Shown one piece after another: positions 1-64,000 of a DNA stretch of 64,000 nucleotides. Numbering within the stretch: position 1 is the stretch's first letter; each line of letters opens with the position of its first letter. The position numbers were made by a program, and so were the translations under genes. The notes under the pieces are model-generated. The model did not search any database. It was not told the DNA's origin and worked only from the letters and a program-made list of their open reading frames with translations. The DNA comes from Clostridia bacterium (GTDB lineage Bacteria > Bacillota > Clostridia > Oscillospirales > Acutalibacteraceae). The DNA is taken from the NCBI GenBank assembly GCA_017416765.1, contig JAFQBE010000021.1, forward strand, positions 1 to 64,000, in the 5' to 3' direction.

Positions 1-2
1 CA

Positions 3-368
3 TGGATTCTTGCCGTATCACTGAACAAGGGTAAATACACACTTGCCACAAAATACGGCAAGGTTTGGAACAAAAACGGCATTGAATTTGAAATAGTTTT
101 CGACACCCCGAAATGCCGCAGCTTCACAAGCGAAAAGGTGGGTAATCTCACCACATTCACGGTTGTAACCGACCCGCAGGTTGCAAAGGTTCAGCTCATA
201 ACCCAGTCCGGCAATACGCTGACCTATACACAAAGCAACAGCTACATCGGCGAGGACGGCTTACGCTATTGGACCGTAGTGCGTAAAATAACCAAGCCCG
301 GCACAATCGGCTTGCGTACAAAATACGGCTATACCTGGACTACAACCGATTTTACAATTGAAGTTTAA
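3..368 (+). CDS. C-terminal part of a repeat-domain (probably extracellular) protein, 5' end outside the window
   Basis: The reading frame is open from the window edge to the stop at 366-368, so only the last ~121 codons are present. Two copies of one motif are visible about 90 residues apart: a segment ending in TKYGKVW followed by EFEIVF, and a segment ending in TKYGYTW followed by DFTIEV. The alternating beta-rich pattern, with G-x-[YI]-x-L-x-TKYG before each repeat, resembles tandem Ig-like or cell-wall repeat modules of surface proteins. I do not recognise the family and no catalytic motif is visible. An internal GTG at 138 is not needed, because the frame is open upstream. An intrinsic terminator follows directly. 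That it is extracellular is inference from the repeat architecture. Confidence 0.75.
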   Translation, partial: WILAVSLNKGKYTLATKYGKVWNKNGIEFEIVFDTPKCRSFTSEKVGNLTTFTVVTDPQVAKVQLITQSGNTLTYTQSNSYIGEDGLRYWTVVRKITKPGTIGLRTKYGYTWTTTDFTIEV

Positions 369-374
369 ACAACA

Positions 375-399
375 AAAGCCACCAAAACGGTGGCTTTTT
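375..399 (+). terminator. Intrinsic terminator after the repeat-domain protein
   Basis: A 9-bp stem AAAGCCACC/GGTGGCTTT with a five-base loop is followed by a T-run, seven bases after the stop codon at 368. Confidence 0.85.
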
Positions 400-400
400 A

Positions 401-460
401 AAATGTGAAATTGAAAGTTAAAAATGTAAAATTGATGGCGGGACACCCGCACCCGATTAC
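401..460. repeat. Dispersed repeat, copy 1 (AAAATGTAAAATTG / ACCCGATT module)
   Basis: This AT-rich stretch contains ATGTGAAATTGAAAGTT and AAAATGTAAAATTG, followed by a small GCGGG-aca-CCCGC hairpin and ACCCGATT. The same order of modules is found on the opposite strand at about 16390-16455, with a GAGGGC/GCCCTC hairpin in place of this one, and the hairpin plus ACCC part recurs at about 25146-25168. The gene-free stretch 369-665 holds this repeat, the terminator and the adjacent inverted repeat; I see no gene in it. Confidence 0.7.
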
Positions 461-465
461 AAAAA

Positions 466-545
466 TGTCATTCTGAACGCAGTGAAGAATCTTTTATCTG
501 TATCTTCTACACCTTTAAGATTTTTCGCTAACGCTCAGAATGACA
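466..545. repeat. Palindromic dispersed repeat with TGTCATTCTGA ends
   Basis: The left arm begins TGTCATTCTGAACG and the right arm ends CGCTCAGAATGACA, an imperfect inverted repeat of nearly 30 bp per arm around a ~22-bp spacer. Sequences of this TCATTCTGAGCG...GAAGAATCT type are known from many bacterial genomes as REP/MITE-like noncoding repeats. It could fold as a long hairpin. There is no coding content. Confidence 0.7.
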
Positions 546-665
546 GTGCCTTTTCTAATACAGACACAGCATGGGAATTCACAAATTGTCTTTTTTACTT
601 TGTTGTACTTGCAGATAATTCTTGCCAATCCGGTCAATACTAAATAAAAAAACGGCGGGATTAAA

Positions 666-1406
666 ATGAATTATGAAAAACTGAGGCTGAAGGTCGGGCA
701 TTTGCTTTTGGGTAAAAAACGCACGGCAAAATTTGTTGTGATTTTCCCTAAGCTGCTGTTTTTATTGCAGGTGGCTTTGTGGGGTGCAGGGGTATATAAT
801 GCTGCTGTGTTTGAAAGGGGTGAATACGGCTTGGCGTTGTCTGCTGTTTTTGCTGTTTCTTCAATTTCGCTTTACTTTTTAACGGTCAGCTTTCATCTGC
901 TGCGTGACCGTTGGCTGTTTTGCAGTATGGGTAAGCACAAAAAGAAGCTGTCGACGCTGTTGATTGAATTCTCTTTGGCGGATTTTTTGCTTGCGGTAAA
1001 GCTGAATGTTTTTTCGCGTGTGCGCTGTGTATTGCGGGCTGTTTTATTTCTGGCTTTTCCGGTTGCGGTTTGTGTTTATTGCTTCGAACTTGCCGGGTTT
1101 GAAATGACGCGGACGAAGTGGCTTATTTGTATTGCGGGCTGTTCGCTGCTGCTTGGGCTTGGCGCGTTTTTTACCGTAGCTTCGCTTTGTTCCGTTTTTA
1201 CGGCAAAAAGGCTTTGCTGTTTTGATATCAAGCATACTTTTTCCGCCTTTATTTTCAAAACGGCCGCGCTTGATTCGAAATGCTTTAAGCTGCTCAATTT
1301 CAGGCTTACATTTTATCCGCTGTTTGGTGCGAAAAAAGCGCTTGCAGGTATGATTGATGCTCGTATGCAGATTAGAAACAGCAATTCAAGTATGAATAAA
1401 TTATGA
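666..1406 (+). CDS. Hypothetical membrane protein with about four transmembrane helices
   Basis: I do not recognise this 246-residue protein. Four hydrophobic stretches are visible at about residues 23-44, 54-76, 121-140 and 152-178, with basic loops between them (for example KHKKK near residue 90). That is compatible with a four-helix inner-membrane protein. The N-terminus (about 25 residues) and the C-terminal ~65 residues are predicted to be soluble, and the C-terminus is rich in Asn/Ser. Upstream is GGCGGG about 7 bases before the ATG, a weak ribosome site. The gene stands alone between a repeat region and a strong promoter for the next gene. It is T-rich and uses TTT/GTT/CTG codons more than its neighbours. 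No enzymatic motif was seen. Confidence 0.7.
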   Translation: MNYEKLRLKVGHLLLGKKRTAKFVVIFPKLLFLLQVALWGAGVYNAAVFERGEYGLALSAVFAVSSISLYFLTVSFHLLRDRWLFCSMGKHKKKLSTLLIEFSLADFLLAVKLNVFSRVRCVLRAVLFLAFPVAVCVYCFELAGFEMTRTKWLICIAGCSLLLGLGAFFTVASLCSVFTAKRLCCFDIKHTFSAFIFKTAALDSKCFKLLNFRLTFYPLFGAKKALAGMIDARMQIRNSNSSMNKL

Positions 1407-1426
1407 ACTGAAAATCAGCGTAGGTG

Positions 1427-1455
1427 TTGACAATATCTTCCGCAGATGCTATAAT
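1427..1455 (+). promoter_or_regulatory. Perfect consensus sigma-A promoter for the small secreted protein
   Basis: TTGACA at 1427-1432 and TATAAT at 1450-1455 are separated by exactly 17 bp. Transcription should start near 1462, giving a short ~50-base leader before the ATG at 1511. Confidence 0.85.
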
Positions 1456-1510
1456 TACCCTACATTGCAATAGCTATTGTAAAAATTTATTTAAAAAGGA
1501 GAAAACAAAA

Positions 1511-1873
1511 ATGAAGAAGTCATTCAAGAAAATTATTTCCGTTGTTCTCTGTGCAGCTATTCTTATGGGTGCCGCAAGCATTACATCCTTTGCAGCAAGC
1601 AGCGCAACAGAAGATCTTATGAACAGCCTTTCTTCTTACCTTGATGCATTTAAAAATTTCGATATGTCTGATTTTAACGGCTTTGTTACCGCTATTCTTC
1701 AGCTTTTCGGCTTCAAGGGCGCATTTGAAGGTGTTCACAGCATTCCTGCCCTTATGGAAGAATGGGTAAGCTGGTTCGGTCCGATTGAACAGCTTTACGA
1801 TTCCTTCATCAACTACATCAGCACTACAGACCTTCTTGCTGTTATCGGCAACCTTATCGGCGGTCTTTCATAA
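1511..1873 (+). CDS. Small secreted protein of unknown function (120 aa)
   Basis: The start is the ATG at 1511, preceded by AAAAAGGAG with good spacing; an upstream in-frame alternative at 1424 lies on the promoter and is rejected. Residues 1-29 form a signal peptide: a KKSFKK basic end, a hydrophobic core and a likely cleavage after SFA-A. The mature part of ~90 residues is acidic and amphipathic-helical, with repeated Leu/Phe (LMNSLSSYLDAFKNF) and a hydrophobic end (DLLAVIGNLIGGLS). No known domain is recognised. The perfect promoter and frequent CTT/AAG-type codons suggest strong expression. The hydrophobic C-terminus resembles the tails on other secreted proteins in this window. A surface role is inference. 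Confidence 0.8.
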   Translation: MKKSFKKIISVVLCAAILMGAASITSFAASSATEDLMNSLSSYLDAFKNFDMSDFNGFVTAILQLFGFKGAFEGVHSIPALMEEWVSWFGPIEQLYDSFINYISTTDLLAVIGNLIGGLS

Positions 1874-1893
1874 TCAGTAACTTAAAATTTTTT

Positions 1894-1923
1894 AAAAGAC
1901 TCTCTTTAAACGGAGAGTCTTTT
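1894..1923 (+). terminator. Intrinsic terminator after the small secreted protein
   Basis: An 11-bp stem AAAAGACTCTC/GAGAGTCTTTT has an eight-base loop and ends in T residues, 20 bases after the stop. Confidence 0.85.
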
Positions 1924-1962
1924 GTGTTATATTAAAGAAAAAACAAAAACGGAGTGTAACCT

Positions 1963-3276
1963 ATGACCTACGAAAACAACTGGGAATCTCTCAATTCGCG
2001 CCCCGTACCTGAATGGTTTGCCGATGCAAAGTTCGGTATTTTTATTCACTGGGGTCTTTATTCCGTACCTGCATATGCACCAAAAGGCGATTATGCAGAG
2101 TGGTACGGCTTTTCCTGCAATATGGAAAACTGTGAAACACCGGTGCAGGAAAAATATAAGGCTTTCCATAAAGAACACTACAATTCAAGACCTTATTTTG
2201 ATTTTATAAATGATTTTACCGGCTGCCGTTTTGATGCAAATAAATGGGCAGATCTGTTTAAACGCGCAGGTGCAAAGTACATAAACTTTGTTTCAAAGCA
2301 TCATGATGGTTACTGCCTTTACGAAACAGAGTATGCACCGGGGCTTAACTCTGTTGAGTGCGCACCCAAGCGTGATTTTCTTATGGAGCTTAAAAACGCA
2401 ATGGAGGGTACGGGTGTACGCTTCGGCGTTTACCATTCCGTTTACGAATGGTGGCATCCCTATTACCTTGAAGACCCCGAAAAATATGCGCTCGAACACC
2501 TTCACCCCATGCTGAAAGAACTTATTGAAAAGTATCAGCCCAATACTCTGTTTACCGATGGTGAATGGTCACACGAAAGCTCTGTGTGGCATTCAACCGA
2601 ATTCCTGCAGTGGCTTTATAACGAATCAAGCGTTAAGGATTTTATCGTTCCCAATGATCGCTGGGGTAAGGAAACACGCGGTAAGCTCGGCGGTAACTTT
2701 ACAACAGAATATGGCATTATCGATGTTTATCTCGGTACAGAAAGACGAATTGAAGATGTTGAGCTTGACAGACCCTTTGAAGAATGCCGAGGTATAGGCC
2801 GTTCTTTCGGTATAAACAAGGAGGAGCAGTGCGAAGATTATCTTTCGGCAAAAGAATTGCTTGAAACCCTTTGCGACCTTGTTTCAAAGGGCGGCAACTT
2901 CCTGCTGAATATCGGTCCGGATGCTGACGGTACAATTCCAGTTATTATGGAGGAGCGTCTGCTTCAGATGGGTGATTGGCTGCGCGTAAACGGTGAAGCA
3001 ATTTACGGCACACGCATTTATACTAAAAAGCTTCAGCCCGGCGTATACTACACAAAGAAGGGCGATACGGTTTATGCAATAATCAACCGTTTTCCTTTCG
3101 GTTCACAGGTGCTCGAACAGGTTGAATATTCAGCTGACCTTAAAGCGGCTTTGCTTGGTTGCGATGCTGTGCTTGAGGTTAAAAATAACGAAGGCAAGGC
3201 GGAAATTGTGTTCCCTGCAATTAACCCCGACAGCCTTGACAGCAACTGGCTTTACACAATAAAACTTACAAAATAA
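1963..3276 (+). CDS. Alpha-L-fucosidase, glycoside hydrolase family 29
   Basis: This 437-residue GH29 enzyme removes terminal alpha-L-fucose from glycans by a retaining mechanism. The family opening FGIFIHWGLYSVPAY lies at residues 24-38 and KHHDGY at 112-117. The probable nucleophile is Asp199 in NTLFTDGEW, which fits the family position. There is no signal peptide, so it should act in the cytoplasm on imported fucosylated oligosaccharides. A phosphohexomutase follows 15 bases downstream, so the two are probably co-transcribed, though no fucose-isomerase or fuculokinase pathway genes are nearby. GGAG lies about 9 bases before the ATG. Which linkage or glycan is used cannot be read from the sequence. 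Confidence 0.92.
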   Translation: MTYENNWESLNSRPVPEWFADAKFGIFIHWGLYSVPAYAPKGDYAEWYGFSCNMENCETPVQEKYKAFHKEHYNSRPYFDFINDFTGCRFDANKWADLFKRAGAKYINFVSKHHDGYCLYETEYAPGLNSVECAPKRDFLMELKNAMEGTGVRFGVYHSVYEWWHPYYLEDPEKYALEHLHPMLKELIEKYQPNTLFTDGEWSHESSVWHSTEFLQWLYNESSVKDFIVPNDRWGKETRGKLGGNFTTEYGIIDVYLGTERRIEDVELDRPFEECRGIGRSFGINKEEQCEDYLSAKELLETLCDLVSKGGNFLLNIGPDADGTIPVIMEERLLQMGDWLRVNGEAIYGTRIYTKKLQPGVYYTKKGDTVYAIINRFPFGSQVLEQVEYSADLKAALLGCDAVLEVKNNEGKAEIVFPAINPDSLDSNWLYTIKLTK

Positions 3277-3291
3277 AGAAGGCGTATTAAA

Positions 3292-4782
3292 ATGCAGGAT
3301 ATGCTTAAATTCAAAAGCGGTACGGATGTGCGAGGTATAGCAGTAGGGGAAAGCGACGGTATAATCCCATTTCTTTCCGATGAGGCTGTGCGCAATATAA
3401 CCTGCGGCTTTGTAAAATTTCTCAATAAAAAAACTCTTAAAATAGCGGTCGGCCACGATTGCCGCGTATCTGCCGGCAGACTTAAAAATGCCGTAATAAA
3501 TGCACTTGTTGATTTGGGTGTCAGCGTTATTGATTGCGGCCTTTCTTCAACACCTGCAATGTTTATGACTAATGTTGAGCTTGGCTGTGATGCTGCGATT
3601 CAGCTTACCGCAAGCCACCACCCGTGGGATAAAAACGGACTTAAATTCTTTGTGAATAAAAGCGGAATAGACGGCAAACAGCTCACCGAAATATTGAAAA
3701 ATGCAGAAAATGCACAGTTCCCCGAATGTGAAAAGGGCAGAGTAGAAGCGGTTGATTTTATGCCGCGTTATGCTGAGATTCTGCGTGAAATTATTATAAA
3801 AGGAACAGGCGAAAAAACACCGCTCAAAGGGCTTAAAATAGCCGTTGATGCGGGTAACGGCGTCGGTGGCTTTTATGCAAATCAGGTGCTTGCACCCTTG
3901 GGCGCGGATGTTTCGGGCAGCAGATTTTTAAATCCTGACGGAATGTTCCCCAACCATATTCCCAACCCCGAAAACAAGCAGGCGATGCAGGCAGTATCCG
4001 AAGCGGTTGTTGAGAGTAAATCCGACCTTGGTCTGATTTTTGATACCGATGTTGACCGCGCTGCCTGCGTTGATTCAAGCGGTAAGGAAATCGCCCGCAA
4101 CCGCCTTGTAGCCCTTGCTGCGGCAATTGCTTTAGAGGGTAATGATGGCGGTACGGTTGTTACCGACAGCATTGTTTCCGACGGCTTGATTAATTTTATC
4201 AATAATACTCTCGACGGTATAATTCTGCCTTTTAAGAGAGGATATAAAAATGTAATTGATAAGCAAATTGAGCTTAACAACTTACGCATAAACTGTCCGC
4301 TTGCAATTGAAACCTCGGGTCATGCCGCGTTCAGGGATAATTATTATCTTGATGACGGTGCATACCTTGCGGCAAGAATAGTTATAAAGCTTGTTGAGCT
4401 TAAAAAGCAGGGCAAAACGCTTGAAAGCCTTTTTGCTTCACTTGAAGAAGCCGCAGAAGAAAAGGAAATCCGCCTTAAAATAAAGGTTGATGATTTTCGC
4501 AGCTACGGTGAAAAGTTCATTGAAGAGTTGCGCGAATTTGCAGACAACAGTGAGTATTGGAGCGTTGTGCCGAACACTTATGAAGGCGTTCGCATCAATG
4601 CTGATTCAGAAAGCGGAAATGGCTGGCTGCTTGCGCGTTTGAGCGTTCATGACCCCGTAATTCCCGTAAACTTTGAAAGCAGAACTGTCGGCGGCACACT
4701 TGCCGCGGCAAAGCTGTTGCTTGAATTTGCAAAGAATTACCCCGAACTGGATTGTTCGGCACTTGAAGAATATTGTAAATAA
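3292..4782 (+). CDS. Phosphomannomutase/phosphoglucomutase (alpha-D-phosphohexomutase family)
   Basis: This enzyme interconverts hexose-1- and hexose-6-phosphates through a phosphoserine. The active-site loop is TASHHPWDKNG with the phosphorylated serine at residue 108; HHP replaces the more usual HNP. The metal-binding loop is DTDVDR at 251-256 and the sugar-binding loop is ETSGHAAF near 340. The length of 496 aa is slightly longer than the common ~450-aa bacterial forms. An AAGAAGG ribosome site precedes the ATG, and the gene follows the fucosidase by 15 bases, pointing to one operon. Substrate preference (Man, Glc or GlcN) is not decidable here. It could supply sugar-1-phosphate for the nucleotide-sugar and glycan genes that follow. 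Confidence 0.9.
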   Translation: MQDMLKFKSGTDVRGIAVGESDGIIPFLSDEAVRNITCGFVKFLNKKTLKIAVGHDCRVSAGRLKNAVINALVDLGVSVIDCGLSSTPAMFMTNVELGCDAAIQLTASHHPWDKNGLKFFVNKSGIDGKQLTEILKNAENAQFPECEKGRVEAVDFMPRYAEILREIIIKGTGEKTPLKGLKIAVDAGNGVGGFYANQVLAPLGADVSGSRFLNPDGMFPNHIPNPENKQAMQAVSEAVVESKSDLGLIFDTDVDRAACVDSSGKEIARNRLVALAAAIALEGNDGGTVVTDSIVSDGLINFINNTLDGIILPFKRGYKNVIDKQIELNNLRINCPLAIETSGHAAFRDNYYLDDGAYLAARIVIKLVELKKQGKTLESLFASLEEAAEEKEIRLKIKVDDFRSYGEKFIEELREFADNSEYWSVVPNTYEGVRINADSESGNGWLLARLSVHDPVIPVNFESRTVGGTLAAAKLLLEFAKNYPELDCSALEEYCK

Positions 4783-4798
4783 TTTATAGACTTAAACA

Positions 4799-4837
4799 AA
4801 TAAAGCTGCTGTTTTTATAAACGGCGGCTTTATTTTT
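4799..4837 (+). terminator. Intrinsic terminator after the phosphohexomutase
   Basis: The stem AATAAAGCTGCTGTT/AACGGCGGCTTTATT (two G-T type mismatches) is followed by T residues, 16 bases after the stop. Confidence 0.8.
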
Positions 4838-4859
4838 ATAAATATATCTATAAAAGCTA

Positions 4860-4888
4860 TTGAAATTTGTTCGCAAAGATTGTAAAAT
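4860..4888 (+). promoter_or_regulatory. Sigma-A promoter of the glycan operon
   Basis: TTGAAA at 4860-4865 and TAAAAT at 4883-4888 have a 17-bp spacer and lie 43 bases before the ATG of the oxidoreductase gene. Confidence 0.7.
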
Positions 4889-4931
4889 AAAATCGGTTAT
4901 GTGTAAATTGAATTAAAAAGGGGTTATATAC

Positions 4932-6002
4932 ATGGCAAAACTTAAAATGGCTGTTATCGGTACAGGTGGTATCAGTAACGAACATATCAGAGGATATATA
5001 AACAATCCCGATACCGAGCTTTATGCTTTTTGCGATATCAACGCTGAACGCGTTAAAATGATGGCGGAGCAGTACGGTGTTCCGCTTGAAAGGACTTTTA
5101 CGGATAAGGACGAAATGCTCAGAGCACTCCCCGAAATTGATGCAGTAAGTGTCTGTACATGGAACAGCGCTCATGCGGAGTGTACCATTGCCGCACTCAA
5201 TGCAGGCAAACATGTTATCTGCGAAAAGCCAATGGCTATGAATGCTGAGGAAGCAAAGCAGATGATGGAAGCTGCAAAACGCAACAACAAGCTGCTTATG
5301 ATTGGCTTTGTCCGCCGTCACGGCAACGATTGCGAGGTTATCCGCGAAAATGTTGACGCAGGTACATTCGGCGAGCTTTATTATGCAAAGGCTACATATC
5401 TTCGCCGTAACGGCAATCCCGGCGGCTGGTTTGGCGATAAATCCCGTTCAGGCGGCGGTCCGCTGATTGACCTTGGCGTTCATGTTATTGACCTTGTACG
5501 CTTTATTTTCGGCAATCCGAAGCCTGTTTCGGTTTATGGTGTTACATTCCAAAAGCTTTTCAACCGCCCGAATGTTTACGGCGGTAAGGCATGGAAGGCA
5601 GCAAGCACAGGCGTTGAAGATATCTGCGATGTTGAAGATTTAGCTTCTGCCCTTATCCGTTTTGATAACGGCGCGGTTTTAAGTGTTGAAGCGGCATTCA
5701 GCCTTAACATCAAAAGGGATGAAGGCAATATTGAGCTGTTTGGTACAAAGGCAGGCGCAAAGCTTGACCCCAATGTTGAAATCTTCACAGAGCTTAATAA
5801 CCGCATGGTAAATATCGGTTTTGCTCAGGATACTGCATTGAGCTTCGACGGCCTTTTCCAGAAGGAAATTGATAACTATGTTGATGCAATTCTCGGCAGG
5901 GCAGAATGTCTTGCTCCCGCTGAGGATGGTGTTGAAATGATGAAAATTCTTGATGCTGTTTATGAATCTGCCCGTACGGGACATGAGGTTGTGCTTGACT
6001 GA
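4932..6002 (+). CDS. Gfo/Idh/MocA-family NAD(P)-dependent sugar oxidoreductase
   Basis: This 356-residue protein has the family's N-terminal Rossmann fold with VIGTGGIS at residues 8-15 and the conserved EKP at 98-100, followed by the GGGPLIDLGVHVIDL signature of the C-terminal alpha/beta domain around residue 175. The family oxidises or reduces a sugar or nucleotide-sugar hydroxyl. It heads a four-gene run (oxidoreductase, DegT aminotransferase, phosphoglycosyltransferase, GT4) with overlapping ends. By analogy with WbpB/WbpE-type pairs, the oxidoreductase may make a 3-keto sugar for the aminotransferase. That role is inference; the substrate is unknown. A good AAGGGG ribosome site precedes the ATG, and its stop overlaps the next start by one base. 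Confidence 0.88.
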   Translation: MAKLKMAVIGTGGISNEHIRGYINNPDTELYAFCDINAERVKMMAEQYGVPLERTFTDKDEMLRALPEIDAVSVCTWNSAHAECTIAALNAGKHVICEKPMAMNAEEAKQMMEAAKRNNKLLMIGFVRRHGNDCEVIRENVDAGTFGELYYAKATYLRRNGNPGGWFGDKSRSGGGPLIDLGVHVIDLVRFIFGNPKPVSVYGVTFQKLFNRPNVYGGKAWKAASTGVEDICDVEDLASALIRFDNGAVLSVEAAFSLNIKRDEGNIELFGTKAGAKLDPNVEIFTELNNRMVNIGFAQDTALSFDGLFQKEIDNYVDAILGRAECLAPAEDGVEMMKILDAVYESARTGHEVVLD

Positions 6003-7144
6003 TGAGTGAAAATAAAAGAATCTTCCTTTCATCGCCTCATATGAGTGATGAAGGATACGAAATGGAATACATAAAGCTCGCTTTTGATACCAACTGGATA
6101 GCTCCGTTGGGTCAGAATGTCGATGGATTTGAAAAAGAGCTTTGCGAGTACACGGGTGCTAAATATGCCGCGGCATTAAGTGCAGGTACAGCCGCAATAC
6201 ACCTTGCGCTCAAAGCAGCAGGAGTTAAAGCAGGTGACAGAGTTTTTTGTCCCACTCTTACCTTTTCTGCAACGGTCAACCCGGTAACATACGAAAATGC
6301 AATTCCTGTATTTATTGATTGCGATGAAAAAACATGGAATATGTCACCGGAAATGCTTGAAAAAGCTTTTGAAAAATATCCTGACACAAAGTTTGTAATT
6401 GTAGCACACCTTTACGGACTTTGTGCGGATATGGACGAAATTATGCGCATCTGCCGTGAGCATAACGCAGTGCTTATTGAAGATGCTGCAGAAAGCCTCG
6501 GTACTACCTACAAGGGTAAAATGACAGGCACTTTCGGCGATTACGGCATTTTCAGCTTTAATGGCAATAAGATTATTACTACTTCCGGCGGCGGCGCACT
6601 TGTTTGTAATATTGCAGATGACGCAAAAGCTGAGGAAAGAATCAAAAAAGCACGCTTCTGGGCTACGCAGAGCCGCGACCCTGCCCGCCACTACCAGCAC
6701 AGCGAAATAGGTTACAACTACCGTATGAGCAACGTTGTTGCAGGTATAGGCAGAGGTCAGCTGAAAGTTCTTGATAAACGCGTTGCACAGAAAAAGGCAA
6801 TTTACAAAAAATACAGTGAAGCCTTTGCAGATATTAAAGACATACATATGATGCCTGTTGCAGACTTCTGCGATTCCAACTGCTGGCTTTCCTGCCTTAC
6901 ATTGAGCGGTGATAAGGTACAGCCGCTTGATATACTGCTTTCACTTGAAAAGGAAAATATAGAAGCGCGTCCGATTTGGAAACCGCTTCACCTTCAGCCC
7001 GTATTTGCTGGCTGTGATTATATCGGTGAGAATAATGTTGCCGAAAATATTTTTAACAGCGGTGTTTGCCTGCCGTCCGATACTAAAATGACGAATGAAG
7101 AAATCGGCAAAGTAATAGCCGTTATTAAAAACCTTTGGAAATAA
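6002..7144 (+). CDS. DegT/DnrJ/EryC1-family PLP-dependent sugar aminotransferase
   Basis: These 380 residues match the nucleotide-sugar aminotransferase family. Visible landmarks are [11 protein letters not shown] near residue 60, Asp161 in EDAAESLG (contacts the PLP nitrogen) and the Schiff-base Lys190 in [13 protein letters not shown]. The start overlaps the preceding stop by one base (TGATG), so translation is likely coupled. Enzymes of this class, such as PglE or WbpE, transfer an amino group from glutamate to a keto sugar on a nucleotide carrier. With the phosphoglycosyltransferase and GT4 genes immediately downstream, an amino-sugar for a surface glycan or glycoprotein is the likely product. 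The exact sugar cannot be told from sequence. Confidence 0.9.
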
Positions 7145-7179
7145 CTGACCCCGAAAAAAATAAAAACGGAGCGGATTAT

Positions 7180-7809
7180 TTGAGAACATTTTATGATAAA
7201 ATTATCAAGAGAGCGGCTGATTTCCTGTTGGCGTTGGCGGCACTTGTTGTGCTTGCAATTCCGTTGGGTTTGGTTGCTCTGCTTGTAAAAACAAAGCTCG
7301 GCAGCCCTGTGATATTCAAACAGGAGCGTCCCGGCAGAAACGGCGAAATCTTTACGCTTTATAAATTCCGCACTATGACGGATGAACGCGATGCAAACGG
7401 CGAACTGATGCCTGATGAAGTCAGGCTTACAAAATTCGGCAAGCTTATGCGCAGCCTTTCGCTTGACGAGCTACCGGAATTGTATAATATTTTAAAAGGC
7501 GATATGAGCTTTGTCGGTCCGAGACCGCTGCTTGTAAAATATCTGCCGCTGTACAATGCGCGTCAGTCCATGCGGCACAATGTGCGCCCGGGGCTTACGG
7601 GGCTCGCACAGGTAAACGGCAGAAACCTTATAACATGGGAAGAAAAATTTGAATGGGATGTAAAGTATGTTGAAACGCTCAGCCCCTGGCTGGATATCAA
7701 AATACTTTTCAGAACCGTTCTGAATGTACTCAAACGCGAAGGTATCAGCAGTGAAACCTCCGCCACCATGGAAGCATTTACAGGCACTAAACAGGAGGCG
7801 GCAAAATGA
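7180..7809 (+). CDS. Polyprenyl-phosphate glycosyl-1-phosphate transferase (short, PglC-like)
   Basis: This family moves a sugar-1-phosphate from a nucleotide sugar to undecaprenyl phosphate, the first membrane step of glycan assembly. The protein is the minimal catalytic form: a [15 protein letters not shown] start, one hydrophobic segment (about residues 13-36), [20 protein letters not shown], the [22 protein letters not shown] core, and [14 protein letters not shown] chose the TTG at 7180 because CGGAGCGG lies 5 bases upstream and the family normally begins there; a TTG at 7135 would overlap the previous gene and lacks a ribosome site. The length of ~209 aa is typical of PglC. Its 3' end overlaps the next gene by four bases (ATGA). 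Confidence 0.9.
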
Positions 7810-8960
7810 AAAAAGCATTGTTAACTGCATCAGTTCACAATCATTTTACTTCGTTTCATTTCCCGCTGATTGACCTGCTTCACGAAAACAGTTACGAGGT
7901 ACATATAGCCGCAAAGGATATGTCGGCAAACGAACCGCTTGAGCGGCTGACACAAAGAACAGATGAATTTTACGATATTGATTTTGCCCGTTCACCTTTA
8001 AGTTCAAAGAACCTTGCGGCATACAAACAGCTCAAAAAGCTGATTGACAGCGGCGAATACGATGTTATACATTGCAATACCCCTGTTGTCGGTATATTGA
8101 CCCGACTTGCCGCACGGAAGGCAAGAAAAAAAGGCACAAAAGTTATTTATACTGCGCACGGTTTTCACTTTTACCAGGGTGCTTCAAAGCTCAACTGGCT
8201 GATTTTTTATCCTATTGAAAAGGTCTGCGGCTCGCTTTTTACCGATTGCCTTATAACCATATGTGATGAGGATGAAGCGCGTGCAAAACGGCTGAAGCTC
8301 TGTAAAACTGTCCGCCGTATTCACGGTGTTGGCGTAAACGCACAAAGGTTTACCGATACAGACGAACAGACTAAAAACAAGTTAAGAAAAGAATACGGTT
8401 ACAGCGAAAATGATGTGCTTTGCCTTTGTACCGGTGAACTTAATGCCAATAAAAATCAGAAGCTGTTAATCAATTCTTTGAGCTATCTTAAAGAAGTATG
8501 CCCTGAATTTAAGATTCTTTTTGCGGGTACAGGTGAAAGCGAAGCTGAACTGAAAGCTCTTGTAAATCAGCTCGGTGTTGAAAATTCGGCGCATCTGCTC
8601 GGCTACCGTACCGATGTGGATAAGTTGCTTAAGATCTGCGATTTTGTGGCATCTGCCAGCTACCGTGAAGGCTTGGGTGTAAATATAATTGAAGGTATGT
8701 TCAGCCACAGGGCAGCGGTTGTTACGCACAACAGAGGGCATAACGAACTGGTTGCCGAAAACGAGAGCGGCTTTTTCGTGCCTTGGGATAATCCGCAGGA
8801 ATGCGCATCGGCTTTTGAAAAGCTTTATAAAAGTAAAGAACTGCGCCTTGCAATGGGCGAAAAAGCCTTTGAAAGAGCGCAGAAATATTCAAGCGAAAAG
8901 GTGAAAATTGAGCTTGAAGAAATATATAACGATATTGTATTTAAACAGAAAGGAAAATAA
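7806..8960 (+). CDS. Glycosyltransferase family 4 (GT-B fold), CapM/EpsD/PglA-like
   Basis: These 384 residues form a two-domain GT-B glycosyltransferase. The N-terminal acceptor domain contains [19 protein letters not shown] and YTAHGFHFY. The C-terminal nucleotide-sugar domain carries the retaining EX7E motif, Glu288 and Glu296 in [11 protein letters not shown]. It overlaps the phosphoglycosyltransferase by ATGA, so it probably adds the second sugar to the lipid-linked intermediate on the cytoplasmic face. No flippase, polymerase or oligosaccharyltransferase gene is in the operon, so export must be encoded elsewhere. NagB follows three bases later, suggesting a link to amino-sugar supply. 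Donor and acceptor are unknown. Confidence 0.9.
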
Positions 8961-8963
8961 AAA

Positions 8964-9692
8964 ATGAAAATTATCGTACTTGAAAATGCCGCACAGATCG
9001 GCGAACAGCTCGGTCAGTTCTATGTTGATTTTGTCAACGAAAACCCTTCCTGTGTTCTTGGTCTTGCAACGGGTGCAACACCTGTTCCGACCTATAATTA
9101 CATAGTAAATGCTTATAAGGAAGGCAAGGTCAGCTTCAAGGATGTAAGCACATTCAACCTTGATGAATACTGTGACCTTCCCAAGGATAACAAGAACAGC
9201 TATTACACATTTATGTTCCAGAACCTTTTCAGCCATGTTGATATTGACCCTGCAAACGTCGGCTTCCTTGACGGTAACGTAACCGATTATGATGCTGAAA
9301 GCAAGCGCTATGCAGAAGCAATAAAGGCAAAGGGCGGTATTGATGTACAGCTGCTCGGTATCGGTCACAACGGCCACATCGCGTTCAACGAACCTGCTGA
9401 CGCATTTACTGACGAAGCTTTCCGCGTAACTCTTTCCGAAAGCACAATCAACGCAAACTCAATCTATTTTGACGATGCTCCGATGCCGCGCTACGCCATG
9501 ACTATGGGTATCGGCTCAATCATGCGCTCAAAGAAAATTGTTCTTGTTGCTACAGGTGCAGGTAAGGCACAGGCAATAAAGGGCATGGTCGAGGGCGAGG
9601 TTACTCCTCAGCTTCCCGCATCAATTCTGCAGAATCATGATGATGTTGTTGTTTACCTTGATAAGGACGCAGCATCACTTCTTACAAAATAA
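8964..9692 (+). CDS. nagB: Glucosamine-6-phosphate deaminase
   Basis: NagB converts glucosamine-6-phosphate to fructose-6-phosphate plus ammonia. The 242-residue length is standard. The phosphate loop is ATGATP near residue 36, the FNLDEY segment is near residue 65, and LGIGHNGHIAFNEP spans residues 131-144 with the catalytic His138. The start follows AGAAAGGAAAA by a normal spacing and lies three bases after the glycosyltransferase, so it is part of the same transcript, with a terminator behind it. It links amino-sugar catabolism to glycolysis and fits a mucin- or peptidoglycan-sugar feeding lifestyle. Confidence 0.95.
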   Translation: MKIIVLENAAQIGEQLGQFYVDFVNENPSCVLGLATGATPVPTYNYIVNAYKEGKVSFKDVSTFNLDEYCDLPKDNKNSYYTFMFQNLFSHVDIDPANVGFLDGNVTDYDAESKRYAEAIKAKGGIDVQLLGIGHNGHIAFNEPADAFTDEAFRVTLSESTINANSIYFDDAPMPRYAMTMGIGSIMRSKKIVLVATGAGKAQAIKGMVEGEVTPQLPASILQNHDDVVVYLDKDAASLLTK

Positions 9693-9701
9693 TTTACAAT
9701 T

Positions 9702-9729
9702 TTCCCCGGCAAAAAGTCGGGGATTTTTC
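9702..9729 (+). terminator. Intrinsic terminator after nagB
   Basis: The stem TCCCCGGC/GTCGGGGA around AAAAA is followed by TTTTT, ten bases after the stop. Confidence 0.85.
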
Positions 9730-9755
9730 GAATCGATAACAAGGAGAAATTAAAA

Positions 9756-10904
9756 ATGAAAAAGCTTATTGCCTTATCGCTTGTTCTTTTTATGCTCTGT
9801 TCATTTTTTGTTTTCAACGCAAGTGCAGAAGAAAGCGAAGAACTGACAAAGCTTTCTTTCGATGCAGACGGAAAATTCACCGTTTTGCAGATTACCGACC
9901 CGCAGGAGGATGCCTGCATAGCAGAGGGATTGATTGAGTTTATAGAAAAATCAATTGAAGCAACTAATCCTGACCTGATTGTTTTAACGGGCGATATTGT
10001 TGAAAATTCGCGTGCCGGCGATATTTCCGACAGCGAGATTTTCAAAGAGGGTGTAACCGTTGACGGCGATTATGCTGCTACCCTTGAAAACACAAAACAG
10101 GCTGTTGCACAGATTTTTGCTCCGCTTGAAAAATCGGGCATTCCCTATGCCGTAACGCAGGGCAATAATGACTACAGCAGCGAAGTTACGCTTGAAGACT
10201 GGATGAAAATTTATGCCGAATACCCCGGTTGCATTACCGCAGAATACTGTGATATGCTGTCGGGTAAGGTTGATTTTTATGTTCCCGTTTATTCTTCTGA
10301 TGATGAGCCTGCCTTTGGGATCTGGATGCTTGATAACGGAAAGGGCTTTGGCGAAGAACAGCTGAAATGGTTTAATTCATATAATAACGGCGGCGTACCC
10401 GGTGTTGTGTTTGCTCATATTCCTGTTGACGATATGGGTAACCTTTACGAAGAATGTAAAATCTGGGATGAAGGCGCATTAATCAGCGGTACAAAGGCTT
10501 ATCGCCTGAACGATGAAATAGCTATGGGTCATGCGGAAGGCGTTATTACACCCGGTGAAACAACGGAAGATTTCAAGGTTTATAAAGCCAAAAATGTTGT
10601 CGGTGCATTTTACGGCCATTGGCATACAAGCGGCTTTACCGGCGTTTGGGACGGTGTAACTTTAGGTATGACCTATGGCTGTCAGTTTTCAAAATTGGGT
10701 CCCTATGGCGTGCGTACGGTAACACTTGACGAAAAAACAGGCGCAATTGAAACCGAGCTTTATGAGTATATCGACGGAGAATTCATCGAGCAGATTGATG
10801 AACCGTACTCAGTATACGATAATGCTTTTGATAAAGCACTTGCAGGTATAATCACTTTCTTTGAAAACCTTTTCAACGCACTTAAATATGCACTGAAATT
10901 CTAA
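9756..10904 (+). CDS. Secreted calcineurin-like metallophosphoesterase
   Basis: A signal peptide (residues 1-24, ending NASA) precedes a calcineurin-like phosphoesterase domain. Metal-ligand motifs are seen in order: D48-P-Q50 in LQITDPQ, GD80 in LTGDIVEN, GNND139, FAHIP near 225, and GHWH at 287-290. The first motif is D-x-Q where D-x-H is usual; some family branches have this. The protein (382 aa) ends in FDKALAGIITFFENLFNAL and a few more residues, a hydrophobic/amphipathic helix outside the catalytic domain and like the tails of other secreted proteins here. The substrate is unknown; extracellular phosphate-ester hydrolysis is the family role. Codon use matches the flanking core genes. 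Confidence 0.85.
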   Translation: MKKLIALSLVLFMLCSFFVFNASAEESEELTKLSFDADGKFTVLQITDPQEDACIAEGLIEFIEKSIEATNPDLIVLTGDIVENSRAGDISDSEIFKEGVTVDGDYAATLENTKQAVAQIFAPLEKSGIPYAVTQGNNDYSSEVTLEDWMKIYAEYPGCITAEYCDMLSGKVDFYVPVYSSDDEPAFGIWMLDNGKGFGEEQLKWFNSYNNGGVPGVVFAHIPVDDMGNLYEECKIWDEGALISGTKAYRLNDEIAMGHAEGVITPGETTEDFKVYKAKNVVGAFYGHWHTSGFTGVWDGVTLGMTYGCQFSKLGPYGVRTVTLDEKTGAIETELYEYIDGEFIEQIDEPYSVYDNAFDKALAGIITFFENLFNALKYALKF

Positions 10905-10912
10905 TAATATAG

Positions 10913-10956
10913 ACGCTAAACGGCCAATGTTTTATCATTACTGTTTAGCGTTTTTT
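10913..10956 (+). terminator. Intrinsic terminator after the phosphoesterase
   Basis: A 9-bp stem ACGCTAAAC/GTTTAGCGT spans a ~21-base loop and is followed by six T residues. Confidence 0.8.
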
Positions 10957-11015
10957 ATAGACTTTTATTGCGTAATATGTTAGTATAAAAATGTAATAAG
11001 AAAGGGGGGAACAGC

Positions 11016-13799
11016 GTGAAAACATTAAAAAAACTTTTCTTTATCCTTGTAGTAATGTTTTTGGGTATGTTTGCTTTATGCTTTAATGTAAACGCAGAAA
11101 CAGATGGTGGATATACCTATATTGTATCTAATGGTCAGGCAACTATTACCGAAGTTGATTTTTCTGTTTCAGGTGATGTTTTTATACCAGAAACTTTAGG
11201 TGGCTTTCCTGTTACAAGTATTGGAAATATTGTATTTCGTAATCGAACGGATATTGAAAGTGTAGTGCTTCCCGATACTGTAGTAAACCTGGGTAATTCG
11301 GTCTTTTATGGGTGCAGAAATTTAATATATATAAAATTAAGCGATAGATTAGATTGTGTGGGTTCGTTAGTTTTTTATGGCTGTACAAGTTTGGAAAGTG
11401 CTTTATTACCAAATAGTTTGAAAACTGTAGGTACGGATATGTTTTCGCAGTGTACAAATCTGCGTGAGGTTACTATTGGTTCTAATCTGCATACAATTGA
11501 AAACGGTATGTTTAATGCTTGCGAAGCGCTAGAAATAATTAACGGTAGTATTAATATTCTTAAAATAGGTAGTAATGCATTTCGCGGTTGTAAAAACCTT
11601 ACAAATATAAAAATTAATCCGGAGATTTCCTATATTGGAGATTATGCCTTTGCAGATTGTAATTCATTAACTGAGTTATTTTTTGAAGATAACTTAATCT
11701 ATTTAGGTTCAGGAGCGTTTTATAACTGTAATGCTCTTAATAATATAGGTTCATTGGAAAAGTTAACAAAAATAAATTCTTATGTATTCTATAACTGCTC
11801 ATCTTTAAAAAGTATAAATATATCTGCCATAACTTCCGTAGGTGTTTACGCTTTTTATAATTGTTCATCCTTAAAAACATTAGATATATCCAAGGTAATT
11901 ACTATAGATAGTTATGCTTTTTATAACTGTACATCTATTGAAACTGTGGATATGCCTTATATTAATTCAATAGGTAATTACGGTTTTTACGGTTGTAAAG
12001 GTTTAAAATATTTGCGCATGCCAGTATCTTATATGGTGAAAAGTTCAACTGTTTTTGAAGGTTGTGAAAGTATAGAAAAGATGGTTTTTGCAGTGGGTAC
12101 GGGTGTAATGCCAGAATATAATGATCGTTATGATTATCTTATTTCTAGTTATCAAAAATATCAACCTTGGACAAAAAGTAGAAAAGAATTAACAGAAATT
12201 GTTTTTGAAGAAGGAATTACTAATGTAGGTTCATTTGCTTTTTATGATTGTTGTGAACTTAAAAATGTTGTACTTTCAAAAGAAATTACCAAAATTGGAA
12301 GTTATGCATTTAGCTACTGTTCAAACCTTGAAAGCATTACAATTTTCGAAAATGTAGAAAAAATTTGCGATAATGCTTTTATAAATATGCCATTGCTAAA
12401 AAGTATAAATGTAGATGAAAGTAACTTGCATTACAGTAGTGAAGACGGAGTGCTTTTTAACAAGGATAAAACAGAATTGATAAGGTTTCCCGAAGATAAA
12501 AAGTTGGATAAATATGTAATACCGGATACAGTATTAACGGTTAAAGAACACGCTTTCAGATATTGTAGTGGTTTAAAAAATGTAACTGTTTCGGAGAATG
12601 TTAAAACTATAGGACTATATGCTTTTGCTGACAGTTCATCGCTCAGATATGTTTATTTTAATGCAGTTAGATGCGATGACATGGACAGGATATTTGAAAA
12701 CTGCGCACTTAAGCAATTCATTCTGGGCGATAAGGTAACATATATTCCCGACTCTCCTTTTGGCCGTTGTGCAACGCTCGAATTGTTATATATACCTTCC
12801 AGTATTAAATTTATAGGTAATTATTTGTTTGAGCCGGAAGATGATATGGGCGAAAAGCTTGTTGTACAAACTGTTATTATCGAAGAAAATGCAAGAGGAA
12901 TATACAATATGGCATTTTATGCTAAAGATGTACTTTATTGTGGTAATGAAGAACAATTTGAAGATGTGTATTATTATTACGATCCTGAATGCTACGGTGA
13001 ACATGTGTTTTTCGACGCAATAATTCATTACAACTATGATGAAAACGAACCGCATATTTGGAAAAATGAAGTTATAGTTAAACCAACACAAAAAACCTAT
13101 GGTAGACTGCATTCTGTTTGTTCTTGCGGAATAGAAAAGACAGAAGAAATACCTGCTTTATATTTTGAAGTGCAAAGTTTTGTAGAGATAGACTATATTA
13201 ATAAGTATATTTATGGTTTGCGTCCGGGTTCTTGTTCGGAAATTTTAACCATGGTTGACAGCTCTTATAGTAAAGAATATATATATACCAAAAATGGGTT
13301 TGGAACAGGTACGATTGTCAAAATACGCAAAAAGTATGATTGGTTTCATGATGCTTATACCATTTTAATTTACGGTGATGTCAATGGCGATGGTTGGTAT
13401 GATGGCGAAGATGCTTTTATAGTTAATTTAATTGTTTCAGGCATTTTAAATGAAGATGATATCGGCAAAGCAGCATACAAAGCAGCGGACTGTAATCACG
13501 ACGGAGTTGTTAATGAAGAAGATGTCGAGTTGTTAAGTTTAGCCGGATTAAAAATCAAAGAAGTTGATCAAACAAATACTAATACTAATATGGTCGAAAG
13601 CACAGCATATAAAGAATATATAGGGCTTGTTGAGCAAAATGCAGAACCTTTGTATCAAGAGCCTGAAATAATAGATATTTATTCGCAAAACAATCAGCAA
13701 GTTGACGATATTGTACAGGCATATAGCATATATGATCTTGTTTTGATGGTATTTAAAGTGTTGTTAAATCTTGTTAAAAGCGTATTAAAGTTACAATAA
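11016..13799 (+). CDS. Secreted BspA-type leucine-rich-repeat protein with X-module and dockerin
   Basis: The GTG start follows AAGAAAGGGGGG. Residues 1-28 form a signal peptide. From about 35 to 640 there are many BspA-type (LRR_5) repeats of the form F-x-x-C-x-x-L-x-x-[IV], often reading YAFYNCSSLK. Residues ~725-785 form a small beta module (IDYINKYIYGL...GTGTIV...YTILIYG) followed by a two-loop dockerin: DVNGDG from 788 and DCNHDG near 828. A linker then leads to a hydrophobic C-terminal tail (DLVLMVFKVLLNLVKSVLKLQ). Dockerins bind cohesins, so the protein may be tethered to a surface complex. The gene is clearly richer in A+T than its neighbours, a possible sign of transfer. Its ligand is unknown. 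Confidence 0.88.
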   Translation: MKTLKKLFFILVVMFLGMFALCFNVNAETDGGYTYIVSNGQATITEVDFSVSGDVFIPETLGGFPVTSIGNIVFRNRTDIESVVLPDTVVNLGNSVFYGCRNLIYIKLSDRLDCVGSLVFYGCTSLESALLPNSLKTVGTDMFSQCTNLREVTIGSNLHTIENGMFNACEALEIINGSINILKIGSNAFRGCKNLTNIKINPEISYIGDYAFADCNSLTELFFEDNLIYLGSGAFYNCNALNNIGSLEKLTKINSYVFYNCSSLKSINISAITSVGVYAFYNCSSLKTLDISKVITIDSYAFYNCTSIETVDMPYINSIGNYGFYGCKGLKYLRMPVSYMVKSSTVFEGCESIEKMVFAVGTGVMPEYNDRYDYLISSYQKYQPWTKSRKELTEIVFEEGITNVGSFAFYDCCELKNVVLSKEITKIGSYAFSYCSNLESITIFENVEKICDNAFINMPLLKSINVDESNLHYSSEDGVLFNKDKTELIRFPEDKKLDKYVIPDTVLTVKEHAFRYCSGLKNVTVSENVKTIGLYAFADSSSLRYVYFNAVRCDDMDRIFENCALKQFILGDKVTYIPDSPFGRCATLELLYIPSSIKFIGNYLFEPEDDMGEKLVVQTVIIEENARGIYNMAFYAKDVLYCGNEEQFEDVYYYYDPECYGEHVFFDAIIHYNYDENEPHIWKNEVIVKPTQKTYGRLHSVCSCGIEKTEEIPALYFEVQSFVEIDYINKYIYGLRPGSCSEILTMVDSSYSKEYIYTKNGFGTGTIVKIRKKYDWFHDAYTILIYGDVNGDGWYDGEDAFIVNLIVSGILNEDDIGKAAYKAADCNHDGVVNEEDVELLSLAGLKIKEVDQTNTNTNMVESTAYKEYIGLVEQNAEPLYQEPEIIDIYSQNNQQVDDIVQAYSIYDLVLMVFKVLLNLVKSVLKLQ

Positions 13800-13841
13800 A
13801 GAATTAACGGCAGAGGTGACAAACCTCTGCCGTTAATTCTT
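13798..13841. terminator. Bidirectional terminator between the LRR gene and the acyl-CoA synthetase
   Basis: A ~19-bp stem containing TTAACGGCAGAGGT and its complement, with a five-base loop, lies between two converging genes, with A- and T-rich flanks on both sides. The ACGGCAGAG stem core recurs in the terminators at 16479-16510 and 26724-26747. Confidence 0.85.
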
Positions 13842-15496
13842 TATTTAACATTCTTGCCGAAGCGTTTGATTTTCTGTGTTGTTGTTTTTTCAAGTGCGTT
13901 TGAAAGAACTTCAACCATCTTAATATGCTTGTAGTTGGGGATTTTGCTGTTTACGCTCTTGATTGCGCTCTGAACTGCGGATTTGATTTCTTCTTCAGTC
14001 AGCTTTTTGTCGCCGAACTTTTCTTTCAGGTATTCCATGTTCGGGAAAATCTTTGCTTTAACGGTTGTTACGCCGTCTGATTCTGCGGCGCATACAAGTG
14101 CTTCGCCGATTTCGGGACACTGTGAAAGCCTTGTTTCAAGCTCTTCGGGGTAAATGTTTTTACCGTTTTCGGTAACGATAACATTTTTGATTCTGCCCTT
14201 GATGAAAAGGTCACCGTTTTCGTCCATAAAGCCGAGGTCGCCCGTGTGGAACCAACCGTCTTTAAGAACTTCTGCGGTTGCTTCGGGGTCATTGAAGTAG
14301 CCGAGCATGATGTTGTCGCCCTTTGCAAGGATTTCGCCTATACCTTCATCGTTGGGGTTGTGTATTTTAACCTGAACATCGGGAATTGCAATACCTGTTG
14401 AAGCGGCATTGAAGTGAAAATCGCCGTTGCCGGCAACAAGCGGTGCGCACTCTGTAAGCCCGTAGCCCTGAAGTGTGCGGACACCGAAGGCTGCAAAATC
14501 ATCAATAAGTGATACATCAAGCTCAGCAGCACCGACAATGAAAACGCGAAGCTTGCCGCCGAGAGTCTGTCTCACCTTTGAAATAATAACCTTGCGGATA
14601 ATCCAGGGGCATTTCTGCAATGCATCGGCTATGGGCATTGTTTCAAAATATGTTTTGTATTTTCCGGGTGCATCCTTTGCAAGCTTTGCTTTTATGCGCT
14701 TGCTGAGAATTTTAAGCAGTGCAGGTACAACAACAAGAATGGAAGGACTGTATTCGGCCATGTTCTTCTGAACCTTCGTAAGTCCGTCACAGTAGCAGAT
14801 GCTTGCGCCTCTTGTAAGGAAGAGAATGAAGTCAAGCGTACATTCGTATGTATGGTGCAGGGGAAGGATTGAAAGTGTGCTGTCTTCCTCATTTACCCTG
14901 AACATACGGCAGGTGGAGTGTATGTTGGAACAGATGTTGTACTGTGAAAGGCATACACCCTTTGAATTACCTGTAGTGCCTGATGTGAAGATGAGTATGC
15001 TCATCTGGTCTTTTTCGTATGTGATTGAGTCAATTGTTTTTGCGTCAATTGAAGAAGCGCTGATAATTGAATCAAGCTGTTCGAAATCAACATGGTACAA
15101 ATCTCTGTCAGCAATTTCTTTTATTGCCTTGTTGCGCTTAGAGTCTGTAAACACAGCGTCACACTCGGCAGCGTTTATAAAATCGTTTACATCTTGTGCC
15201 TGAAGCTCCTTATCTATCGGAACAACAATACCGACTGTAGCGGCGCAAAGGTAGGAAATAGCCCACTGAAAACAGTTGTTACCTGTTACTGCTATCCTTT
15301 TACCCATAAGCCCCTTTTCAATCATATGGGTGCAAAGGCGGTAGTAAAGGTCTTTAAGCTCCTTGTACCTGATTTCGCGGTACTTGCCTTCTTCAACCTT
15401 TACCTTGAAAGCAAGGTTGCCGCCGAAGGTTTCAGCTGCGTAGTTTACAATTTCTCTGAAATTTGAAAATCTTTTTTCTGTATATGCTTTAGCCAC
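13841..15496 (-). CDS. AMP-dependent acyl-CoA synthetase (long-chain fatty acid-CoA ligase type)
   Basis: This ANL-superfamily enzyme activates a carboxylic acid to an acyl-AMP and then to acyl-CoA. In the 551 residues the core motifs are present: phosphate loop FTSGTTGNSKG (170-180), YGLTECAP (345-352), HTGDLGFMDENG (417-428), KNIYPEELE (A8) and the C-terminal TTTQKIKRFG with the adenylation lysine. The GTG start at 15496 has GGAG five to eight bases upstream on the minus strand. A TetR regulator is divergently transcribed from the shared intergenic region, which suggests local control by a fatty-acid-like effector (inference). The acyl-chain preference cannot be determined. Confidence 0.9.
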   Translation of the reverse strand: MAKAYTEKRFSNFREIVNYAAETFGGNLAFKVKVEEGKYREIRYKELKDLYYRLCTHMIEKGLMGKRIAVTGNNCFQWAISYLCAATVGIVVPIDKELQAQDVNDFINAAECDAVFTDSKRNKAIKEIADRDLYHVDFEQLDSIISASSIDAKTIDSITYEKDQMSILIFTSGTTGNSKGVCLSQYNICSNIHSTCRMFRVNEEDSTLSILPLHHTYECTLDFILFLTRGASICYCDGLTKVQKNMAEYSPSILVVVPALLKILSKRIKAKLAKDAPGKYKTYFETMPIADALQKCPWIIRKVIISKVRQTLGGKLRVFIVGAAELDVSLIDDFAAFGVRTLQGYGLTECAPLVAGNGDFHFNAASTGIAIPDVQVKIHNPNDEGIGEILAKGDNIMLGYFNDPEATAEVLKDGWFHTGDLGFMDENGDLFIKGRIKNVIVTENGKNIYPEELETRLSQCPEIGEALVCAAESDGVTTVKAKIFPNMEYLKEKFGDKKLTEEEIKSAVQSAIKSVNSKIPNYKHIKMVEVLSNALEKTTTQKIKRFGKNVK

Positions 15497-15525
15497 TATT
15501 ATTCTCCTTTTTTCTTATTGACAAA

Positions 15526-15554
15526 ATAACACGCATTAGGTATCATTTTATCAA
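15526..15554 (-). promoter_or_regulatory. Promoter of the acyl-CoA synthetase gene
   Basis: On the minus strand TTGATA (15549-15554) and TGTTAT (15526-15531) are 17 bp apart, upstream of the GTG at 15496. Confidence 0.65.
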
Positions 15555-15602
15555 CACTGTGTTTGAATTTCAACAGTCAGTTTTTTTGATAAAGCTGAAT
15601 TG

Positions 15603-15627
15603 CCGACACTTTTTGTCAGTTTGTCGG
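15603..15627. promoter_or_regulatory. Candidate TetR operator in the divergent region
   Basis: CCGACA at 15603-15608 and TGTCGG at 15622-15627 form an inverted repeat about 30 bases before the TetR start. TetR-family proteins usually bind such palindromes near their own promoter. The assignment is inference. Confidence 0.4.
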
Positions 15628-15657
15628 TAAATTTGAGGTGAAAAGAGGTTGAAAATT

Positions 15658-16218
15658 ATGGCAGAGAGCAGAAGAGTAAGAATGACAAAGAAAATGATAA
15701 AGGAAGCGTTTGTTGAAATTTGTGCAGAAAAGCATATTTCAAAGGTTACGGTAACCGATGTATGCACTGCGGCCGATGTAAACCGTTCTACATTTTATGC
15801 CTATTATGAAGATGTAATTGCGTTAAGACGAGAGATTGAGGACGAGGTTCTTGCGCAGATTCCCGAACCCGATGCTTTACCGCTGATTGATTCAATTCCG
15901 CAGTTTCTTGATAAAATTGAAGCGGTGTTTGATTATGTTGTTGAGAATAAAGAGCTTTTCAGGGTGCTGATTATTCATGCCGATGACGATACATTTGTCA
16001 ACAGGCTTATTCGTACCGTGCTTGCAAAATATCCCAAGAGTTTCCAGGGGTATGACGACCCCGAATATGAATATTGCTTTGATTTCTGTTTTAACGGCTT
16101 TATCGGCATATTCAAAAAGTGGATTGAAGACGGCTTTTCAATCGACAGCCGACGTTTTGCTGAAATAGCTCTGACACTTACCATTAAAACAACCCGTTTT
16201 GAGGATGGGGAGCTTTGA
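15658..16218 (+). CDS. TetR/AcrR-family transcriptional regulator
   Basis: The N-terminal helix-turn-helix is clear at about residues 8-50: MTKKMIKEAFVEI, then KVTVTDVCTAADVNRSTFYAYY, a typical TetR recognition region. The remaining ~130 residues form the variable ligand-binding domain. I chose the ATG at 15658, with AGAGG nine bases upstream, over a TTG at 15649. The gene is divergent from the acyl-CoA synthetase with a 161-base shared region, so it probably regulates that gene and itself. The effector is unknown. The protein is 186 aa, a usual family length. Confidence 0.88.
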   Translation: MAESRRVRMTKKMIKEAFVEICAEKHISKVTVTDVCTAADVNRSTFYAYYEDVIALRREIEDEVLAQIPEPDALPLIDSIPQFLDKIEAVFDYVVENKELFRVLIIHADDDTFVNRLIRTVLAKYPKSFQGYDDPEYEYCFDFCFNGFIGIFKKWIEDGFSIDSRRFAEIALTLTIKTTRFEDGEL

Positions 16219-16223
16219 TATGA

Positions 16224-16460
16224 ATGTAAAAGGCAAAATGTAAAATGAATTAAGGGTCGCTTCGCTCCGAAATATATGATTATTACCTATTAGTTATTAT
16301 TTCTTATCTATTAACTGAACGATAGTCAACGCAGTATGCGAGATAAGAGATAAAAGATAATAAATATGAGATAATAGAGTTTAGTTTTTGCTAAAAATCG
16401 GGTGAGGGCGAAGCCCTCCTGCAATTTTACATTTTCAATTTTTAATTTTACATTGTTTGT
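16224..16460. repeat. Dispersed repeat, copy 2 (about 235 bp, hairpin modules at both ends)
   Basis: This gene-free stretch between TetR and ThyX starts with AATGTAAAAGGCAAAATG and ends with TTTTTAATTTTACATTG, giving imperfect inverted ends. Inside are AGGGTCGCTTCGCTCCGAA (16252-16270), an AT-rich centre, and GGGTGAGGGCGAAGCCCTCC (about 16400-16420). The same two hairpin modules in reverse order and orientation lie at 25146-25225, and the right end matches 401-457 on the opposite strand. No ORF is supported inside. Confidence 0.75.
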
Positions 16461-16471
16461 CACCGACGAAC

Positions 16472-16510
16472 ATTAAAATAACGGCAGAGGTTTTTGTGCC
16501 TCTGCCGTTA
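16472..16510 (-). terminator. Terminator of the ThyX-like gene
   Basis: A 12-bp stem TAACGGCAGAGG/CCTCTGCCGTTA with an eight-base loop lies just beyond the stop on the minus strand and is followed there by TTATTTTAAT. It could also act on the plus strand (AAATTTTT). Confidence 0.85.
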
Positions 16511-16516
16511 AAATTT

Positions 16517-17881
16517 TTATACGCTGTATTTTGCTTTTATTTCTGCCGCTCTGCCGCAGGAGAGTCTGCCTTCGGGGCAGAAGCCGTCTGCATAGCAGCT
16601 CGGACCGTATTTGCCGAAAAGCTCGGGTTCTTCGCTTCGGAGAATTTCGAGCATTTTGTTTGCGTAAATCTGAATTTCCCATTGCGCCCTTGTGCAGCTG
16701 CGCAGCTTCATGAACAGCAGCAGTTCCCTTGCATTCATTGTGGAAACAATGCTCAGCGTGTTGCCGCTTAAAATCAGATAGGGCAGGGCATTGCTTTCGC
16801 CTGCTGCTTTGAGTTCCTCATAAAGTGCAACACTTGTTTCAAAAGCCTTGTTGTATGCTGCGAGCATTTCGGGCTTTGCCTTTATGCTTTCGGGCAGTAC
16901 CCAATCTTTTCTGTCTACCGTGTCAAGGCTCGGCACCTGAATTGAGTGAATTCGATGGCGGGCAAAGTGGGTGAGAGTGGATAAAGAAACCTTGTTCAGC
17001 GCAAAGGTGAACTGTACGCTTTCAAGCGCCCTCGGGCGGGAGCAATTAAGCACCGCGTCAATGATTTTCTTCCTCGTTTCAGCGTTTTCAACGGCTGATT
17101 TAATGTCGTCTGCCGAAAAAGTGTTATTTTCAAGCATAGCCGCGGTTGCAACTGTTTTTGCCGCTTCTTTACTGCCGCCTATGTATTCAACAAGCTCTTT
17201 TTCTTTTTTGTCTGTCTTGTTTATAAAGCTAAGGTCAACGGTGTCATTCTTTTTCGGCTTGCGTTCTTCAAAGCCTGTAAGCACACCGGGGGCAATTTCT
17301 CTTGCCTGTTCAAGCAGCTGTTTGCCGAGCGCATAAATTTCGGGGCTGTTGCTGCCTCTGCCGTGGAGCATTGCGTGCAGCACATGCAGCAGCTCTCTGC
17401 CATTGAGTGAGCAGAAAAAATTACTCAAAAAGCAGTATGGGAGAACAAAGCGCGCATCCTCTTTTGGGATTTCGTTATCAGTCAGCAGCTTGTAGGTTTC
17501 GAAAAGCGAAGAAATGTGCTTTTCGTATTTTTCTTTGTTTTCCTGCGCTTTGAATTCGGGCACATAGTAGCCTGCATCGTAAAAATCGACATAGCGGCGG
17601 GATTTAACCGTAAACGATGCGAGCCTGAACTCAATCATAAACTGTTCAACAATAACCGAAACATCGTTGAAAGCAAGGTTGAACAAAATATGTTCAACCG
17701 TTGAGTTGTGGCCGGAACGCGTGACCTTATCTATTAAATTTGCGTTTTTTTCGTCATCCTGCGATTTTTCCCATATGCCGAGTGCGTTGCCGGGCTGAGT
17801 TGAAATTCTGCCTGCGGCGGCACACATTTTTTCCTTGCAGTCGCTTACACCTAAAATATATACACCGGGCTTGAAATCCAT
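16517..17881 (-). CDS. Double-domain ThyX-like (flavin-dependent thymidylate synthase) protein
   Basis: ThyX methylates dUMP to dTMP using FAD and methylene-tetrahydrofolate. This 454-residue protein carries two ThyX-like halves. The N-half (about 50-180) has SGHNSTVEH and FRLASFTVKSRRY: it keeps the S-x-RY end but has EFR where RHR is expected. The C-half (about 285-410) has a complete RHR-x7-S (ARHRIHSIQVPS) and the NARELLLFMKLRSCTRAQWEI motif but lacks the RY. Canonical ThyX is ~220-250 aa, so this is a tandem fusion with complementary losses. The ATG at 17881 is preferred because GGAGG sits nine bases upstream; a TTG at 17887 is too close to it. The next gene upstream, divergent, is thymidylate kinase, which supports a dTMP role. 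Confidence 0.85.
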   Translation of the reverse strand: MDFKPGVYILGVSDCKEKMCAAAGRISTQPGNALGIWEKSQDDEKNANLIDKVTRSGHNSTVEHILFNLAFNDVSVIVEQFMIEFRLASFTVKSRRYVDFYDAGYYVPEFKAQENKEKYEKHISSLFETYKLLTDNEIPKEDARFVLPYCFLSNFFCSLNGRELLHVLHAMLHGRGSNSPEIYALGKQLLEQAREIAPGVLTGFEERKPKKNDTVDLSFINKTDKKEKELVEYIGGSKEAAKTVATAAMLENNTFSADDIKSAVENAETRKKIIDAVLNCSRPRALESVQFTFALNKVSLSTLTHFARHRIHSIQVPSLDTVDRKDWVLPESIKAKPEMLAAYNKAFETSVALYEELKAAGESNALPYLILSGNTLSIVSTMNARELLLFMKLRSCTRAQWEIQIYANKMLEILRSEEPELFGKYGPSCYADGFCPEGRLSCGRAAEIKAKYSV

Positions 17882-18008
17882 TTGCAATTTCCTCCGTTAT
17901 GTCAGATTATATGTACAATTAATAACATGATAAATTAAATAAACTGAAATGTCAAGAATTGTTCTCTATTCATAATTATGCTTTAACTTAATATTAATAA
18001 TATTTTAA

Positions 18009-18037
18009 TTGAATTGTATGGAATATTGTGGTATAAT
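18009..18037 (+). promoter_or_regulatory. Sigma-A promoter of the tmk operon
   Basis: TTGAAT at 18009-18014 and TATAAT at 18032-18037 are separated by 17 bp. The predicted start is near 18044. Confidence 0.8.
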
Positions 18038-18121
18038 GCAATCTGTATAATTAGGTGAAGTTTGTTTTTTGAAAAATTATTTCAAGGAGGATGCAGCTTT
18101 CAGGGCTGTATAACCGTAAAA

Positions 18122-18793
18122 ATGGGCAGAATGATAGTTGTAGAAGGTCTTGACGGCAGCGGCAAATCCACACAGATTGAGCTGCTTAAAAAATATTTGC
18201 AGGGTGCGGGCTGTTCATACAGGCAGATTAAGCTGCCCGATTATGAGGACCAGTCAAGCACACTTGTGCGAATGTATCTCGGTGGTGCTTTCGGCAAAAA
18301 GCCCGAAGATGTCGGCGCATTTGCGGCTTCCGCGTTTTTTGCTGTGGACCGCTTTGCAAGCTTCAAGCAGCATTGGCAGGCTGATTATAACGGCGGCAAG
18401 CTCATTTTAGCAGACCGCTACACCACCTCAAACGCTTATCACCAGCTTGTTAAAATGCCCCGCGAAAGCTGGGACGAATACCTTGAGTGGCTTGAGGATT
18501 TTGAATATGCAAAGCTTGGTATTCCGCGCCCCGATTTTGTGGTTTACCTTGATATGCCTATTGAAATTTCACAGCATCTTATGGCTTTGCGCAGTGAAAA
18601 AACAGGTGCGCAGAAGGATGTACATGAAGCGGATGTCGGCTATCTTCACCGTTGCCGCGAAGCTGCAATGTATGCCGCGCAAAAGCTCGGCTGGACGGTT
18701 ATAACCTGCGCTGAAAACGGCGAACCGCTCAGCATTAAAACAATATCTGAAAAAATAATTTCCTCATTACCTCAGGAGTTTATTTATGCTTGA
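18122..18793 (+). CDS. tmk: Thymidylate kinase
   Basis: Tmk phosphorylates dTMP to dTDP. The Walker A loop GLDGSGKST is at residues 9-17, the ILADRYTTSNAYHQ region (DR motif) near 100, and the length of 223 aa is normal. The start is uncertain: ATG codons at 18122 and 18131 fit the family (MIVVEGLDG) but have no nearby ribosome site, while a strong AAGGAGG at 18084-18090 has no in-frame start at usable distance; it abuts an out-of-frame ATG at 18091. The gene heads a dense operon with an eight-base overlap into the next gene. It is divergent from the ThyX-like gene, placing dTMP synthesis and phosphorylation side by side. Confidence 0.92.
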   Translation: MGRMIVVEGLDGSGKSTQIELLKKYLQGAGCSYRQIKLPDYEDQSSTLVRMYLGGAFGKKPEDVGAFAASAFFAVDRFASFKQHWQADYNGGKLILADRYTTSNAYHQLVKMPRESWDEYLEWLEDFEYAKLGIPRPDFVVYLDMPIEISQHLMALRSEKTGAQKDVHEADVGYLHRCREAAMYAAQKLGWTVITCAENGEPLSIKTISEKIISSLPQEFIYA

Positions 18794-19676
18794 ATTTCAT
18801 CCGATAACTTTAGCGGACAAGCCCCGTGCAGAAAAAATTCTGTATGCAACGGAAAACATGGGCTGTGAATACTGTTTCGGTACTCTTTACATCTGGCGGA
18901 ATGTTTACAAAACCAAACTTGCTTTTCACGGTGATATGCTTGTTGCAAAGTATGTTACACAGCACGGCACGGTTTATTGCTGTCCGACAGGTGAGGGCGA
19001 TTTTGCCCAGATGTTGAGGCTTGTTATCGCCGATGCACGTGCCGAAGGTAACCGCGTTGTAATCGGCGGCTGTTCTGCGGCGGAAAAAGAGAAAATCGAA
19101 GCTGCAATGCCGGGTGTGTTCAAATTTTCGGCTGATGATTCAAGCTTTGATTATATCTACAGCGCTGAAAAGCTGGCTACGCTTTCGGGTAAAAAATACC
19201 ATGGCAAGCGCAACCATATTTCTGCCTTTATTCGCAACAATCCCGATTGGGCTTTTGAAGAAATAACACCCGAAAATCTGGGCAAATGTGCCTCAATGAA
19301 TGAACGCTGGCTTATGCTCAACGAATATAAGGATGAGTCTGCGATTTCTGCCGAACACAACGCACTCAACAGCGCGATAGCTGATTATGAAGCCCTCGGT
19401 TTTTACGGCGGGCTGATTAAAGCAGGCGGCGAAATTGTTGCTTTTTCCTTCGGTGAAAAGCTCAAGGACGGCATATTCTGTACTCATTTTGAAAAGGCTT
19501 ATGCTACCGTACAGGGTGCATATCCCATAATTAACCGCGAAATGGCGGTAAGGCTCAAGGGAGATTATGAACTCATAAACAGGGAAGAGGATACCGGCGC
19601 ACCTGGTTTGCGCAAGGCAAAGCAATCCTACTATCCCGAAATATGGCTTGAAAAATTTACAGCTGAGTGTGATTGA
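18786..19676 (+). CDS. DUF2156-family protein (GNAT-fold aminoacyl/acyltransferase-like)
   Basis: These 296 residues match the DUF2156 family, related to the C-terminal transferase domain of phosphatidylglycerol lysyltransferase (MprF) and to FemX-type GNAT folds. Typical features are the basic KKYHGKRNHISAF segment near 135, the YGGLIKAGGEIVAFSFGEKL core near 205-225, and the ending NREEDTGAPGLRKAKQSYYP near 265-285. There are no membrane helices, so it is a cytosolic stand-alone domain. It overlaps tmk by eight bases and the GNAT gene by four, so it belongs to the operon. Its substrate is not established; lipid or peptide aminoacylation is only suggested by the relationship. Confidence 0.82.
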   Translation: MLEFHPITLADKPRAEKILYATENMGCEYCFGTLYIWRNVYKTKLAFHGDMLVAKYVTQHGTVYCCPTGEGDFAQMLRLVIADARAEGNRVVIGGCSAAEKEKIEAAMPGVFKFSADDSSFDYIYSAEKLATLSGKKYHGKRNHISAFIRNNPDWAFEEITPENLGKCASMNERWLMLNEYKDESAISAEHNALNSAIADYEALGFYGGLIKAGGEIVAFSFGEKLKDGIFCTHFEKAYATVQGAYPIINREMAVRLKGDYELINREEDTGAPGLRKAKQSYYPEIWLEKFTAECD

Positions 19677-20329
19677 TTTTGGTAAAGTTTGAAAACGAAA
19701 ATATCCGCTTGCAGGCGGTTGATCTGTGGCATGAAGCCTTTGGCGACAGCGCAGAGTATATAAACTTTTTTCTTGATACACACGGGTCATGTACCTGCCT
19801 TGCGTATGAAGAAAACGGAAAGCTATGCTCAATGCTGTTTCTGATTGACGGCACGCTTTGCGGTAAAAGCGCGTATTATCTCTTTGCTGCCGCAACATTT
19901 AAAAGTGAGCGTGGCAAGGGCTGTATGGCAAAGCTGCTTGAAAAGGCAAAAAACTATGCAGTACAAAACGGCAGAGCATATATTGTTTTAGTGCCTGCTG
20001 AACCGTCGCTTTTTGATTATTATTTACGCTTCGGTTACAAAACCTGCTTTTATGCAAAACGGCAGGGTATTAATGAAGAATTTGAGCTTGATAAAAGCAT
20101 GTGCTTTGTCTGGGATAAAGCGCATGAAGAATATATAAAAGCAGAAAGTGAAAAATTCGGCGCAGCAATTTATGAAAAAAGCGGTATGCTGTTTTCTGTT
20201 TATGGCGAAAATGAAATAAAAGTTCCTGTAAAAACCGCCGACGAAAAATACCGATACGGTATGGCACTTTCACTTGATAAAGATGTATCACACAAAAATT
20301 TTTATATTGGTCTGACACTTGACGGGTAA
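19673..20329 (+). CDS. GNAT-family N-acetyltransferase
   Basis: The N-terminal ~140 residues show a GNAT fold. YYLFAAATFKSERGKGCMAKLLEKA (about 64-88) contains the R-G-K-G acetyl-CoA pyrophosphate loop, and PAEPSLFDYYLRFGY (103-117) is the family's C-terminal helix/strand region. The C-terminal ~80 residues are unassigned; the arrangement resembles Eis-like acetyltransferases. A TTG start overlaps the previous stop (TTGA), as expected for coupled translation. It acetylates an unknown amine, probably a small molecule or protein N-terminus. Confidence 0.82.
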   Translation: MILVKFENENIRLQAVDLWHEAFGDSAEYINFFLDTHGSCTCLAYEENGKLCSMLFLIDGTLCGKSAYYLFAAATFKSERGKGCMAKLLEKAKNYAVQNGRAYIVLVPAEPSLFDYYLRFGYKTCFYAKRQGINEEFELDKSMCFVWDKAHEEYIKAESEKFGAAIYEKSGMLFSVYGENEIKVPVKTADEKYRYGMALSLDKDVSHKNFYIGLTLDG

Positions 20330-20341
20330 GGAGAATGCGTA

Positions 20342-20884
20342 ATGATTTATGTTTTTTTAGCTGAAGGCTTTGAAGAGGTTGAGGCACTTGCAACGGTTGA
20401 TGTTCTTCGCCGTGCAGGACTTGATGTCAAAACTGTAGGCGTTACGGGCGAAACTGTCAGCGGCTCGCATTCAATTCCCGTTGTGTGCGATACCGTAATA
20501 GGCAATATTCAGCCCGATGAAAATATTCAGGCGGTTGTGCTTCCCGGCGGTATGCCCGGTACAACCAACCTTGAAAGAAGCGAAGAAGTAAATGCCTTTA
20601 TTGATTACGCTGTTGAAAATGATAAATATGTCTGCGCTATCTGTGCCGCGCCGAGTATACTCGGCAAAAAAGGTTTGCTCAACGGTAAAGAAGCTATCTG
20701 CTTCCCCGGCTTTGAAGAATACCTTTACGGCGCAACAGTTTCGGATAAAAGCGTTGTTGCAGACGGTAAAATAGTTACCGCCAAGGCTTGCGGTGTTGCG
20801 CTTAAATTCGGTAAAGTTATAGCTGAGCAGTTTATCGGCAAAGAAAAAGCGGACGCGCTTTGGGAGTCACTTTACAATGATTAA
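20342..20884 (+). CDS. DJ-1/PfpI family protein (YajL/ThiJ-like)
   Basis: This 180-residue protein belongs to the DJ-1 superfamily. The nucleophilic-elbow cysteine is Cys101 in CAICAAPSIL and the partner acidic residue is probably Glu14 in EGFEEVEA. The motif LPGGMPG is at residues 67-73. Members are cysteine-dependent deglycases/chaperones or hydrolases, and the physiological activity of this subgroup is debated. AAGGAG precedes the ATG, and the 3' end overlaps the 5-formyl-THF cyclo-ligase by eight bases, so the two are co-expressed. Confidence 0.9.
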   Translation: MIYVFLAEGFEEVEALATVDVLRRAGLDVKTVGVTGETVSGSHSIPVVCDTVIGNIQPDENIQAVVLPGGMPGTTNLERSEEVNAFIDYAVENDKYVCAICAAPSILGKKGLLNGKEAICFPGFEEYLYGATVSDKSVVADGKIVTAKACGVALKFGKVIAEQFIGKEKADALWESLYND

Positions 20885-21464
20885 TGAGGTTAAGGATATC
20901 CGCCCGATTAAAACAGCGCTGCGCAATGCGGCACTTGAGTGGCGTAAGGCTCTTACGAGGTCAAACAAACAGCGCATGGATTTTAAAATACAGAGCAAGG
21001 TTATGAACCTGTGGAAATTTCGCGAGGTTAAAACGGTGCTTCTGTACTGCTCAAAGCCTGTTGAAATTGACACAAAGCTGATTATTGAACGCGCCATGGC
21101 ACTCGGTAAAACTGTTGCGGTTCCGCGCTGTATTCCCGATACAAGGGATATGGATTTTTATATTATCCGCAGTTTTTCAGATTTGGTTTCCGGTGCCTTC
21201 GGTGTTATGGAGCCTGACCCTGAAAAGTGCGAAAAGCTTACCGATTTTGAAGCAAGCGTGTGTATTGTTCCCGCCCTTGTTTACGATAAGGAGGGCTACC
21301 GCCTCGGCTACGGAAAAGGATACTATGACCGCTTCCTTTCCGGCTACCGCGGTTCATGCATAGGGCTTGCGTATTCGGATTGGGTAAAAGACAGCCTGCC
21401 GCACGGTAAATTTGACAGAAAAGTGGATATAATAGTAACTGAAAAGGAAAATTATTTTTGTTGA
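20877..21464 (+). CDS. 5-formyltetrahydrofolate cyclo-ligase
   Basis: This enzyme converts 5-formyl-THF to 5,10-methenyl-THF with ATP, recovering folate for one-carbon metabolism. The signature YRLGYGKGYYDRFL lies near residues 141-154 and PALVYDKEGY precedes it. The length of 195 aa is typical. It overlaps the DJ-1 gene by eight bases. Its presence in an operon with tmk is consistent with folate-linked nucleotide metabolism. Confidence 0.93.
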   Translation: MINEVKDIRPIKTALRNAALEWRKALTRSNKQRMDFKIQSKVMNLWKFREVKTVLLYCSKPVEIDTKLIIERAMALGKTVAVPRCIPDTRDMDFYIIRSFSDLVSGAFGVMEPDPEKCEKLTDFEASVCIVPALVYDKEGYRLGYGKGYYDRFLSGYRGSCIGLAYSDWVKDSLPHGKFDRKVDIIVTEKENYFC

Positions 21465-21479
21465 AAACAGGAGTTACAT

Positions 21480-23108
21480 ATGGACGACAAAAAGAAATTT
21501 GAAATTGAATTTGATGACGATTTTGATGCGTGGCTTGCTCAACATGATGCCCAACGCAAAAAGGAAGAAGAAAAGCGCACAAGGGATATTCCTGTAAAAA
21601 GAGATGTTCCTGTAGCAAAGCCTTCGGCATCTACCGAGCCTGCAAAGCGCAAGCCGGTCAGACCGTCGGGTGCCGTTTCAGGTTCTGCACCGGTTAAGAA
21701 AAGTGTAAAAGCTGAAAGCGATGTTTATATTTCTTCAAAATCAACGGGAAGAAAGCCTGCTGAAACACTTGCTGATATTCCCGTAAGCCGTAAGGAAACG
21801 GTAAAGAATTTTAAAATTCATATTGATGAAGAAGAATTTAATGCACCGTCTTATGAGGAGCCTAAAAAAACGCAGGAGCAGAAAAACAGCGATAAAGCTA
21901 TTTATTTTGCCGCGCGTCAGCCCAGTAAGGCACAGATTGCACACCGCCGCGCACAGGAGGCAGAGCGTCAGGAAAGAACCCGCCTTGAAAAACAGCAGCG
22001 TGCGCAGCAACGCAAAAAGCAGTCAAAGCAGGTGGCACACCTGAGCCGTATGCTTACCGCAATAATTATTGTGCTTGCTTCCGTGCTTCTTTCGATGTAC
22101 GGTGTTTCATGTATAAACGATATACTTGCGCTGAACAGAAGTACAGAATTGGTTGAGGTTTCAATTGAAAAGGATGCCGATTATAAAGAAATTATTGATT
22201 CGCTCGGTGATGTCGGCCTTGTAAAGCACGAATGGTTCTGTAAGCTTCTTACAAAGTTCAGACACTTTGATGAAAAAACCTATATCAACGGTATTTATTA
22301 TCTTACCGCCAATATGGGTGTTGAAGGTATGCTCAACGAAATGCGTGAGGACCAGACCTCCGATGAAACAATCCGTCTTTCCTTCCCCGAGGGTTGGACA
22401 ATTCCGCAGATTATAAAAAAGCTTGATGAAAACAATGTCTGCCCGGCTGAATACCTTTATTCGGCACTTGAATCGGTTGAGTTTGATTATGCCTTTGTCA
22501 GCGGCATTCCGTCAGACGGCGGCAGATGCTTTAATCTTGAAGGATATCTGTTCCCCGATACTTATGATTTCTTCATAAGTGAAAAGCAGAACGGTATAGG
22601 CGAAAACCCCAACAGCGTAATTCGCAAGTTCCTTTCAAACTACGAAACAAAGTGGAATGAAGTTTATGCAAAGCGTGCGCAGGAACTCGGTCTTACCATG
22701 GATGAAGTTATTATCATTGCTTCAATTATTCAGAAAGAAGCTGCGGATAAATCGCAGATGGCTGATGTTTCTTCCGTTATTCACAACCGACTTAACAACC
22801 GTTCGTCTTACCCGACACTCGGCTGTGACTCGACAAAGAACTATGTAAACACCTACCTTAAAGATGCGTTAGGTGACAGCAAGGCAAGCGTATATCTCAA
22901 TGGATACGATACCAACAGCACACGCCTTGGCTTGCCCGTAGGTCCTATATGCAACCCCGGTGTTTCCGCTATTGAAGCGGCACTTAATCCGAATGATACA
23001 AATTATTATTATTTCTGCCACAATAAGAAGGGCAAAATTTACCTTGCCTCTACCTACAACCAGTTCCAGGCCAACTGGGCACAGGTTCTTAAAGATAACA
23101 AAGGATAA
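21480..23108 (+). CDS. mltG: Endolytic peptidoglycan transglycosylase MltG
   Basis: MltG (YceG) cuts nascent glycan strands at the membrane and helps set their length. Residues 1-190 form a charged, disordered, Arg/Lys/Glu-rich cytoplasmic extension with a basic coiled-coil-like stretch at ~150-185. One transmembrane helix spans about 191-211. The extracytoplasmic part holds LysM-like and catalytic regions: SFPEGWTIPQI (301-311), NLEGYLFPDTY (352-362) and IIASIIQKEA with the catalytic Glu420. The end carries YLNGYDTNSTRLGLPVGPICNPG. At 542 aa it is longer than E. coli MltG because of the N-terminal extension, as in other Firmicutes. CAGGAG precedes the ATG. Confidence 0.94.
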   Translation: MDDKKKFEIEFDDDFDAWLAQHDAQRKKEEEKRTRDIPVKRDVPVAKPSASTEPAKRKPVRPSGAVSGSAPVKKSVKAESDVYISSKSTGRKPAETLADIPVSRKETVKNFKIHIDEEEFNAPSYEEPKKTQEQKNSDKAIYFAARQPSKAQIAHRRAQEAERQERTRLEKQQRAQQRKKQSKQVAHLSRMLTAIIIVLASVLLSMYGVSCINDILALNRSTELVEVSIEKDADYKEIIDSLGDVGLVKHEWFCKLLTKFRHFDEKTYINGIYYLTANMGVEGMLNEMREDQTSDETIRLSFPEGWTIPQIIKKLDENNVCPAEYLYSALESVEFDYAFVSGIPSDGGRCFNLEGYLFPDTYDFFISEKQNGIGENPNSVIRKFLSNYETKWNEVYAKRAQELGLTMDEVIIIASIIQKEAADKSQMADVSSVIHNRLNNRSSYPTLGCDSTKNYVNTYLKDALGDSKASVYLNGYDTNSTRLGLPVGPICNPGVSAIEAALNPNDTNYYYFCHNKKGKIYLASTYNQFQANWAQVLKDNKG

Positions 23109-23114
23109 TTAATT

Positions 23115-24341
23115 ATGTTTAAACCCGAACTTTTATCACCGGCGGGTGACAGGGAACGCCTTGAAGCCGCTGTAATGTACGGTGCAGATGCCGTTTATCT
23201 TGGTTCAACAAGCCTTGGTATGCGTGCCGCACCACAGAATTTCAATCCCGAGCAGCTTAAAAGCGCAGTTGAACTCTGCCACGGCAAGGGTATCAAGGTT
23301 TATCAGACCTGCAATGTGCTTGCGCATAACAGCGATTTGGAAAAGCTCCCCGCTATTATTGAAGGTGCGGTTGAAGCAAAGGTTGATGCCATGATTATTT
23401 CCGATATGGGTGTGCTTTCAATTGTTAAAAGGTTAGCGCCGCAGATGGAAATTCATATTTCAACCCAGACAGGTATAGTCAACCATGCTGCCGCCAACGC
23501 CTTGTATGATATGGGGGCAAAGCGTGTAGTGCTTGCGCGCGAGCTTTCAATTGAAGAAATTGCTGAAATAAGAGCAAAAACACCAAGTGATTTAGAAATT
23601 GAGTGCTTTGTACACGGTGCAATGTGCGTTTCGTTTTCAGGCAGATGTCTGCTTTCAAATTACTTTTTAGGCAGAGATTCCAACAGGGGTGAGTGTGCAC
23701 AGCCATGCCGTTGGAAATATGCCATCATGGAAGAAAAGCGTCCCGGCTTCTATCTGCCGATAGGGGAGGACCACAGCGGTACATATATCATGAATGCCCG
23801 CGACATGTGTATGATTGAGCATATACCCGAAATGGTAAAGGCGGGTATCAGCTCGTTCAAAATTGAGGGCAGAGCTAAATCGTCATACTACACAGCTGTT
23901 GTAACAAATGCCTACAGAGCGGCTATTGACGGTTACATGAAAAACCCGACCGATGCTTATAAGCCCGAGCAATGGATGATAGACGAAACCCGTAAGGTCA
24001 GCCACAGAGAATACTGTACAGGCTTCTTCTTCGGCGACCCTAAGGACGATGCACAGATTTATTACGAAGGCACATATAAACGCAACTGGAATGTTATGGC
24101 AGAAATTAATTGCTGCGAAAACGGCAGAGCCTATGTAACCCAGCGCAACAGATTTTTTGAAGGCGATGAACTTGAAATTATGGTTTCGGGCAGTGAACCT
24201 TTAAAAATTAAGGTTGAGGATTTGCAGAATGAAAAGGGTGAGCATATTGATGTGGCACCCCACCCGATGATGAAATGCAGCTTTAAGTGTGATGTTCCCG
24301 TTCATTCCGGTGCACTTGTCCGAAAAGAGGCAGAGGAATAA
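23115..24341 (+). CDS. U32-family peptidase (YrrO/RlhA-like)
   Basis: This 408-residue protein has the U32 opening ELLSPAGDRERLEAAVMYGADAVYLG, and the cysteine region RDSNRGECAQPCRWKY with FVHGAMCVSFSGRC upstream, which in related proteins binds an iron-sulfur cluster. Family members are annotated as collagenase-like peptidases, but some (RlhA, TrhP) are needed for rRNA or tRNA hydroxylation, and that is a likelier role for this housekeeping copy. It lies six bases after mltG and two before the next gene, so it is within the operon. Confidence 0.92.
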   Translation: MFKPELLSPAGDRERLEAAVMYGADAVYLGSTSLGMRAAPQNFNPEQLKSAVELCHGKGIKVYQTCNVLAHNSDLEKLPAIIEGAVEAKVDAMIISDMGVLSIVKRLAPQMEIHISTQTGIVNHAAANALYDMGAKRVVLARELSIEEIAEIRAKTPSDLEIECFVHGAMCVSFSGRCLLSNYFLGRDSNRGECAQPCRWKYAIMEEKRPGFYLPIGEDHSGTYIMNARDMCMIEHIPEMVKAGISSFKIEGRAKSSYYTAVVTNAYRAAIDGYMKNPTDAYKPEQWMIDETRKVSHREYCTGFFFGDPKDDAQIYYEGTYKRNWNVMAEINCCENGRAYVTQRNRFFEGDELEIMVSGSEPLKIKVEDLQNEKGEHIDVAPHPMMKCSFKCDVPVHSGALVRKEAEE

Positions 24342-24343
24342 TT

Positions 24344-24757
24344 ATGAGCGAATGGAAGAAAGTCGGAACTCAGGCGGATATTGATTCTTTGATGAATGAA
24401 TTCTGCGGCTTTCACGACGGCTGTATTGTCAGTGTAAATTATTCCACAGGCTCTTTTGTTGACAAAAACGGCAAAATGAAAGACGGCGAAGAAAGCGATA
24501 AAGTGCTGTGTGTTTCTTTTGACAGTCAAGCGGTTAAGAAAAAACTTGAACTGCGATTTACGGGCGTCAGAAGCTTTGGCTTTGTCGGCTGGCAAAAGGG
24601 CTGCTTCTGTGATATAAACGGCTGTTATCTCAATATTGACAGTGGTTTGATTATCTGGGCAGATGGCGAAGATTTTTCACCGGAAAACCCGATAAGTCTG
24701 ATTAATCCGCAGTATTCATATGTTGTTTCATCTTCTCTTGAATGGAATTTAGAATAA
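24344..24757 (+). CDS. Hypothetical protein, 137 aa
   Basis: I do not recognise this protein. It follows the U32 gene after two bases, with AGAGG as ribosome site, and ends before a terminator, so it is the last gene of the tmk-mltG operon. The sequence is a soluble, beta-rich protein with FCGFHDGCI near residue 22, FTGVRSFGFVGWQKGCFCDINGCYL around 73-97 and four or more cysteines. No signal peptide or membrane helix is present. The FHDG segment recalls small immunity-type or DUF domains, but that is too weak to name. Confidence 0.75.
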   Translation: MSEWKKVGTQADIDSLMNEFCGFHDGCIVSVNYSTGSFVDKNGKMKDGEESDKVLCVSFDSQAVKKKLELRFTGVRSFGFVGWQKGCFCDINGCYLNIDSGLIIWADGEDFSPENPISLINPQYSYVVSSSLEWNLE

Positions 24758-24760
24758 GAC

Positions 24761-24799
24761 AACGCAGGTCAACTTCATTGTGAAGCACCTGCGTTTCTT
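24761..24799. terminator. Terminator, probably bidirectional
   Basis: A 9-bp stem AACGCAGGT/ACCTGCGTT with a 17-base loop is followed on the plus strand by TCTTTATTTTT. It lies immediately after the stop codon of the minus-strand small gene at 24799. Confidence 0.75.
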
Positions 24800-24987
24800 T
24801 ATTTTTCTGCTCTTTTATGCTTTTTTGCCAAGCCCTGCGCTATTGCGGGAAAGGTGTTATCCGTATCGTTGGTGGGCTGAACATTGCACCTTCCGTACTT
24901 TGTCACCATGTCAAAAGAATCTTCTTCAATTTCATTGTGAGATAGCTTTGCTTTCTTGGTTTCAATATTATAATCCTTCAAAATCAT
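24799..24987 (-). CDS. Small hypothetical protein (62 aa)
   Basis: A minus-strand frame with ordinary amino-acid composition encodes a 62-residue acidic N-terminal half (HNEIEEDSFDMVTKYG) and a polar end (DTDNTFPAIAQGL, then KKHKRAEK). I used the ATG at 24987, which has AACGGTG just before it; an earlier ATG at 25044 has no ribosome site. Its stop abuts a terminator shared with the converging operon, which is what a real gene would show. The family is not recognised. There is no signal peptide or transmembrane segment. Moderate confidence, since it rests on context and composition only. Confidence 0.5.
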   Translation of the reverse strand: MILKDYNIETKKAKLSHNEIEEDSFDMVTKYGRCNVQPTNDTDNTFPAIAQGLAKKHKRAEK

Positions 24988-25102
24988 CACCGTTATGTAT
25001 TTTTTGAAAATAGTGTGACAATATGCGTTGGAATTTATATACATTTAACATTGCAATTTTATGCAGAGTTTTGTATAATGCAGAAATATAAAGTGAAAGT
25101 AA

Positions 25103-25277
25103 CAAATTACAGTTTATTTAAGTGCAGAGTTCAGAACGCAGAACGGTGGGAGGGCTACGCCCTCACCCATTGTAATAATCGCTTTAAACCAACATTATAT
25201 AAATTCGGAGCGAAGCGACCCTTCGTTCTGCACTCTGCACTCTGCGTTCTGCATTCAATCAGATAAACTGTAATTTG
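25103..25277. repeat. MITE-like element with 15-bp perfect terminal inverted repeats, copy 3 of the hairpin-module family
   Basis: CAAATTACAGTTTAT at 25103-25117 is the exact reverse complement of 25263-25277. Inside lie a second inverted pair (GTTCAGAACGCAGAACG and CTCTGCGTTCTGC), a GGAGGGC-tac-GCCCTC hairpin followed by ACCC, and CGGAGCGAAGCGACCC. No ORF with a ribosome site lies within. The right end abuts the ribosome site of the following transporter gene. The rest of 24988-25102 shows no further gene. Confidence 0.8.
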
Positions 25278-25296
25278 AAAAGTAAAGGTGAATTAT

Positions 25297-26718
25297 ATGT
25301 CTAACCAAACGGTACAAAAGACCGAAAAGAAGGGGCTGAATGTCAGCGTAAAATCCTTTGCGGGTGCAATTGCGGTTATACTGGCGCTGATGATTTTTAC
25401 ATATGCTCTGACCTTTTTTATCCCCGGCGGCGAATATGCCCGTACGCTTGACGCTGCCGGCAACACGATAATTGATGCCGAGGGTGGATTCAGCTATGTT
25501 GACGGCGGTCTGCCACTGTGGAAGTGGCTGCTTTCGCCCGTGCTTGTGCTTGGTGCGGAAGGCGGCGGAATGATGATAGCTATTATCGTTTTTCTGTTCG
25601 TTATCGGCGGTGTTTTCAACAGCCTTGATGCGGACGGGCTTATGAAATATATGCTGGATAAAATTGTTTATCATTTCGGCGGCGCACGCTACAAGCTGAT
25701 GGCTGTGGTAATGTTTTTCTTTATGGCTATGGGTGCCTTTATCGGCTCGTTTGAAGAATGTATTCCGCTTGTACCCATTGTTGTTTCCCTTTCGGTAAGC
25801 CTTGGTTGGGACGTTATGACGGGTATGGCTATGAGCTTGCTTGCAGTCGGCTGCGGCTTTGCTTCTGGCGTGTGCAACCCCTTTACAGTAGGTGTTGCGC
25901 AAAGCCTTGCAGGTCTGCCTATGTTTTCGGGTATATGGCTGCGCCTTGTAAGCTTTGTTGTAATTTATGCGCTGCTTTTTGTATTTACATTCAGGCACGG
26001 CAAAAAGGTTTCTGTAAACACTTCTGCTGAAATAAGCAAAATTCCCTTTACACCCGATAAAAAAATGGATAAGGGTCTTATCTGCTTTGCTTCAATTGTG
26101 GGCTTTGGTATGCTGCTTGTTTTAAGCTCCGGCTTTATTACCGCCTTGCAGGATTATACAATGGTTATCGTTGCCGTAATGTTCCTGATTGCGGGCATTA
26201 CCGCGGTATTGGTTTCCGGCATGAAGGGCAAGGATTTAGGTAAATATTTCGGCAAGGGTGTTGTAGGTATTCTTCCTGCTGTTCTTATGCTTCTTATGGC
26301 AAGCTCAATAAAATATATCCTTACGGAAGCAAAAATTCTTGATACAATTCTTTACTGGGCTGTTGATACGGCAAACGGTATGCCCAAATGGATGATAATT
26401 CTTTTTGTTTATCTTATTGTTCTTGTAATGAATTTTTTCATCAGTTCAGGCTCGGCAAAAGCATTTTTGCTTATTCCGCTTATTGTACCTATGGCACAGC
26501 TTTTCGGAATTGAAGCACAGCTTTGCATTATGGCCTTTGCCTTTGGCGACGGATTTTCAAATGTTTTCTATCCCACAAATGCGGCATTGCTTATTGCCCT
26601 TGGTCTTACCGATGTAAGCTACGGCAAATGGATTAAGTTTTCGTGGAAATTCCAGGCACTCAACCTGCTTGTCACAAGCGGTTTGCTGCTGTTGGGATTG
26701 GCAATAGGATATAAATAA
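25297..26718 (+). CDS. YfcC-family (DcuC-like) membrane carrier
   Basis: The 473-residue protein has about 12 hydrophobic helices and the YfcC hallmarks: FFIPGGEYAR after the first helix, GAFIGSFEECIPLVPI near 145, GFASGVCNPFTVGVAQSLAGLP near 190, and NFFISSGSAKAFLLIPLIVP near 385. The family is related to C4-dicarboxylate (DcuC) and short-chain or amino-acid anaerobic carriers; actual substrates are mostly untested. The ATG at 25297 has AAAGGTG six bases upstream; an in-frame GTG at 25288 overlaps that site. The ribosome site lies just beyond a MITE-like repeat, so the repeat sits in the leader or promoter. A terminator follows. Confidence 0.88.
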   Translation: MSNQTVQKTEKKGLNVSVKSFAGAIAVILALMIFTYALTFFIPGGEYARTLDAAGNTIIDAEGGFSYVDGGLPLWKWLLSPVLVLGAEGGGMMIAIIVFLFVIGGVFNSLDADGLMKYMLDKIVYHFGGARYKLMAVVMFFFMAMGAFIGSFEECIPLVPIVVSLSVSLGWDVMTGMAMSLLAVGCGFASGVCNPFTVGVAQSLAGLPMFSGIWLRLVSFVVIYALLFVFTFRHGKKVSVNTSAEISKIPFTPDKKMDKGLICFASIVGFGMLLVLSSGFITALQDYTMVIVAVMFLIAGITAVLVSGMKGKDLGKYFGKGVVGILPAVLMLLMASSIKYILTEAKILDTILYWAVDTANGMPKWMIILFVYLIVLVMNFFISSGSAKAFLLIPLIVPMAQLFGIEAQLCIMAFAFGDGFSNVFYPTNAALLIALGLTDVSYGKWIKFSWKFQALNLLVTSGLLLLGLAIGYK

Positions 26719-26723
26719 ATTTT

Positions 26724-26754
26724 AACGGCAGAGTGAATTCTGCCGTTTGTTTTT
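26724..26754 (+). terminator. Terminator after the YfcC carrier
   Basis: The stem AACGGCAGA/TCTGCCGTT with a short loop is followed by TGTTTTT. It is the third use of the AACGGCAGA stem in this window. Confidence 0.85.
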
Positions 26755-26794
26755 ACTGTTGTTTGTATATTTAAACAAAAAAATCATTAAAACC

Positions 26795-26810
26795 TTGTGA
26801 TATAATCGCA
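26795..26810 (+). promoter_or_regulatory. Extended -10 promoter of the lipase-like gene
   Basis: TATAAT at 26801-26806 preceded by TGA forms an extended -10; no good -35 is seen. The 16-mer TTGTGATATAATCGCA is identical to 33188-33203 upstream of the giant surface protein. Confidence 0.65.
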
Positions 26811-26872
26811 TTGAGTTTTTTGTATTAATTTGGTAAAATTTTTTTATTACTTAAAAAAGGGGAAATACAGTT

Positions 26873-28630
26873 ATGAAATTCAGAAGAATAATCAGCATTG
26901 TTCTTGTGCTGGCTATGGTGCTTTCCGTTACTGCTTTTGCAAACGGTTCAGGCTATGTTGCCGATTACGATACGGAAACTCCGGTAATTATTGTTCACGG
27001 CATGAGTCAGAACAATACCTACCTTGTTGATGAAAACGGCAATTGGGTGCCTGATGAAACAGGCTATGTAACAGGCTGGCCGCTTGAAATTGATGTAATG
27101 CCGCTTGTAAAAAGAGCGTTGCCGAATATGCTCGCTTCAATTGTAACAAGGCAGGATATCGGCCTTACACAGGCTATGTACGAAGGTACATACAACGCAC
27201 TCAGCCTTGTTGAAAGAAACAACGATGGTACATATAAGAATAATATTGTTGTACCTTGCTATGAAATGCCCATGAGCGAGCTTCCTGAAGCAGTAAAAGC
27301 CGAATACTACAGCTTCCTTCCCATTCAGGAGCTCAGCGAAATAGTCGGTGAAGACGATGTTTACTATTTCGGTTATGATTCACTTGGCGATGTAATGTAT
27401 GAAACAGAAAAGCTTCATCATTACATTCACGATGTTGTTCTGCCCAAGTCACCAAACGGTCAGGTTAAGCTCTGCCATATCAGCCTTGGCGGCACAATCG
27501 CAGTAAATTACCTTGAAACCTATCCTGAAGATTATGAACTCATCCGCAAGATGGTTTTCGTTATTCCTGCTATTGACGGTTCAAACATCATCGGTGACCT
27601 TCTTACAGGTAACCTCAGCGTTTTCTATGATGACAACACTCTTTACGAAGACCTTTTAGTTACTCTCATGGGCGAAACTCCGCTTGCATACTTCCTCAAT
27701 ATGGTGCTCCGTATTTTACCCGGCGATGTACTCAAGTCTGCTCTTTCCGGTCTTGCAAACGGTCTTGTCGATGTTGCCGCACTCCGTTCAACAATGATAT
27801 GGGCGCTGTGTCCTGATGCTTACTATGCCGAAGCTAAAAAAATGTGGCTTGATGGCAACGAAGACCTTGCAGGCATTCTTGCAGATGTTGAATACTTTAT
27901 GAATGCACGCGCAAACTTTGAAGAAAACCTCTTTGCACTCCGCGATACAGGCTGTGAAATTTTCAACCTTGCCTGCTACGATGTACCTCTTTTCCCGCTT
28001 TGCAAGGATTACAAAACAACCAACGCAGACCGCGTTATTCATGCCGCATCGCCCGCAATGGGTGCAACCTTTGCTAACCTCGGCGAAACACTCGGCGAAG
28101 GCTACAAGGTTGCAGGCACATACTGCAATAATCCGAACCACAACCACCTTTCACCCGATGGTGTAGTTGATGCAACAACAAGCCTTCTTCCCTGTACAAC
28201 ATGGTTCTTTAAGGCACAGGCGCATGAGCAGCTTCCGCAGAATGATGTTGCGCTCGGTCTTGCAATCAGAGCTATGGCAGACGATAATATGAAGGATGTT
28301 TATTCAAATCCTGCTTATCCGCAGTTCAACGAAGGCAGACTTACCCATAACGCAGTCAACAACATGAAGGCATGGGAAGCAGCAGATAAGAGCGGTATCG
28401 GCGCTGAAAAGGTTGCCGCGGTTGAATCTGCAATAGCTCAGATCAATGCTCTTCTCAATGAAACGATAGTTGACCAGGCTGCATGGAATGCAGCGGATGC
28501 CGTATTAGAAAAAGCACTTGTTGATGCAGGTGTAATTGAAGATGAAGCTCCGTCAGCTGTTGAAAATGTGCTTACTTCTGTGCTTCGTACACTCAACAGA
28601 GGAATAAATAAAATTTATTCAATGTTCTGA
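26873..28630 (+). CDS. Secreted lipase/esterase-like alpha/beta hydrolase with C-terminal tail
   Basis: A signal peptide (residues 1-24, ending AFA) precedes an alpha/beta-hydrolase domain. PVIIVHGMSQNN near 40 supplies the oxyanion-side HG; the nucleophile is Ser204 in CHISLGG, where G-x-S-x-G has become H-x-S-x-G. YFGYDSLGDV precedes it, as in cytoplasm-to-surface lipase families. A catalytic His is probably in NHNHLSPDGVVD near 425. The last ~110 residues add a helical region (VAAVESAIAQINALL...) resembling a FIVAR-like segment, ending in AVENVLTSVLRTLNRGINKIYSMF, a hydrophobic/amphipathic tail. At 585 aa it is larger than classic lipases. The substrate is unknown. It converges with sigK, with only two bases between stops. 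Confidence 0.8.
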   Translation: MKFRRIISIVLVLAMVLSVTAFANGSGYVADYDTETPVIIVHGMSQNNTYLVDENGNWVPDETGYVTGWPLEIDVMPLVKRALPNMLASIVTRQDIGLTQAMYEGTYNALSLVERNNDGTYKNNIVVPCYEMPMSELPEAVKAEYYSFLPIQELSEIVGEDDVYYFGYDSLGDVMYETEKLHHYIHDVVLPKSPNGQVKLCHISLGGTIAVNYLETYPEDYELIRKMVFVIPAIDGSNIIGDLLTGNLSVFYDDNTLYEDLLVTLMGETPLAYFLNMVLRILPGDVLKSALSGLANGLVDVAALRSTMIWALCPDAYYAEAKKMWLDGNEDLAGILADVEYFMNARANFEENLFALRDTGCEIFNLACYDVPLFPLCKDYKTTNADRVIHAASPAMGATFANLGETLGEGYKVAGTYCNNPNHNHLSPDGVVDATTSLLPCTTWFFKAQAHEQLPQNDVALGLAIRAMADDNMKDVYSNPAYPQFNEGRLTHNAVNNMKAWEAADKSGIGAEKVAAVESAIAQINALLNETIVDQAAWNAADAVLEKALVDAGVIEDEAPSAVENVLTSVLRTLNRGINKIYSMF

Positions 28631-28632
28631 TA

Positions 28633-29316
28633 TTATTCAAAGCGTTTACGCAGCTTTTCAAGTACGCGTGTTTCAATGCGCGATACATAAGAGCGTGATA
28701 TTCCCAGCCGCTGTGCAACCTCCCGTTGCGTCAGCGGCTTTTTGTTGTACAGCCCGTAGCGCAGGATTATAATTTCTTTTTCCATCGGGCTTTTAAGATC
28801 TTCTATGTATTGGTAAAGCTGTACTGTTTTGTCGTTCAAGTCTATATTGTCAGCTATGGTATCGTCTTCATAAATTACATCGCTGAAGGTGAGGGGATTG
28901 CCTTCACCGTCGGAATCAATCGGTTCATTCATTGAAATATCCTGCGCAGTTTTTTTGAGCGTTCGCAGATGCATCAGTATTTCATTCTGTATGCAGTGCG
29001 CTGCGTAGGTTGCAAGGCGTGCGCCTTTTTCGTAGTCAAAGGTGTTTATCGCTTTTATCAGTCCTATTGTACCTATTGAAATAAGGTCATCGCTGTCTGC
29101 AGTCATAGAATAGTATTTTTTGGAAACATGTGCTACAAGCCGCAGGTTATGTTCAATCAGCTGAGTGCGTGCGGCAGTGTCGCCGCTTTTCATTTTTTCA
29201 AAACATTCGCGCTCTTTTTTTGCGGACAGCGGCTTAGGAAACGAATTTGCATTCTGTAAATGCAGCGTGAAGTACATAAGGTTGGAAAGAATTGTCTGTA
29301 AAAGTTCAGTTAACAT
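28633..29316 (-). CDS. sigK: Sporulation RNA polymerase sigma factor SigK (pro-sigma-K)
   Basis: SigK directs late mother-cell transcription during endospore formation. The 227-residue protein starts with a hydrophobic pro-sequence (LTELLQTILSNLMYF) as in pro-sigma-K, followed by region 2 (NLRLVAHVSKKYY, DLISIGTIGLIKAINTFDYEKGARLATYAAHCIQNEILM) and region 4 with the helix-turn-helix TQREVAQRLGISRSYVSRIETRVLEKLRK. The ATG at 29316 is chosen for its AGGAG site eight bases upstream; the frame extends to 29346 without one. The gene is a single continuous ORF, so no skin-type element interrupts it. Proteolytic activation of the pro-form is known for the family, not seen here. Confidence 0.94.
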   Translation of the reverse strand: MLTELLQTILSNLMYFTLHLQNANSFPKPLSAKKERECFEKMKSGDTAARTQLIEHNLRLVAHVSKKYYSMTADSDDLISIGTIGLIKAINTFDYEKGARLATYAAHCIQNEILMHLRTLKKTAQDISMNEPIDSDGEGNPLTFSDVIYEDDTIADNIDLNDKTVQLYQYIEDLKSPMEKEIIILRYGLYNKKPLTQREVAQRLGISRSYVSRIETRVLEKLRKRFE

Positions 29317-29388
29317 GACCATCACTCCTAAAATAAACATATGCAATAAAATGAAAAACTTTTCCTTAAAAGTTAGATTTTGTGTTTG

Positions 29389-29417
29389 TTGACAATAATT
29401 TAGAATTGTGTTAATTT
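29389..29417 (+). promoter_or_regulatory. Promoter of the AT-rich membrane protein gene
   Basis: TTGACA at 29389-29394 and TAATTT at 29412-29417 are separated by 17 bp, 32 bases before the ATG at 29449. Confidence 0.65.
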
Positions 29418-29448
29418 TATTGTATAAAAATATTATAGGTGATAATTT

Positions 29449-31056
29449 ATGAAAAAAATATATATCAATAAAACTATTATATATATGGAATACTTTTTTG
29501 TGTTTGTATTTCTTTGTTTAGCATATTTTTTTATGATACCGCAAAGTGATGTTTTTTTATTTTCAAGAGATACACAAGCCAATATTTTTTCTGTATTCAA
29601 TAGTGCAATGCATTATGGAAATGGAAGATTGTTGGGAAATATTGTGGGAATGGGATTCTCACATTTGTTTGATTATGCATTTTTGTTAGTTGCATCTGGT
29701 ATTACATTGTTGATTATCTTAGTGAATAAATATGTTTTTGGTAATAATAAGTACACTATTGTTGCAGTTGCAATTTTAATTGCATTTCCGTCAAGTAATA
29801 TGATGAGTGAAACATATTATCTTTTTGCTTCTTTTACTAATTATGTTCTTCCTTGCCTAATAATAGTCTTTAGTGCGTTATTGCTTAAATACTTTGATAA
29901 TTTAGAAAGTGAAAATTTGTTTCTTAATTGTATATATTTTTTTATGCTCGCTGTAACTGGTATAGCATCCTGCTTTTTTAGTGAAAATACAACGGTTGTT
30001 GTGGTAACATTTTCAGTGCTGAGCTTTATAAGTGGTTTTTTAAAAAACAAAAAATTAAAAATGTCAAACTTGGTTTATTTATTAGCGACATCTGTTGGCT
30101 CGTTTATTATGATTGCTATTCCTAAAATTACAAAAACATCTTCAAATATGGACCATTATCGCGCTTTTGAAATAAGTGTTGGAAGAATAACATCCAATTT
30201 TGTGAAGTTTTCAGAGGTTATTTGTAATCTTACATTGGTAATGGCTTGCGTTTCAGCAGCACTTATATATCTTTGCATAAAAAAAACTAAGGTCAATCAT
30301 AATTTTAAAGTGATTCAGGTTTCATTTTTTTTGTTGTTTACTCTTATAAGTATGGTTGTAAGCGATTTTGAAACGAGAGATGTTTACATATCAAGAGCAA
30401 ATTTTATTTCTGCGTTCGCAGTAGGTTTATATTTAATTTTTGCTGTATGGATTGTTTTTTCTGTTACAGATAAAAAATTGCGATGGAATCTCATTTTTTA
30501 TGGTATCCTTTTGGCCTCATCGATTGGCCCGATGATGTTTGTAACACAATATGGTTACAGAACATATTATACAACTTTTGTTATCCTTAACATTTTTGCG
30601 CTTAATGTATTTAAGTTGGCGTTTAATGAAATAAGATTTGAATTAGAATTCTGCAATTTTAAAATTGTAAAGAAATCATTTGTTTTATGTTGTATTGCAA
30701 TTTTTTCTTTACTTAATCTGTTCATGTTTATTCAATCGGTTTATAATTTTGATTTTTATGTAATTAGAACTCAGATGATAGAGAAACAGCTTGAATGTAT
30801 TGAACAAACCGGAAAGAAAATCTACATAGAAGCTTATACTCTTCCATGTGAAGGTATCAGTATTGAAGATGAATATGCAGATTTGATTTTTGATATCGTT
30901 CCTAACGGGCGGTATATGAAAACCAAAACGATTGGTATATTTGATTGTGATGCAAAAGAGGATATAATGAGAATAATAGAATCAAATTTTGTTTCAAATT
31001 TGTTTTTTGCTACAGAAAATCTTGAATATAAAGAACCTTTAATTTTGGTAAAATAA
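29449..31056 (+). CDS. Polytopic membrane protein, possibly a GT-C-like or DUF6056-type glycosyltransferase
   Basis: This 535-residue protein has about 11-13 hydrophobic helices from residue 15 to ~435 and a soluble C-terminal ~95 residues. Early loops contain FSRDTQANIFSVFNSAMHYGNGRLLGN, in the place where the DUF6056/GtrC-like glycosyltransferases carry acidic and NGR residues before their second helix. That suggests a lipid-linked sugar transferase, but the match is by pattern only. The gene is much richer in A+T than its neighbours and uses TTT/ATT/AAA codons, a sign of recent acquisition. It stands alone behind its own promoter, between sigK and a symporter. AGGTGAT precedes the ATG. Confidence 0.7.
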   Translation: MKKIYINKTIIYMEYFFVFVFLCLAYFFMIPQSDVFLFSRDTQANIFSVFNSAMHYGNGRLLGNIVGMGFSHLFDYAFLLVASGITLLIILVNKYVFGNNKYTIVAVAILIAFPSSNMMSETYYLFASFTNYVLPCLIIVFSALLLKYFDNLESENLFLNCIYFFMLAVTGIASCFFSENTTVVVVTFSVLSFISGFLKNKKLKMSNLVYLLATSVGSFIMIAIPKITKTSSNMDHYRAFEISVGRITSNFVKFSEVICNLTLVMACVSAALIYLCIKKTKVNHNFKVIQVSFFLLFTLISMVVSDFETRDVYISRANFISAFAVGLYLIFAVWIVFSVTDKKLRWNLIFYGILLASSIGPMMFVTQYGYRTYYTTFVILNIFALNVFKLAFNEIRFELEFCNFKIVKKSFVLCCIAIFSLLNLFMFIQSVYNFDFYVIRTQMIEKQLECIEQTGKKIYIEAYTLPCEGISIEDEYADLIFDIVPNGRYMKTKTIGIFDCDAKEDIMRIIESNFVSNLFFATENLEYKEPLILVK

Positions 31057-31108
31057 GTATTTTACTATTTAATTTATTTTTTGTTTATAACTCAATTCTT
31101 ATTTTTAC

Positions 31109-31137
31109 TTGAATTGTCATAACCCTTGTGTTATAAT
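31109..31137 (+). promoter_or_regulatory. Sigma-A promoter of the GPH symporter gene
   Basis: TTGAAT at 31109-31114 and TATAAT at 31132-31137 are separated by 17 bp. The -10 context CTTGTGtTATAAT resembles the 16-mer at 26795 and 33188. Confidence 0.75.
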
Positions 31138-31168
31138 TACTAAAAATGTTGAGCGGGAGGTAATGTTT

Positions 31169-32761
31169 TTGGCTAAAAAAGATACGGCAGAACAGGCCGT
31201 TCAATACGACGAAGGCTTTTATGCCAAACAGAACAGACGTTATGTAGGTACAAAAGAAACGGTCGGCTATGTTATTTTCGATATGGCACAGAGTTTCAAT
31301 ATCAATTCCTACTCCGAGCGATTTATAACAACAATTTTCAAAATGGACCTCGGCTTGCAGGCTGTGGCAAATCTTATCAACAGTATCTGGGATATTATTA
31401 ATGATACTTTTTCCGGAGCTATTGTTGATAAGACCCGTACCCGTTGGGGTAAATTCAAGCCGTACCTTGTTGTTCTTGGCATTCCGGGTACAATTGCTAC
31501 CTGCCTTTACTGGTTGATGCCTGCCATTTTCCCGAGTGCAAGCTCAACCTCAATGGCGAAGTTTTTCTTCTACCTTGTTCTTGCCATTCTTCGCGAAACC
31601 GGCGGCACCTTCCGCGGCTTTGCTCAGACCGGTATGTTGGCTACCATAACGCCTAACCCCATTGAGCGAACGCGTCTGATTACTCAGGCTCAGTTCTTCT
31701 CAGGCTTCCTTGGTGAGAACCTGCCGCAGCAGATTATGGACCTTGTTCTTGACCTTATCGGTAACCAGATTATCGCAAAAGGTAAGTTTGAAACAGCTTA
31801 TCGCGGTGTGTTTATGGGTATGGGTGTCTTTACATCACTCGTCAGCGGTATTGCGGCACTCTGGTTTGCTACAATGGCAAAAGAGCGTGTTATGCAGTCA
31901 ATTGAAACCCCGAGCATTAAAGAGGGTATTAAGTCCATTGTCAACAATAAGCCGATTCTGCTGCTTACTCTTTCCGATACGCTCAGCAGCTTCTCGCTGT
32001 TCAGCGGCAGTAAGAAGGACTACTTTATCGATGTTCTCAACTTTGCAAGCCTTGGTAACATCGTCGGTATCCCCGGCGCGATTGTTCACCCGTTCTCCTA
32101 TGCTCTTGTTCCGTGGTTCCGCAAGAGAATGTCAACGCGAGCTCTTGCAATTTTAGGTAAGTACAGTATAGATATTACATATATTCCCGTATTCCTGCTT
32201 GGCTGTATCGGCGGCAAGAAAAACGGTCTGTATAAAAAGGTAATACCTATGGGTATTGCTCTTGCACTTCAGGAAACATTCTATATGTTCTTCTATGGTG
32301 TTCGCCATGTTATTCCCAGCGAAATGTATAACGAAGCTATGGACTACTGCGAATGGAAAAACGGCTACCGTACAGAGGCTATGACCTCTGCAGCAAAGGG
32401 CCTTGCGCAGAAGCTTTCCGGTACCTTCAGTAACTTCCTTAAAACCTTGTTCAAAAAGTGGATTGGTTACGATATCAATGCCTATGCCAGCGGCTCTGCA
32501 CAGACGGACGATACAAAATTCTGGCTGTTTGCTATGTGTACTGTTCTTCCGCTTATCACAACAACCTTCGGTATTATTCCGCTTCTGTTCTATGATCTTT
32601 CAGGTAAAAAGCGCGATAAGATGTATGAAGAGCTTCTTGCTCGCCGCGCAATGATGGCTTCCGAGGTTACAGCCGGTGATGCTGACGCACTTGATAAGGT
32701 TAAGGCACAGCAGAAAGCAATTTCCGAAGAAGATAAAAACATAAATGACTTCTTAAAATAA
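31169..32761 (+). CDS. GPH-family (MelB-like) sugar:cation symporter
   Basis: The glycoside-pentoside-hexuronide family imports sugars with Na+ or H+. The signature DKTRTRWGKFKPYLVVLGIPGTIATC lies near residue 90, and about 12 membrane helices are visible in 530 residues. The start is uncertain: TTG at 31169 has GGGAGG eight bases upstream, while ATG at 31163 is only two bases from it, so I prefer TTG. Codon use is strongly biased (CTT, AAG, CGC), suggesting high expression. No glycosidase is adjacent, so the sugar is unknown. The small secreted protein gene follows 38 bases after the stop, probably on the same transcript. Confidence 0.88.
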   Translation: MAKKDTAEQAVQYDEGFYAKQNRRYVGTKETVGYVIFDMAQSFNINSYSERFITTIFKMDLGLQAVANLINSIWDIINDTFSGAIVDKTRTRWGKFKPYLVVLGIPGTIATCLYWLMPAIFPSASSTSMAKFFFYLVLAILRETGGTFRGFAQTGMLATITPNPIERTRLITQAQFFSGFLGENLPQQIMDLVLDLIGNQIIAKGKFETAYRGVFMGMGVFTSLVSGIAALWFATMAKERVMQSIETPSIKEGIKSIVNNKPILLLTLSDTLSSFSLFSGSKKDYFIDVLNFASLGNIVGIPGAIVHPFSYALVPWFRKRMSTRALAILGKYSIDITYIPVFLLGCIGGKKNGLYKKVIPMGIALALQETFYMFFYGVRHVIPSEMYNEAMDYCEWKNGYRTEAMTSAAKGLAQKLSGTFSNFLKTLFKKWIGYDINAYASGSAQTDDTKFWLFAMCTVLPLITTTFGIIPLLFYDLSGKKRDKMYEELLARRAMMASEVTAGDADALDKVKAQQKAISEEDKNINDFLK

Positions 32762-32799
32762 TTATTAATTACAATTTTTATTAATAGTGCGAGGTAAAA

Positions 32800-32985
32800 A
32801 TGAAAAAGATTAAAAAGTTGTTTGTTGGTATGGCAGCGACAGGTGCAGTGTTAAGTACAGCGGCAATTAATTCATTTGCTGCTACGGTTGATTTGCCGGA
32901 TGCTTTTGCAAATTTGTCGCCGATTATCGAAATAGTTTTAAAAATAGTTGAGTTTATTTCAAAAATAATCAGCTTTTTTTCCTGA
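32800..32985 (+). CDS. Secreted micro-protein: signal peptide plus hydrophobic helix (61 aa)
   Basis: The ATG follows GCGAGGTAAAA. Residues 1-28 form a signal peptide (KKIKK, hydrophobic core, SFA-A). The mature ~33 residues are an acidic start (TVDLPDAFANL) and a hydrophobic/amphipathic helix (SPIIEIVLKIVEFISKIISF). That helix closely resembles the C-terminal tails of the phosphoesterase, LRR, lipase and giant proteins, so this gene encodes such a tail alone. The gene lies between the symporter and a strong terminator, and ends before the giant surface protein. Possibilities are a small toxin-like or membrane-active peptide, or an accessory of the tail-bearing proteins. No function can be assigned. 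Confidence 0.75.
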   Translation: MKKIKKLFVGMAATGAVLSTAAINSFAATVDLPDAFANLSPIIEIVLKIVEFISKIISFFS

Positions 32986-32989
32986 ATTT

Positions 32990-33020
32990 ATGCGGGCAGT
33001 TAAACTGCCCGCATTTTTTT
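32990..33020 (+). terminator. Terminator after the micro-protein
   Basis: A strong ~11-bp stem ATGCGGGCAGT/ACTGCCCGCAT with a tiny loop is followed by seven T residues, just after the stop. Confidence 0.9.
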
Positions 33021-33028
33021 GGCTTAAT

Positions 33029-33078
33029 AATCGAATTACAGTTTGTCTGTCTGTTGACAGACAAACTGTAATTCGATT
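33029..33078. repeat. Perfect 23-bp palindrome with 4-base loop
   Basis: Positions 33029-33051 are the exact reverse complement of 33056-33078, with loop TGTT. The arm begins AATCGAATTACAGTTT, sharing AATTACAGTTT with the terminal repeats of the element at 25103-25277. No T-run follows, so it is not a standard terminator. The gene-free stretch 32986-33320 otherwise holds the terminator above, AT-rich sequence and the promoter below. Confidence 0.9.
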
Positions 33079-33170
33079 GCTAAAATCAACCATATTTTCC
33101 TAATGAGATTTCTTTGTTGCAATATTAACTATTTTTTTAAAAAATTATTAAAAAAATATTGCATTTTGAC

Positions 33171-33199
33171 TTGTCAGGTTGATTTCTTTGTGATATAAT
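33171..33199 (+). promoter_or_regulatory. Promoter of the giant secreted protein gene
   Basis: TTGTCA at 33171-33176 and TATAAT at 33194-33199 with a 17-bp spacer and TGA before the -10 (extended -10). The surrounding TTGTGATATAATCGCA matches 26795-26810. The leader to the ATG is ~115 bases. Confidence 0.7.
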
Positions 33200-33320
33200 C
33201 GCAGTGCATAATAGTGTAATTGTATACCTATAGGTGTCCTTACATTATTATATTACATATATTAATTAAAGGCATTTTTGAAGAAAAATCCTACAAACAA
33301 AACCGGAGGTGCATTTTTTT

Positions 33321-36300
33321 ATGAAAAAAATGAAAAAACTCTTGTGTGTTCTCCTTGCGTTTGTAATGATGTCAAGCTCAGTGACTATCGGCGCATCCGC
33401 TATAGTTGATTACACACAGCCCGACCACTACAACAGCCTCGGTAAGCCCGTTTACAGCTACGAGCAGTCCTGCTCAATGCTTCTTGACTGGCTCGATGCT
33501 CTGTTGTACGAGATGAACATCCACGAAAATATTGACATTGTTGTTGCTAAGATTGACCTTAACTTAACATCAATCAACAACACCTATGCTTCAATTGACG
33601 AACTGCTTGATATGGCACTTGTTGGATTTGCTGATGCATTCAGCATTCTCGGCGACATTACCGACCTTAACAAGGACGCTATTGCAGATGTAAGACGCGG
33701 CGACCAGTATGCCGACTCTCAGGTATTCTATGCCCTTCTTCAGTTCCTGTATGACAATGCAGCTCTTCTTGAAAAGCTTGTCAATACAACACTTGATTGG
33801 GGTCTTCTTGATACCTTCCTTGCTCCGGAAGATTATCCCTACCTGTTCGATCTGCCCAACTTCCTCAAGGAAATGATTTATGTTGCCCTTTACAACGGCA
33901 TGATAAAGCCCGAATCTGCAGCCGAAATTGAAAAGGTTTCCGAAATAGGTCTTACGCTTGACGATTTCACAATCGACGGTGTTCTCCAGGATCTTGTTGA
34001 TTCACTTCTTATCGGTGATTATAACGTTTCCACCCAGTCCTACACAGGCTTCCTTCCCAGCATGGCAGGTAAGACCTCCATCACAGTCGGTTCTACATAT
34101 GACCTTATCCAGAATGCAATCGACGCACTGATGGCTGATATCCTTGTTCCCATGCTTATGGATATGCTTCCCGAAGTTCTCGGCTTCGAGATTAACGAAG
34201 AATGGCCTCTCGGTAATCCAGCGGTTCCCGGCCTTCTCCAGACTATCGTCGGTGTTATGAACGATATGCTCGGTCTCGGCTATGAATACGATGAAGAAGA
34301 ATATACCGTTGTTGAGCTTGAGAAGCTTCTCACATGGCTTCTTGTTGGTGAAGAAAAAGTCAACGAATCAGGCGATGTCTACAAGACCTCTGCTGCTCTT
34401 TACAACATTATTGCCTTTACCGACCACGGTATCGACATCAATGATGAGCTTTACATCACCATCGGCGAGCTTCTCCGCAGCCTTGGTCCCGGTCTCATTC
34501 AGATGATTTTCTCTGATGAAATTTCCGAAGAAGACATAGAAGGCATTAACTGGGAAGGCACAACAACAGACGAATTTATTTCCGAAGTTGTCAAGATGAT
34601 TATTCCCATGGTTCTTCCCGATGTCCGCTTCCTTCCCGATTGCGATACAGTTCAGGAATGCCTTACTTATATACTTATCAGCCTTGTTATCGACATTCTT
34701 CCCGAAAATGACTACTACGGCATGATTAATGCAGGTCAGCTCAATCCCGAAGACGGTGCATGGATTGAAGTTGGTACAGACTACCTTATCTACCTTCTCA
34801 ACTCTATGCTCGATATCAACATTCCTTCACACGCAAACTTTGATATGCTTGTTAGCTATCTTGCTGACTGGATTATTAACAACTATGGCTTTATTGCCAA
34901 CACAAGACAGGACTTCGCAAACATGAACGGCTGGGAGAAGCTTGACAACATCATCTTCACGCTTCTTGACTCTTCACTTCTCACAATTCAGAGAACAAAG
35001 CCGACAGTTTCCGAATCACTTATTAAGGATACTATCCTTGGCGGTGTTCAGGAGTTCAACATTGAGAAGATTCTCAGCTTCATCGGCAGAAACTCCTCTC
35101 CCGATGCTATCCTTAACCTCAGCCTTGTTGATTTCGTTATCAACCTTCTCGGCCGTGTTCTTTCTCAGCTCATGAAGGGCAAGGAAATCATTCCTGCCCG
35201 CGCAACACGCCTTGAAACACTTATTGTTGGTGAAGGCGGCATGGTTCTCGGCGATTTCGTCTATAACCTGCTTACATCTCTTTACACAGAAAGAGAATAT
35301 AACTTCCCGACACTTATTCCGCTTATCGGTTCTCTTATCGGTCTTGCAGCAAACGACAACTATACAGTTTACGCTCCTGCAGGCTACCCCAACAAGTCCA
35401 TCAAGGATCTTCAGACCCTTATGAACCAGTTCGTTCCCGATAACGGTAACCTCAAGTATTACGAAGACGGTTACTTCACAATAGGTGAAGAAGACTACGA
35501 GCATCTTTACGAATATGAAGAGTTTATGGATACCTATGAGGACTGTGAATCTCTTATTGAAAAGTACAGAACAGCTCCTTACGAAGTAACAAACCTTGAT
35601 ATCAAGAACCTCTACTACAGACTTGGTTACTACTACGAAAGACTTACACCCAGAGCTGAACTCTGCAAGACTCAGGTCTTCCGTGAAATCAATTACACAA
35701 CCAAGAATACACCCGCAGAAAATGCTGATGAAAACGGCGATAAGATTTACTCCGACCGTTCATGGCGTCTTTTCCAGGAAGCTCTTGCTTATGCTCAGCA
35801 GGTAAACGCTTCCGATTCAGTAAAGCAGTCACAGCTTTCTAAGGCAAGAAAAGAACTCTTCACAGCCTTCAATCAGCTTAAAGAGTATACTGCACTCGGT
35901 AACTACAGAGTTCTTGATGCTCTTATTGCACAGGCAGAAGCCATCCCCGAAGAAGACTACAAGCTTTACACAACAACATCTCTTACAATGTTCAAGGATG
36001 CTTATAACGCAGCTGTAAACCTTGACCGCGACTATGACAGAGATGACCAGCAGATTATCAACGATGCTGTTACAGAGCTTTCAAACGCTCTTACAGGTCT
36101 TGCACTCTGGGAAATCAACTACGAACTCGGTGCAGATATTATTATTGATTCTGTTCTTACACAGGGTAACAATACTGTTCTCAAGTTCAAGGAAGCCAGC
36201 GGCGCAGCAATTGCAGATGTTTCTGCAACAGTTGACAACGGTGCTGTTATCGGCGAAATGTACGAAGAAAACGGCTACTACTGCTGGGATATTACAACAG

Positions 36301-37931
36301 GTAGTGCACCGCTTTACTCCGTAATCACCGCTACAATCTCCTTCACACAGCCTTCAACCGGCAAGAATTACTCCGCTAAGGCATATACATTCGTTTCCGC
36401 AACAGATGAAATCCTTATTGATGTAAATACCTGCCAGCCCGGTTATGTGCGTAACCCCTACACACTTGCAGTTTACGGCATCAACGATTGCAGTACGGAT
36501 TATGTTAAGTACCATGTTGACCACGACGGTACAACTAATGCCGGCCTTATGGCTACAATTCCCACAGCAGTCATTTATGTTGATAAGAGCATGTACACAG
36601 ACCTTTCACAGGTTCCCGGTCTGATGTTCACAATGACTAAGGATGCTTCCACTTATACATCCGGCTATATCGGAAGCGGTGTATTTGCAGGCATCAATGT
36701 TAATGTAACATCTTCCGATCCTACAATTACAGTAACTCCCGATTCCTACGATGTTACACTTAACCAGACAGATGTTAAGAACTTCACATTTGCAGGTAAG
36801 GTTCCCGATGCAGGCGCATCTGTAACAACTCTTATTACACCTACAGTCAATGCTACTGCTACAAACGGCGGTGCAACAGTTTCTTATCCGCAGTTCTACC
36901 TTCGTGTAAATGCATACGATAAGTCAGCACTCCGTGCAACAGTTTCCGATGCTATCGCAGCATGCCGTCAGAGCTGGTTCTATTCAGGCGGTTGGGACAT
37001 CTACACTAAGGACCTTCAGAATGCTGTTAATGTTCTTAACAACCCGCTTGTAAGCCAGCTTCAGATTGATGAAGCTAACGAAAACCTTATTGAAGCTATC
37101 CAGTGGCTTGAATATGCTACAGCAGACTATAAGGAACTTCACAAGCTTATTTCTGTTGCAAACTCTCTCAATCCTTATGACTATGAAGACTTCAGTGCAG
37201 TTTCCGTAATTCTCAACGGTATTGATTACGAAAAGGGTCTGCTTGAGCAGTCAATTATTGACGAAACAGTTGAAAACCTCAGAGCTGCAATTGATGCTCT
37301 TAAACCCGCACAGAGCATGATTTATATCCGCTGCTTCGAAAAGAACGGCGCAGAAATCACAGCAAACGCAGAAACAGTTGTTTCACTTGATGACGGTACA
37401 AATGTACAGCTCATCTCCTCCGATGTAATTTACGGTAACGTCGGTGAAAAGGTTATCATCAACGTACCTTCAATCATGGGTTACTCATCAACAGACAAGC
37501 AGAAGCTTGTAACAATCACAAACGATGGTGTAGTTGTTGAATTCTACTATACAGCTGATGAGTACACAATCCGTCTTAACTCCAACGGCGGTAAGGTTGA
37601 TACAACATCCGTTACAGTTAAGTACGGTCAGACCTATGCTGACCTTCCCGTACCCACACGTTCCGGTTACGATTTCGCAGGATGGTATAACAAGCTTTCC
37701 GGCGGTATTAAGGTTGATGAAAACGTTAAGGTTACAACAAGCCCCTACAGAACACTCTATGCTCACTGGGAAGAAGCAGTTGTAACAGAGTCCACCGATG
37801 TTCAGGTTGATTCCGCAACAGATAATGCACCCGAAATTGATACTCCTGCAGAAGTATCAATCTTCGACAGAATCGTTGCATTCCTTTCACAGATTATCGG
37901 TCTTCTCCTTTCAAATGTTTTCGGTATCTGA
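33321..37931 (+). CDS. Giant secreted surface protein (1536 aa) with FIVAR, MucBP-like and Flg_new-type modules and hydrophobic tail
   Basis: The ATG at 33321 is used; GGAGG lies 11 bases upstream and overlaps an in-frame GTG at 33309. A signal peptide (1-27) is followed by ~700 residues rich in Leu, acidic and helical, without a recognised domain. Then come two coiled/helical FIVAR-like segments (about 830-930 and 1200-1330), an Ig-like beta region (about 940-1200), a MucBP-like stretch (about 1330-1415) and one Listeria-Bacteroides (Flg_new-type) repeat (about 1416-1485: YTIRLNSNGG, GYDFAGWY, TLYAHW). The C-terminus is an acidic linker and a hydrophobic tail (IFDRIVAFLSQIIGLLLSNV). There is no LPxTG. 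Strong codon bias (AAG, CTT, CCC) indicates very high expression, like an S-layer-type or adhesin protein (inference). Confidence 0.85.
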   Translation: MKKMKKLLCVLLAFVMMSSSVTIGASAIVDYTQPDHYNSLGKPVYSYEQSCSMLLDWLDALLYEMNIHENIDIVVAKIDLNLTSINNTYASIDELLDMALVGFADAFSILGDITDLNKDAIADVRRGDQYADSQVFYALLQFLYDNAALLEKLVNTTLDWGLLDTFLAPEDYPYLFDLPNFLKEMIYVALYNGMIKPESAAEIEKVSEIGLTLDDFTIDGVLQDLVDSLLIGDYNVSTQSYTGFLPSMAGKTSITVGSTYDLIQNAIDALMADILVPMLMDMLPEVLGFEINEEWPLGNPAVPGLLQTIVGVMNDMLGLGYEYDEEEYTVVELEKLLTWLLVGEEKVNESGDVYKTSAALYNIIAFTDHGIDINDELYITIGELLRSLGPGLIQMIFSDEISEEDIEGINWEGTTTDEFISEVVKMIIPMVLPDVRFLPDCDTVQECLTYILISLVIDILPENDYYGMINAGQLNPEDGAWIEVGTDYLIYLLNSMLDINIPSHANFDMLVSYLADWIINNYGFIANTRQDFANMNGWEKLDNIIFTLLDSSLLTIQRTKPTVSESLIKDTILGGVQEFNIEKILSFIGRNSSPDAILNLSLVDFVINLLGRVLSQLMKGKEIIPARATRLETLIVGEGGMVLGDFVYNLLTSLYTEREYNFPTLIPLIGSLIGLAANDNYTVYAPAGYPNKSIKDLQTLMNQFVPDNGNLKYYEDGYFTIGEEDYEHLYEYEEFMDTYEDCESLIEKYRTAPYEVTNLDIKNLYYRLGYYYERLTPRAELCKTQVFREINYTTKNTPAENADENGDKIYSDRSWRLFQEALAYAQQVNASDSVKQSQLSKARKELFTAFNQLKEYTALGNYRVLDALIAQAEAIPEEDYKLYTTTSLTMFKDAYNAAVNLDRDYDRDDQQIINDAVTELSNALTGLALWEINYELGADIIIDSVLTQGNNTVLKFKEASGAAIADVSATVDNGAVIGEMYEENGYYCWDITTGSAPLYSVITATISFTQPSTGKNYSAKAYTFVSATDEILIDVNTCQPGYVRNPYTLAVYGINDCSTDYVKYHVDHDGTTNAGLMATIPTAVIYVDKSMYTDLSQVPGLMFTMTKDASTYTSGYIGSGVFAGINVNVTSSDPTITVTPDSYDVTLNQTDVKNFTFAGKVPDAGASVTTLITPTVNATATNGGATVSYPQFYLRVNAYDKSALRATVSDAIAACRQSWFYSGGWDIYTKDLQNAVNVLNNPLVSQLQIDEANENLIEAIQWLEYATADYKELHKLISVANSLNPYDYEDFSAVSVILNGIDYEKGLLEQSIIDETVENLRAAIDALKPAQSMIYIRCFEKNGAEITANAETVVSLDDGTNVQLISSDVIYGNVGEKVIINVPSIMGYSSTDKQKLVTITNDGVVVEFYYTADEYTIRLNSNGGKVDTTSVTVKYGQTYADLPVPTRSGYDFAGWYNKLSGGIKVDENVKVTTSPYRTLYAHWEEAVVTESTDVQVDSATDNAPEIDTPAEVSIFDRIVAFLSQIIGLLLSNVFGI

Positions 37932-37995
37932 TTTTAAATTTTCGGTACTAACAACGCATACTACAAAATCAATTTAAAGGGGAATAAATTAAACG

Positions 37996-40900
37996 ATGAG
38001 AATTAAAAAGATAATCAGTGTACTTCTTGCACTTACACTGGTCTTTGGTACAATTCAGTCTGTTTTCGGCTTTGCCGCAAACGCTGTTGTGTATGATTCA
38101 ACCGTTCTTAACTACATGATTAATAACCATGAAGCATACCGTCAGGACAGATATACCGAAGATTCATGGCAGTTCTATTTGGACACACTTGCAGCAGTTA
38201 CTGCTGTTAACGAGAAAGCAGACGCAACGGCGGACGAAATCAACGCCGCTGTTGCGGACCTTGCCGCAGCTGAAGCTGCACTTACTTACCTTGCAAAACC
38301 CTACAAATCAGCTCTTAACCTTCGTGTTCCTGATACAGCAATTCTTGCTCAGACCGTTCAGGTTAAGTTCAAGGATGCACGCGGCAACAGCCTTACTAAT
38401 ATTAAGGTTGTTGAAGCAGACGGTGCAGATGTAGGCGAGTTTGCTATCGGTCCGGATGCTTACTACACATCTGATGTAGTTATTACAGGTGCTACAGGCA
38501 CAACTGCATCAATTAAAGTCAGCTATGACCTTGAAGGCGTAACATATACATTCAATATGTATATTCTTGTTTCTGCTACTGCAAAGTCTGCTGCTAATAA
38601 GGCTCAGCTCGGTGCGCTTATCGCCCGTGAAACAGCCTTAAACCGTCAGGCCTCCGATTACAACGCAGGTTTCCAGACCTACACAGGCGTTATGAAGGGC
38701 GCTATCGTTAACTATATCAACACCACAACTACTCAGACTAAGGTTGACCGTGCTGTTGAAAATATCGGTATCGCTGTTAATTCACTTGTCAGTGCATATG
38801 CAGATTATTCCAGAATCTACACTCTTATTGCTCAGGCAAACGAACTTAACCCCGATAACTATGACTCTTTCACAGCTGTTACAAACGCAATCGCTCTTAT
38901 CGAGTACGATCTTCCTGCCGATGATCAGGATTATGTTGATTCAATGGCTGACAACCTTCAGCAGGCACTTGATAACCTCAAGCTGAAAACTTCACGTTAC
39001 ACAGTCAAGTGTATCTCTTACAACGAAGACGGCAGCGAAAATGTTATCGGCACAGCAACATACGACGGCACAAGAACATATGTTGTCCGCGTTACTGCTC
39101 CTGTTTACCCGGGATATGAAGCTACAGAACAGTATCAGACAGTTCAGCTCACACAGGATGAACAGACCGTAACCTTCGTATACGAACCCGTTACTTATTA
39201 TGCATACTTCAATGCAAACGGCGGTAATGTTGATCTTGAATCCAAGGAACTTACCTATAATGCCGAATATGGCGAGCTTCCTGTTGCATACCGTGACGGT
39301 TATGCATTCCTCGGTTGGTTCTCCGATGCTATCGGCGGCGAGCAGATTGTTGCTGACACAATGGTTACAGTTAACTATGTTGAAACTCTCTATGCTCACT
39401 GGAGCGATGTAGAGGTTTACACATTCAAGTTTGATTCAAACGGCGGTTCCGCTTGTGAAGACCTCGTTTCCGCATGGAACGAAGAAATTACTCTTCCCAC
39501 ACCTTACCTTTACGGTTACTCATTCCTTGGCTGGTACTATGCTGACGGCACCAAAGCTGATCACGCAACAATGCCCGACCTTGGCGATGACGGCACAGTT
39601 GTAACCCTTACAGCTAAGTGGACACCTGCTGTCTATGATGTAACACTTGATGCAGGCGAAGGTTCAGTTTCCGATTCTTCTTACACAGTAACCTACGGCA
39701 CAGCTTACGGTGCAATTCCTAACGCTGAGCGCGAAGGCTACACCTTCAACGGATGGTTTACTGAAAAAGAAGGCGGCGTACAGATTACTTCCGCATCAAT
39801 GGTTGAGCTTGAAGCTGCTCACACACTTTATGCTCAGTATACAATCAACACATACACACTTTACTTCGATATGGATGACGGCGATGAAATCGCTCCCATC
39901 ACACAGGATTACGGCACACCCATCGTTCTTGAAAAAGAACCTCATAAGGAGTTCTATCTCTTCGCAGGCTGGACTCTTAATGGCGAACCCTTCGACCTCA
40001 AGACTATGCCCGCAGGTAACGTAACAATCAAGGCTGTATGGACTCTTAACGCAAAGACAACATACTATCTTGACGCTTACAAAACTGTTAACGGTGTTCG
40101 TATCCCCGCAAGAAACATTGCTCCCGGTGAACTTATTGAAGTCGAAGTAAGCGTAAAGACTAACTACCCTGCAGGTCAGATGTACTTCGGTATTCTCTTT
40201 GATACAAGAGTATTCAAGATGGCAAGATCCACAGGTGCTAACGCAACCTCAATGGCTCAGATGTGTGTAGCTAATACATCCGCTGAATACTTCAATACTC
40301 TCAGAGCTAAGACAATTGCAGGTTCGGCTAACTACTCAACAACAAACTGGGGTTCAATTATTACTGATGACCCGCTCATCAACACAAAGGATTTCAAGTG
40401 TATTCGTCCTCAGACTCAGGCATTCAATGAAACAGCAAACAATAAGCCTGTAGTTCTCAGTGAAAAGACTCTTATCCTTACTGCACACTTCAAGGTACTT
40501 GACAGTATCGATGCTTCACTCCTTTCAGGTGTTATTACTATTGATGAAAGACTTTGTAAGACTCCTGAAAACAGCACAGCAAAGTATCCGACATTTGTCA
40601 CAAACCAGAAAATTGGTCCTGATGGTATTTACACGGAAGAAGATACTGTAAACCTTGTACCTGACTGTTCAAACGCAACTCTCGATATGGCAATCTCAAC
40701 AGAGGTTTCCGAGCTTGGCGCAATCAGCGGCAGCACAACAGTTGTTGATTACGATAAGGAGCTTGTATACGGTCTTGCAGAAGAGCTTACGCTCGCTTCC
40801 TTCAAGGCTGATTATGCAACTGTTATCGGCACAGGTACAATCGAATGTGCAGATTCCGTTCTCAAGACAGGTTCTGTTATCAAGGTTATGAACAACGGCG

Positions 40901-41136
40901 TATGCAAGGCTGAATACACTGTAGTTATCTACGGTGACCTTAACTCCGACGGCGCAGCAAACGGCGAAGATGCTATGATTGCAAACCTTGTTTCCATGGG
41001 TGTAATCTCTGCAGATTCTCTCACAGCTGCACAGAAGGAAGCAGCAGACCCGAACCATGACGGTAAGATTGACGCTGCTGACGTACTTCTCCTTGAAGAT
41101 GCTGGTCTTCTTAAAGAAACAGTTTCACAGAAATAA
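37996..41136 (+). CDS. Large secreted protein with FIVAR, MucBP-like, four Flg_new repeats, cohesin-like region and X-dockerin (1046 aa)
   Basis: A signal peptide (1-29) starts the protein. In order: a short FIVAR-like part, an Ig-like part (about 100-190), FIVAR-like (200-330), MucBP-like (330-395), about four Listeria-Bacteroides repeats (395-685; each with a GY-x-F-x-GW motif), a beta region at 688-898 with APGELIEVEVSVKTN and LTAHFKVLD that resembles a cohesin fold, a small X-module-like part (about 900-978, VYGLAEELTLASF...GTGTI) and a dockerin (GDLNSDG at 980, DPNHDG near 1019). The order FIVAR-MucBP-Flg_new matches the preceding giant protein, so the two are diverged paralogues. It lacks the hydrophobic tail. 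Highly biased codons suggest high expression. The cohesin call is by pattern and needs a structural test. Confidence 0.82.
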   Translation: MRIKKIISVLLALTLVFGTIQSVFGFAANAVVYDSTVLNYMINNHEAYRQDRYTEDSWQFYLDTLAAVTAVNEKADATADEINAAVADLAAAEAALTYLAKPYKSALNLRVPDTAILAQTVQVKFKDARGNSLTNIKVVEADGADVGEFAIGPDAYYTSDVVITGATGTTASIKVSYDLEGVTYTFNMYILVSATAKSAANKAQLGALIARETALNRQASDYNAGFQTYTGVMKGAIVNYINTTTTQTKVDRAVENIGIAVNSLVSAYADYSRIYTLIAQANELNPDNYDSFTAVTNAIALIEYDLPADDQDYVDSMADNLQQALDNLKLKTSRYTVKCISYNEDGSENVIGTATYDGTRTYVVRVTAPVYPGYEATEQYQTVQLTQDEQTVTFVYEPVTYYAYFNANGGNVDLESKELTYNAEYGELPVAYRDGYAFLGWFSDAIGGEQIVADTMVTVNYVETLYAHWSDVEVYTFKFDSNGGSACEDLVSAWNEEITLPTPYLYGYSFLGWYYADGTKADHATMPDLGDDGTVVTLTAKWTPAVYDVTLDAGEGSVSDSSYTVTYGTAYGAIPNAEREGYTFNGWFTEKEGGVQITSASMVELEAAHTLYAQYTINTYTLYFDMDDGDEIAPITQDYGTPIVLEKEPHKEFYLFAGWTLNGEPFDLKTMPAGNVTIKAVWTLNAKTTYYLDAYKTVNGVRIPARNIAPGELIEVEVSVKTNYPAGQMYFGILFDTRVFKMARSTGANATSMAQMCVANTSAEYFNTLRAKTIAGSANYSTTNWGSIITDDPLINTKDFKCIRPQTQAFNETANNKPVVLSEKTLILTAHFKVLDSIDASLLSGVITIDERLCKTPENSTAKYPTFVTNQKIGPDGIYTEEDTVNLVPDCSNATLDMAISTEVSELGAISGSTTVVDYDKELVYGLAEELTLASFKADYATVIGTGTIECADSVLKTGSVIKVMNNGVCKAEYTVVIYGDLNSDGAANGEDAMIANLVSMGVISADSLTAAQKEAADPNHDGKIDAADVLLLEDAGLLKETVSQK

Positions 41137-41154
41137 TTTCCTTGAATAATTTAA

Positions 41155-41185
41155 AATGCCGCTCGGATTCCGGGCGGCATTTTTA
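41155..41185 (+). terminator. Terminator after the dockerin protein
   Basis: The stem AATGCCGC(tc)/GGGCGGCATT around a short loop is followed by TTTTT, 18 bases after the stop. Confidence 0.85.
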
Positions 41186-41199
41186 CAACAGGTTTTGAT

Positions 41200-41727
41200 A
41201 TGATTAAATACTACTATAAAAAAACAGCCAAGCTTTCTCCCGCTGAACAAAGTGAAGCGGCATACAGTCTGCTGAAAGAAAAGCTTGCTGAGTTTTACAA
41301 TGTTGACACAGCAGAAATTTCTTTTTTTAAAGATGATAAAGGTTGTCCTTTTGTAAAAGGTATTGATGGCGTTTTTGTGTCTGTTACACATACCAACGGG
41401 CTTGTTGCCTGCGCATTTGCCAGCAATAGGGTAGGAATTGATGCAGAAATGATTTCAGCGCGCCGAAAATCGGTCGAAAAACGCGTTTTTTCCGATAATG
41501 AGATTAGTTTGATTAATAAATCAACTGACGCTGATACGGCGTTTTTTACGCTTTGGACGCTGAAGGAAAGCTACCTTAAAGCTATCGGCACCGGCTTTGC
41601 GGATAATGCAAAAACAGTGGAATTTTTCGGTATCGAAAATCTGATAATTTCCAATGCGGAAAATCACTTTTTTTTAAGTAATATCGTTGACGGTTATGTA
41701 ATTTCCGTATGCGAAAAAACAGATTAA
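41200..41727 (+). CDS. 4'-phosphopantetheinyl transferase (Sfp/AcpS superfamily)
   Basis: This enzyme attaches phosphopantetheine from CoA to carrier proteins. In 175 residues the motifs are VSVTHTNGLVACAF (about 59-72), GIDAE (78-82, magnesium-binding) and FTLWTLKESYLKAIGTGF (about 116-133). It is shorter than classic Sfp (~220 aa), resembling the minimal Sfp-like forms. No carrier-protein or NRPS/PKS gene is near, so it may serve a general carrier protein or a distant cluster. It sits behind the terminator of the dockerin gene, with no clear promoter of its own. Confidence 0.85.
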   Translation: MIKYYYKKTAKLSPAEQSEAAYSLLKEKLAEFYNVDTAEISFFKDDKGCPFVKGIDGVFVSVTHTNGLVACAFASNRVGIDAEMISARRKSVEKRVFSDNEISLINKSTDADTAFFTLWTLKESYLKAIGTGFADNAKTVEFFGIENLIISNAENHFFLSNIVDGYVISVCEKTD

Positions 41728-41728
41728 A

Positions 41729-41790
41729 GAGAAAAGCGAGTACTATATATTTAAATATATTAAAATATGTCACATTTTGTATCGCTTTTC
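41729..41790 (+). terminator. Possible hairpin after the phosphopantetheinyl transferase
   Basis: AGAAAAGCGA and TCGCTTTTCT pair across a ~40-base AT-rich loop, right after the stop. No T-run follows, so terminator function is uncertain. Confidence 0.4.
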
Positions 41791-41792
41791 TA

Positions 41793-41821
41793 TTGAACTT
41801 TAAGAAATAATATGTTAAAAT
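41793..41821 (+). promoter_or_regulatory. Promoter of the epimerase-like gene
   Basis: TTGAAC at 41793-41798 and TAAAAT at 41816-41821 are separated by 17 bp, 35 bases before the ATG. Confidence 0.7.
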
Positions 41822-41856
41822 TTAATCACTAATTTTATATTGGGGGACAATATATT

Positions 41857-43398
41857 ATGGCAATGAAAACCGTATTCCTTACCGGCGCTTCCGGTAACAT
41901 GGGCTGGGAAGGCTTTAAGCAGCTTTATGCAAAGCCCGAATTCAAAATTGTTGTTCTTCTGCGCGACAGCGAAAAGAACAGAAAAAAGTTTGCAAACTAC
42001 ATGAATGACCCCAGAGTTAAAATCGTTTGGGGCGACCTTAAAAAGTACGAGAGCGTTCTTGAATGTGTAAACGGCGCTGATTACGTTCTCCATGTTGGCG
42101 GTATGGTTTCTCCCGCTGCTGACTACTATCCCATCAACACAATCAAAACAAATGTTACAGCTGCACAGAATATTGTTAATGCGGTTAAGGCTCAGCCGGA
42201 CCCCGATGCAATAAAGGTTGTTTACATAGGTACAGTTGCTGAAACAGGCGAGCGTGACGACCCGATTCATTGGGCACGTACAGGCGACCCCATCAAAATC
42301 AGCGTATATGACCATTATGCAACAAGTAAGGTTATTGCTGAATCCATTTTCGCAGAATCCGGTCTCAAGCATTGGGTATCACTTCGTCAGTCCGGTATTC
42401 TTTACCCCGAAATCCTCAAGAACATGGAACCCATTATGTACCACGTTGTTATCAACGGCGTTCTTGAATGGGCAACAGTTGAAGATTCAGGCCGTCTGCT
42501 TGTAAATGTCTGTGGTGATGATGTTCCCGAAGAATTCTGGAGAAGATTCTACAACATCGGTTCAGGCGCACAGTACAGAATTACAAACATGGAATTTGAA
42601 GAACTTCTTCTCGGCAAGTGCGGTCTCGGTCTTGGCGACCCCAAAAAGCTGTTCGACCCCGATTGGTTCATCACACGCAACTTCCACGGTCAGTGGTATC
42701 TCGACTCTGATGTTCTTGAAAGCTATCTTCACTTCCGTGCTAATATGCCCATCAAGGATTACTTCAAGAGCATGATGGACAGAGTAGAGTGGTTCTACAA
42801 GCTTGCTTTCCTTGCAAAGCCCTTTGCTTTTGCAGTTAAGCCCTTCATGAAGAAGATTGCTGAAACTCCCGTTTACGGTACACTCTGGTGGAAGGCAAAC
42901 AACGTTACTCCCAGAATCAACGCTTATGTCGGTTCAATGGAAAAGTGGAACGCTATCGGTTCCGATTGGAGCAAGGTTAAGGTTTACCGTCCCAACGACG
43001 ACCCCAAGAAGGCAAACGTTCTCGACCACGGTTACGACGAAACCAAGCCCTTCGATTCTCTTACTCTCGAAGACCTTCAGAAGGCTGCTGAATTCCGCGG
43101 CGGTAAGTGCCTTGCAACAGAAATTGTTGATATGTACACACCTGTTGAGTGGGAATGTGCACACGGTCACAAGTTCATGATGTCTCCCAACCTTGTTCTC
43201 CGCGGCGGTCACTGGTGTCCCGAAGAGCTTCCCTCAACACTTGAAAAGTGCGAGCAGAAGAAGTTCCGCTGGGCATACGATGACGAAGCAAAGGTCAATC
43301 CCTTCTTCGCTCAGGTCTGGTATCCGCTTCACGATAAGGACGAAAACAACGTCTATACAGAAGAAATCTATAAGGATTTCAAGGAATACAAGAAATAA
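41857..43398 (+). CDS. NAD(P)-dependent epimerase/dehydratase (extended SDR) with cysteine/histidine-rich C-terminal extension
   Basis: The N-terminal ~320 residues are an extended SDR: TGASGNMG at 9-16 (NAD-binding), a GGMVSPAADYYP region near 85-95, and YATSK near 155 as the Y-x3-K catalytic pair. The C-terminal ~190 residues (about 325-513) are unusual. They contain RGGKCLATE, WECAHGHKF and GGHWCPEE, a pattern like treble-clef/zinc-ribbon modules, though the last C-x2-C half is incomplete (CPEE, later Cys). Its own promoter and terminator bracket the gene, and codon bias is extreme (CTT, AAG, CCC), implying very high expression. The substrate and the role of the extension are unknown. Confidence 0.85.
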   Translation: MAMKTVFLTGASGNMGWEGFKQLYAKPEFKIVVLLRDSEKNRKKFANYMNDPRVKIVWGDLKKYESVLECVNGADYVLHVGGMVSPAADYYPINTIKTNVTAAQNIVNAVKAQPDPDAIKVVYIGTVAETGERDDPIHWARTGDPIKISVYDHYATSKVIAESIFAESGLKHWVSLRQSGILYPEILKNMEPIMYHVVINGVLEWATVEDSGRLLVNVCGDDVPEEFWRRFYNIGSGAQYRITNMEFEELLLGKCGLGLGDPKKLFDPDWFITRNFHGQWYLDSDVLESYLHFRANMPIKDYFKSMMDRVEWFYKLAFLAKPFAFAVKPFMKKIAETPVYGTLWWKANNVTPRINAYVGSMEKWNAIGSDWSKVKVYRPNDDPKKANVLDHGYDETKPFDSLTLEDLQKAAEFRGGKCLATEIVDMYTPVEWECAHGHKFMMSPNLVLRGGHWCPEELPSTLEKCEQKKFRWAYDDEAKVNPFFAQVWYPLHDKDENNVYTEEIYKDFKEYKK

Positions 43399-43406
43399 AA
43401 ACTCTA

Positions 43407-43437
43407 AAAGCGTAGGCGATATGCCTACGCTTTTTTA
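43407..43437 (+). terminator. Terminator after the epimerase-like gene
   Basis: A 12-bp stem AAAAGCGTAGGC/GCCTACGCTTTT with a short loop is followed by T residues. Confidence 0.9.
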
Positions 43438-43465
43438 GTGCAGAACGATGGCACATATAGAATTA

Positions 43466-43496
43466 TTGGAGATTCTAAAATCTCTAATTTTTTTTT
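43466..43496 (+). terminator. Second terminator-like hairpin without an obvious gene
   Basis: A 9-bp stem (TTGGAGATT/AATCTCTAA) with loop CTAA is followed by nine T residues, between the terminator at 43407 and the next promoter. The preceding AGTGCAGAACGATGG resembles the inner end of the repeat at 25135, so this may be a repeat remnant. Confidence 0.65.
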
Positions 43497-43527
43497 AGCG
43501 CATAAAAAGCAGAATTGCAGTAATGCC

Positions 43528-43556
43528 TTGATTTTCAAATGCCGAATGATTATAAT
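43528..43556 (+). promoter_or_regulatory. Promoter of the YhcG-family nuclease gene
   Basis: TTGATT at 43528-43533 and TATAAT at 43551-43556 are separated by 17 bp, ~50 bases before the ATG. Confidence 0.75.
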
Positions 43557-43607
43557 ATAAACACAGACTATTAAATCGTTGATTACACTTTTCGGGAGGT
43601 GTATACA

Positions 43608-44618
43608 ATGTCAAAAGATTTATTGCCAACATCTGAAAATTTTGCTGAAGTTATTTCAATCATAGAAAATGCAAGAGGACGGGCATTGAAAGCTGTCAAT
43701 GCTGAACTTATAAATATGTATTGGCAGGTTGGCGAATATGTTTCCGACTTGTGTAACAATGCAAGCTTTGGTGACAAGGTTATAGATGAAATTGCTGCTT
43801 ATATTTCCAAAGAAGCCCCGTTAATAAAAGGCTTTAACAGGCGTGGTTTATACCGAATGAAGCAGTTTTATGAAACATATAAGGATGATGAAGTTGTGTC
43901 AGCACTGCTGACACAAATAAGCTGGACCAATCATTTGATGATAATGTCGAAATCCAAAACAAAGGAAGAACGCGATTTCTATGTTGCTTTGGCGGCTAAG
44001 GAACATTATTCTTCCCGTGAATTGGAACGACAGCTTGACAGTGCTTATTACGAAAGATATATGCTTTCGTCGGGTAAACAACCGCCTGATTTAGTGCCGC
44101 AAACAGTTCGTAACAGTATACTTGATACCTATGTTTTAGAATTTCTTGACTTACCCGAACAGTTTTCTGAACGCAATTTTAAAAAAGCAATTATAGGTAA
44201 TCTAAAACAGTTTATATTAGAGTTTGGAAAAGATTTTACTTTCATTGGTGAAGAATACCGTGTTCAAGTTGGCGGTAAGGATTTTTATATTGACTTGTTG
44301 TTTTATAATCGTGCCTTATCTTGTCTTGTACCGATAGAGCTTAAAATAGGTGAATTTAAACCGGAGCATATCGGTCAGATAAATTTTTATCTTGAAGCAT
44401 TAGACAGAGAGGTAAAAAAAGAAAACGAAAATCCAAGCGTTGGTTTAATTCTTTGTGCAAGTAAAGATGAGACAGTTGTAGAATACGCATTAAGCCGCAG
44501 CTTGTCACCGACTTTGGTTTCGGATTATACACTTAGCCTCCCTGATAAGCAGATATTAAGAAACAAATTACAGGAATTGGCAGAGCTTGCTTTAGAAGAC
44601 AACAGAAATATATTTTAA
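43608..44618 (+). CDS. YhcG/DUF1016-family PD-(D/E)XK nuclease
   Basis: This 336-residue protein has the DUF1016 N-terminal helical domain (NAELINMYWQVGEYV, RRGLYRMKQFYETY, ISWTNHLMIM) and a C-terminal nuclease domain. FIGEEYRVQVGGKDFYIDLLFYNR supplies the Asp, VPIELKIGEF the E-x-K, and GQINFYLEALD the Gln, the expected PD-(D/E)XK set. The family is often linked to restriction-modification or recombination loci; here it stands alone with its own promoter and no methylase or helicase partner. The ATG at 43608 has GGGAGGTG seven bases upstream. An accessory-defence or repair role is inference. Flanking hairpins isolate it transcriptionally. Confidence 0.9.
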   Translation: MSKDLLPTSENFAEVISIIENARGRALKAVNAELINMYWQVGEYVSDLCNNASFGDKVIDEIAAYISKEAPLIKGFNRRGLYRMKQFYETYKDDEVVSALLTQISWTNHLMIMSKSKTKEERDFYVALAAKEHYSSRELERQLDSAYYERYMLSSGKQPPDLVPQTVRNSILDTYVLEFLDLPEQFSERNFKKAIIGNLKQFILEFGKDFTFIGEEYRVQVGGKDFYIDLLFYNRALSCLVPIELKIGEFKPEHIGQINFYLEALDREVKKENENPSVGLILCASKDETVVEYALSRSLSPTLVSDYTLSLPDKQILRNKLQELAELALEDNRNIF

Positions 44619-44619
44619 T

Positions 44620-44646
44620 GACGCAAGTACCTTTAGTACTTGCGTC
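44620..44646 (+). terminator. Hairpin after the YhcG gene
   Basis: An 11-bp stem GACGCAAGTAC/GTACTTGCGTC with a short loop begins one base after the stop; no T-run follows. Confidence 0.5.
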
Positions 44647-44701
44647 TGAAAAGCATTAAATCTTCTTATTCAGATAATAAATAGTTTTAATCAAAATCAT
44701 A

Positions 44702-44727
44702 AGGGCGGTCGGTGACCGCCCTCTTTT
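44702..44727 (+). terminator. Intrinsic terminator downstream of the YhcG gene
   Basis: A 9-bp GC-rich stem AGGGCGGTC/GACCGCCCT with loop GGT is followed by CTTTT. Confidence 0.7.
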
Positions 44728-44757
44728 GCTTATGCAGGACAGATGTTAAATTTTACA

Positions 44758-44786
44758 TTGACTGAATGATAAAAAAGTGGTAAACT
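44758..44786 (+). promoter_or_regulatory. Promoter of the candidate structured RNA
   Basis: TTGACT at 44758-44763 and TAAACT at 44781-44786 with a 17-bp spacer. The predicted start near 44793 is the first base of the outer stem of the structured element. Confidence 0.65.
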
Positions 44787-44792
44787 AAATCT

Positions 44793-44940
44793 GCCACACA
44801 ATTTAATTATTTTTCTATTTACGGAAAACCTTTTGGTAAAAGGTGTTCCTCTGTTTTTCTATCCGTAAATAGGAAATAATTGTGTGGCAACAATAAGAGA
44901 ACACTTTTTCGGTGCGCTCTTATTGGGCGCACTTTTTTAT
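44793..44940 (+). ncRNA. Candidate structured RNA or attenuator leader with competing hairpins
   Basis: An outer stem CCACACAATT/AATTGTGTGG encloses an 11-bp perfect stem CTATTTACGGA/TCCGTAAATAG, which encloses CCTTTT-ggt-AAAAGG. After this, AATAAGAG (44892-44899) pairs with CTCTTATT (44917-44924), while GTGCGC (44912-44917) pairs with GCGCAC (44927-44932) followed by TTTTTT. The last two stems share bases and exclude each other, the layout of an antiterminator/terminator switch. It could instead be a free small RNA ending at the terminator. The stretch 44647-45036 also holds a GCACACAAGGC/GCTTTGTGTGC hairpin near 44988-45021. The class is not recognised. Confidence 0.5.
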
Positions 44941-45036
44941 TTTACCGAAGTGTCAGCGCATAAATTCAAAAGAAAGGGAAAGATACCGTGCACACAAGGC
45001 AGTTTTTTATGGCTTTGTGTGCGAATTCTGTATCGC

Positions 45037-45519
45037 ATGGCGATTGATATGTCTGATGTTTATACCGTAAGCGTGTTTATTGATAAAAGCGATGATGAGG
45101 AGGAAAACAGCATTATCGGAGGCAGATTTATTCCGTATTTTTATGATTTGATGTGTACTCATAAAAATGTGCTTTTTCTTGTGCCCTTTGATTTCTGTAT
45201 CGCGCAATCCGTAATGCGTACAATACACAATATGCAAAAACAGAATCCGGAATTTTCTGCGTGCTGCCGCGGTGTTTACAGCTTTGGCGGTGCGGGTGTG
45301 GGTGAACATTTTGGCAACAAAAACCATGTATACGGTAAAGCAGTTTTTCTGAAAGAAGATGAATATACCTCTGAACGGCATGCAAAAATAAAACGCAACA
45401 AGAAAATGGTTGATATATCGGATTTATCACTTTTTTATGTTACCAAGCGTAGCGGAAGGGTAGACAGCACCTTAAAATATGCAAAGGAAGCAAATAAAGA
45501 GTATATAAAAATGAATTGA
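45037..45519 (+). CDS. Hypothetical protein, C-terminal part resembles SLOG/DUF1273-type domain, possibly 5'-degraded
   Basis: The frame is open from 44884, but its first ~50 codons lie on the RNA-like hairpins and a terminator, so I start at the ATG at 45037, which has no clear ribosome site. The last ~50 residues (KRNKKMVDISDLSLFYVTKRSG, then TLKYAKEANKEYIKMN) look like the end of SLOG/DUF1273 nucleotide-binding proteins (NKxMVDxSDxxxxY, TLxYAxxxxxxxI). The usual N-terminal GHR motif is missing, and FLVPFDFCIAQSV is the only other recognisable segment. It may be a truncated or decaying gene. A GTG at 44884 with AGGA seven bases upstream is the alternative start. A terminator follows. Confidence 0.5.
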   Translation: MAIDMSDVYTVSVFIDKSDDEEENSIIGGRFIPYFYDLMCTHKNVLFLVPFDFCIAQSVMRTIHNMQKQNPEFSACCRGVYSFGGAGVGEHFGNKNHVYGKAVFLKEDEYTSERHAKIKRNKKMVDISDLSLFYVTKRSGRVDSTLKYAKEANKEYIKMN

Positions 45520-45521
45520 AA

Positions 45522-45557
45522 AACGGCTTGGAGATTCTCAAAAATCTCCAAGCCGTT
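45522..45557. terminator. Bidirectional terminator
   Basis: A 15-bp perfect stem beginning AACGGCTTGGAGATT with a six-base loop lies between two converging genes. Confidence 0.85.
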
Positions 45558-45571
45558 CAGCTTTTGTTTAA

Positions 45572-47278
45572 TTATGCAGCGTAGTAGTTTGCTTTAAGCT
45601 CGTCGTAAATCTTTGTGTTGAGCTCTGCAATTGTTTTGTTGTCCTTTGCAACTGCATATTTATCTGTTTCGTATGCAGCTGTAAGGTCTTCTTCAAGTGC
45701 TTCGGAAGCGAGTGTTTCGCTGATTGTAAGCTGCCATGCGGGCTTTGTGTAAGCCTTTACAAAGTACATTACATGGTAGCCGTAGTCAGTCTTAACAACT
45801 TCAATATCGCCTTCCTGACGAGCGGGGTCAAGTGCCCATGCTTCAAACTCGGGTACATACTGACCTCTGCCAACCTTTTCGTAAAGACCGCCGTTGGAGC
45901 TTGAACCTGTATCAGCGCTTTCTGTTTCAACGAGTTCAAGGAACTTTGCAAGCTTGTCGGGTGCTTTGTTGATAGCGGAAAGTGCAGCTTCTGCCTTTGC
46001 TTTCTGTGCCTTATCTTCTGCATCCTTGTCTGTTGCGGTTTCGTCAATCTGGTAGAGAATGTGGCGTACATCTACGGGGATTGTTTCATTATCTCTGTAG
46101 GAGGGCTTGAGCATAAGGAAGATGTAGTAGTTGCCGTTTTCTTCAAACAGCTTCTTTTCGCCTGCCTTAGCCTTGTCGCTGTAGAGCCACTTGATTGTTT
46201 CTTCGCCGAAGGAGCCTTCAAGTGTTGCCTTTTGAACATACTTGCTCAGTGTAACATCGGGGTCATCGTAATCGTATGATTCCTTCTGTGCATCTGTTGC
46301 GTATTTCTTTGCAAGCTCGATGAAGGAAGCTTCGTCTGTAAGCTCTGCAAACATCTTGTCTGCCTTTTCTTTAGCAGCCTTTTCAGCCTTTTCTGTTGCT
46401 GCCTTCTTTTCGTCCTCTGTTGCATCTTCAGCAAGGTCAGAAGTGTCGGGAGCAATGTTGAAAAGACGGAAATCTACGCAGTTGTAAGCTGAGGGGTCTT
46501 CCTTGTAAACCTTTTCAAGCTCTTCAACGCTGTAGTTATCGGAATTTGTTGCAAGAAGATGCTTGTTGTATTCTGTAGCAAGTGTTTCGCGCTCAACAAT
46601 CTTGAGGAACTTGCTTTCGCTCATGCCCTTGCCGTATGCAGAACGAAGGTATGTGCCGAGTGAAACAACCTGACCTGTTGTGCCTGCCTGCTCCTTGATA
46701 CCGTCGCGGAGTTGCTGGAGCTGATCATCAACCTCTGCCTGAGCTGCGGCATCAATTTCAAAGCCTGCTTCCTTTGCCATATCGGAAAGGATAATATTGC
46801 GCTGCATATTCTGGAGAGCGATATGCTCAAAGAACTGCTGCCATGTAGCTTTTTTGCCGTCTTCAAGGGTGTAATCGCTGTAGGGATATTCCTGGTCAGC
46901 GGGAGCCTTTGTTGTGTCGTAGCCGGTGTAAACTGCACCGTAGCCCTGTCCGTAGTAGCTGTCGTACTGTGCGGACATTTGGTAGAAGTAGTTGTGAACT
47001 GATTTGTAGTAGTATTCGTATTCAACTGCTGAATAGCTGTCGCCGCCAACTGTGGAAATGGTTTTCATTCTTTCAAATACACCAAGTCCGTTGCAAGCGA
47101 GAATACCTGCTGCAAGAGCAATTACAACAACCAGAACAATGCTGATAATTGTCTTTGCTTTCTTGCTCATTTTGGGACCGTTGAGCTTGTGTGACTTCTT
47201 GCTGTTCTGCTTTGCAGCCTTGGCAAGACGAGCCTTACGCTCTTCACGGTAGTCGTTTGCTGTTTTCTGTGTAGACAT
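45572..47278 (-). CDS. Membrane-anchored parvulin-type peptidyl-prolyl isomerase (SurA/PrsA-like foldase)
   Basis: These 568 residues begin with ~40 basic cytoplasmic residues and one transmembrane helix (about 43-65: IISIVLVVVIALAAGILAC). The extracytoplasmic part has a SurA_N-like region (about 140-250), a charged coiled stretch rich in Ala/Glu/Lys near 290-320, and parvulin rotamase-type domains: one around 300-390 and a second with IPVDVRHILYQID, SNGGLYEKVGRGQYVPEFEAWA and DYGYHVMYFV (about 400-510). It should help fold exported proteins, a useful partner for the many secreted proteins here. AGGAT precedes the ATG and a promoter is seen upstream. Confidence 0.88.
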   Translation of the reverse strand: MSTQKTANDYREERKARLAKAAKQNSKKSHKLNGPKMSKKAKTIISIVLVVVIALAAGILACNGLGVFERMKTISTVGGDSYSAVEYEYYYKSVHNYFYQMSAQYDSYYGQGYGAVYTGYDTTKAPADQEYPYSDYTLEDGKKATWQQFFEHIALQNMQRNIILSDMAKEAGFEIDAAAQAEVDDQLQQLRDGIKEQAGTTGQVVSLGTYLRSAYGKGMSESKFLKIVERETLATEYNKHLLATNSDNYSVEELEKVYKEDPSAYNCVDFRLFNIAPDTSDLAEDATEDEKKAATEKAEKAAKEKADKMFAELTDEASFIELAKKYATDAQKESYDYDDPDVTLSKYVQKATLEGSFGEETIKWLYSDKAKAGEKKLFEENGNYYIFLMLKPSYRDNETIPVDVRHILYQIDETATDKDAEDKAQKAKAEAALSAINKAPDKLAKFLELVETESADTGSSSNGGLYEKVGRGQYVPEFEAWALDPARQEGDIEVVKTDYGYHVMYFVKAYTKPAWQLTISETLASEALEEDLTAAYETDKYAVAKDNKTIAELNTKIYDELKANYYAA

Positions 47279-47328
47279 CTAATCATCCTTTTCGCTTATT
47301 GTTTTAGTCGGACAAACTAACGCTTTAA

Positions 47329-47357
47329 ATTATATACTATTTTTAAAAAATATACAA
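47329..47357 (-). promoter_or_regulatory. Promoter of the parvulin gene
   Basis: On the minus strand TTGTAT (47352-47357) and TATAAT (47329-47334) are 17 bp apart. The AT-rich stretch 47279-47430 otherwise shows nothing. Confidence 0.7.
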
Positions 47358-47430
47358 GTATTAAATTTAATTTTATATTCATTCTTGTAACTATTTTACA
47401 TTTATATCACAACTTTGGCACAATTGGTAA

Positions 47431-47465
47431 CAAAAAATCAGGGTATCCGCGAACAGATACCCTGA
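47431..47465 (-). terminator. Terminator of the nfeD-SPFH operon
   Basis: A 10-bp stem TCAGGGTATC/GATACCCTGA on the minus strand is followed by TTTTTTG. Confidence 0.85.
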
Positions 47466-47478
47466 AAATTAATTTTGC

Positions 47479-48402
47479 TTATTCGGATTTAACGGATTCA
47501 ACTATACCCTTTGCAAGTCCGGCAATGCCCTGAATTTCTGACGGAATAATAATTTTTGTTGCTTTGCCGTCAGCTGCCTTTTCAAATGCATCAAGGCTGC
47601 GGATTGTAAGGAATGCGTTGCTCGGTTCTGATTCATTGATAAGTGAAATTGCCTTTGCTCTTGCTTCTTCAACTGCAATAATAGCCTGTGCCTCACCTTC
47701 GGACTCGCGGATTTTAGCTTCTTTTACAGCTTCTGCGCGAAGAATTGCGGATTGCTTGTCAGCTTCTGCTGCAAGAATCTTGGATTCCTTCTGACCTTCG
47801 GCAACAAGCACCTGACTTGCCTTTTCACCCTCTGCGCGAAGGATAGCTTCACGGCGCTCACGCTCTGCCTTCATCTGCTTTTCCATAGCGTCCTGAATTT
47901 CCTTGGGCGGCAGAATGTTTTTAAGTTCAACACGGTTTACTTTGATACCCCATGCATCGGTAGCCTCGTCAAGTATGCCGCGGATTTTTGCGTTTATGGT
48001 GTCGCGTGATGTAAGCGTGTGGTCAAGCTCAAGCTCGCCTATGATGTTACGAAGTGTTGTAGCGGTAAGGTTTTCAATAGCTGAAAGCGGACGCTCAACA
48101 CCGTAGCAGTAAAGCTTCGGGTCTGTAATCTGGTAGAAAACAACCGTGTCAATCTGCATTGTAACATTATCTTTGGTGATAACGGGCTGGGGCGGGAAAT
48201 CCACAACCTGCTCTTTGAGCGAAACAATTTTTGCAATTCTTTCAAAAAGCGGTATTTTGAAGTGGATACCGGTCTGCCATGTGCCCTGATATGCACCGAG
48301 TCGCTCGATAACATATGCCTTTGACTGCGGTACAATTTTAATGTTCAGCGCAACAATGACAATTGCAATAATGAATAAGCCTAAAATGATGTAAGGTAAC
48401 AT
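47479..48402 (-). CDS. SPFH/band-7 (stomatin-like, QmcA-type) membrane protein
   Basis: The 307-residue protein has one N-terminal helix (about 3-22) followed by the SPFH core: IVPQSKAYVIERLG, GIHFKIPLFERI, DNVTMQIDTVVFYQITDP and WGIKVNRVELKNILPP. A long charged coiled-coil (about 175-245) is rich in Glu/Ala/Lys. Stomatin-like proteins form large oligomers at membrane microdomains and are usually paired with an NfeD protein, as here: the upstream gene is nfeD-like, 34 bases away. GAGGAAAAA precedes the ATG. Role: membrane organisation or protease regulation (family knowledge). Confidence 0.93.
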   Translation of the reverse strand: MLPYIILGLFIIAIVIVALNIKIVPQSKAYVIERLGAYQGTWQTGIHFKIPLFERIAKIVSLKEQVVDFPPQPVITKDNVTMQIDTVVFYQITDPKLYCYGVERPLSAIENLTATTLRNIIGELELDHTLTSRDTINAKIRGILDEATDAWGIKVNRVELKNILPPKEIQDAMEKQMKAERERREAILRAEGEKASQVLVAEGQKESKILAAEADKQSAILRAEAVKEAKIRESEGEAQAIIAVEEARAKAISLINESEPSNAFLTIRSLDAFEKAADGKATKIIIPSEIQGIAGLAKGIVESVKSE

Positions 48403-48436
48403 TAGTCTTTTTCCTCCTGAAATAAATATTATTGTG

Positions 48437-48880
48437 TCAGTTTATCTGTGCCGTTTTTGCGGCTTTTTCAACAATAAGTTTAACACCCTCAATTTGTTTT
48501 ACCGTAACAGTTTCTCCCTCTTCGATAATGCTGTTATCGGCAGAACGAGCTGTCCATATGCTGCCCTTTACCTTGACCAAACCGCTTTCGCGTATATTGT
48601 CAATAGTCTGTGTAACTATTGCCGTTTCGTCGATAAATCTGTCCGCATTGGTGGGGGAGTATTTAAGCCCGGTAAATTTTTTGACGAACGGTCTTGTTAC
48701 AATAAGTGCGACAATTGAAACAGCAACGAAAACGCCGATTTGAAGGGGTATGCTTGCCGAGCATAGGGTTGCTATAAGTGCGGCAAGTGAGCCGAGTGCA
48801 AACCAGATTGTTAAAAGCTGAACCGTCATCGCTTCGATTACTATGAACGCTATAAGTGCGCCGATCCATACGAAAACCAC
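48437..48880 (-). CDS. NfeD-like protein (membrane part plus OB-fold)
   Basis: These 147 residues show two or three hydrophobic helices (about 4-30, 32-65) and a C-terminal OB-fold (GLVKVKGSIWTARSADNSIIEEGETVTVKQIEGVKLIVE). This is the short NfeD form that works with SPFH partners. The GTG at 48880 has GGAGG seven bases upstream on the minus strand. It is the first gene of the two-gene unit. Confidence 0.93.
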   Translation of the reverse strand: MVFVWIGALIAFIVIEAMTVQLLTIWFALGSLAALIATLCSASIPLQIGVFVAVSIVALIVTRPFVKKFTGLKYSPTNADRFIDETAIVTQTIDNIRESGLVKVKGSIWTARSADNSIIEEGETVTVKQIEGVKLIVEKAAKTAQIN

Positions 48881-49083
48881 ATTATCACCTCCTTGTCTGC
48901 ATCATACCATAAACACGTTTTTTTTGCAATTGTTTTGTTAAGCAAATTCGGAACATAATGTGCCTGACAATATTTTTGATACTACCTGTTGTATTTTGCA
49001 TAGGCTGCAATACTTGCTCTTGTATGGTTTGGCTTTGTAAATAATTTGTGAACAGACACGAAAAAATTGCAGTTTTCAGATGC

Positions 49084-49425
49084 TTAGAAAACAGTATATA
49101 ATGATAAAGAAATATGGTCTTTTATTTCATTAATTCCGGTTATTATCTGCGCGCAGTTTTCTCGCCTGTCCTCGCTGCTGATATATTTCAGCTCGTAGAT
49201 TCTTGATGCAATAGGTTCTAACAGGTTGTGGTTGATAAAAAATGAAAACCATATGCTTTCTTTTTCCCATGCCTTTTCCAGTTCTTCAGGCTCGGCTGAA
49301 CGGCTGTAAACATCTTTAGCTAGGTTTAAAACTTTTTCCGCCTTTACGGTTATGATGCTTGTAAAAGCAAAGGATAAAGAAAAAACAATAGCCAATATAA
49401 TCAGTGCCGATATCCCTCGTTTCAT
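49084..49425 (-). CDS. DUF4363-family protein
   Basis: These 113 residues have one N-terminal hydrophobic helix (about 7-28) and a helical extracytoplasmic part (residues 30-113, KAEKVLNLAKDVYSR, EKAWEKESIWFSFFINHNLLEPIASRIYEL). DUF4363 proteins are typically encoded next to DUF421 (YetF) proteins, as here, with a four-base ATGA overlap. Function is unknown; the pair is probably envelope-related. The 203-base stretch 48881-49083 holds no gene. Confidence 0.85.
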   Translation of the reverse strand: MKRGISALIILAIVFSLSFAFTSIITVKAEKVLNLAKDVYSRSAEPEELEKAWEKESIWFSFFINHNLLEPIASRIYELKYISSEDRRENCAQIITGINEIKDHISLSLYTVF

Positions 49426-50099
49426 TGCTTATCCTCCTTTTCTATAGCTTTGCTGAAGCCTTGCTTGCCGTAGGTGAGAATCATAATTTCATTTTCAGCC
49501 TTACCTATGCTTTTTAAATGCTTTTTCAGCAGGGCTTCGCTTAAATCGGCTTTCGGAAGTGCTTTTGACAGTATTTTTCCGTCACAGATAACGAGGTGAG
49601 GCAAGCCCTCATCGGGTGCTTTTTTGCCTGCCTGCCCTGCGGTAAGGGGATTGAATTCGGGCTTTAACATAACGCTGACCGTTCCGTTGGTTTCAACTAT
49701 TGCGTATTCTACCTGCGAAAGCTCAAAAACTCCCTTTTGCCGCAGGGATGACATTAAATCCTGTACGGTAAGCCGCAAATCGCGCATTTTTTTCTGGTCA
49801 ACTTTGCCGTTGTTAATTACAATTGCCGGGTGTCCGTCAAACGCTTCGCGGAATTTGCCGTAACGCATTGAAAGTACGGAGGTTATTATTGAAAGCCCCA
49901 CCAATAACAGGACTGAAAGTACGGAGTTTATAAGCGGCAGGTCTGTATCCTGCATAGGTGCAGCTGCAATTTCTGACAGCAGAATTGTAACTACAAGCTC
50001 GGTGGGCTGCATTTCGCCTATCTGGCGTTTACCCATCATTCTGACGGAGAAAATGGCAAGGAAAAACAGAATAAAAGTTCTTATAAGTAAAGTAATCAT
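49422..50099 (-). CDS. DUF421 (YetF-like) membrane protein
   Basis: The 225-residue protein has three membrane helices (about 3-22, 35-50, 58-77) and a cytosolic domain with YGKFREAFDGHPAIVINNGKVD and RQKGVFELSQVEYAIVETNG, typical of YetF/YdfR. Members occur in spore formers, some in spores. AGGAG precedes the ATG. It overlaps DUF4363 by four bases, so the two are translationally coupled. Confidence 0.92.
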   Translation of the reverse strand: MITLLIRTFILFFLAIFSVRMMGKRQIGEMQPTELVVTILLSEIAAAPMQDTDLPLINSVLSVLLLVGLSIITSVLSMRYGKFREAFDGHPAIVINNGKVDQKKMRDLRLTVQDLMSSLRQKGVFELSQVEYAIVETNGTVSVMLKPEFNPLTAGQAGKKAPDEGLPHLVICDGKILSKALPKADLSEALLKKHLKSIGKAENEIMILTYGKQGFSKAIEKEDKQ

Positions 50100-50145
50100 T
50101 TTAAACTCCTCTTTGATGTTTTATATTAATTATGTTCAAAAAATA

Positions 50146-50174
50146 TTGACCGAAAACATCAGCGGTGGTATATT
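50146..50174 (+). promoter_or_regulatory. Promoter of the ROK kinase-isomerase genes
   Basis: TTGACC at 50146-50151 and TATATT at 50169-50174 with a 17-bp spacer. It overlaps an alternative start at 50165, supporting the later GTG at 50195. Confidence 0.75.
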
Positions 50175-50194
50175 TTAAAAAAGAGGTGGCTGTT

Positions 50195-51184
50195 GTGCAG
50201 AAATATTCACTCGGATTTGATATTGGCGGTACAAAATGTGCCGTTATACTCGGCAAAGGCGAAATACCCGACAAAGCCGACGAAAATTTTATTCTGGATA
50301 AAATACGCTTTGAAACCAGGCAGAGCAGGGGCTGGCAGAAAATAGTTGAAGAGCTGCTTTCTTCGGCTGAAACCCTGCTTTCACGAAACGGTGTAGCAGC
50401 TTCGCAGGTAATCGGCTGCGGTATCAGCTGCGGCGGTCCGCTGGACAGCAAAAAAGGTGTTATAATGTGTCCGCCGAATCTGCCGGATTGGGATAATGTA
50501 CCCCTTGTTGAAATGACCGAAAAAAGGCTCGGTATAAAAACATTTCTGCAAAACGATGCGAATGCGTGCGCACTTGCCGAATGGAAATTCGGCGCAGGCA
50601 AGGGTACAGAAAATATGGTTTTTCTTACCTTCGGTACAGGTATGGGTGCGGGGCTGATACTTGGAGGCAGGCTTTACAGCGGCACTAACGATATGGCGGG
50701 TGAAGTCGGTCATATGCGCCTTAGCGAAAACGGTCCGGTCGGCTACGGCAAGGCAGGTTCGTTTGAGGGCTTCTGCAGCGGCGGCGGTATAGCCAAGCTT
50801 GCTAAACAGGTAGTTGAAAATAAGCTTAAACAAGGTGTTGTGCCGTCATTCTGTAAAGCGGAAAATGACCTTGAATACATAACCGCAAAATCCGTTGCCG
50901 AGGCAGCAATGAACGGCGACGAAACAGCTGCTGAAATTTATAATATATGCGGTGAATACCTTGGCAGAGGTCTTTCGGTAATTATTGATATTTTAAATCC
51001 TGAAGCAATAGTAATAGGCAGTATATACGAGCGCTCCTCGGCTCTGCTTCAACATAAGATGTGCGAAGCAATAAAAAAAGAAGCGCTTTCGTATTCGGCT
51101 GATGTTTGCCGTATTCTGCCGGCAACCCTTGGCGATGCAATAGGCGATTATGCAGCCCTCGGTGTTGCGTTTATGAATGAGTGA
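50195..51184 (+). CDS. ROK-family sugar kinase without the zinc motif
   Basis: These 329 residues carry the ROK/ASKHA motifs GFDIGGTKCAV (about 7-17), NDANACALAEWKFGAG (near 125-140), LTFGTGMGAGLILGG and GEVGHM. The ROK zinc-binding CxCGxxGCxE is replaced by a GYGKAGSFEGFCSGGGIA region, as in some fructokinase/allokinase-type members. The GTG at 50195 with AAGAGGTGG upstream is the likely start. A phosphoheptose-isomerase-type gene follows 12 bases later, so the kinase may act on the same sugar. Distinct from the glucokinase at 53193, which keeps the zinc motif. Confidence 0.86.
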   Translation: MQKYSLGFDIGGTKCAVILGKGEIPDKADENFILDKIRFETRQSRGWQKIVEELLSSAETLLSRNGVAASQVIGCGISCGGPLDSKKGVIMCPPNLPDWDNVPLVEMTEKRLGIKTFLQNDANACALAEWKFGAGKGTENMVFLTFGTGMGAGLILGGRLYSGTNDMAGEVGHMRLSENGPVGYGKAGSFEGFCSGGGIAKLAKQVVENKLKQGVVPSFCKAENDLEYITAKSVAEAAMNGDETAAEIYNICGEYLGRGLSVIIDILNPEAIVIGSIYERSSALLQHKMCEAIKKEALSYSADVCRILPATLGDAIGDYAALGVAFMNE

Positions 51185-51196
51185 GGTGTGGATAAA

Positions 51197-51814
51197 ATGA
51201 ACTCAAAACAGCTTTTTGAACAGCTTTTGCAGCGTTATCCCGTACTTGAAAGCTGCAAAACCAAAATATACTTTTCGTATAAAATGTTAGCTGATTGTTA
51301 TAAAAACGGCGGTAAAGTTCTTGTTTGCGGCAACGGTGGAAGTGCCGCAGATGCCGACCATATTGTGGGTGAGCTGATGAAAGGCTTTCTTTTGAAAAGA
51401 AAAATAACAGCTTCTGCAGTCAATGGCGACGATGAAATTTTAAGCCGTCTGCAGGGCGCATTACCCGCAATTTCGCTCAATGCACACTCTGCTTTGTTTT
51501 CCGCTTTTTCAAATGACCTTGAATTTACTGATGTTTATGCGCAGCAGGTTTACGGTTACGGCAGAAAAGGTGATGTGCTCATTGCTTTAAGCACATCGGG
51601 CAATTCAAAAAGCGTAGTCAATGCCGTGCGTGCCGCAGCTGCCGCAGGTGTTGAAAGCATAGGCATTACGGGCGGTAAGGACAGCCTTATGACTGAAAAA
51701 TGCAGCATCTGTATTAAACTGCCCGAAACCGAAACATTTAAAATTCAGGAATTGACGCTGCCTGTTTACCATTGCCTTTGTGCAATGCTTGAAGCGGATT
51801 TTTTTGAAGCCTGA
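51197..51814 (+). CDS. SIS-domain sugar isomerase (GmhA-like)
   Basis: The SIS fold shows GGKVLVCGNGGSAADADHIVGELMKGF (about 38-64) and DVLIALSTSGNSKSVVNAV (near 126-144), with GITGGKDS next. The length of ~205 aa matches GmhA, which makes D-glycero-heptose-7-phosphate from sedoheptulose-7-phosphate. ATG at 51197 has GAGGTG eight bases upstream and is preferred over GTG 51188. It forms a unit with the ROK kinase. Whether heptose or another sugar is made is unknown; no GmhB or nucleotidyltransferase is next to it. Confidence 0.82.
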   Translation: MNSKQLFEQLLQRYPVLESCKTKIYFSYKMLADCYKNGGKVLVCGNGGSAADADHIVGELMKGFLLKRKITASAVNGDDEILSRLQGALPAISLNAHSALFSAFSNDLEFTDVYAQQVYGYGRKGDVLIALSTSGNSKSVVNAVRAAAAAGVESIGITGGKDSLMTEKCSICIKLPETETFKIQELTLPVYHCLCAMLEADFFEA

Positions 51815-51842
51815 TTTTCGGACAAGTTAAGAATAAAAACCA

Positions 51843-51887
51843 ACCTCCCGTCATATCAATTAGCGATATGAATTCGGGAGGTCTTTT
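51843..51887 (+). promoter_or_regulatory. Terminator-like hairpin that buries the spoIIID ribosome site
   Basis: ACCTCCCG (51843-51850) pairs with CGGGAGGT (51875-51882), and CATATC (51852-51857) with GATATG (51865-51870); CTTTTT follows. The right arm is the Shine-Dalgarno sequence of spoIIID, whose ATG is at 51889. Readthrough RNA from the isomerase gene would have its site masked or terminate here. Confidence 0.7.
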
Positions 51888-51888
51888 T

Positions 51889-52143
51889 ATGAGATGTATT
51901 GTAGAAGAGCGTGCGGTTGAGCTTGGCAGATACATAGTCGAAAACAACGCAACCGTGCGTGCTGCGGCAAAACAATTCGGTATCAGCAAATCCACTGTAC
52001 ATACCGATGTGTCAAAGCGGCTGTCATATCTGAATCCGCAGCTTTATGAGCAGGTCAGAGCAGTGCTTGATATAAACAAGGCTCAGCGGCATATACGCGG
52101 CGGACTTGCCACAAAGGAAAAATACGAAAATTCGGTAAAATAA
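51889..52143 (+). CDS. spoIIID: Sporulation transcriptional regulator SpoIIID
   Basis: SpoIIID is a small mother-cell DNA-binding regulator acting between SigE and SigK. The 84 residues match B. subtilis SpoIIID from the first residue: IVEERAVELGRYIVENNATVR, then the helix-turn-helix AAAKQFGISKSTVHTDVSKRL (about 27-47), and AQRHIRGGLATKEKY near the end. I chose ATG 51889 with CGGGAGGT six bases upstream; an ATG at 51868 falls in the hairpin arm. The predicted hairpin around the ribosome site suggests expression depends on a transcript that starts inside. No sigma-E promoter could be assigned with confidence. Confidence 0.95.
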   Translation: MRCIVEERAVELGRYIVENNATVRAAAKQFGISKSTVHTDVSKRLSYLNPQLYEQVRAVLDINKAQRHIRGGLATKEKYENSVK

Positions 52144-52167
52144 GAGCAGATATATTTGAAAAAGGTC

Positions 52168-52196
52168 TTGCAGTTTGGAATGTTTTTATTTATAAT
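52168..52196 (+). promoter_or_regulatory. Promoter of hprK
   Basis: TTGCAG at 52168-52173 and TATAAT at 52191-52196 with a 17-bp spacer, 33 bases before the ATG. Confidence 0.8.
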
Positions 52197-52228
52197 ATAC
52201 CCAAATATTTTATTTAGGGGATGTTTAA

Positions 52229-53155
52229 ATGGCTTCTAAAAAATATTCCGTTACTTTGCAGAAGATGATTGATGACCATTCGTTTTCTGTTATGTATACT
52301 CCGCGTGACCCTAAGGAAATCGAGATTTCTATGCAGGAGGTCAACCGTCCCGGTCTTGTTTTCACAGGCTATGACGATTATTTTGACCCCGGCAGAGTTC
52401 AGTTTTTAGGTCTTACCGAAATTGAATACCTGCGCGGTCTTTCCGACGAACTCAGGCATGAACGGCTCGACTTTTACCTTTCACATAAGCCCGTGGTGTG
52501 CGTAATTACGCGTTCGCTTGAGCTGCCGGATGAATTTATGCCGCTTGCACAGAAGTATGAGGTTCCCGTTGTTACAACAAAGGAAGCAACTTCAGCGGTT
52601 ATGTCAACGATTATTTCTTTCCTCGGTGTTCAGCTTGCACCCCGTATCACACAGCACGGTGTACTTGTTGAAGTTTACGGTGAAGGTGTCCTGATTATCG
52701 GTGACAGCGGTGTAGGTAAAAGTGAAACTGCCCTTGAGCTTATCAAGCGCGGTCACCGCCTTATAGCTGACGATGCCGTTGAAATCCGCAAGGTTTCTTC
52801 CCGCACGCTTGTAGGCTCAGCACCCGACAATATACGCCACTTTATTGAAGTGCGCGGTGTCGGCATTATCAACGCACAGCGTATTTTCGGTATGGGCTCT
52901 GTCAAGCTTACGGAGAAAATAGATATGGTTGTTGAGCTTGAGCCGTGGGACAGTTCTAAGGCTTACGAACGGCTTGGTCTTGATGAGCAGTATACACAGA
53001 TTCTCGGAATTGATATACCGAGCCATGTCGTTCCCGTTCACCCCGGCAGAAACCTTTCGGTTATTATTGAAGCAGCCGCAATGAATAACAGACAGCATAA
53101 GCTCGGCTACAATGCCGCACGCGAACTGCTTAACGGTCTGGGTATGGAAGAATAA
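52229..53155 (+). CDS. hprK: HPr kinase/phosphorylase
   Basis: HprK phosphorylates and dephosphorylates Ser46 of HPr, controlling carbon catabolite repression in Firmicutes. The 308-residue enzyme has the Walker A loop GDSGVGKS (158-165), LIADDAVEIRKV and the family signature EVRGVGIINAQRIFGMGSV (about 208-226). N-terminal ~130 residues form the HprK N-domain. AGGGGA precedes the ATG. It begins a unit with glucokinase, MurB, WhiA and DnaE. Note that no PTS gene is in this window. Confidence 0.96.
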   Translation: MASKKYSVTLQKMIDDHSFSVMYTPRDPKEIEISMQEVNRPGLVFTGYDDYFDPGRVQFLGLTEIEYLRGLSDELRHERLDFYLSHKPVVCVITRSLELPDEFMPLAQKYEVPVVTTKEATSAVMSTIISFLGVQLAPRITQHGVLVEVYGEGVLIIGDSGVGKSETALELIKRGHRLIADDAVEIRKVSSRTLVGSAPDNIRHFIEVRGVGIINAQRIFGMGSVKLTEKIDMVVELEPWDSSKAYERLGLDEQYTQILGIDIPSHVVPVHPGRNLSVIIEAAAMNNRQHKLGYNAARELLNGLGMEE

Positions 53156-53192
53156 AAATTATTGAAGTTAAAATATTGGAGGTAAACGAACT

Positions 53193-54143
53193 ATGTACAG
53201 AATTGGTGTAGACCTTGGCGGTACGAATATCGCAGTAGGTGTTGTTGACGATAATTTCAATATCGTCGGCAGAGGTAAAATGAAAACAAACGCTCCCCGT
53301 GAAGCAAAGGCAATTTTTGATGATGTTGCCGCAGCAATCAGAATGGCAGTAGCAGATGCCGACCTGACACTTGACGATATTGCTTCCATCGGTATCGGCA
53401 CACCCGGTTCCGTTGACAAGGCAAAGGGTGTAATTGAGTTTGCAAACAACCTTGATTTCAACCATGTTCCCGCAAAGGACCTTCTTGCAGAAAATCTCGG
53501 TATGGACAAGATTTATATTGACAATGATGCTAACTGTGCTGCACTCGGCGAAGCACTTGCAGGCGCAGGTAAGGGTAAGGACAGCTTTGTTGCAATTACA
53601 CTCGGTACAGGTGTCGGCAGCGGTATTGTTATCGACGGCAAGCTTGTAGTTGGTTGTAACTATGCCGCAGGCGAAATGGGCCACATGGTTATCTGCATGG
53701 ACGGCGAGCAGTGCAACTGCGGCAGACGCGGCTGCTGGGAAAGATATGCTTCCGCAACAGCTCTTATTGCACAGACCAAGGATATGATGAAGAAGAATGT
53801 TGACAGCATAATGTGGGACCTTGTAGACGATAATATATTAAGAGTAAGCGGCAGAACAGCATTCGATGCAATGCGCAAGGGTGATGCTGCAGGTAAGGCA
53901 GTTGTTGATAACTATATACGCTATATTTCGGTAGGTCTTGTAAATGTTATCAATGCACTTCAGCCCGATGTTATTTGTATCGGCGGCGGTATCAGCCACG
54001 AAAAGGAAACTCTGCTTGCACCCCTTCGCAGGTATGTAAATGCTGACAGATACAGCCTTTATGCAACCAAGCAGACCGAGCTTTGCTGTGCAGTTCTCGG
54101 TAACGATGCAGGCATTATCGGCGCAGCAATGCTCGATAACTAA
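53193..54143 (+). CDS. ROK-family glucokinase
   Basis: Glucokinase phosphorylates glucose to glucose-6-phosphate. In 316 residues: RIGVDLGGTNIAVG at 3-16, DNDANCAALGEALAGAGKG near 109-127, and the zinc site CNCGRRGCWE near 170-179, with ITLGTGVGSGIVIDG. It lies 37 bases after hprK, placing glucose phosphorylation next to the catabolite-repression kinase. Codons are strongly biased towards AAG and CTT forms. GGAGG precedes the ATG. Confidence 0.93.
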   Translation: MYRIGVDLGGTNIAVGVVDDNFNIVGRGKMKTNAPREAKAIFDDVAAAIRMAVADADLTLDDIASIGIGTPGSVDKAKGVIEFANNLDFNHVPAKDLLAENLGMDKIYIDNDANCAALGEALAGAGKGKDSFVAITLGTGVGSGIVIDGKLVVGCNYAAGEMGHMVICMDGEQCNCGRRGCWERYASATALIAQTKDMMKKNVDSIMWDLVDDNILRVSGRTAFDAMRKGDAAGKAVVDNYIRYISVGLVNVINALQPDVICIGGGISHEKETLLAPLRRYVNADRYSLYATKQTELCCAVLGNDAGIIGAAMLDN

Positions 54144-54170
54144 ATTGATTTTTACGGGACAGATTCTGTA

Positions 54171-55079
54171 ATGAACAACATTTCAAACATAATTGCAGGT
54201 GCAGAAAAAATCGGCTGCAAATATCGCCTTGATGCACCTATGTCCGAATACACAAGTTTTAAAACCGGCGGCAAGGCAGATGTTGTTTTTCTGCCTTCCA
54301 CCGAGCTGCAGCTGCGCAGTATTCTGCGCATGTGTTCGGATGAAGAAATAAAGCCCTTTATTTTCGGCAACGGCTCAAACCTTCTTGTATCCGATGACGG
54401 AATAAGGGGTGTTACAATACGCCTTTCGAACAATTTTGAAGAAATAAAGCTGATTAACGAAACTACAATTTACTGTACCGCAGGCACAAAGCTTGCCACT
54501 CTTTGCAAGTTTGCGCTTGAACATTCGCTTACAGGGCTTGAATTTGCATACGGCATACCCGGTACTGCGGGCGGTGCGGCATATATGAATGCAGGTGCCT
54601 ACGGCGGCGAAATGAAGGATGTGCTTTATTCCTGCAACCATATTGATTTTTCGGGCAACCCCGGCAGATTAATCGGTGAACAGCTGGGTCTGGGTTACAG
54701 ATGCAGTGCGTATACAGATAAGTATTTCGTAATCACAGGTCTTACCCTTGTGCTTGAAAAGGGTGACAAAGAGCAGATAAATGCAAAAATGCAGGAGCTT
54801 CTTCAAAAGCGCATAGATAAGCAGCCTCTTGATTTGCCGAGCGCGGGCAGCTTTTTCAAGCGTCCCGAAGGCAACTTTGCCGGCGCACTTATTGAGCAGT
54901 GCGGTCTTAAAGGCTTTTCAGTCGGCGGTGCGCAGGTAAGCGTTAAGCACGCAGGCTTTGTTGTAAATAAAGGTGGTGCAACAACCGCTGATATTATGGA
55001 GCTTGGCATACTGGTCAGCGAAAAAGTTCTTGAAGAAACAGGCGTACAGCTTGAAAGAGAAGTAAAATATATCGGGTGA
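54171..55079 (+). CDS. murB: UDP-N-acetylenolpyruvoylglucosamine reductase
   Basis: MurB reduces UDP-GlcNAc-enolpyruvate to UDP-MurNAc with FAD and NADPH, a step of peptidoglycan precursor synthesis. The FAD-binding GNGSNLLVSDDGIRG is near residues 64-78, YGIPGTAGGAAYMNAGAYGGEM near 125-146, and SAGSFFKRPEGNFAGALIEQCG near 223-244, with the catalytic Ser in SAGSFF. The length of 302 aa is normal. It lies between glucokinase and whiA, as in many Clostridia, but without rapZ and yvcK in between. Confidence 0.95.
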   Translation: MNNISNIIAGAEKIGCKYRLDAPMSEYTSFKTGGKADVVFLPSTELQLRSILRMCSDEEIKPFIFGNGSNLLVSDDGIRGVTIRLSNNFEEIKLINETTIYCTAGTKLATLCKFALEHSLTGLEFAYGIPGTAGGAAYMNAGAYGGEMKDVLYSCNHIDFSGNPGRLIGEQLGLGYRCSAYTDKYFVITGLTLVLEKGDKEQINAKMQELLQKRIDKQPLDLPSAGSFFKRPEGNFAGALIEQCGLKGFSVGGAQVSVKHAGFVVNKGGATTADIMELGILVSEKVLEETGVQLEREVKYIG

Positions 55080-55088
55080 AAATGGTTT

Positions 55089-55982
55089 ATGTCTTTTACA
55101 TCAAAGGTTAAAGATGAAATATGCTCCGCAACCGATATGCCGGCCTGCTGCTATCATGCAATGACCTATGGGTTATTGCTGTGCGGCAGGTCTTTCAATT
55201 CCACCTCTATGATGCTTGTAACCGAGCATGAGGGGACGGCAGCGGCATATTCAAAGGCTGTGGGCAAAATTACGGGTGCTGCCCCCGCAATAAAGTGTTC
55301 GGATTCGGGCAAATACTCCGTATCCGTTGCAAAGAAGGCGGACAGGCTTAAAGTGCTTGATTTTTACGGCGTTTCCGAAAAAATGGTTGGTGTGAGAATC
55401 AACCGCTCCAATTTTGCGGATGAGTGCTGTTATTCAGCTTTTATCCGCGGTGCATTTCTTGCCTGTGCTACAATGGCAGACCCTGCAAAGAGCTATCAGC
55501 TTGATTTTATAGTTCCTTATCTTCATTTGAGTGACGATATGTTAAAGCTGATGCAGGAGCTTGAAATTACCGCTAAAATGGTCCGCCGAAAAGGCAGCTA
55601 TGTCATTTATTTTAAAAGCAGTGAAGCAATTGAAGATATGCTTATGCTGCTCGGCGCGCAGAATGCGGCGCTTGAAATAATGCAGGTTAAAATCGAAAAG
55701 GATATGCGCAACAAAATCAACCGCAAGGTTAATTTTGAAACCGCCAATATTGACCGTTCGATTGACGCGGCACAGTCACAGCTTGCCGCAATACGCAAGC
55801 TGCGTTCAAGCGGAAAATTCGATTCCTTATCGCAGGATTTGCGCGAGCTTGCCCAGCTTCGCGAACAGTATCCCGAAAACAGCCTGAAGGAGCTTGGCAA
55901 TATGCTCTCGGTCAGCTTGTCGCGTTCGGGTGTTTACCACAGGCTGAATAAAATTGTCAGTCTTGCCGAGGCTGAAGAATAA
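55089..55982 (+). CDS. whiA: DNA-binding protein WhiA
   Basis: WhiA combines a LAGLIDADG-homing-endonuclease-like domain with a C-terminal helix-turn-helix and acts in cell division or chromosome segregation in Gram-positives. Here FIRGAFLACATMADPAKSYQLDF (about 118-140) marks the LAGLIDADG-like part, and NIDRSIDAAQSQLAAIRKL plus SLKELGNMLSVSLSRSGVYHRLNKI (about 260-285) the HTH. The 297-residue length is typical. It starts ten bases after murB; the usual rapZ-yvcK pair upstream is missing from this place. Confidence 0.94.
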   Translation: MSFTSKVKDEICSATDMPACCYHAMTYGLLLCGRSFNSTSMMLVTEHEGTAAAYSKAVGKITGAAPAIKCSDSGKYSVSVAKKADRLKVLDFYGVSEKMVGVRINRSNFADECCYSAFIRGAFLACATMADPAKSYQLDFIVPYLHLSDDMLKLMQELEITAKMVRRKGSYVIYFKSSEAIEDMLMLLGAQNAALEIMQVKIEKDMRNKINRKVNFETANIDRSIDAAQSQLAAIRKLRSSGKFDSLSQDLRELAQLREQYPENSLKELGNMLSVSLSRSGVYHRLNKIVSLAEAEE

Positions 55983-56000
55983 TACGAAAGGGGCTTTGTC

Positions 56001-59000
56001 ATGTCCGGTTTTACGCATTTACATGTGCATAGTGAATACAGTCTGCTTGACGGTGCGTGCCGTATCAAGCCGCTTGTTGCTGCGGCAAAAGCTCTCGGAC
56101 AGACAAGCCTTGCCGTTACCGACCACGGTGCGATGTTCGGTGCGGTTGATTTTTATAAGGAAGCTAAAAAGCAGGGCATAAAGCCCATACTCGGCTGTGA
56201 GGTTTATGTTGCGGCAAGAAGCCGCTTTGACAAGGTTCACGGCATAGATAATGCGCGCTATCACCTTGTTCTGCTTGCTGAAAACGATATCGGTTACCGC
56301 AACCTTATCAAAATCGTTTCCGATGCATGGACTCAGGGCTTTTATACCAAGCCCAGGGTTGATATGGAATTGCTTGAAAAATACCACGAGGGCATAATTG
56401 CGCTTTCAGCCTGCCTTGCGGGTGAAGTGCCGCAGGCATTGTTGAAAAACGATTACGATGAAGCGAAAAGAACGGCCTTGCGCTACCGCGATATTTTCGG
56501 CGAAAACAATTATTTTATTGAAATTCAGAACCACGGTATTACAGAGGAATTGCAGGTTTTGCCGCAGCTTAAAAGGCTTGCAAAGGAAACGGGCATAGGG
56601 CTTGTGGCAACAAACGATACACACTATGTCAGAAAAGAAGATTCAAAAATTCAGCAGATTCTTATCTGCATACAGACCAACCACATTTTAGGCGAAAATA
56701 CGGGGCTTGAATTTGAAGCAGATGAATTTTACCTGAAAAGTGAAGATGAAATGCGTCAGCTTTTTGCCGATGCTCCCGAAGCTATAGAAAATGCGGCGGA
56801 AATTGCCGCAAGGTGCAATGTTGAAATTGAGTTCGGCAATACTAAGCTGCCCAATTTTGACACACCCGGCAACGAAAATCACTTTGAATATTTTGCCCGT
56901 ATGTGCCGCAGCGGTTTCCTTGAAAGGTACGGCGAAAACGCACATGAGGAATACAGCGAGCGCCTTGAATACGAGCTTGAAGTTATAAACAAAATGGGCT
57001 ATACGGATTATTACCTTATAGTTCATGATTTTGTGCGCTATGCAAAGGAAAACGGTATACCCGTCGGTCCGGGCAGAGGCTCGGGTGCGGGCAGTATAGC
57101 CGCGTATTGCATAGGCATTACGGGTATTGACCCGATGAAATATAACCTCCTCTTTGAGCGTTTTCTCAACCCCGAAAGAGTAAGCATGCCGGACTTTGAT
57201 ATAGATTTCTGCTATGAACGCAGGCATGAGGTTATAGACTATGTTATTTCAAAATACGGTGCAGACCATGTGTCGCAGATTGTTACCTTCGGTACGCTTG
57301 CAGCAAAGGCTGCCGTGCGAGATGTAGGCAGGGTAATGGGCTTGCCGTATGCTACGGTTGACGCTGTTGCAAAGCTTATACCGTTTGAGCTTAATATTAC
57401 GCTTGAAAAGGCTCTTGCGCGTTCGTCTGAGCTTCGTAAAAGGTACGAAAACGATGAAACGGTCAGAGAGCTTATTGATAACTCTATGCAGATTGAAGGT
57501 ATGCCCAGACATGCGTCAAAGCATGCCGCGGGTGTTGTTATCACGCGTGACCCCGTAAAGGAATATGTGCCGCTTGCACTGAGTGACGATTTTGTTGTGA
57601 CCCAGTTTACAATGGTTGCCCTTGAAGAACTTGGGCTTTTAAAAATGGACTTTTTGGGGCTTAAAACCCTCACCGTTATTTCCGATGCGGAAAAGGCAAT
57701 AAAAGTTCGCGAACCTGATTTTAATATTGAAAATATTCCGCTTGACGATAAAGTGACATATGATATTTTTTCAAGCGGTCAGACCTACGGTGTGTTTCAG
57801 TTTGAATCCGCAGGTATGCGCAGTGTGCTTACGCGTATTAAGCCTAAAGTGCTTGAGGATTTGATTGCGGTTGTGTCGCTTTACCGCCCGGGACCTATGG
57901 ATTCTATAGATACCTATATTGAAAACCGCAAGCACCCCGAAAATACTAAATATAAATCGGACAAGCTCAAGCCCATACTTGATGTTACAAACGGCTGCCT
58001 TATATACCAGGAGCAGGTTATGCAGGTTTTCCGTGAGCTTGCGGGCTACTCATACGGCAGGGCTGATGTTGTTCGCAGAGCCATGTCCAAGAAAAAGCAC
58101 GATGTTATGGAAATGGAGCGCAAAACCTTTATTGAAGGTGCGGTAAACAGGGGTGTTGCACCCGAAGCTGCAAATTCAATTTTTGAGGATATGTCCTCAT
58201 TTGCGTCCTACGCTTTCAATAAATCGCACGCTGCAGCGTATTCGCTTGTAGCTTACCGCACAGCGTGGCTCAAGTGCCACTATCCGCGTGAATTTATGGC
58301 GGCGCTTCTTACAAGCGTGCTTGACCAGGCGGGCAAGGTAAGCGGTTATATCGGCGAATGTGAGCGGCTCGGCATACGCGTTATGCCGCCCGATGTCAAT
58401 TCGAGCTACGGCGGCTTTGTAGCAGAAAACGGCAGAATACTTTTTGGCTTGCTTGCTATTAAAAATCTTGGCAGAGGGCTTATAAAAGCAATAGTTGAAG
58501 AGCGCGAAAAGAACGGCAGATTTACAAGCTTTTATTCCTTCTGCAAGCGTGTTTACGGCAAAAATTTCAACCGCCGTGCTGCAGAAAGCCTTATTTATTC
58601 CGGCGCTCTGGACAGCTTAGGGCTTAACCGCCGTCAGATGCTTTTGATGCTTCCTGCCATTCTTTCCGAGCTTGAAGCAGACAGAAATACAATTATGAGC
58701 GGTCAGCTCAGCCTTTTCGGTATGCTCGGCGAAGAAGATAACCGAGGACCCGATGTGCCGCAGGCTGAAGAATTGCCTGCCGATGAAAAGCTGATGCGCG
58801 AAAAAGAAGTAATCGGTTTTTATGTCAGCGGTCACCCCATGGCAGGCTATGAGGCGCTTGCCCAGTCACTCGGCTGCGCAAAAATATTTGACCTGACCGA
58901 AGGCGAAGGCTATTCCGACAACGAAAAGCTGACTATTCTGGGCATGATAGCAAGTGTAAAGAAAAAAGTTACCAAAAGCAATGCGGAAATGGCTTTTGTA

Positions 59001-59417
59001 ACTCTTGAAGATACAAGCGGAAGCATTGAGTCTCTGCTTTTCCCGAAAACGGTCTCTGAAAGCATGCCGCTGTTACAAACGGGTAATGTGGTATTGCTCA
59101 GCGGCAGGCTGAGCCTGCGGGAGGATAAAGAGCCGACAATAGTCTGCGAGCGTATTGAACCTTGCCCGCAGAATACACCCAAACAGCAGAAGAAGGTAAA
59201 GCACGGCTTGTTCCTGCGCATTGATACAAAAAACAGCGAAAAGGAAAAGCGTGCGCTTAACCTGTTGCAGATATTTGATGAGGGAAACACACCTGCGCGG
59301 TTTTACTATAATGATATTAAAGAGTATTCAAAGCAGGCTGTCGGTGTTGATGTCAATGAACCGTTGCTAAATGAACTGCGGCGCTTGCTTGGTGCGGAAA
59401 ATGTCGTTTTACAGTGA
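56001..59417 (+). CDS. dnaE: DNA polymerase III subunit alpha (DnaE type)
   Basis: This 1138-residue replicative-type polymerase begins with a PHP domain (FTHLHVHSEYSLLDG, with AVTDHGAMFG near 42). The catalytic aspartates lie in MPDFDIDF (Asp398, 400 and 402), after GPGRGSGAGSIAAYCIG. FGTLAAKAAVRDVGRVMG, SLYRPGPMDSIDTYIENR and QEQVMQVF follow. A helix-hairpin-helix region and a C-terminal OB-fold (about 970-1060, LTILGMIASVKKKVTKSN) are seen. There is no exonuclease insertion, so it is the DnaE rather than PolC type. The gene starts 18 bases after whiA. Confidence 0.96.
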   Translation: MSGFTHLHVHSEYSLLDGACRIKPLVAAAKALGQTSLAVTDHGAMFGAVDFYKEAKKQGIKPILGCEVYVAARSRFDKVHGIDNARYHLVLLAENDIGYRNLIKIVSDAWTQGFYTKPRVDMELLEKYHEGIIALSACLAGEVPQALLKNDYDEAKRTALRYRDIFGENNYFIEIQNHGITEELQVLPQLKRLAKETGIGLVATNDTHYVRKEDSKIQQILICIQTNHILGENTGLEFEADEFYLKSEDEMRQLFADAPEAIENAAEIAARCNVEIEFGNTKLPNFDTPGNENHFEYFARMCRSGFLERYGENAHEEYSERLEYELEVINKMGYTDYYLIVHDFVRYAKENGIPVGPGRGSGAGSIAAYCIGITGIDPMKYNLLFERFLNPERVSMPDFDIDFCYERRHEVIDYVISKYGADHVSQIVTFGTLAAKAAVRDVGRVMGLPYATVDAVAKLIPFELNITLEKALARSSELRKRYENDETVRELIDNSMQIEGMPRHASKHAAGVVITRDPVKEYVPLALSDDFVVTQFTMVALEELGLLKMDFLGLKTLTVISDAEKAIKVREPDFNIENIPLDDKVTYDIFSSGQTYGVFQFESAGMRSVLTRIKPKVLEDLIAVVSLYRPGPMDSIDTYIENRKHPENTKYKSDKLKPILDVTNGCLIYQEQVMQVFRELAGYSYGRADVVRRAMSKKKHDVMEMERKTFIEGAVNRGVAPEAANSIFEDMSSFASYAFNKSHAAAYSLVAYRTAWLKCHYPREFMAALLTSVLDQAGKVSGYIGECERLGIRVMPPDVNSSYGGFVAENGRILFGLLAIKNLGRGLIKAIVEEREKNGRFTSFYSFCKRVYGKNFNRRAAESLIYSGALDSLGLNRRQMLLMLPAILSELEADRNTIMSGQLSLFGMLGEEDNRGPDVPQAEELPADEKLMREKEVIGFYVSGHPMAGYEALAQSLGCAKIFDLTEGEGYSDNEKLTILGMIASVKKKVTKSNAEMAFVTLEDTSGSIESLLFPKTVSESMPLLQTGNVVLLSGRLSLREDKEPTIVCERIEPCPQNTPKQQKKVKHGLFLRIDTKNSEKEKRALNLLQIFDEGNTPARFYYNDIKEYSKQAVGVDVNEPLLNELRRLLGAENVVLQ

Positions 59418-59434
59418 AACTTTGGGTTAAAATC

Positions 59435-59462
59435 TTGACATATTTTTTTATTTGTGTATTAT
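59435..59462 (+). promoter_or_regulatory. Promoter of pfkA
   Basis: TTGACA at 59435-59440 and TATTAT at 59457-59462 are separated by 16 bp. Confidence 0.7.
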
Positions 59463-59496
59463 ATTATCAGCATTTATTTATAGGAGAGATATGGTT

Positions 59497-60474
59497 ATGA
59501 ATAAAATCGGTGTTTTAACAAGCGGCGGTGACGCCCCCGGTATGAATGCGGCTGTACGCGCAGTAGTCCGCACAGCATGCTACAACAATATGGAAGTAGT
59601 CGGTATCCGTTACGGCTACAAGGGTCTTCTTGAGGAAGATTTTATTGAACTTAATATGCGTAACGTCTGCGATATCATTCATCGCGGCGGCACAAAAATC
59701 TATACAGCACGCTGCCCTGAATTCAAGGGCGAGGAAGCAGTGCGCAAGGCAGTTGAAATTGCAAAGAAGAACGGCATCGAAGGTCTTGTAGTTATCGGTG
59801 GCGACGGTTCATTCCGCGGCGCACGCGACCTTTCAAACTTCGGTCTTCCCTGCGTAGCTATTCCCGGCACTATTGATAACGATATCGTCTGCACAGACTA
59901 TACAATCGGTTTTGACACCTGCCTTGATACAATTCAGCAGCTTGTTGACCGTCTTCGCGACACAATCGAAAGCCACAGCCGCTGCTCTGTTGTTGAGGTT
60001 ATGGGCGCACGCGCAGGTTACCTTACACTCAACGCAGGTATTGCAGTAGGTGCTACAGCTATTGTTATCCCCGAAATTCCTTACGATATCGAAAAGGATG
60101 TTATCAGCAAGATTAACCGTACAAAAGCAACAGGCAAGCACCACTTCATCGTTATGGTTGCAGAAGGTGTCCGTTTCCGCGACGGTATAACTGTTGAAGA
60201 TATGGCAAAGGAAATCGAAGCAAAAACAGGTATTGAAACACGCGCAACCGTTCTCGGTCACATTCAGCGCGGCGGTTCACCTTCAGTGCGTGACCGCGTT
60301 ACAGCAAGCCAGATGGGTAACAAGGCAGTTCACCTTCTTCACGAAGGCAAGAGCAACCGCGTTGTTGTTATGGAAGGCGAAAAGATTAAGGACCGCGATA
60401 TAAACGAAGCGCTCAATATGAAGAAGACCATTGATATGGACCTTTACAACTGCGCTATGGAGATTTCCCTTTAA
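59497..60474 (+). CDS. pfkA: ATP-dependent 6-phosphofructokinase
   Basis: Pfk catalyses the committed phosphorylation of fructose-6-phosphate. The 325-residue enzyme begins MNKIGVLTSGGDAPGMNAAVR and has VVIGGDGSFRGA (about 100-111), PGTIDNDI (about 122-129) and VVEVMGARAGYL near 165. GGDG-S with a following small residue fits the ATP-type. Start ATG 59497 is chosen by family alignment; ATG 59491 is equally near the AGGAG site. Codons are highly biased, as for a strongly expressed glycolytic gene. Confidence 0.96.
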   Translation: MNKIGVLTSGGDAPGMNAAVRAVVRTACYNNMEVVGIRYGYKGLLEEDFIELNMRNVCDIIHRGGTKIYTARCPEFKGEEAVRKAVEIAKKNGIEGLVVIGGDGSFRGARDLSNFGLPCVAIPGTIDNDIVCTDYTIGFDTCLDTIQQLVDRLRDTIESHSRCSVVEVMGARAGYLTLNAGIAVGATAIVIPEIPYDIEKDVISKINRTKATGKHHFIVMVAEGVRFRDGITVEDMAKEIEAKTGIETRATVLGHIQRGGSPSVRDRVTASQMGNKAVHLLHEGKSNRVVVMEGEKIKDRDINEALNMKKTIDMDLYNCAMEISL

Positions 60475-60494
60475 TCTGATACATTAATAAAAAT

Positions 60495-60540
60495 AAACAA
60501 GTTGAGAATTCATCTTTGCGTGAAACTCAACTTGTTTTTT
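60495..60540. terminator. Terminator after pfkA, facing the minus-strand transporter
   Basis: A 12-bp stem AAACAAGTTGAG/CTCAACTTGTTT with a 19-base loop is followed by T residues, between two converging genes. Confidence 0.85.
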
Positions 60541-60552
60541 GTTTTTCTTTAT

Positions 60553-61782
60553 TCAGGCTTTTTTCTTTCTTGTGACAATTGCAGAAACCGCGCATACACC
60601 GAAGGCAGCAACGGTAAATAAAAGTATGCATATAAACACATCGTTCCAGCCCTTGGTGTCAGCAATTTTACCGAGCAGCGAAGTGGCAAGCGTGCTGCCT
60701 ACATAACAAAATGTGTTTAGCAGCCCTGCGGAAAGACCCGAATCAATTTTATCCCTTGAATATAAAGGCACAACGCTTGTTATAACATTGTTTACAGCAG
60801 CCATAAGGCAGGCAATGCCGCCGAAAAGTGCAAGTGTCAGCACAACGGATTTGATGTTAATGGTTAATATAATCAGCCCTGCAAGCAGCATTGCGGCAAA
60901 GTAGAAAATACCGTTTAGTATGTTTTCATTTTTCTGCTTTTTGTGCAGTGCTTTTACAAGCGATGCGCCGAAAATTGAAAGCACGGGCAGAAGCAGGGTG
61001 ACAATAATCGAAAGGGAAGCAGGTACACCGAATTCTTCTTTTAAAATGGAGGGTACCCAGGTTGTTATACCGTCTTTTATAAATCCGTTTGCAACCGCCG
61101 AAACAAGGATAACGCAGATTCCGAATACAAAAACGGGAGTAAGTGAAAGCTTGCCTGTTGTATGTTTTTGTGTCTGTACAGTTGCAGCTTTGTTCTTTTG
61201 TATACTGCTCATTCCTGCAAACCATACTACGGCAACTATGCCCACAACGGCGGAAGCTACATAGAAAATAGTGGTCCATTTCATGCTCAGCGCCGAGAAA
61301 AGTGCGGCAAGACCGTAGGCGGTAAAGGTACCCGACGCTACTGTGGTGCTCATTACCATAACGGCTTTTGAAAGCTTGCTGTCCGCAAGGTTGTCCGAGA
61401 GCGTCTTTATAAGCGATGACCACAGCACGGACTGAAAAACGCCGTTGAAAAACCAGAGATATTTCATTGCTTCAATGCCGCTGCAAAAGGTCATTGAAAA
61501 GTTTATTATACACGAAGCTGCAAGGGCTATTGCAACGGAAAATTTAGTGTTGTATTTTTTTGAAAGCAGACCGTTTACAAGCTGCCCCGCACCGTAGGCA
61601 AAGAAGAAAAAGGAGCTTACCGTGCCTGCCGCTTCTTTGGTTGTGCCAAGCTGTGAAAGTATTTCCACCATGGAAGCATTATAGTTAAGCCTTGCAACAT
61701 AAGCCGCTGTATATGCTGCCCAACACAGAAAAATAAGAAAATTTGATTTTTTGTTGCTTAATGAATTTACCATTTCAACCAT
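60553..61782 (-). CDS. Major facilitator transporter, organophosphate:phosphate antiporter-like
   Basis: The 409-residue protein has about 12 membrane helices in two halves. WAAYTAAYVARLNYNASMVEIL near residues 21-42 and FFFFAYGAGQLVNGLLSKKYN near 57-77 resemble the GlpT/UhpT (OPA) family, which exchange sugar- or glycerol-phosphates for inorganic phosphate. Substrate-binding Arg/Lys in the cavity were not checked, so general MFS identity is surer than the subfamily. ATG 61782 lacks a strong ribosome site; in-frame ATG at 61773 is an alternative. Confidence 0.8.
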   Translation of the reverse strand: MVEMVNSLSNKKSNFLIFLCWAAYTAAYVARLNYNASMVEILSQLGTTKEAAGTVSSFFFFAYGAGQLVNGLLSKKYNTKFSVAIALAASCIINFSMTFCSGIEAMKYLWFFNGVFQSVLWSSLIKTLSDNLADSKLSKAVMVMSTTVASGTFTAYGLAALFSALSMKWTTIFYVASAVVGIVAVVWFAGMSSIQKNKAATVQTQKHTTGKLSLTPVFVFGICVILVSAVANGFIKDGITTWVPSILKEEFGVPASLSIIVTLLLPVLSIFGASLVKALHKKQKNENILNGIFYFAAMLLAGLIILTINIKSVVLTLALFGGIACLMAAVNNVITSVVPLYSRDKIDSGLSAGLLNTFCYVGSTLATSLLGKIADTKGWNDVFICILLFTVAAFGVCAVSAIVTRKKKA

Positions 61783-61878
61783 TTCTTTCTTGTATGCTAA
61801 AGCAGATTATAGCACTTAATAAAATTCAATTCAACCGCAAATTCAGCTTCATTTTACAATTATTTTAGTTTTTTCTTA

Positions 61879-61907
61879 TTGCCTTTTATTTTTATATATT
61901 GTAAAAT
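61879..61907 (+). promoter_or_regulatory. Promoter of the helicase gene
   Basis: TTGCCT at 61879-61884 and TAAAAT at 61902-61907 with a 17-bp spacer, 28 bases before the ATG. Confidence 0.65.
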
Positions 61908-61935
61908 ACTATCATATTTAAAATGGTGGTATGTT

Positions 61936-64000
61936 ATGTTAAGCGATAGATTTATACAGTTAAGAAAAGAAGCGATAGAAAAAAGCTTCGGCAGAATGAA
62001 CGATATGCAGCGTAAGGCAATTTTCCGTACGCAGGGTCCCTTGCTTGTGCTTGCCGGTGCAGGCAGCGGAAAAACTACCGTGCTTGTAAACCGTATTGCA
62101 AATATCATGAAATTCGGCTGTGCATATTATTCCGATTTTTGCTGCCGACCTGTTGAGCAAAGCGATATTGATTCAATAAACGCATACCTTGACGGTGATG
62201 ATTTTGCCTATACATATATTGAAGATTTAATGCAGGTTGATGCGCCCCGCCCGTGGGAAATACTTGCAATTACCTTTACCAATAAGGCTGCAAGTGAGCT
62301 GAAGGAAAGGCTTGAAAAAATGCTTGGACCTGACGGTAACGAAATCTGGGCAAGTACCTTCCATGCCGCATGTGCGCGTATTCTGCGCCGATATGGTGAC
62401 AGAATCGGTTTTTCCAACCATTTTACTATTTACGATACCGATGATTCACGCAGGGCGATGAAGGAATGTCAGCGTGCGCTGAATATTGAAGACAGAGTTA
62501 TTAACCATAAGGCAGCCCTTGCCGAAATAAGTAAAGCCAAGGACAGCCTTATCACACCCGAAGAATTCAAAAAAAGCGCAGGCAACGATTTCAGGCTGAA
62601 AAAAATTGCCGAGCTTTACGAAATGTATCAGGCGAATTTACAGCGTGCCGACGCAATGGATTTTGACGATATAATTACAAATACGGTATACTTGCTCGAA
62701 AAGGATGCCGAGGTACGCGAACACTATCAGAACAGATTCAAATACATAATGGTTGATGAGTATCAGGACACCAACCACGCACAGTACAGGCTTGTTGAGC
62801 TGCTTGCCGCAAAGCACCGCAACCTTTGTGTTGTAGGCGATGATGACCAGAGTATTTATAAATTCCGCGGTGCTACAATTGAAAATATTCTCACCTTTGA
62901 GCAGTATTTCAATGCTGAGGTTATCCGCCTTGAGCAGAATTACCGTTCAACCCAGACTATACTTGATGCGGCAAATGCCGTTATAGCAAATAACGAACAG
63001 CGTAAGGGTAAAAACCTCTGGACAGATAATGGCGAGGGCGGTAAAATTATTCTCAACACTTCTTATGATGAACAGTCCGAAGCGCGCTATATAGCCGATA
63101 CCGTTCTTGACGGTGTTGCCGCAGGACAGAAATACAGCGATTTTGCTGTGCTGTACAGAGCAAATGCCCAGTCAAACGCAGTTGAAAATGCCTTTGTGCG
63201 AATGGGTATTCCTTATTCGATTTTCGGCGGTCACAAGTTCTATGAGCGTAAGGAAATACGCGATGCCATTGCTTATTTAACCGTTATCAACAACACTGCC
63301 GACGATATAAGGCTGCGCCGTATTATCAACGAACCTAAAAGGGGAATAGGTGATACTTCGGTTTCTCATGCGGCAGACATAGCAAACTCACTTGGCATCA
63401 GCCTTTTTGAGGTTATAGCCAATGCGGACGATTATCCGCAGCTCAGCCGTGCGGCAGGCAAAATGAAAGCCTTTGCCGCAATGATAAACGACTGCGTTGA
63501 AAAATCGCACGAGCTTTCAATAAAAGAAGCTTTTGATTATCTGATGAAGGAAAGCGGATATGTCGAAGGCCTGGCACTTGATGCCGAAACCTATACGGAC
63601 AGGCTTGCCAACATAACCGAACTTTCCAACAACTTACAGCGCTATACGGAGGAAAACGATGAGCCTTCGCTCACAGGTTTCCTTGAAGAAGTTGCTTTGA
63701 TGACTGACCTTGATGCAATGAATTCCGAAGCCGATAAGGCTGTTATGATGACACTGCATTCAGCAAAGGGTCTGGAATTCAACAATGTTTTCATTGTCGG
63801 TATGGAAGAGGGCGTGTTCCCCGGTATGCAGGCGGTTTACAACCCCGCAGAAATTGAAGAAGAGCGCAGGCTTGCATATGTCGGCATTACAAGAGCAAAA
63901 AAACAGCTTTACCTTACAAAGGCAAAAACAAGAATGCTATATGGCTCAACAACCCACAACCGCGTTTCACGCTTTGCTGCGGAAATTCCCATGGCTCTGA
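61936..64000 (+). CDS. PcrA/UvrD-type ATP-dependent DNA helicase, 3' end outside the window
   Basis: A continuous frame of 688 codons runs from ATG 61936 off the window end. Superfamily 1 motifs are in order: Q-motif NDMQRKAI, Walker A AGAGSGKT (about 42-49), ITFTNKAA, VDEYQDTN (motif II, near 273), VGDDDQSIYKFRGA (III), LEQNYRST (IV), MTLHSAKGLEF (V) and YVGITRAKKQLYL (VI). Only the C-terminal ~50-100 residues are missing. About 45 extra residues with two adjacent cysteines (FCCRP) lie between the first helix and motif Ia, where PcrA normally has none. It unwinds DNA in repair and replication. Confidence 0.95.
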   Translation, partial: MLSDRFIQLRKEAIEKSFGRMNDMQRKAIFRTQGPLLVLAGAGSGKTTVLVNRIANIMKFGCAYYSDFCCRPVEQSDIDSINAYLDGDDFAYTYIEDLMQVDAPRPWEILAITFTNKAASELKERLEKMLGPDGNEIWASTFHAACARILRRYGDRIGFSNHFTIYDTDDSRRAMKECQRALNIEDRVINHKAALAEISKAKDSLITPEEFKKSAGNDFRLKKIAELYEMYQANLQRADAMDFDDIITNTVYLLEKDAEVREHYQNRFKYIMVDEYQDTNHAQYRLVELLAAKHRNLCVVGDDDQSIYKFRGATIENILTFEQYFNAEVIRLEQNYRSTQTILDAANAVIANNEQRKGKNLWTDNGEGGKIILNTSYDEQSEARYIADTVLDGVAAGQKYSDFAVLYRANAQSNAVENAFVRMGIPYSIFGGHKFYERKEIRDAIAYLTVINNTADDIRLRRIINEPKRGIGDTSVSHAADIANSLGISLFEVIANADDYPQLSRAAGKMKAFAAMINDCVEKSHELSIKEAFDYLMKESGYVEGLALDAETYTDRLANITELSNNLQRYTEENDEPSLTGFLEEVALMTDLDAMNSEADKAVMMTLHSAKGLEFNNVFIVGMEEGVFPGMQAVYNPAEIEEERRLAYVGITRAKKQLYLTKAKTRMLYGSTTHNRVSRFAAEIPMAL

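Follow-up and report, generated by a model that had tools for sequence, protein, structure and literature searches.

Amphipathic C-terminal tails as probable membrane anchors across unrelated families of exported proteins in an uncultured gut bacterium

Known C-terminal anchors and the tailed proteins of the window

The closest described counterpart of the tails considered here is the C-terminal amphipathic helix of E. coli PBP5, which is a proven membrane anchor (PMC2909392). Like PBP5/DacA, our proteins are predicted to have a signal peptide, an extramembrane body and an amphipathic helix over the last ~18-20 residues; unlike it, they present the tail on many bodies without an S11 or PBP5_C domain. 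The preliminary description of this DNA suggested that the tail could be a signal that it could not name, but its kind is known, as PBP5-type carboxypeptidases often have a similar tail, those of this lineage included. Among S11 D-Ala-D-Ala carboxypeptidases of the lineage, which are related to E. coli PBP5, 17 of 29 pass the looser variant of our tail rule (at least 9 bulky residues in 18; the 9-of-18 rule) and 12 fail it, and the ends of 20 dereplicated members have a helical moment of 0.34 compared to 0.23 when shuffled. The tails are more hydrophobic than the S11 ends (0.79-0.93 vs 0.62), a comparison in which two of the three tail sets were picked for hydrophobicity and the third, the phosphoesterase set, was not. 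Protein bodies in the window, by which we mean the whole 64,000-nucleotide stretch analysed, match Metallophos, LRR_5 plus dockerin, FIVAR/List_Bact_rpt or nothing, and none matches S11 or PBP5_C. These proteins are not members of the PBP5 family and the likeness is merely one of "works like" PBP5.

In PEP-CTERM/exosortase systems a short C-terminal signal is likewise found on many unrelated exported proteins; no family of this type was among the NCBIfam matches (E up to 1) of seven window proteins. The LPXTG/sortase system is similar in that a C-terminal element is common to unrelated exported proteins and serves surface retention (here proposed), but the window tails have neither a motif nor a basic end, and the earlier statement that LPxTG is absent holds for all five proteins concerned by inspection. 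The genome has 2 sortase matches, and a scan of the genome sample for LPxTG-type motifs found one signal-peptide protein (L007:17633) without the rest of the signal; its neighbour, L007:16533, has a PDTG-like motif, a TM segment and RKKED at the end, and is possibly a genuine substrate of sortase. Single C-terminal TM anchors of Gram-positive surface proteins share a hydrophobic C-terminus with the tails, but those seen in this genome mostly end K/R-rich after the hydrophobic segment, whereas in the window the tails lack this ending and one face of the helix is polar. Finally, we looked for a lipobox; in none of the six window proteins does a Cys follow the predicted cleavage site.

The five proteins and their tails lie where the preliminary description had placed them, the stretches ending 0-3 residues before the stop, and all five have a signal-peptide-like N-terminus by our crude rule, as had been claimed. 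All are on the + strand. The first is a predicted exported calcineurin-like phosphoesterase (9756..10904; 382 aa) with a signal peptide, a Metallophos domain at residues 42-291 and the tail ALAGIITFFENLFNALKYALKF (10836..10901; 10/18 bulky residues at the end, moment 0.55), whose hydrophobicity is matched or exceeded by 23 of 572 cytosolic C-termini. It is followed by a predicted exported BspA-type LRR protein (11016..13799; 927 aa) with a dockerin at residues 786-840 and the tail YDLVLMVFKVLLNLVKSVLKLQ (13731..13796; 12/18, moment 0.43), which only 2/572 cytosolic ends match or exceed. A predicted secreted micro-protein (32800..32985; 61 aa) consists of a signal peptide and ~34 further residues that are mostly tail (SPIIEIVLKIVEFISKIISFFS; 32917..32982; 11/18, moment 0.60; 4/572), and has matches in 6 of 11 genomes of the genus, its own included, and in none of 48 other genomes searched (E 0.01). 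The giant protein (33321..37931; 1536 aa from the ATG; predicted exported) has FIVAR and Listeria-Bacteroides repeat matches and ends in FDRIVAFLSQIIGLLLSNVFGI (37863..37928; 11/18, moment 0.38; 2/572).

For these four the description of the tails as hydrophobic and amphipathic stands, but it does not extend to the fifth, a predicted exported lipase-like protein (26873..28630; 585 aa) with no Pfam match at E 0.01. Its weak tail, ENVLTSVLRTLNRGINKIYSMF (28562..28627), has a moment of 0.64 but fails the hydrophobicity rule at 8/18 bulky residues, and 267/572 cytosolic C-termini match or exceed it. The family has at least 11 matches in this genome, and two (L102, L103) of the protein's six closest same-genus orthologues reach the 9-of-18 rule. 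A small predicted exported protein of 120 aa (1511..1873, + strand), proposed as a weaker sixth case, has 9/18 bulky residues in its best window (11/572) and so passes the 9-of-18 rule only, not the full one. All six satisfy our rule for predicting signal peptides. A C-terminal TM anchor should be uniformly hydrophobic over ~19 residues, and by our own rule five of the six tails are not TM-like; that of the giant protein is, as is, outside this set, that of L078. Over the window as a whole, 4 of 10 secreted-type calls pass the tail rule, some of the 10 being doubtful. A dockerin protein at 37996-41136 of the window has no tail.

Enrichment, position and periodicity of the tails

Our main sample was 1.11 Mb of the same genome with the window itself left out; the second came from relatives and consisted of the flanks of 80 named contigs. 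Genes and signal peptides were called by crude rules of our own, not by SignalP. The tail rule required that: (i) at least 10 of 18 residues be F/I/L/M/V/W/Y, no more than 8 residues from the stop; (ii) there be no Pro beyond the first two positions and at most 3 Gly; and (iii) the helical moment be at least 0.25. In the main sample 18/127 secreted-type proteins were tailed vs 9/572 cytosolic proteins (odds ratio 10, P 2e-8). With stricter signal peptides the counts were 14/68 vs 7/514, and in the flanks from relatives 12/119 vs 4/361, so that the expected excess of tails on secreted over cytosolic proteins was borne out in both samples. The secreted set includes false members such as L053:5455-8634 (1059 aa), probably a carbamoyl-phosphate synthase. 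Tails also belong to the very end of the protein. When the same secreted proteins were cut back by 40 residues, 1/120 passed vs 18 at the true C-terminus, and in the second sample 3/114 vs 12. Among the other classes of the genome sample the rule was passed by 13/82 polytopic, 5/41 signal-peptide-plus-TM and 2/67 single-TM proteins.

The secreted proteins with tails fall into 26 BLAST clusters, of which a few are doubtful. Tailed bodies include metallophosphoesterases, BspA LRR plus dockerin, lipase class 3, carboxylesterase-like, VgrG3-like, exo/endonuclease-phosphatase fold, pectate-lyase-like and GLUG plus dockerin proteins. We also checked whether each tail falls within the known fold of its family; whenever a body domain has a Pfam match, the tail is not part of that domain, and in three cases it follows a dockerin. 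As the genome has 10 cohesin matches, the tail need not be the only anchor of the dockerin proteins.

Helical periodicity is evident as well. The last 18 residues of the five window tails, as a set, have a 100-degree moment of 0.52 vs 0.23 +/- 0.05 when shuffled, and in three tail sets picked without a moment filter the periodicity was maximal at 90-100 degrees, with 0, 1 and 0 of 500 shuffles reaching the 100-degree value. As a control we took 160 TM helices from the interior of polytopic proteins, and their moment was barely different from that of shuffles (0.189 vs 0.178; 24/500 shuffles reached it). We do not take the moment alone as sufficient evidence, since hydrophobic cytosolic C-termini (18/572 with a mean hydrophobicity of at least 0.7) also exceed their shuffles (0.286 vs 0.209), much as is to be expected of a helix at the surface of a globular core; amphipathicity by itself is therefore not specific. 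Tails from the named contigs (n=27, not dereplicated) are slightly acidic (K+R 0.81 and D+E 1.22 per 18 residues), which weakens an argument based on lipid charge, and in the micro-protein tail the acidic and basic counts are equal. The acidic or Ser/Pro linker that had been suggested as part of the signal did not hold up, as the 30 residues before the tail are close to the body in composition in both sets (D+E 16% vs 13% and 14% vs 15%; P/S/T/G/N 33% vs 30% and 34% vs 28%).

The phosphoesterase family as a natural swap

Tail sequences are hardly conserved among the phosphoesterases, the one family that we studied in depth by sequence comparison. At the named loci 68 of 75 exported homologues meet the 9-of-18 rule, and the dereplicated tails (n=48) have a moment of 0.47 vs 0.22 shuffled, with K+R 1.73 and D+E 0.60 per 18 residues. 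The phosphoesterase domain is ~49% identical (2,390 pairs below 60%) and yet tail identity is near background, at 0.26 vs 0.21 for shuffled tails (all 2,775 pairs); the "-LKF" ending is conserved among closer homologues only. We saw no common sequence motif in the tails. No PDB relative of the phosphoesterase was found at E 0.001.

We also compared 32 homologous frames found in relatives, of which 17 have a signal peptide and 15 do not. Of those with a signal peptide, 13/17 score as amphipathic-tailed and 16/17 are not TM-like, whereas by the same rule 12/15 of those without one end TM-like. Two of these 12 (L083, L090) satisfy the 9-of-18 rule too and were counted as TM. The family thus offers a natural swap between exported members with an amphipathic tail and non-exported members with a predicted TM-like end, and this makes the idea of a membrane anchor directly testable.

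Membrane contact, alternative readings and range

We favor the possibility, to which we assign a probability of roughly 0.62, that the tails are PBP5-like C-terminal amphipathic membrane anchors that serve, independently of sortase, as a general means of retention in a lineage of gut Clostridia. The protein would be exported by Sec, as the signal peptide suggests, and the signal peptide would then be cleaved; the last 18-25 residues would form an alpha-helix with a broad F/I/L/V face and a narrow polar face; and this helix would lie in the outer leaflet of the cytoplasmic membrane, such that the enzyme or adhesin is held near the membrane-wall interface and does not diffuse away. Many unrelated bodies would in this way be attached in the PBP5 mode rather than through sortase, a lipobox or a transmembrane anchor. 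Helix formation, membrane binding and retention as the purpose are what we infer from the tails. Of the roles raised in the preliminary description (sorting, membrane contact or self-assembly), the evidence is strongest for membrane contact; the tails have common physics but no sequence motif was found in them, which makes it unlikely that a dedicated machine reads them as a sorting signal.

It is conceivable, if unlikely, that the tails form helical bundles, either among themselves or with the micro-protein or a surface protein, and so build a surface layer or complex. The micro-protein is almost a free-standing tail, and some tailed surface proteins also have a dockerin while the genome has cohesin matches, but pairwise docking would need sequence conservation, of which the phosphoesterase tails show little, and about 10-11 bulky hydrophobic residues in 18 is above what is typical of a two-stranded coiled coil. 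The replacement of the tail by a TM-like end in most paralogues without a signal peptide also points to the membrane. That the membrane is reached through ordinary C-terminal transmembrane anchors, merely amphipathic in appearance, we consider improbable. The tail of the giant protein, among others, does have TM-like hydrophobicity, TM plus K/R anchors end other exported proteins of the genome (some at cohesin matches) and, as noted above, our rule passes some membrane-protein ends. Nevertheless, tail moments exceed those of the TM-helix controls, charges fall inside the window-tail helices with no basic cluster following, and the rule that calls most phosphoesterases without a signal peptide TM-like does not do so for nearly all of those with one; on the moments and the phosphoesterase ends we mostly reject simple TM anchors.

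There is still less to recommend the possibility that every tail is the final helix of its own fold. Amphipathic periodicity is also a property of cytosolic C-terminal helices, and such a reading fits a few passing proteins, e.g. the L241 and L235 clusters, which resemble the last helix of their own fold. It sits poorly with the enrichment on exported proteins, the near-absence of tails 40 residues inward, the position outside Pfam body domains and the contrast between conserved phosphoesterase domains and near-background tails. It seems very improbable that the tails act as a degron or as a signal for processing, such as a nonpolar C-terminus recognised by exported proteases of the Tsp/CtpA or HtrA type; these proteases favour nonpolar C-termini, but tails of 18-25 residues with helical periodicity are longer than a short degron would need, and large repeat proteins carry them too. 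We also doubt a composite model in which convergent, interchangeable tails act with cohesin-dockerin pairs, independently of sortase and lineage-wide, to hold exported proteins in a shared membrane-surface layer, the micro-protein being a partner or occupancy regulator.

With regard to range, the family sample outside the genus gave 4/39 vs 6/218 by 10-of-18 (P 0.048), with G025, and perhaps G080, convincing by eye. The order sample gave 2/32 vs 3/174 (P 0.17; 9 of 18 gives P 0.022) and the phylum sample 2/29 vs 6/222 (P 0.23; 11 of 18 gives P 0.036), the four passers in these two samples resembling TM ends or a false signal peptide. As the samples outside the genus are small, we claim no limit of range. 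FWQKIxxFFKNLF-type tails are common in other Oscillospirales proteins. In the titles and abstract starts of the open-licence PMC papers that our searches listed we found no description of a general tail of this kind; a word search of a 2018 review of monoderm surface display (PMC5817068) did not return "amphipathic", and in a 2025 minireview on Gram-positive protein trafficking (PMC12445088) the word occurs once, for SecE.

Judged from their sequences, many exported proteins of this uncultured gut bacterium, though unrelated to each other, are probably held on the outer face of the membrane by a short one-sided greasy helix. The trick is already known from a cell-wall enzyme; here it would be applied to many kinds of protein. 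Programs that predict location seek LPxTG, a lipobox, TM segments or wall-binding domains, and an exported protein with such a tail would be classed as freely secreted. Since about a fifth of the strictly called exported proteins in the genome sample are tailed, many enzymes and adhesins of gut bacteria may be assigned to the wrong location.

Occurrence of the tails on exported proteins

The genome comprises 2.77 Mb in 47 contigs, and the window corresponds to contig C45:1-64000. The preliminary description had named five exported proteins that end in a hydrophobic/amphipathic tail, and all five were found where it had placed them, the quoted stretches stopping at most 3 residues before the stop codon. 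They are a calcineurin-like phosphoesterase (9756-10904), a protein with BspA-type LRR and dockerin domains (11016-13799), a lipase-like protein (26873-28630), a micro-protein (32800-32985) and a giant protein bearing FIVAR and Listeria-Bacteroides repeats (33321-37931); three proteins (lipase-like, micro-protein and the weaker sixth candidate at 1511) had no Pfam match at E 0.01. The exported lipase-like family (window 26873-28630; loci L097-L126) lacks a Pfam match and is expanded: this genome has 11 or more matches, and the family is present in 23/117 genomes searched (E 1e-20). Elsewhere in the window, 24780-25266 holds only short ORFs, with a small gene on one side and a DcuC-type transporter on the other, and the gene at 43608-44618 encodes DUF1016_N and YhcG_C (PDDEXK nuclease).

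A further 60 stretches of this genome (1.11 Mb) were sampled, with genes and signal peptides called by simple rules. A tail was scored when an 18-residue stretch ending no more than 8 residues from the stop held at least 10 bulky hydrophobics, provided that it had no more than 3 Gly, no Pro beyond its second position and a helical moment of at least 0.25. For proteins 60 aa or longer encoded outside the window, and counting as secreted those with a signal peptide and no other TM segment, tails were commoner on secreted than on cytosolic proteins (18/127 versus 9/572; odds ratio 10.3, P 1.7e-8). These counts retain some cytosolic passes that resemble cut or mis-started secreted proteins (e.g. 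L031:22, L027:18951) and some false secreted ones (e.g. L053:5455). With bulky thresholds of 8, 9, 11 and 12 the odds ratios were 1.8, 3.8, 19.8 and 16.6, and when the secreted proteins were shortened by 40, 60, 100 or 150 residues, 1/120, 5/119, 0/110 and 2/100 passed. With strict signal peptides and proteins of at least 100 aa, 14/68 passed versus 7/514 cytosolic (P 1.5e-9); shuffled mature proteins of this strict set passed in 40/1360 trials. Membrane proteins also satisfied the rule (13/82 polytopic, 5/41 signal-peptide-plus-TM and 2/67 single-TM).

The result was replicated in relatives. A profile search of genome contigs with the phosphoesterase alignment yielded 87 relatives, of which 80 named loci were used; the best matches are metagenome assemblies (Clostridia, Oscillospiraceae and Ruminococcaceae bacterium), mostly from ruminant gut according to their titles, and the window's own species possibly lay outside the search. 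With 82 phosphoesterase homologues and proteins shorter than 60 aa already excluded, the set comprised 849 proteins (612 dereplicated), in which 12/119 secreted versus 4/361 cytosolic passed (odds ratio 10, P 2.5e-5), with the reservation that these are related species and protein families may be common to both samples; after shortening by 40 residues, 3/114 secreted proteins passed. Under the same rule the figures were 4/39 versus 6/218 in other genera of the family (P 0.048), 2/32 versus 3/174 in other families of the order and 2/29 versus 6/222 in other parts of the phylum. The trait looks concentrated in the window's genus and some related genera, the outgroup samples being small and setting no firm limit.

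The bodies that carry tails are varied. When 383 secreted proteins (from the own genome and window, the named loci and the family sample) were stripped of their last 40 residues and grouped by single linkage, 193 clusters resulted, 26 of which have a member passing the 10-of-18 rule, a few doubtfully; the LRR and giant proteins share one cluster of 37. Body domains were sought with Pfam in 15 of the 18 own-genome proteins that pass and in one S11 protein that does not (L055:1151). Those detected were LRR plus dockerin, GLUG plus dockerin, S11 plus PBP5_C, lipase class 3 with DUF6273, DUF6273 alone, two Abhydrolase_2, a second metallophosphoesterase, exo/endonuclease-phosphatase, VgrG3-like and pectate-lyase-like, and 5 of the 16 had no Pfam match. 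At L200:18653-18841, a 62-aa ORF without a signal peptide has a tail-like helical end and may belong to a longer protein or a mis-called one.

Amphipathic character and the PBP5 counterpart

For tails picked without the moment filter, the hydrophobic moment was highest at 90-100 degrees. At 100 degrees it reached 0.306 in own-genome tails (n=32) versus 0.213 +/- 0.019 in shuffles; the values were 0.278 versus 0.204 for named-locus tails (n=27, not dereplicated) and 0.472 versus 0.221 for tails of phosphoesterase homologues (n=48, dereplicated). In 160 polytopic proteins the internal TM helices gave 0.189 versus 0.178. Counting against an anchor, cytosolic C-termini with a mean hydrophobicity of at least 0.7 (18/572) also exceeded their shuffles (0.286 versus 0.209), so that the moment alone is not proof of membrane binding; equally hydrophobic secreted C-termini, selected by the same procedure (31/127), gave 0.318. 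Net charge is positive in phosphoesterase tails (K+R 1.73 versus D+E 0.60 per 18 residues), slightly positive in own-genome tails (1.53 versus 1.06) and slightly negative in named-locus tails (0.81 versus 1.22).

There is a counterpart in the C-terminal amphipathic helix of E. coli PBP5, described as a membrane anchor (PMC2909392). A frame could be used in 29 of 30 S11 loci drawn from this genome and its relatives; 17 of these 29 ends pass a 9-of-18 rule, two of them (L277 and L279) reaching a count of 10, and the moment of 20 dereplicated ends was 0.335 versus 0.233 shuffled. S11 ends and window-type tails are the same kind of object, although the latter are more hydrophobic (mean 0.62 for S11 ends versus 0.79 for unselected phosphoesterase tails). 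Pfam detected no S11 domain in the window proteins; judged from sequence, their tails would work like the PBP5 anchor, which is not to claim that they are PBP5. The tails form a real pattern whose principal axis is membrane contact, with binding predicted. We favor the possibility, at a probability of roughly 0.6, that the tails are a PBP5-type amphipathic anchor in general use.

The phosphoesterase family

The phosphoesterases offer a natural experiment. We compared 32 homologous frames from 30 loci, among them the frame of the window and those of close members of its genus, two loci having two frames each (L081 carries its two in tandem). Of 17 frames with a signal peptide, 13 were amphipathic-tailed, 3 were helix-like but failed the rule and 1 was TM-like; of 15 without one (L079, L081-L083, L085-L090, L092, L094-L096), 12 had TM-like ends, two of which (L083 and L090) also satisfy the tail rule, and 3 were of neither type. 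In most of these 15 the catalytic domain starts near the N-terminus; L088 has a hydrophobic stretch ahead of it and L092 is ambiguous. A membrane-type C-terminus therefore tends to persist with or without export, its type differing, and exported and non-exported phosphoesterases may both be membrane-bound.

Among the 82 homologues at the named loci, 75 have a signal peptide by our own rule (371-419 aa) and 68 of these pass the 9-of-18 rule; the seven excluded comprise one that was too short and six without a signal peptide by that rule, four of which (L187, L224, L225 and L232) are nevertheless tail-ended. For the 2,390 pairs whose domains are less than 60% identical, mean identity was 49% in the domain and 23% in the tail, and tail identity over all 2,775 pairs was 0.26 versus 0.21 for shuffled tails. 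The physics of the tail is therefore retained more than its letters.

Possible retention modes and the micro-protein

This genome also has two sortase matches, ten cohesin matches and some exported proteins ending in a C-terminal TM segment plus K/R; the tail is therefore one of several possible retention modes. Dockerins also occur at window 37996-41136, and the window dockerins together with the ten genome-wide cohesin matches suggest a cohesin-dockerin system; the proteins at two cohesin matches (L013:10469-11539 and L057:9444-10412) end in a TM plus K/R anchor. Dockerin and tail coincide on the window LRR protein, L033:6375 and L043:861, which would give such proteins two potential means of attachment.

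The micro-protein (61 aa) consists of a signal peptide, with only a Phr_nterm match below cut-off, and a tail. It was matched (E 0.01) in 6 of 11 genus genomes, including its own, and in 0 of 48 others (59 searched). Its gene adjoins that of an MFS_2 sugar transporter (window 31109-32761) in all 6 (window; L022-L026), directly downstream and co-directional in 4 and convergent in 2, the transporter in the relatives having been identified by eye from sequence ends. The micro-protein could be either a membrane-surface peptide acting on the MFS_2 transporter or a free partner of the tails.
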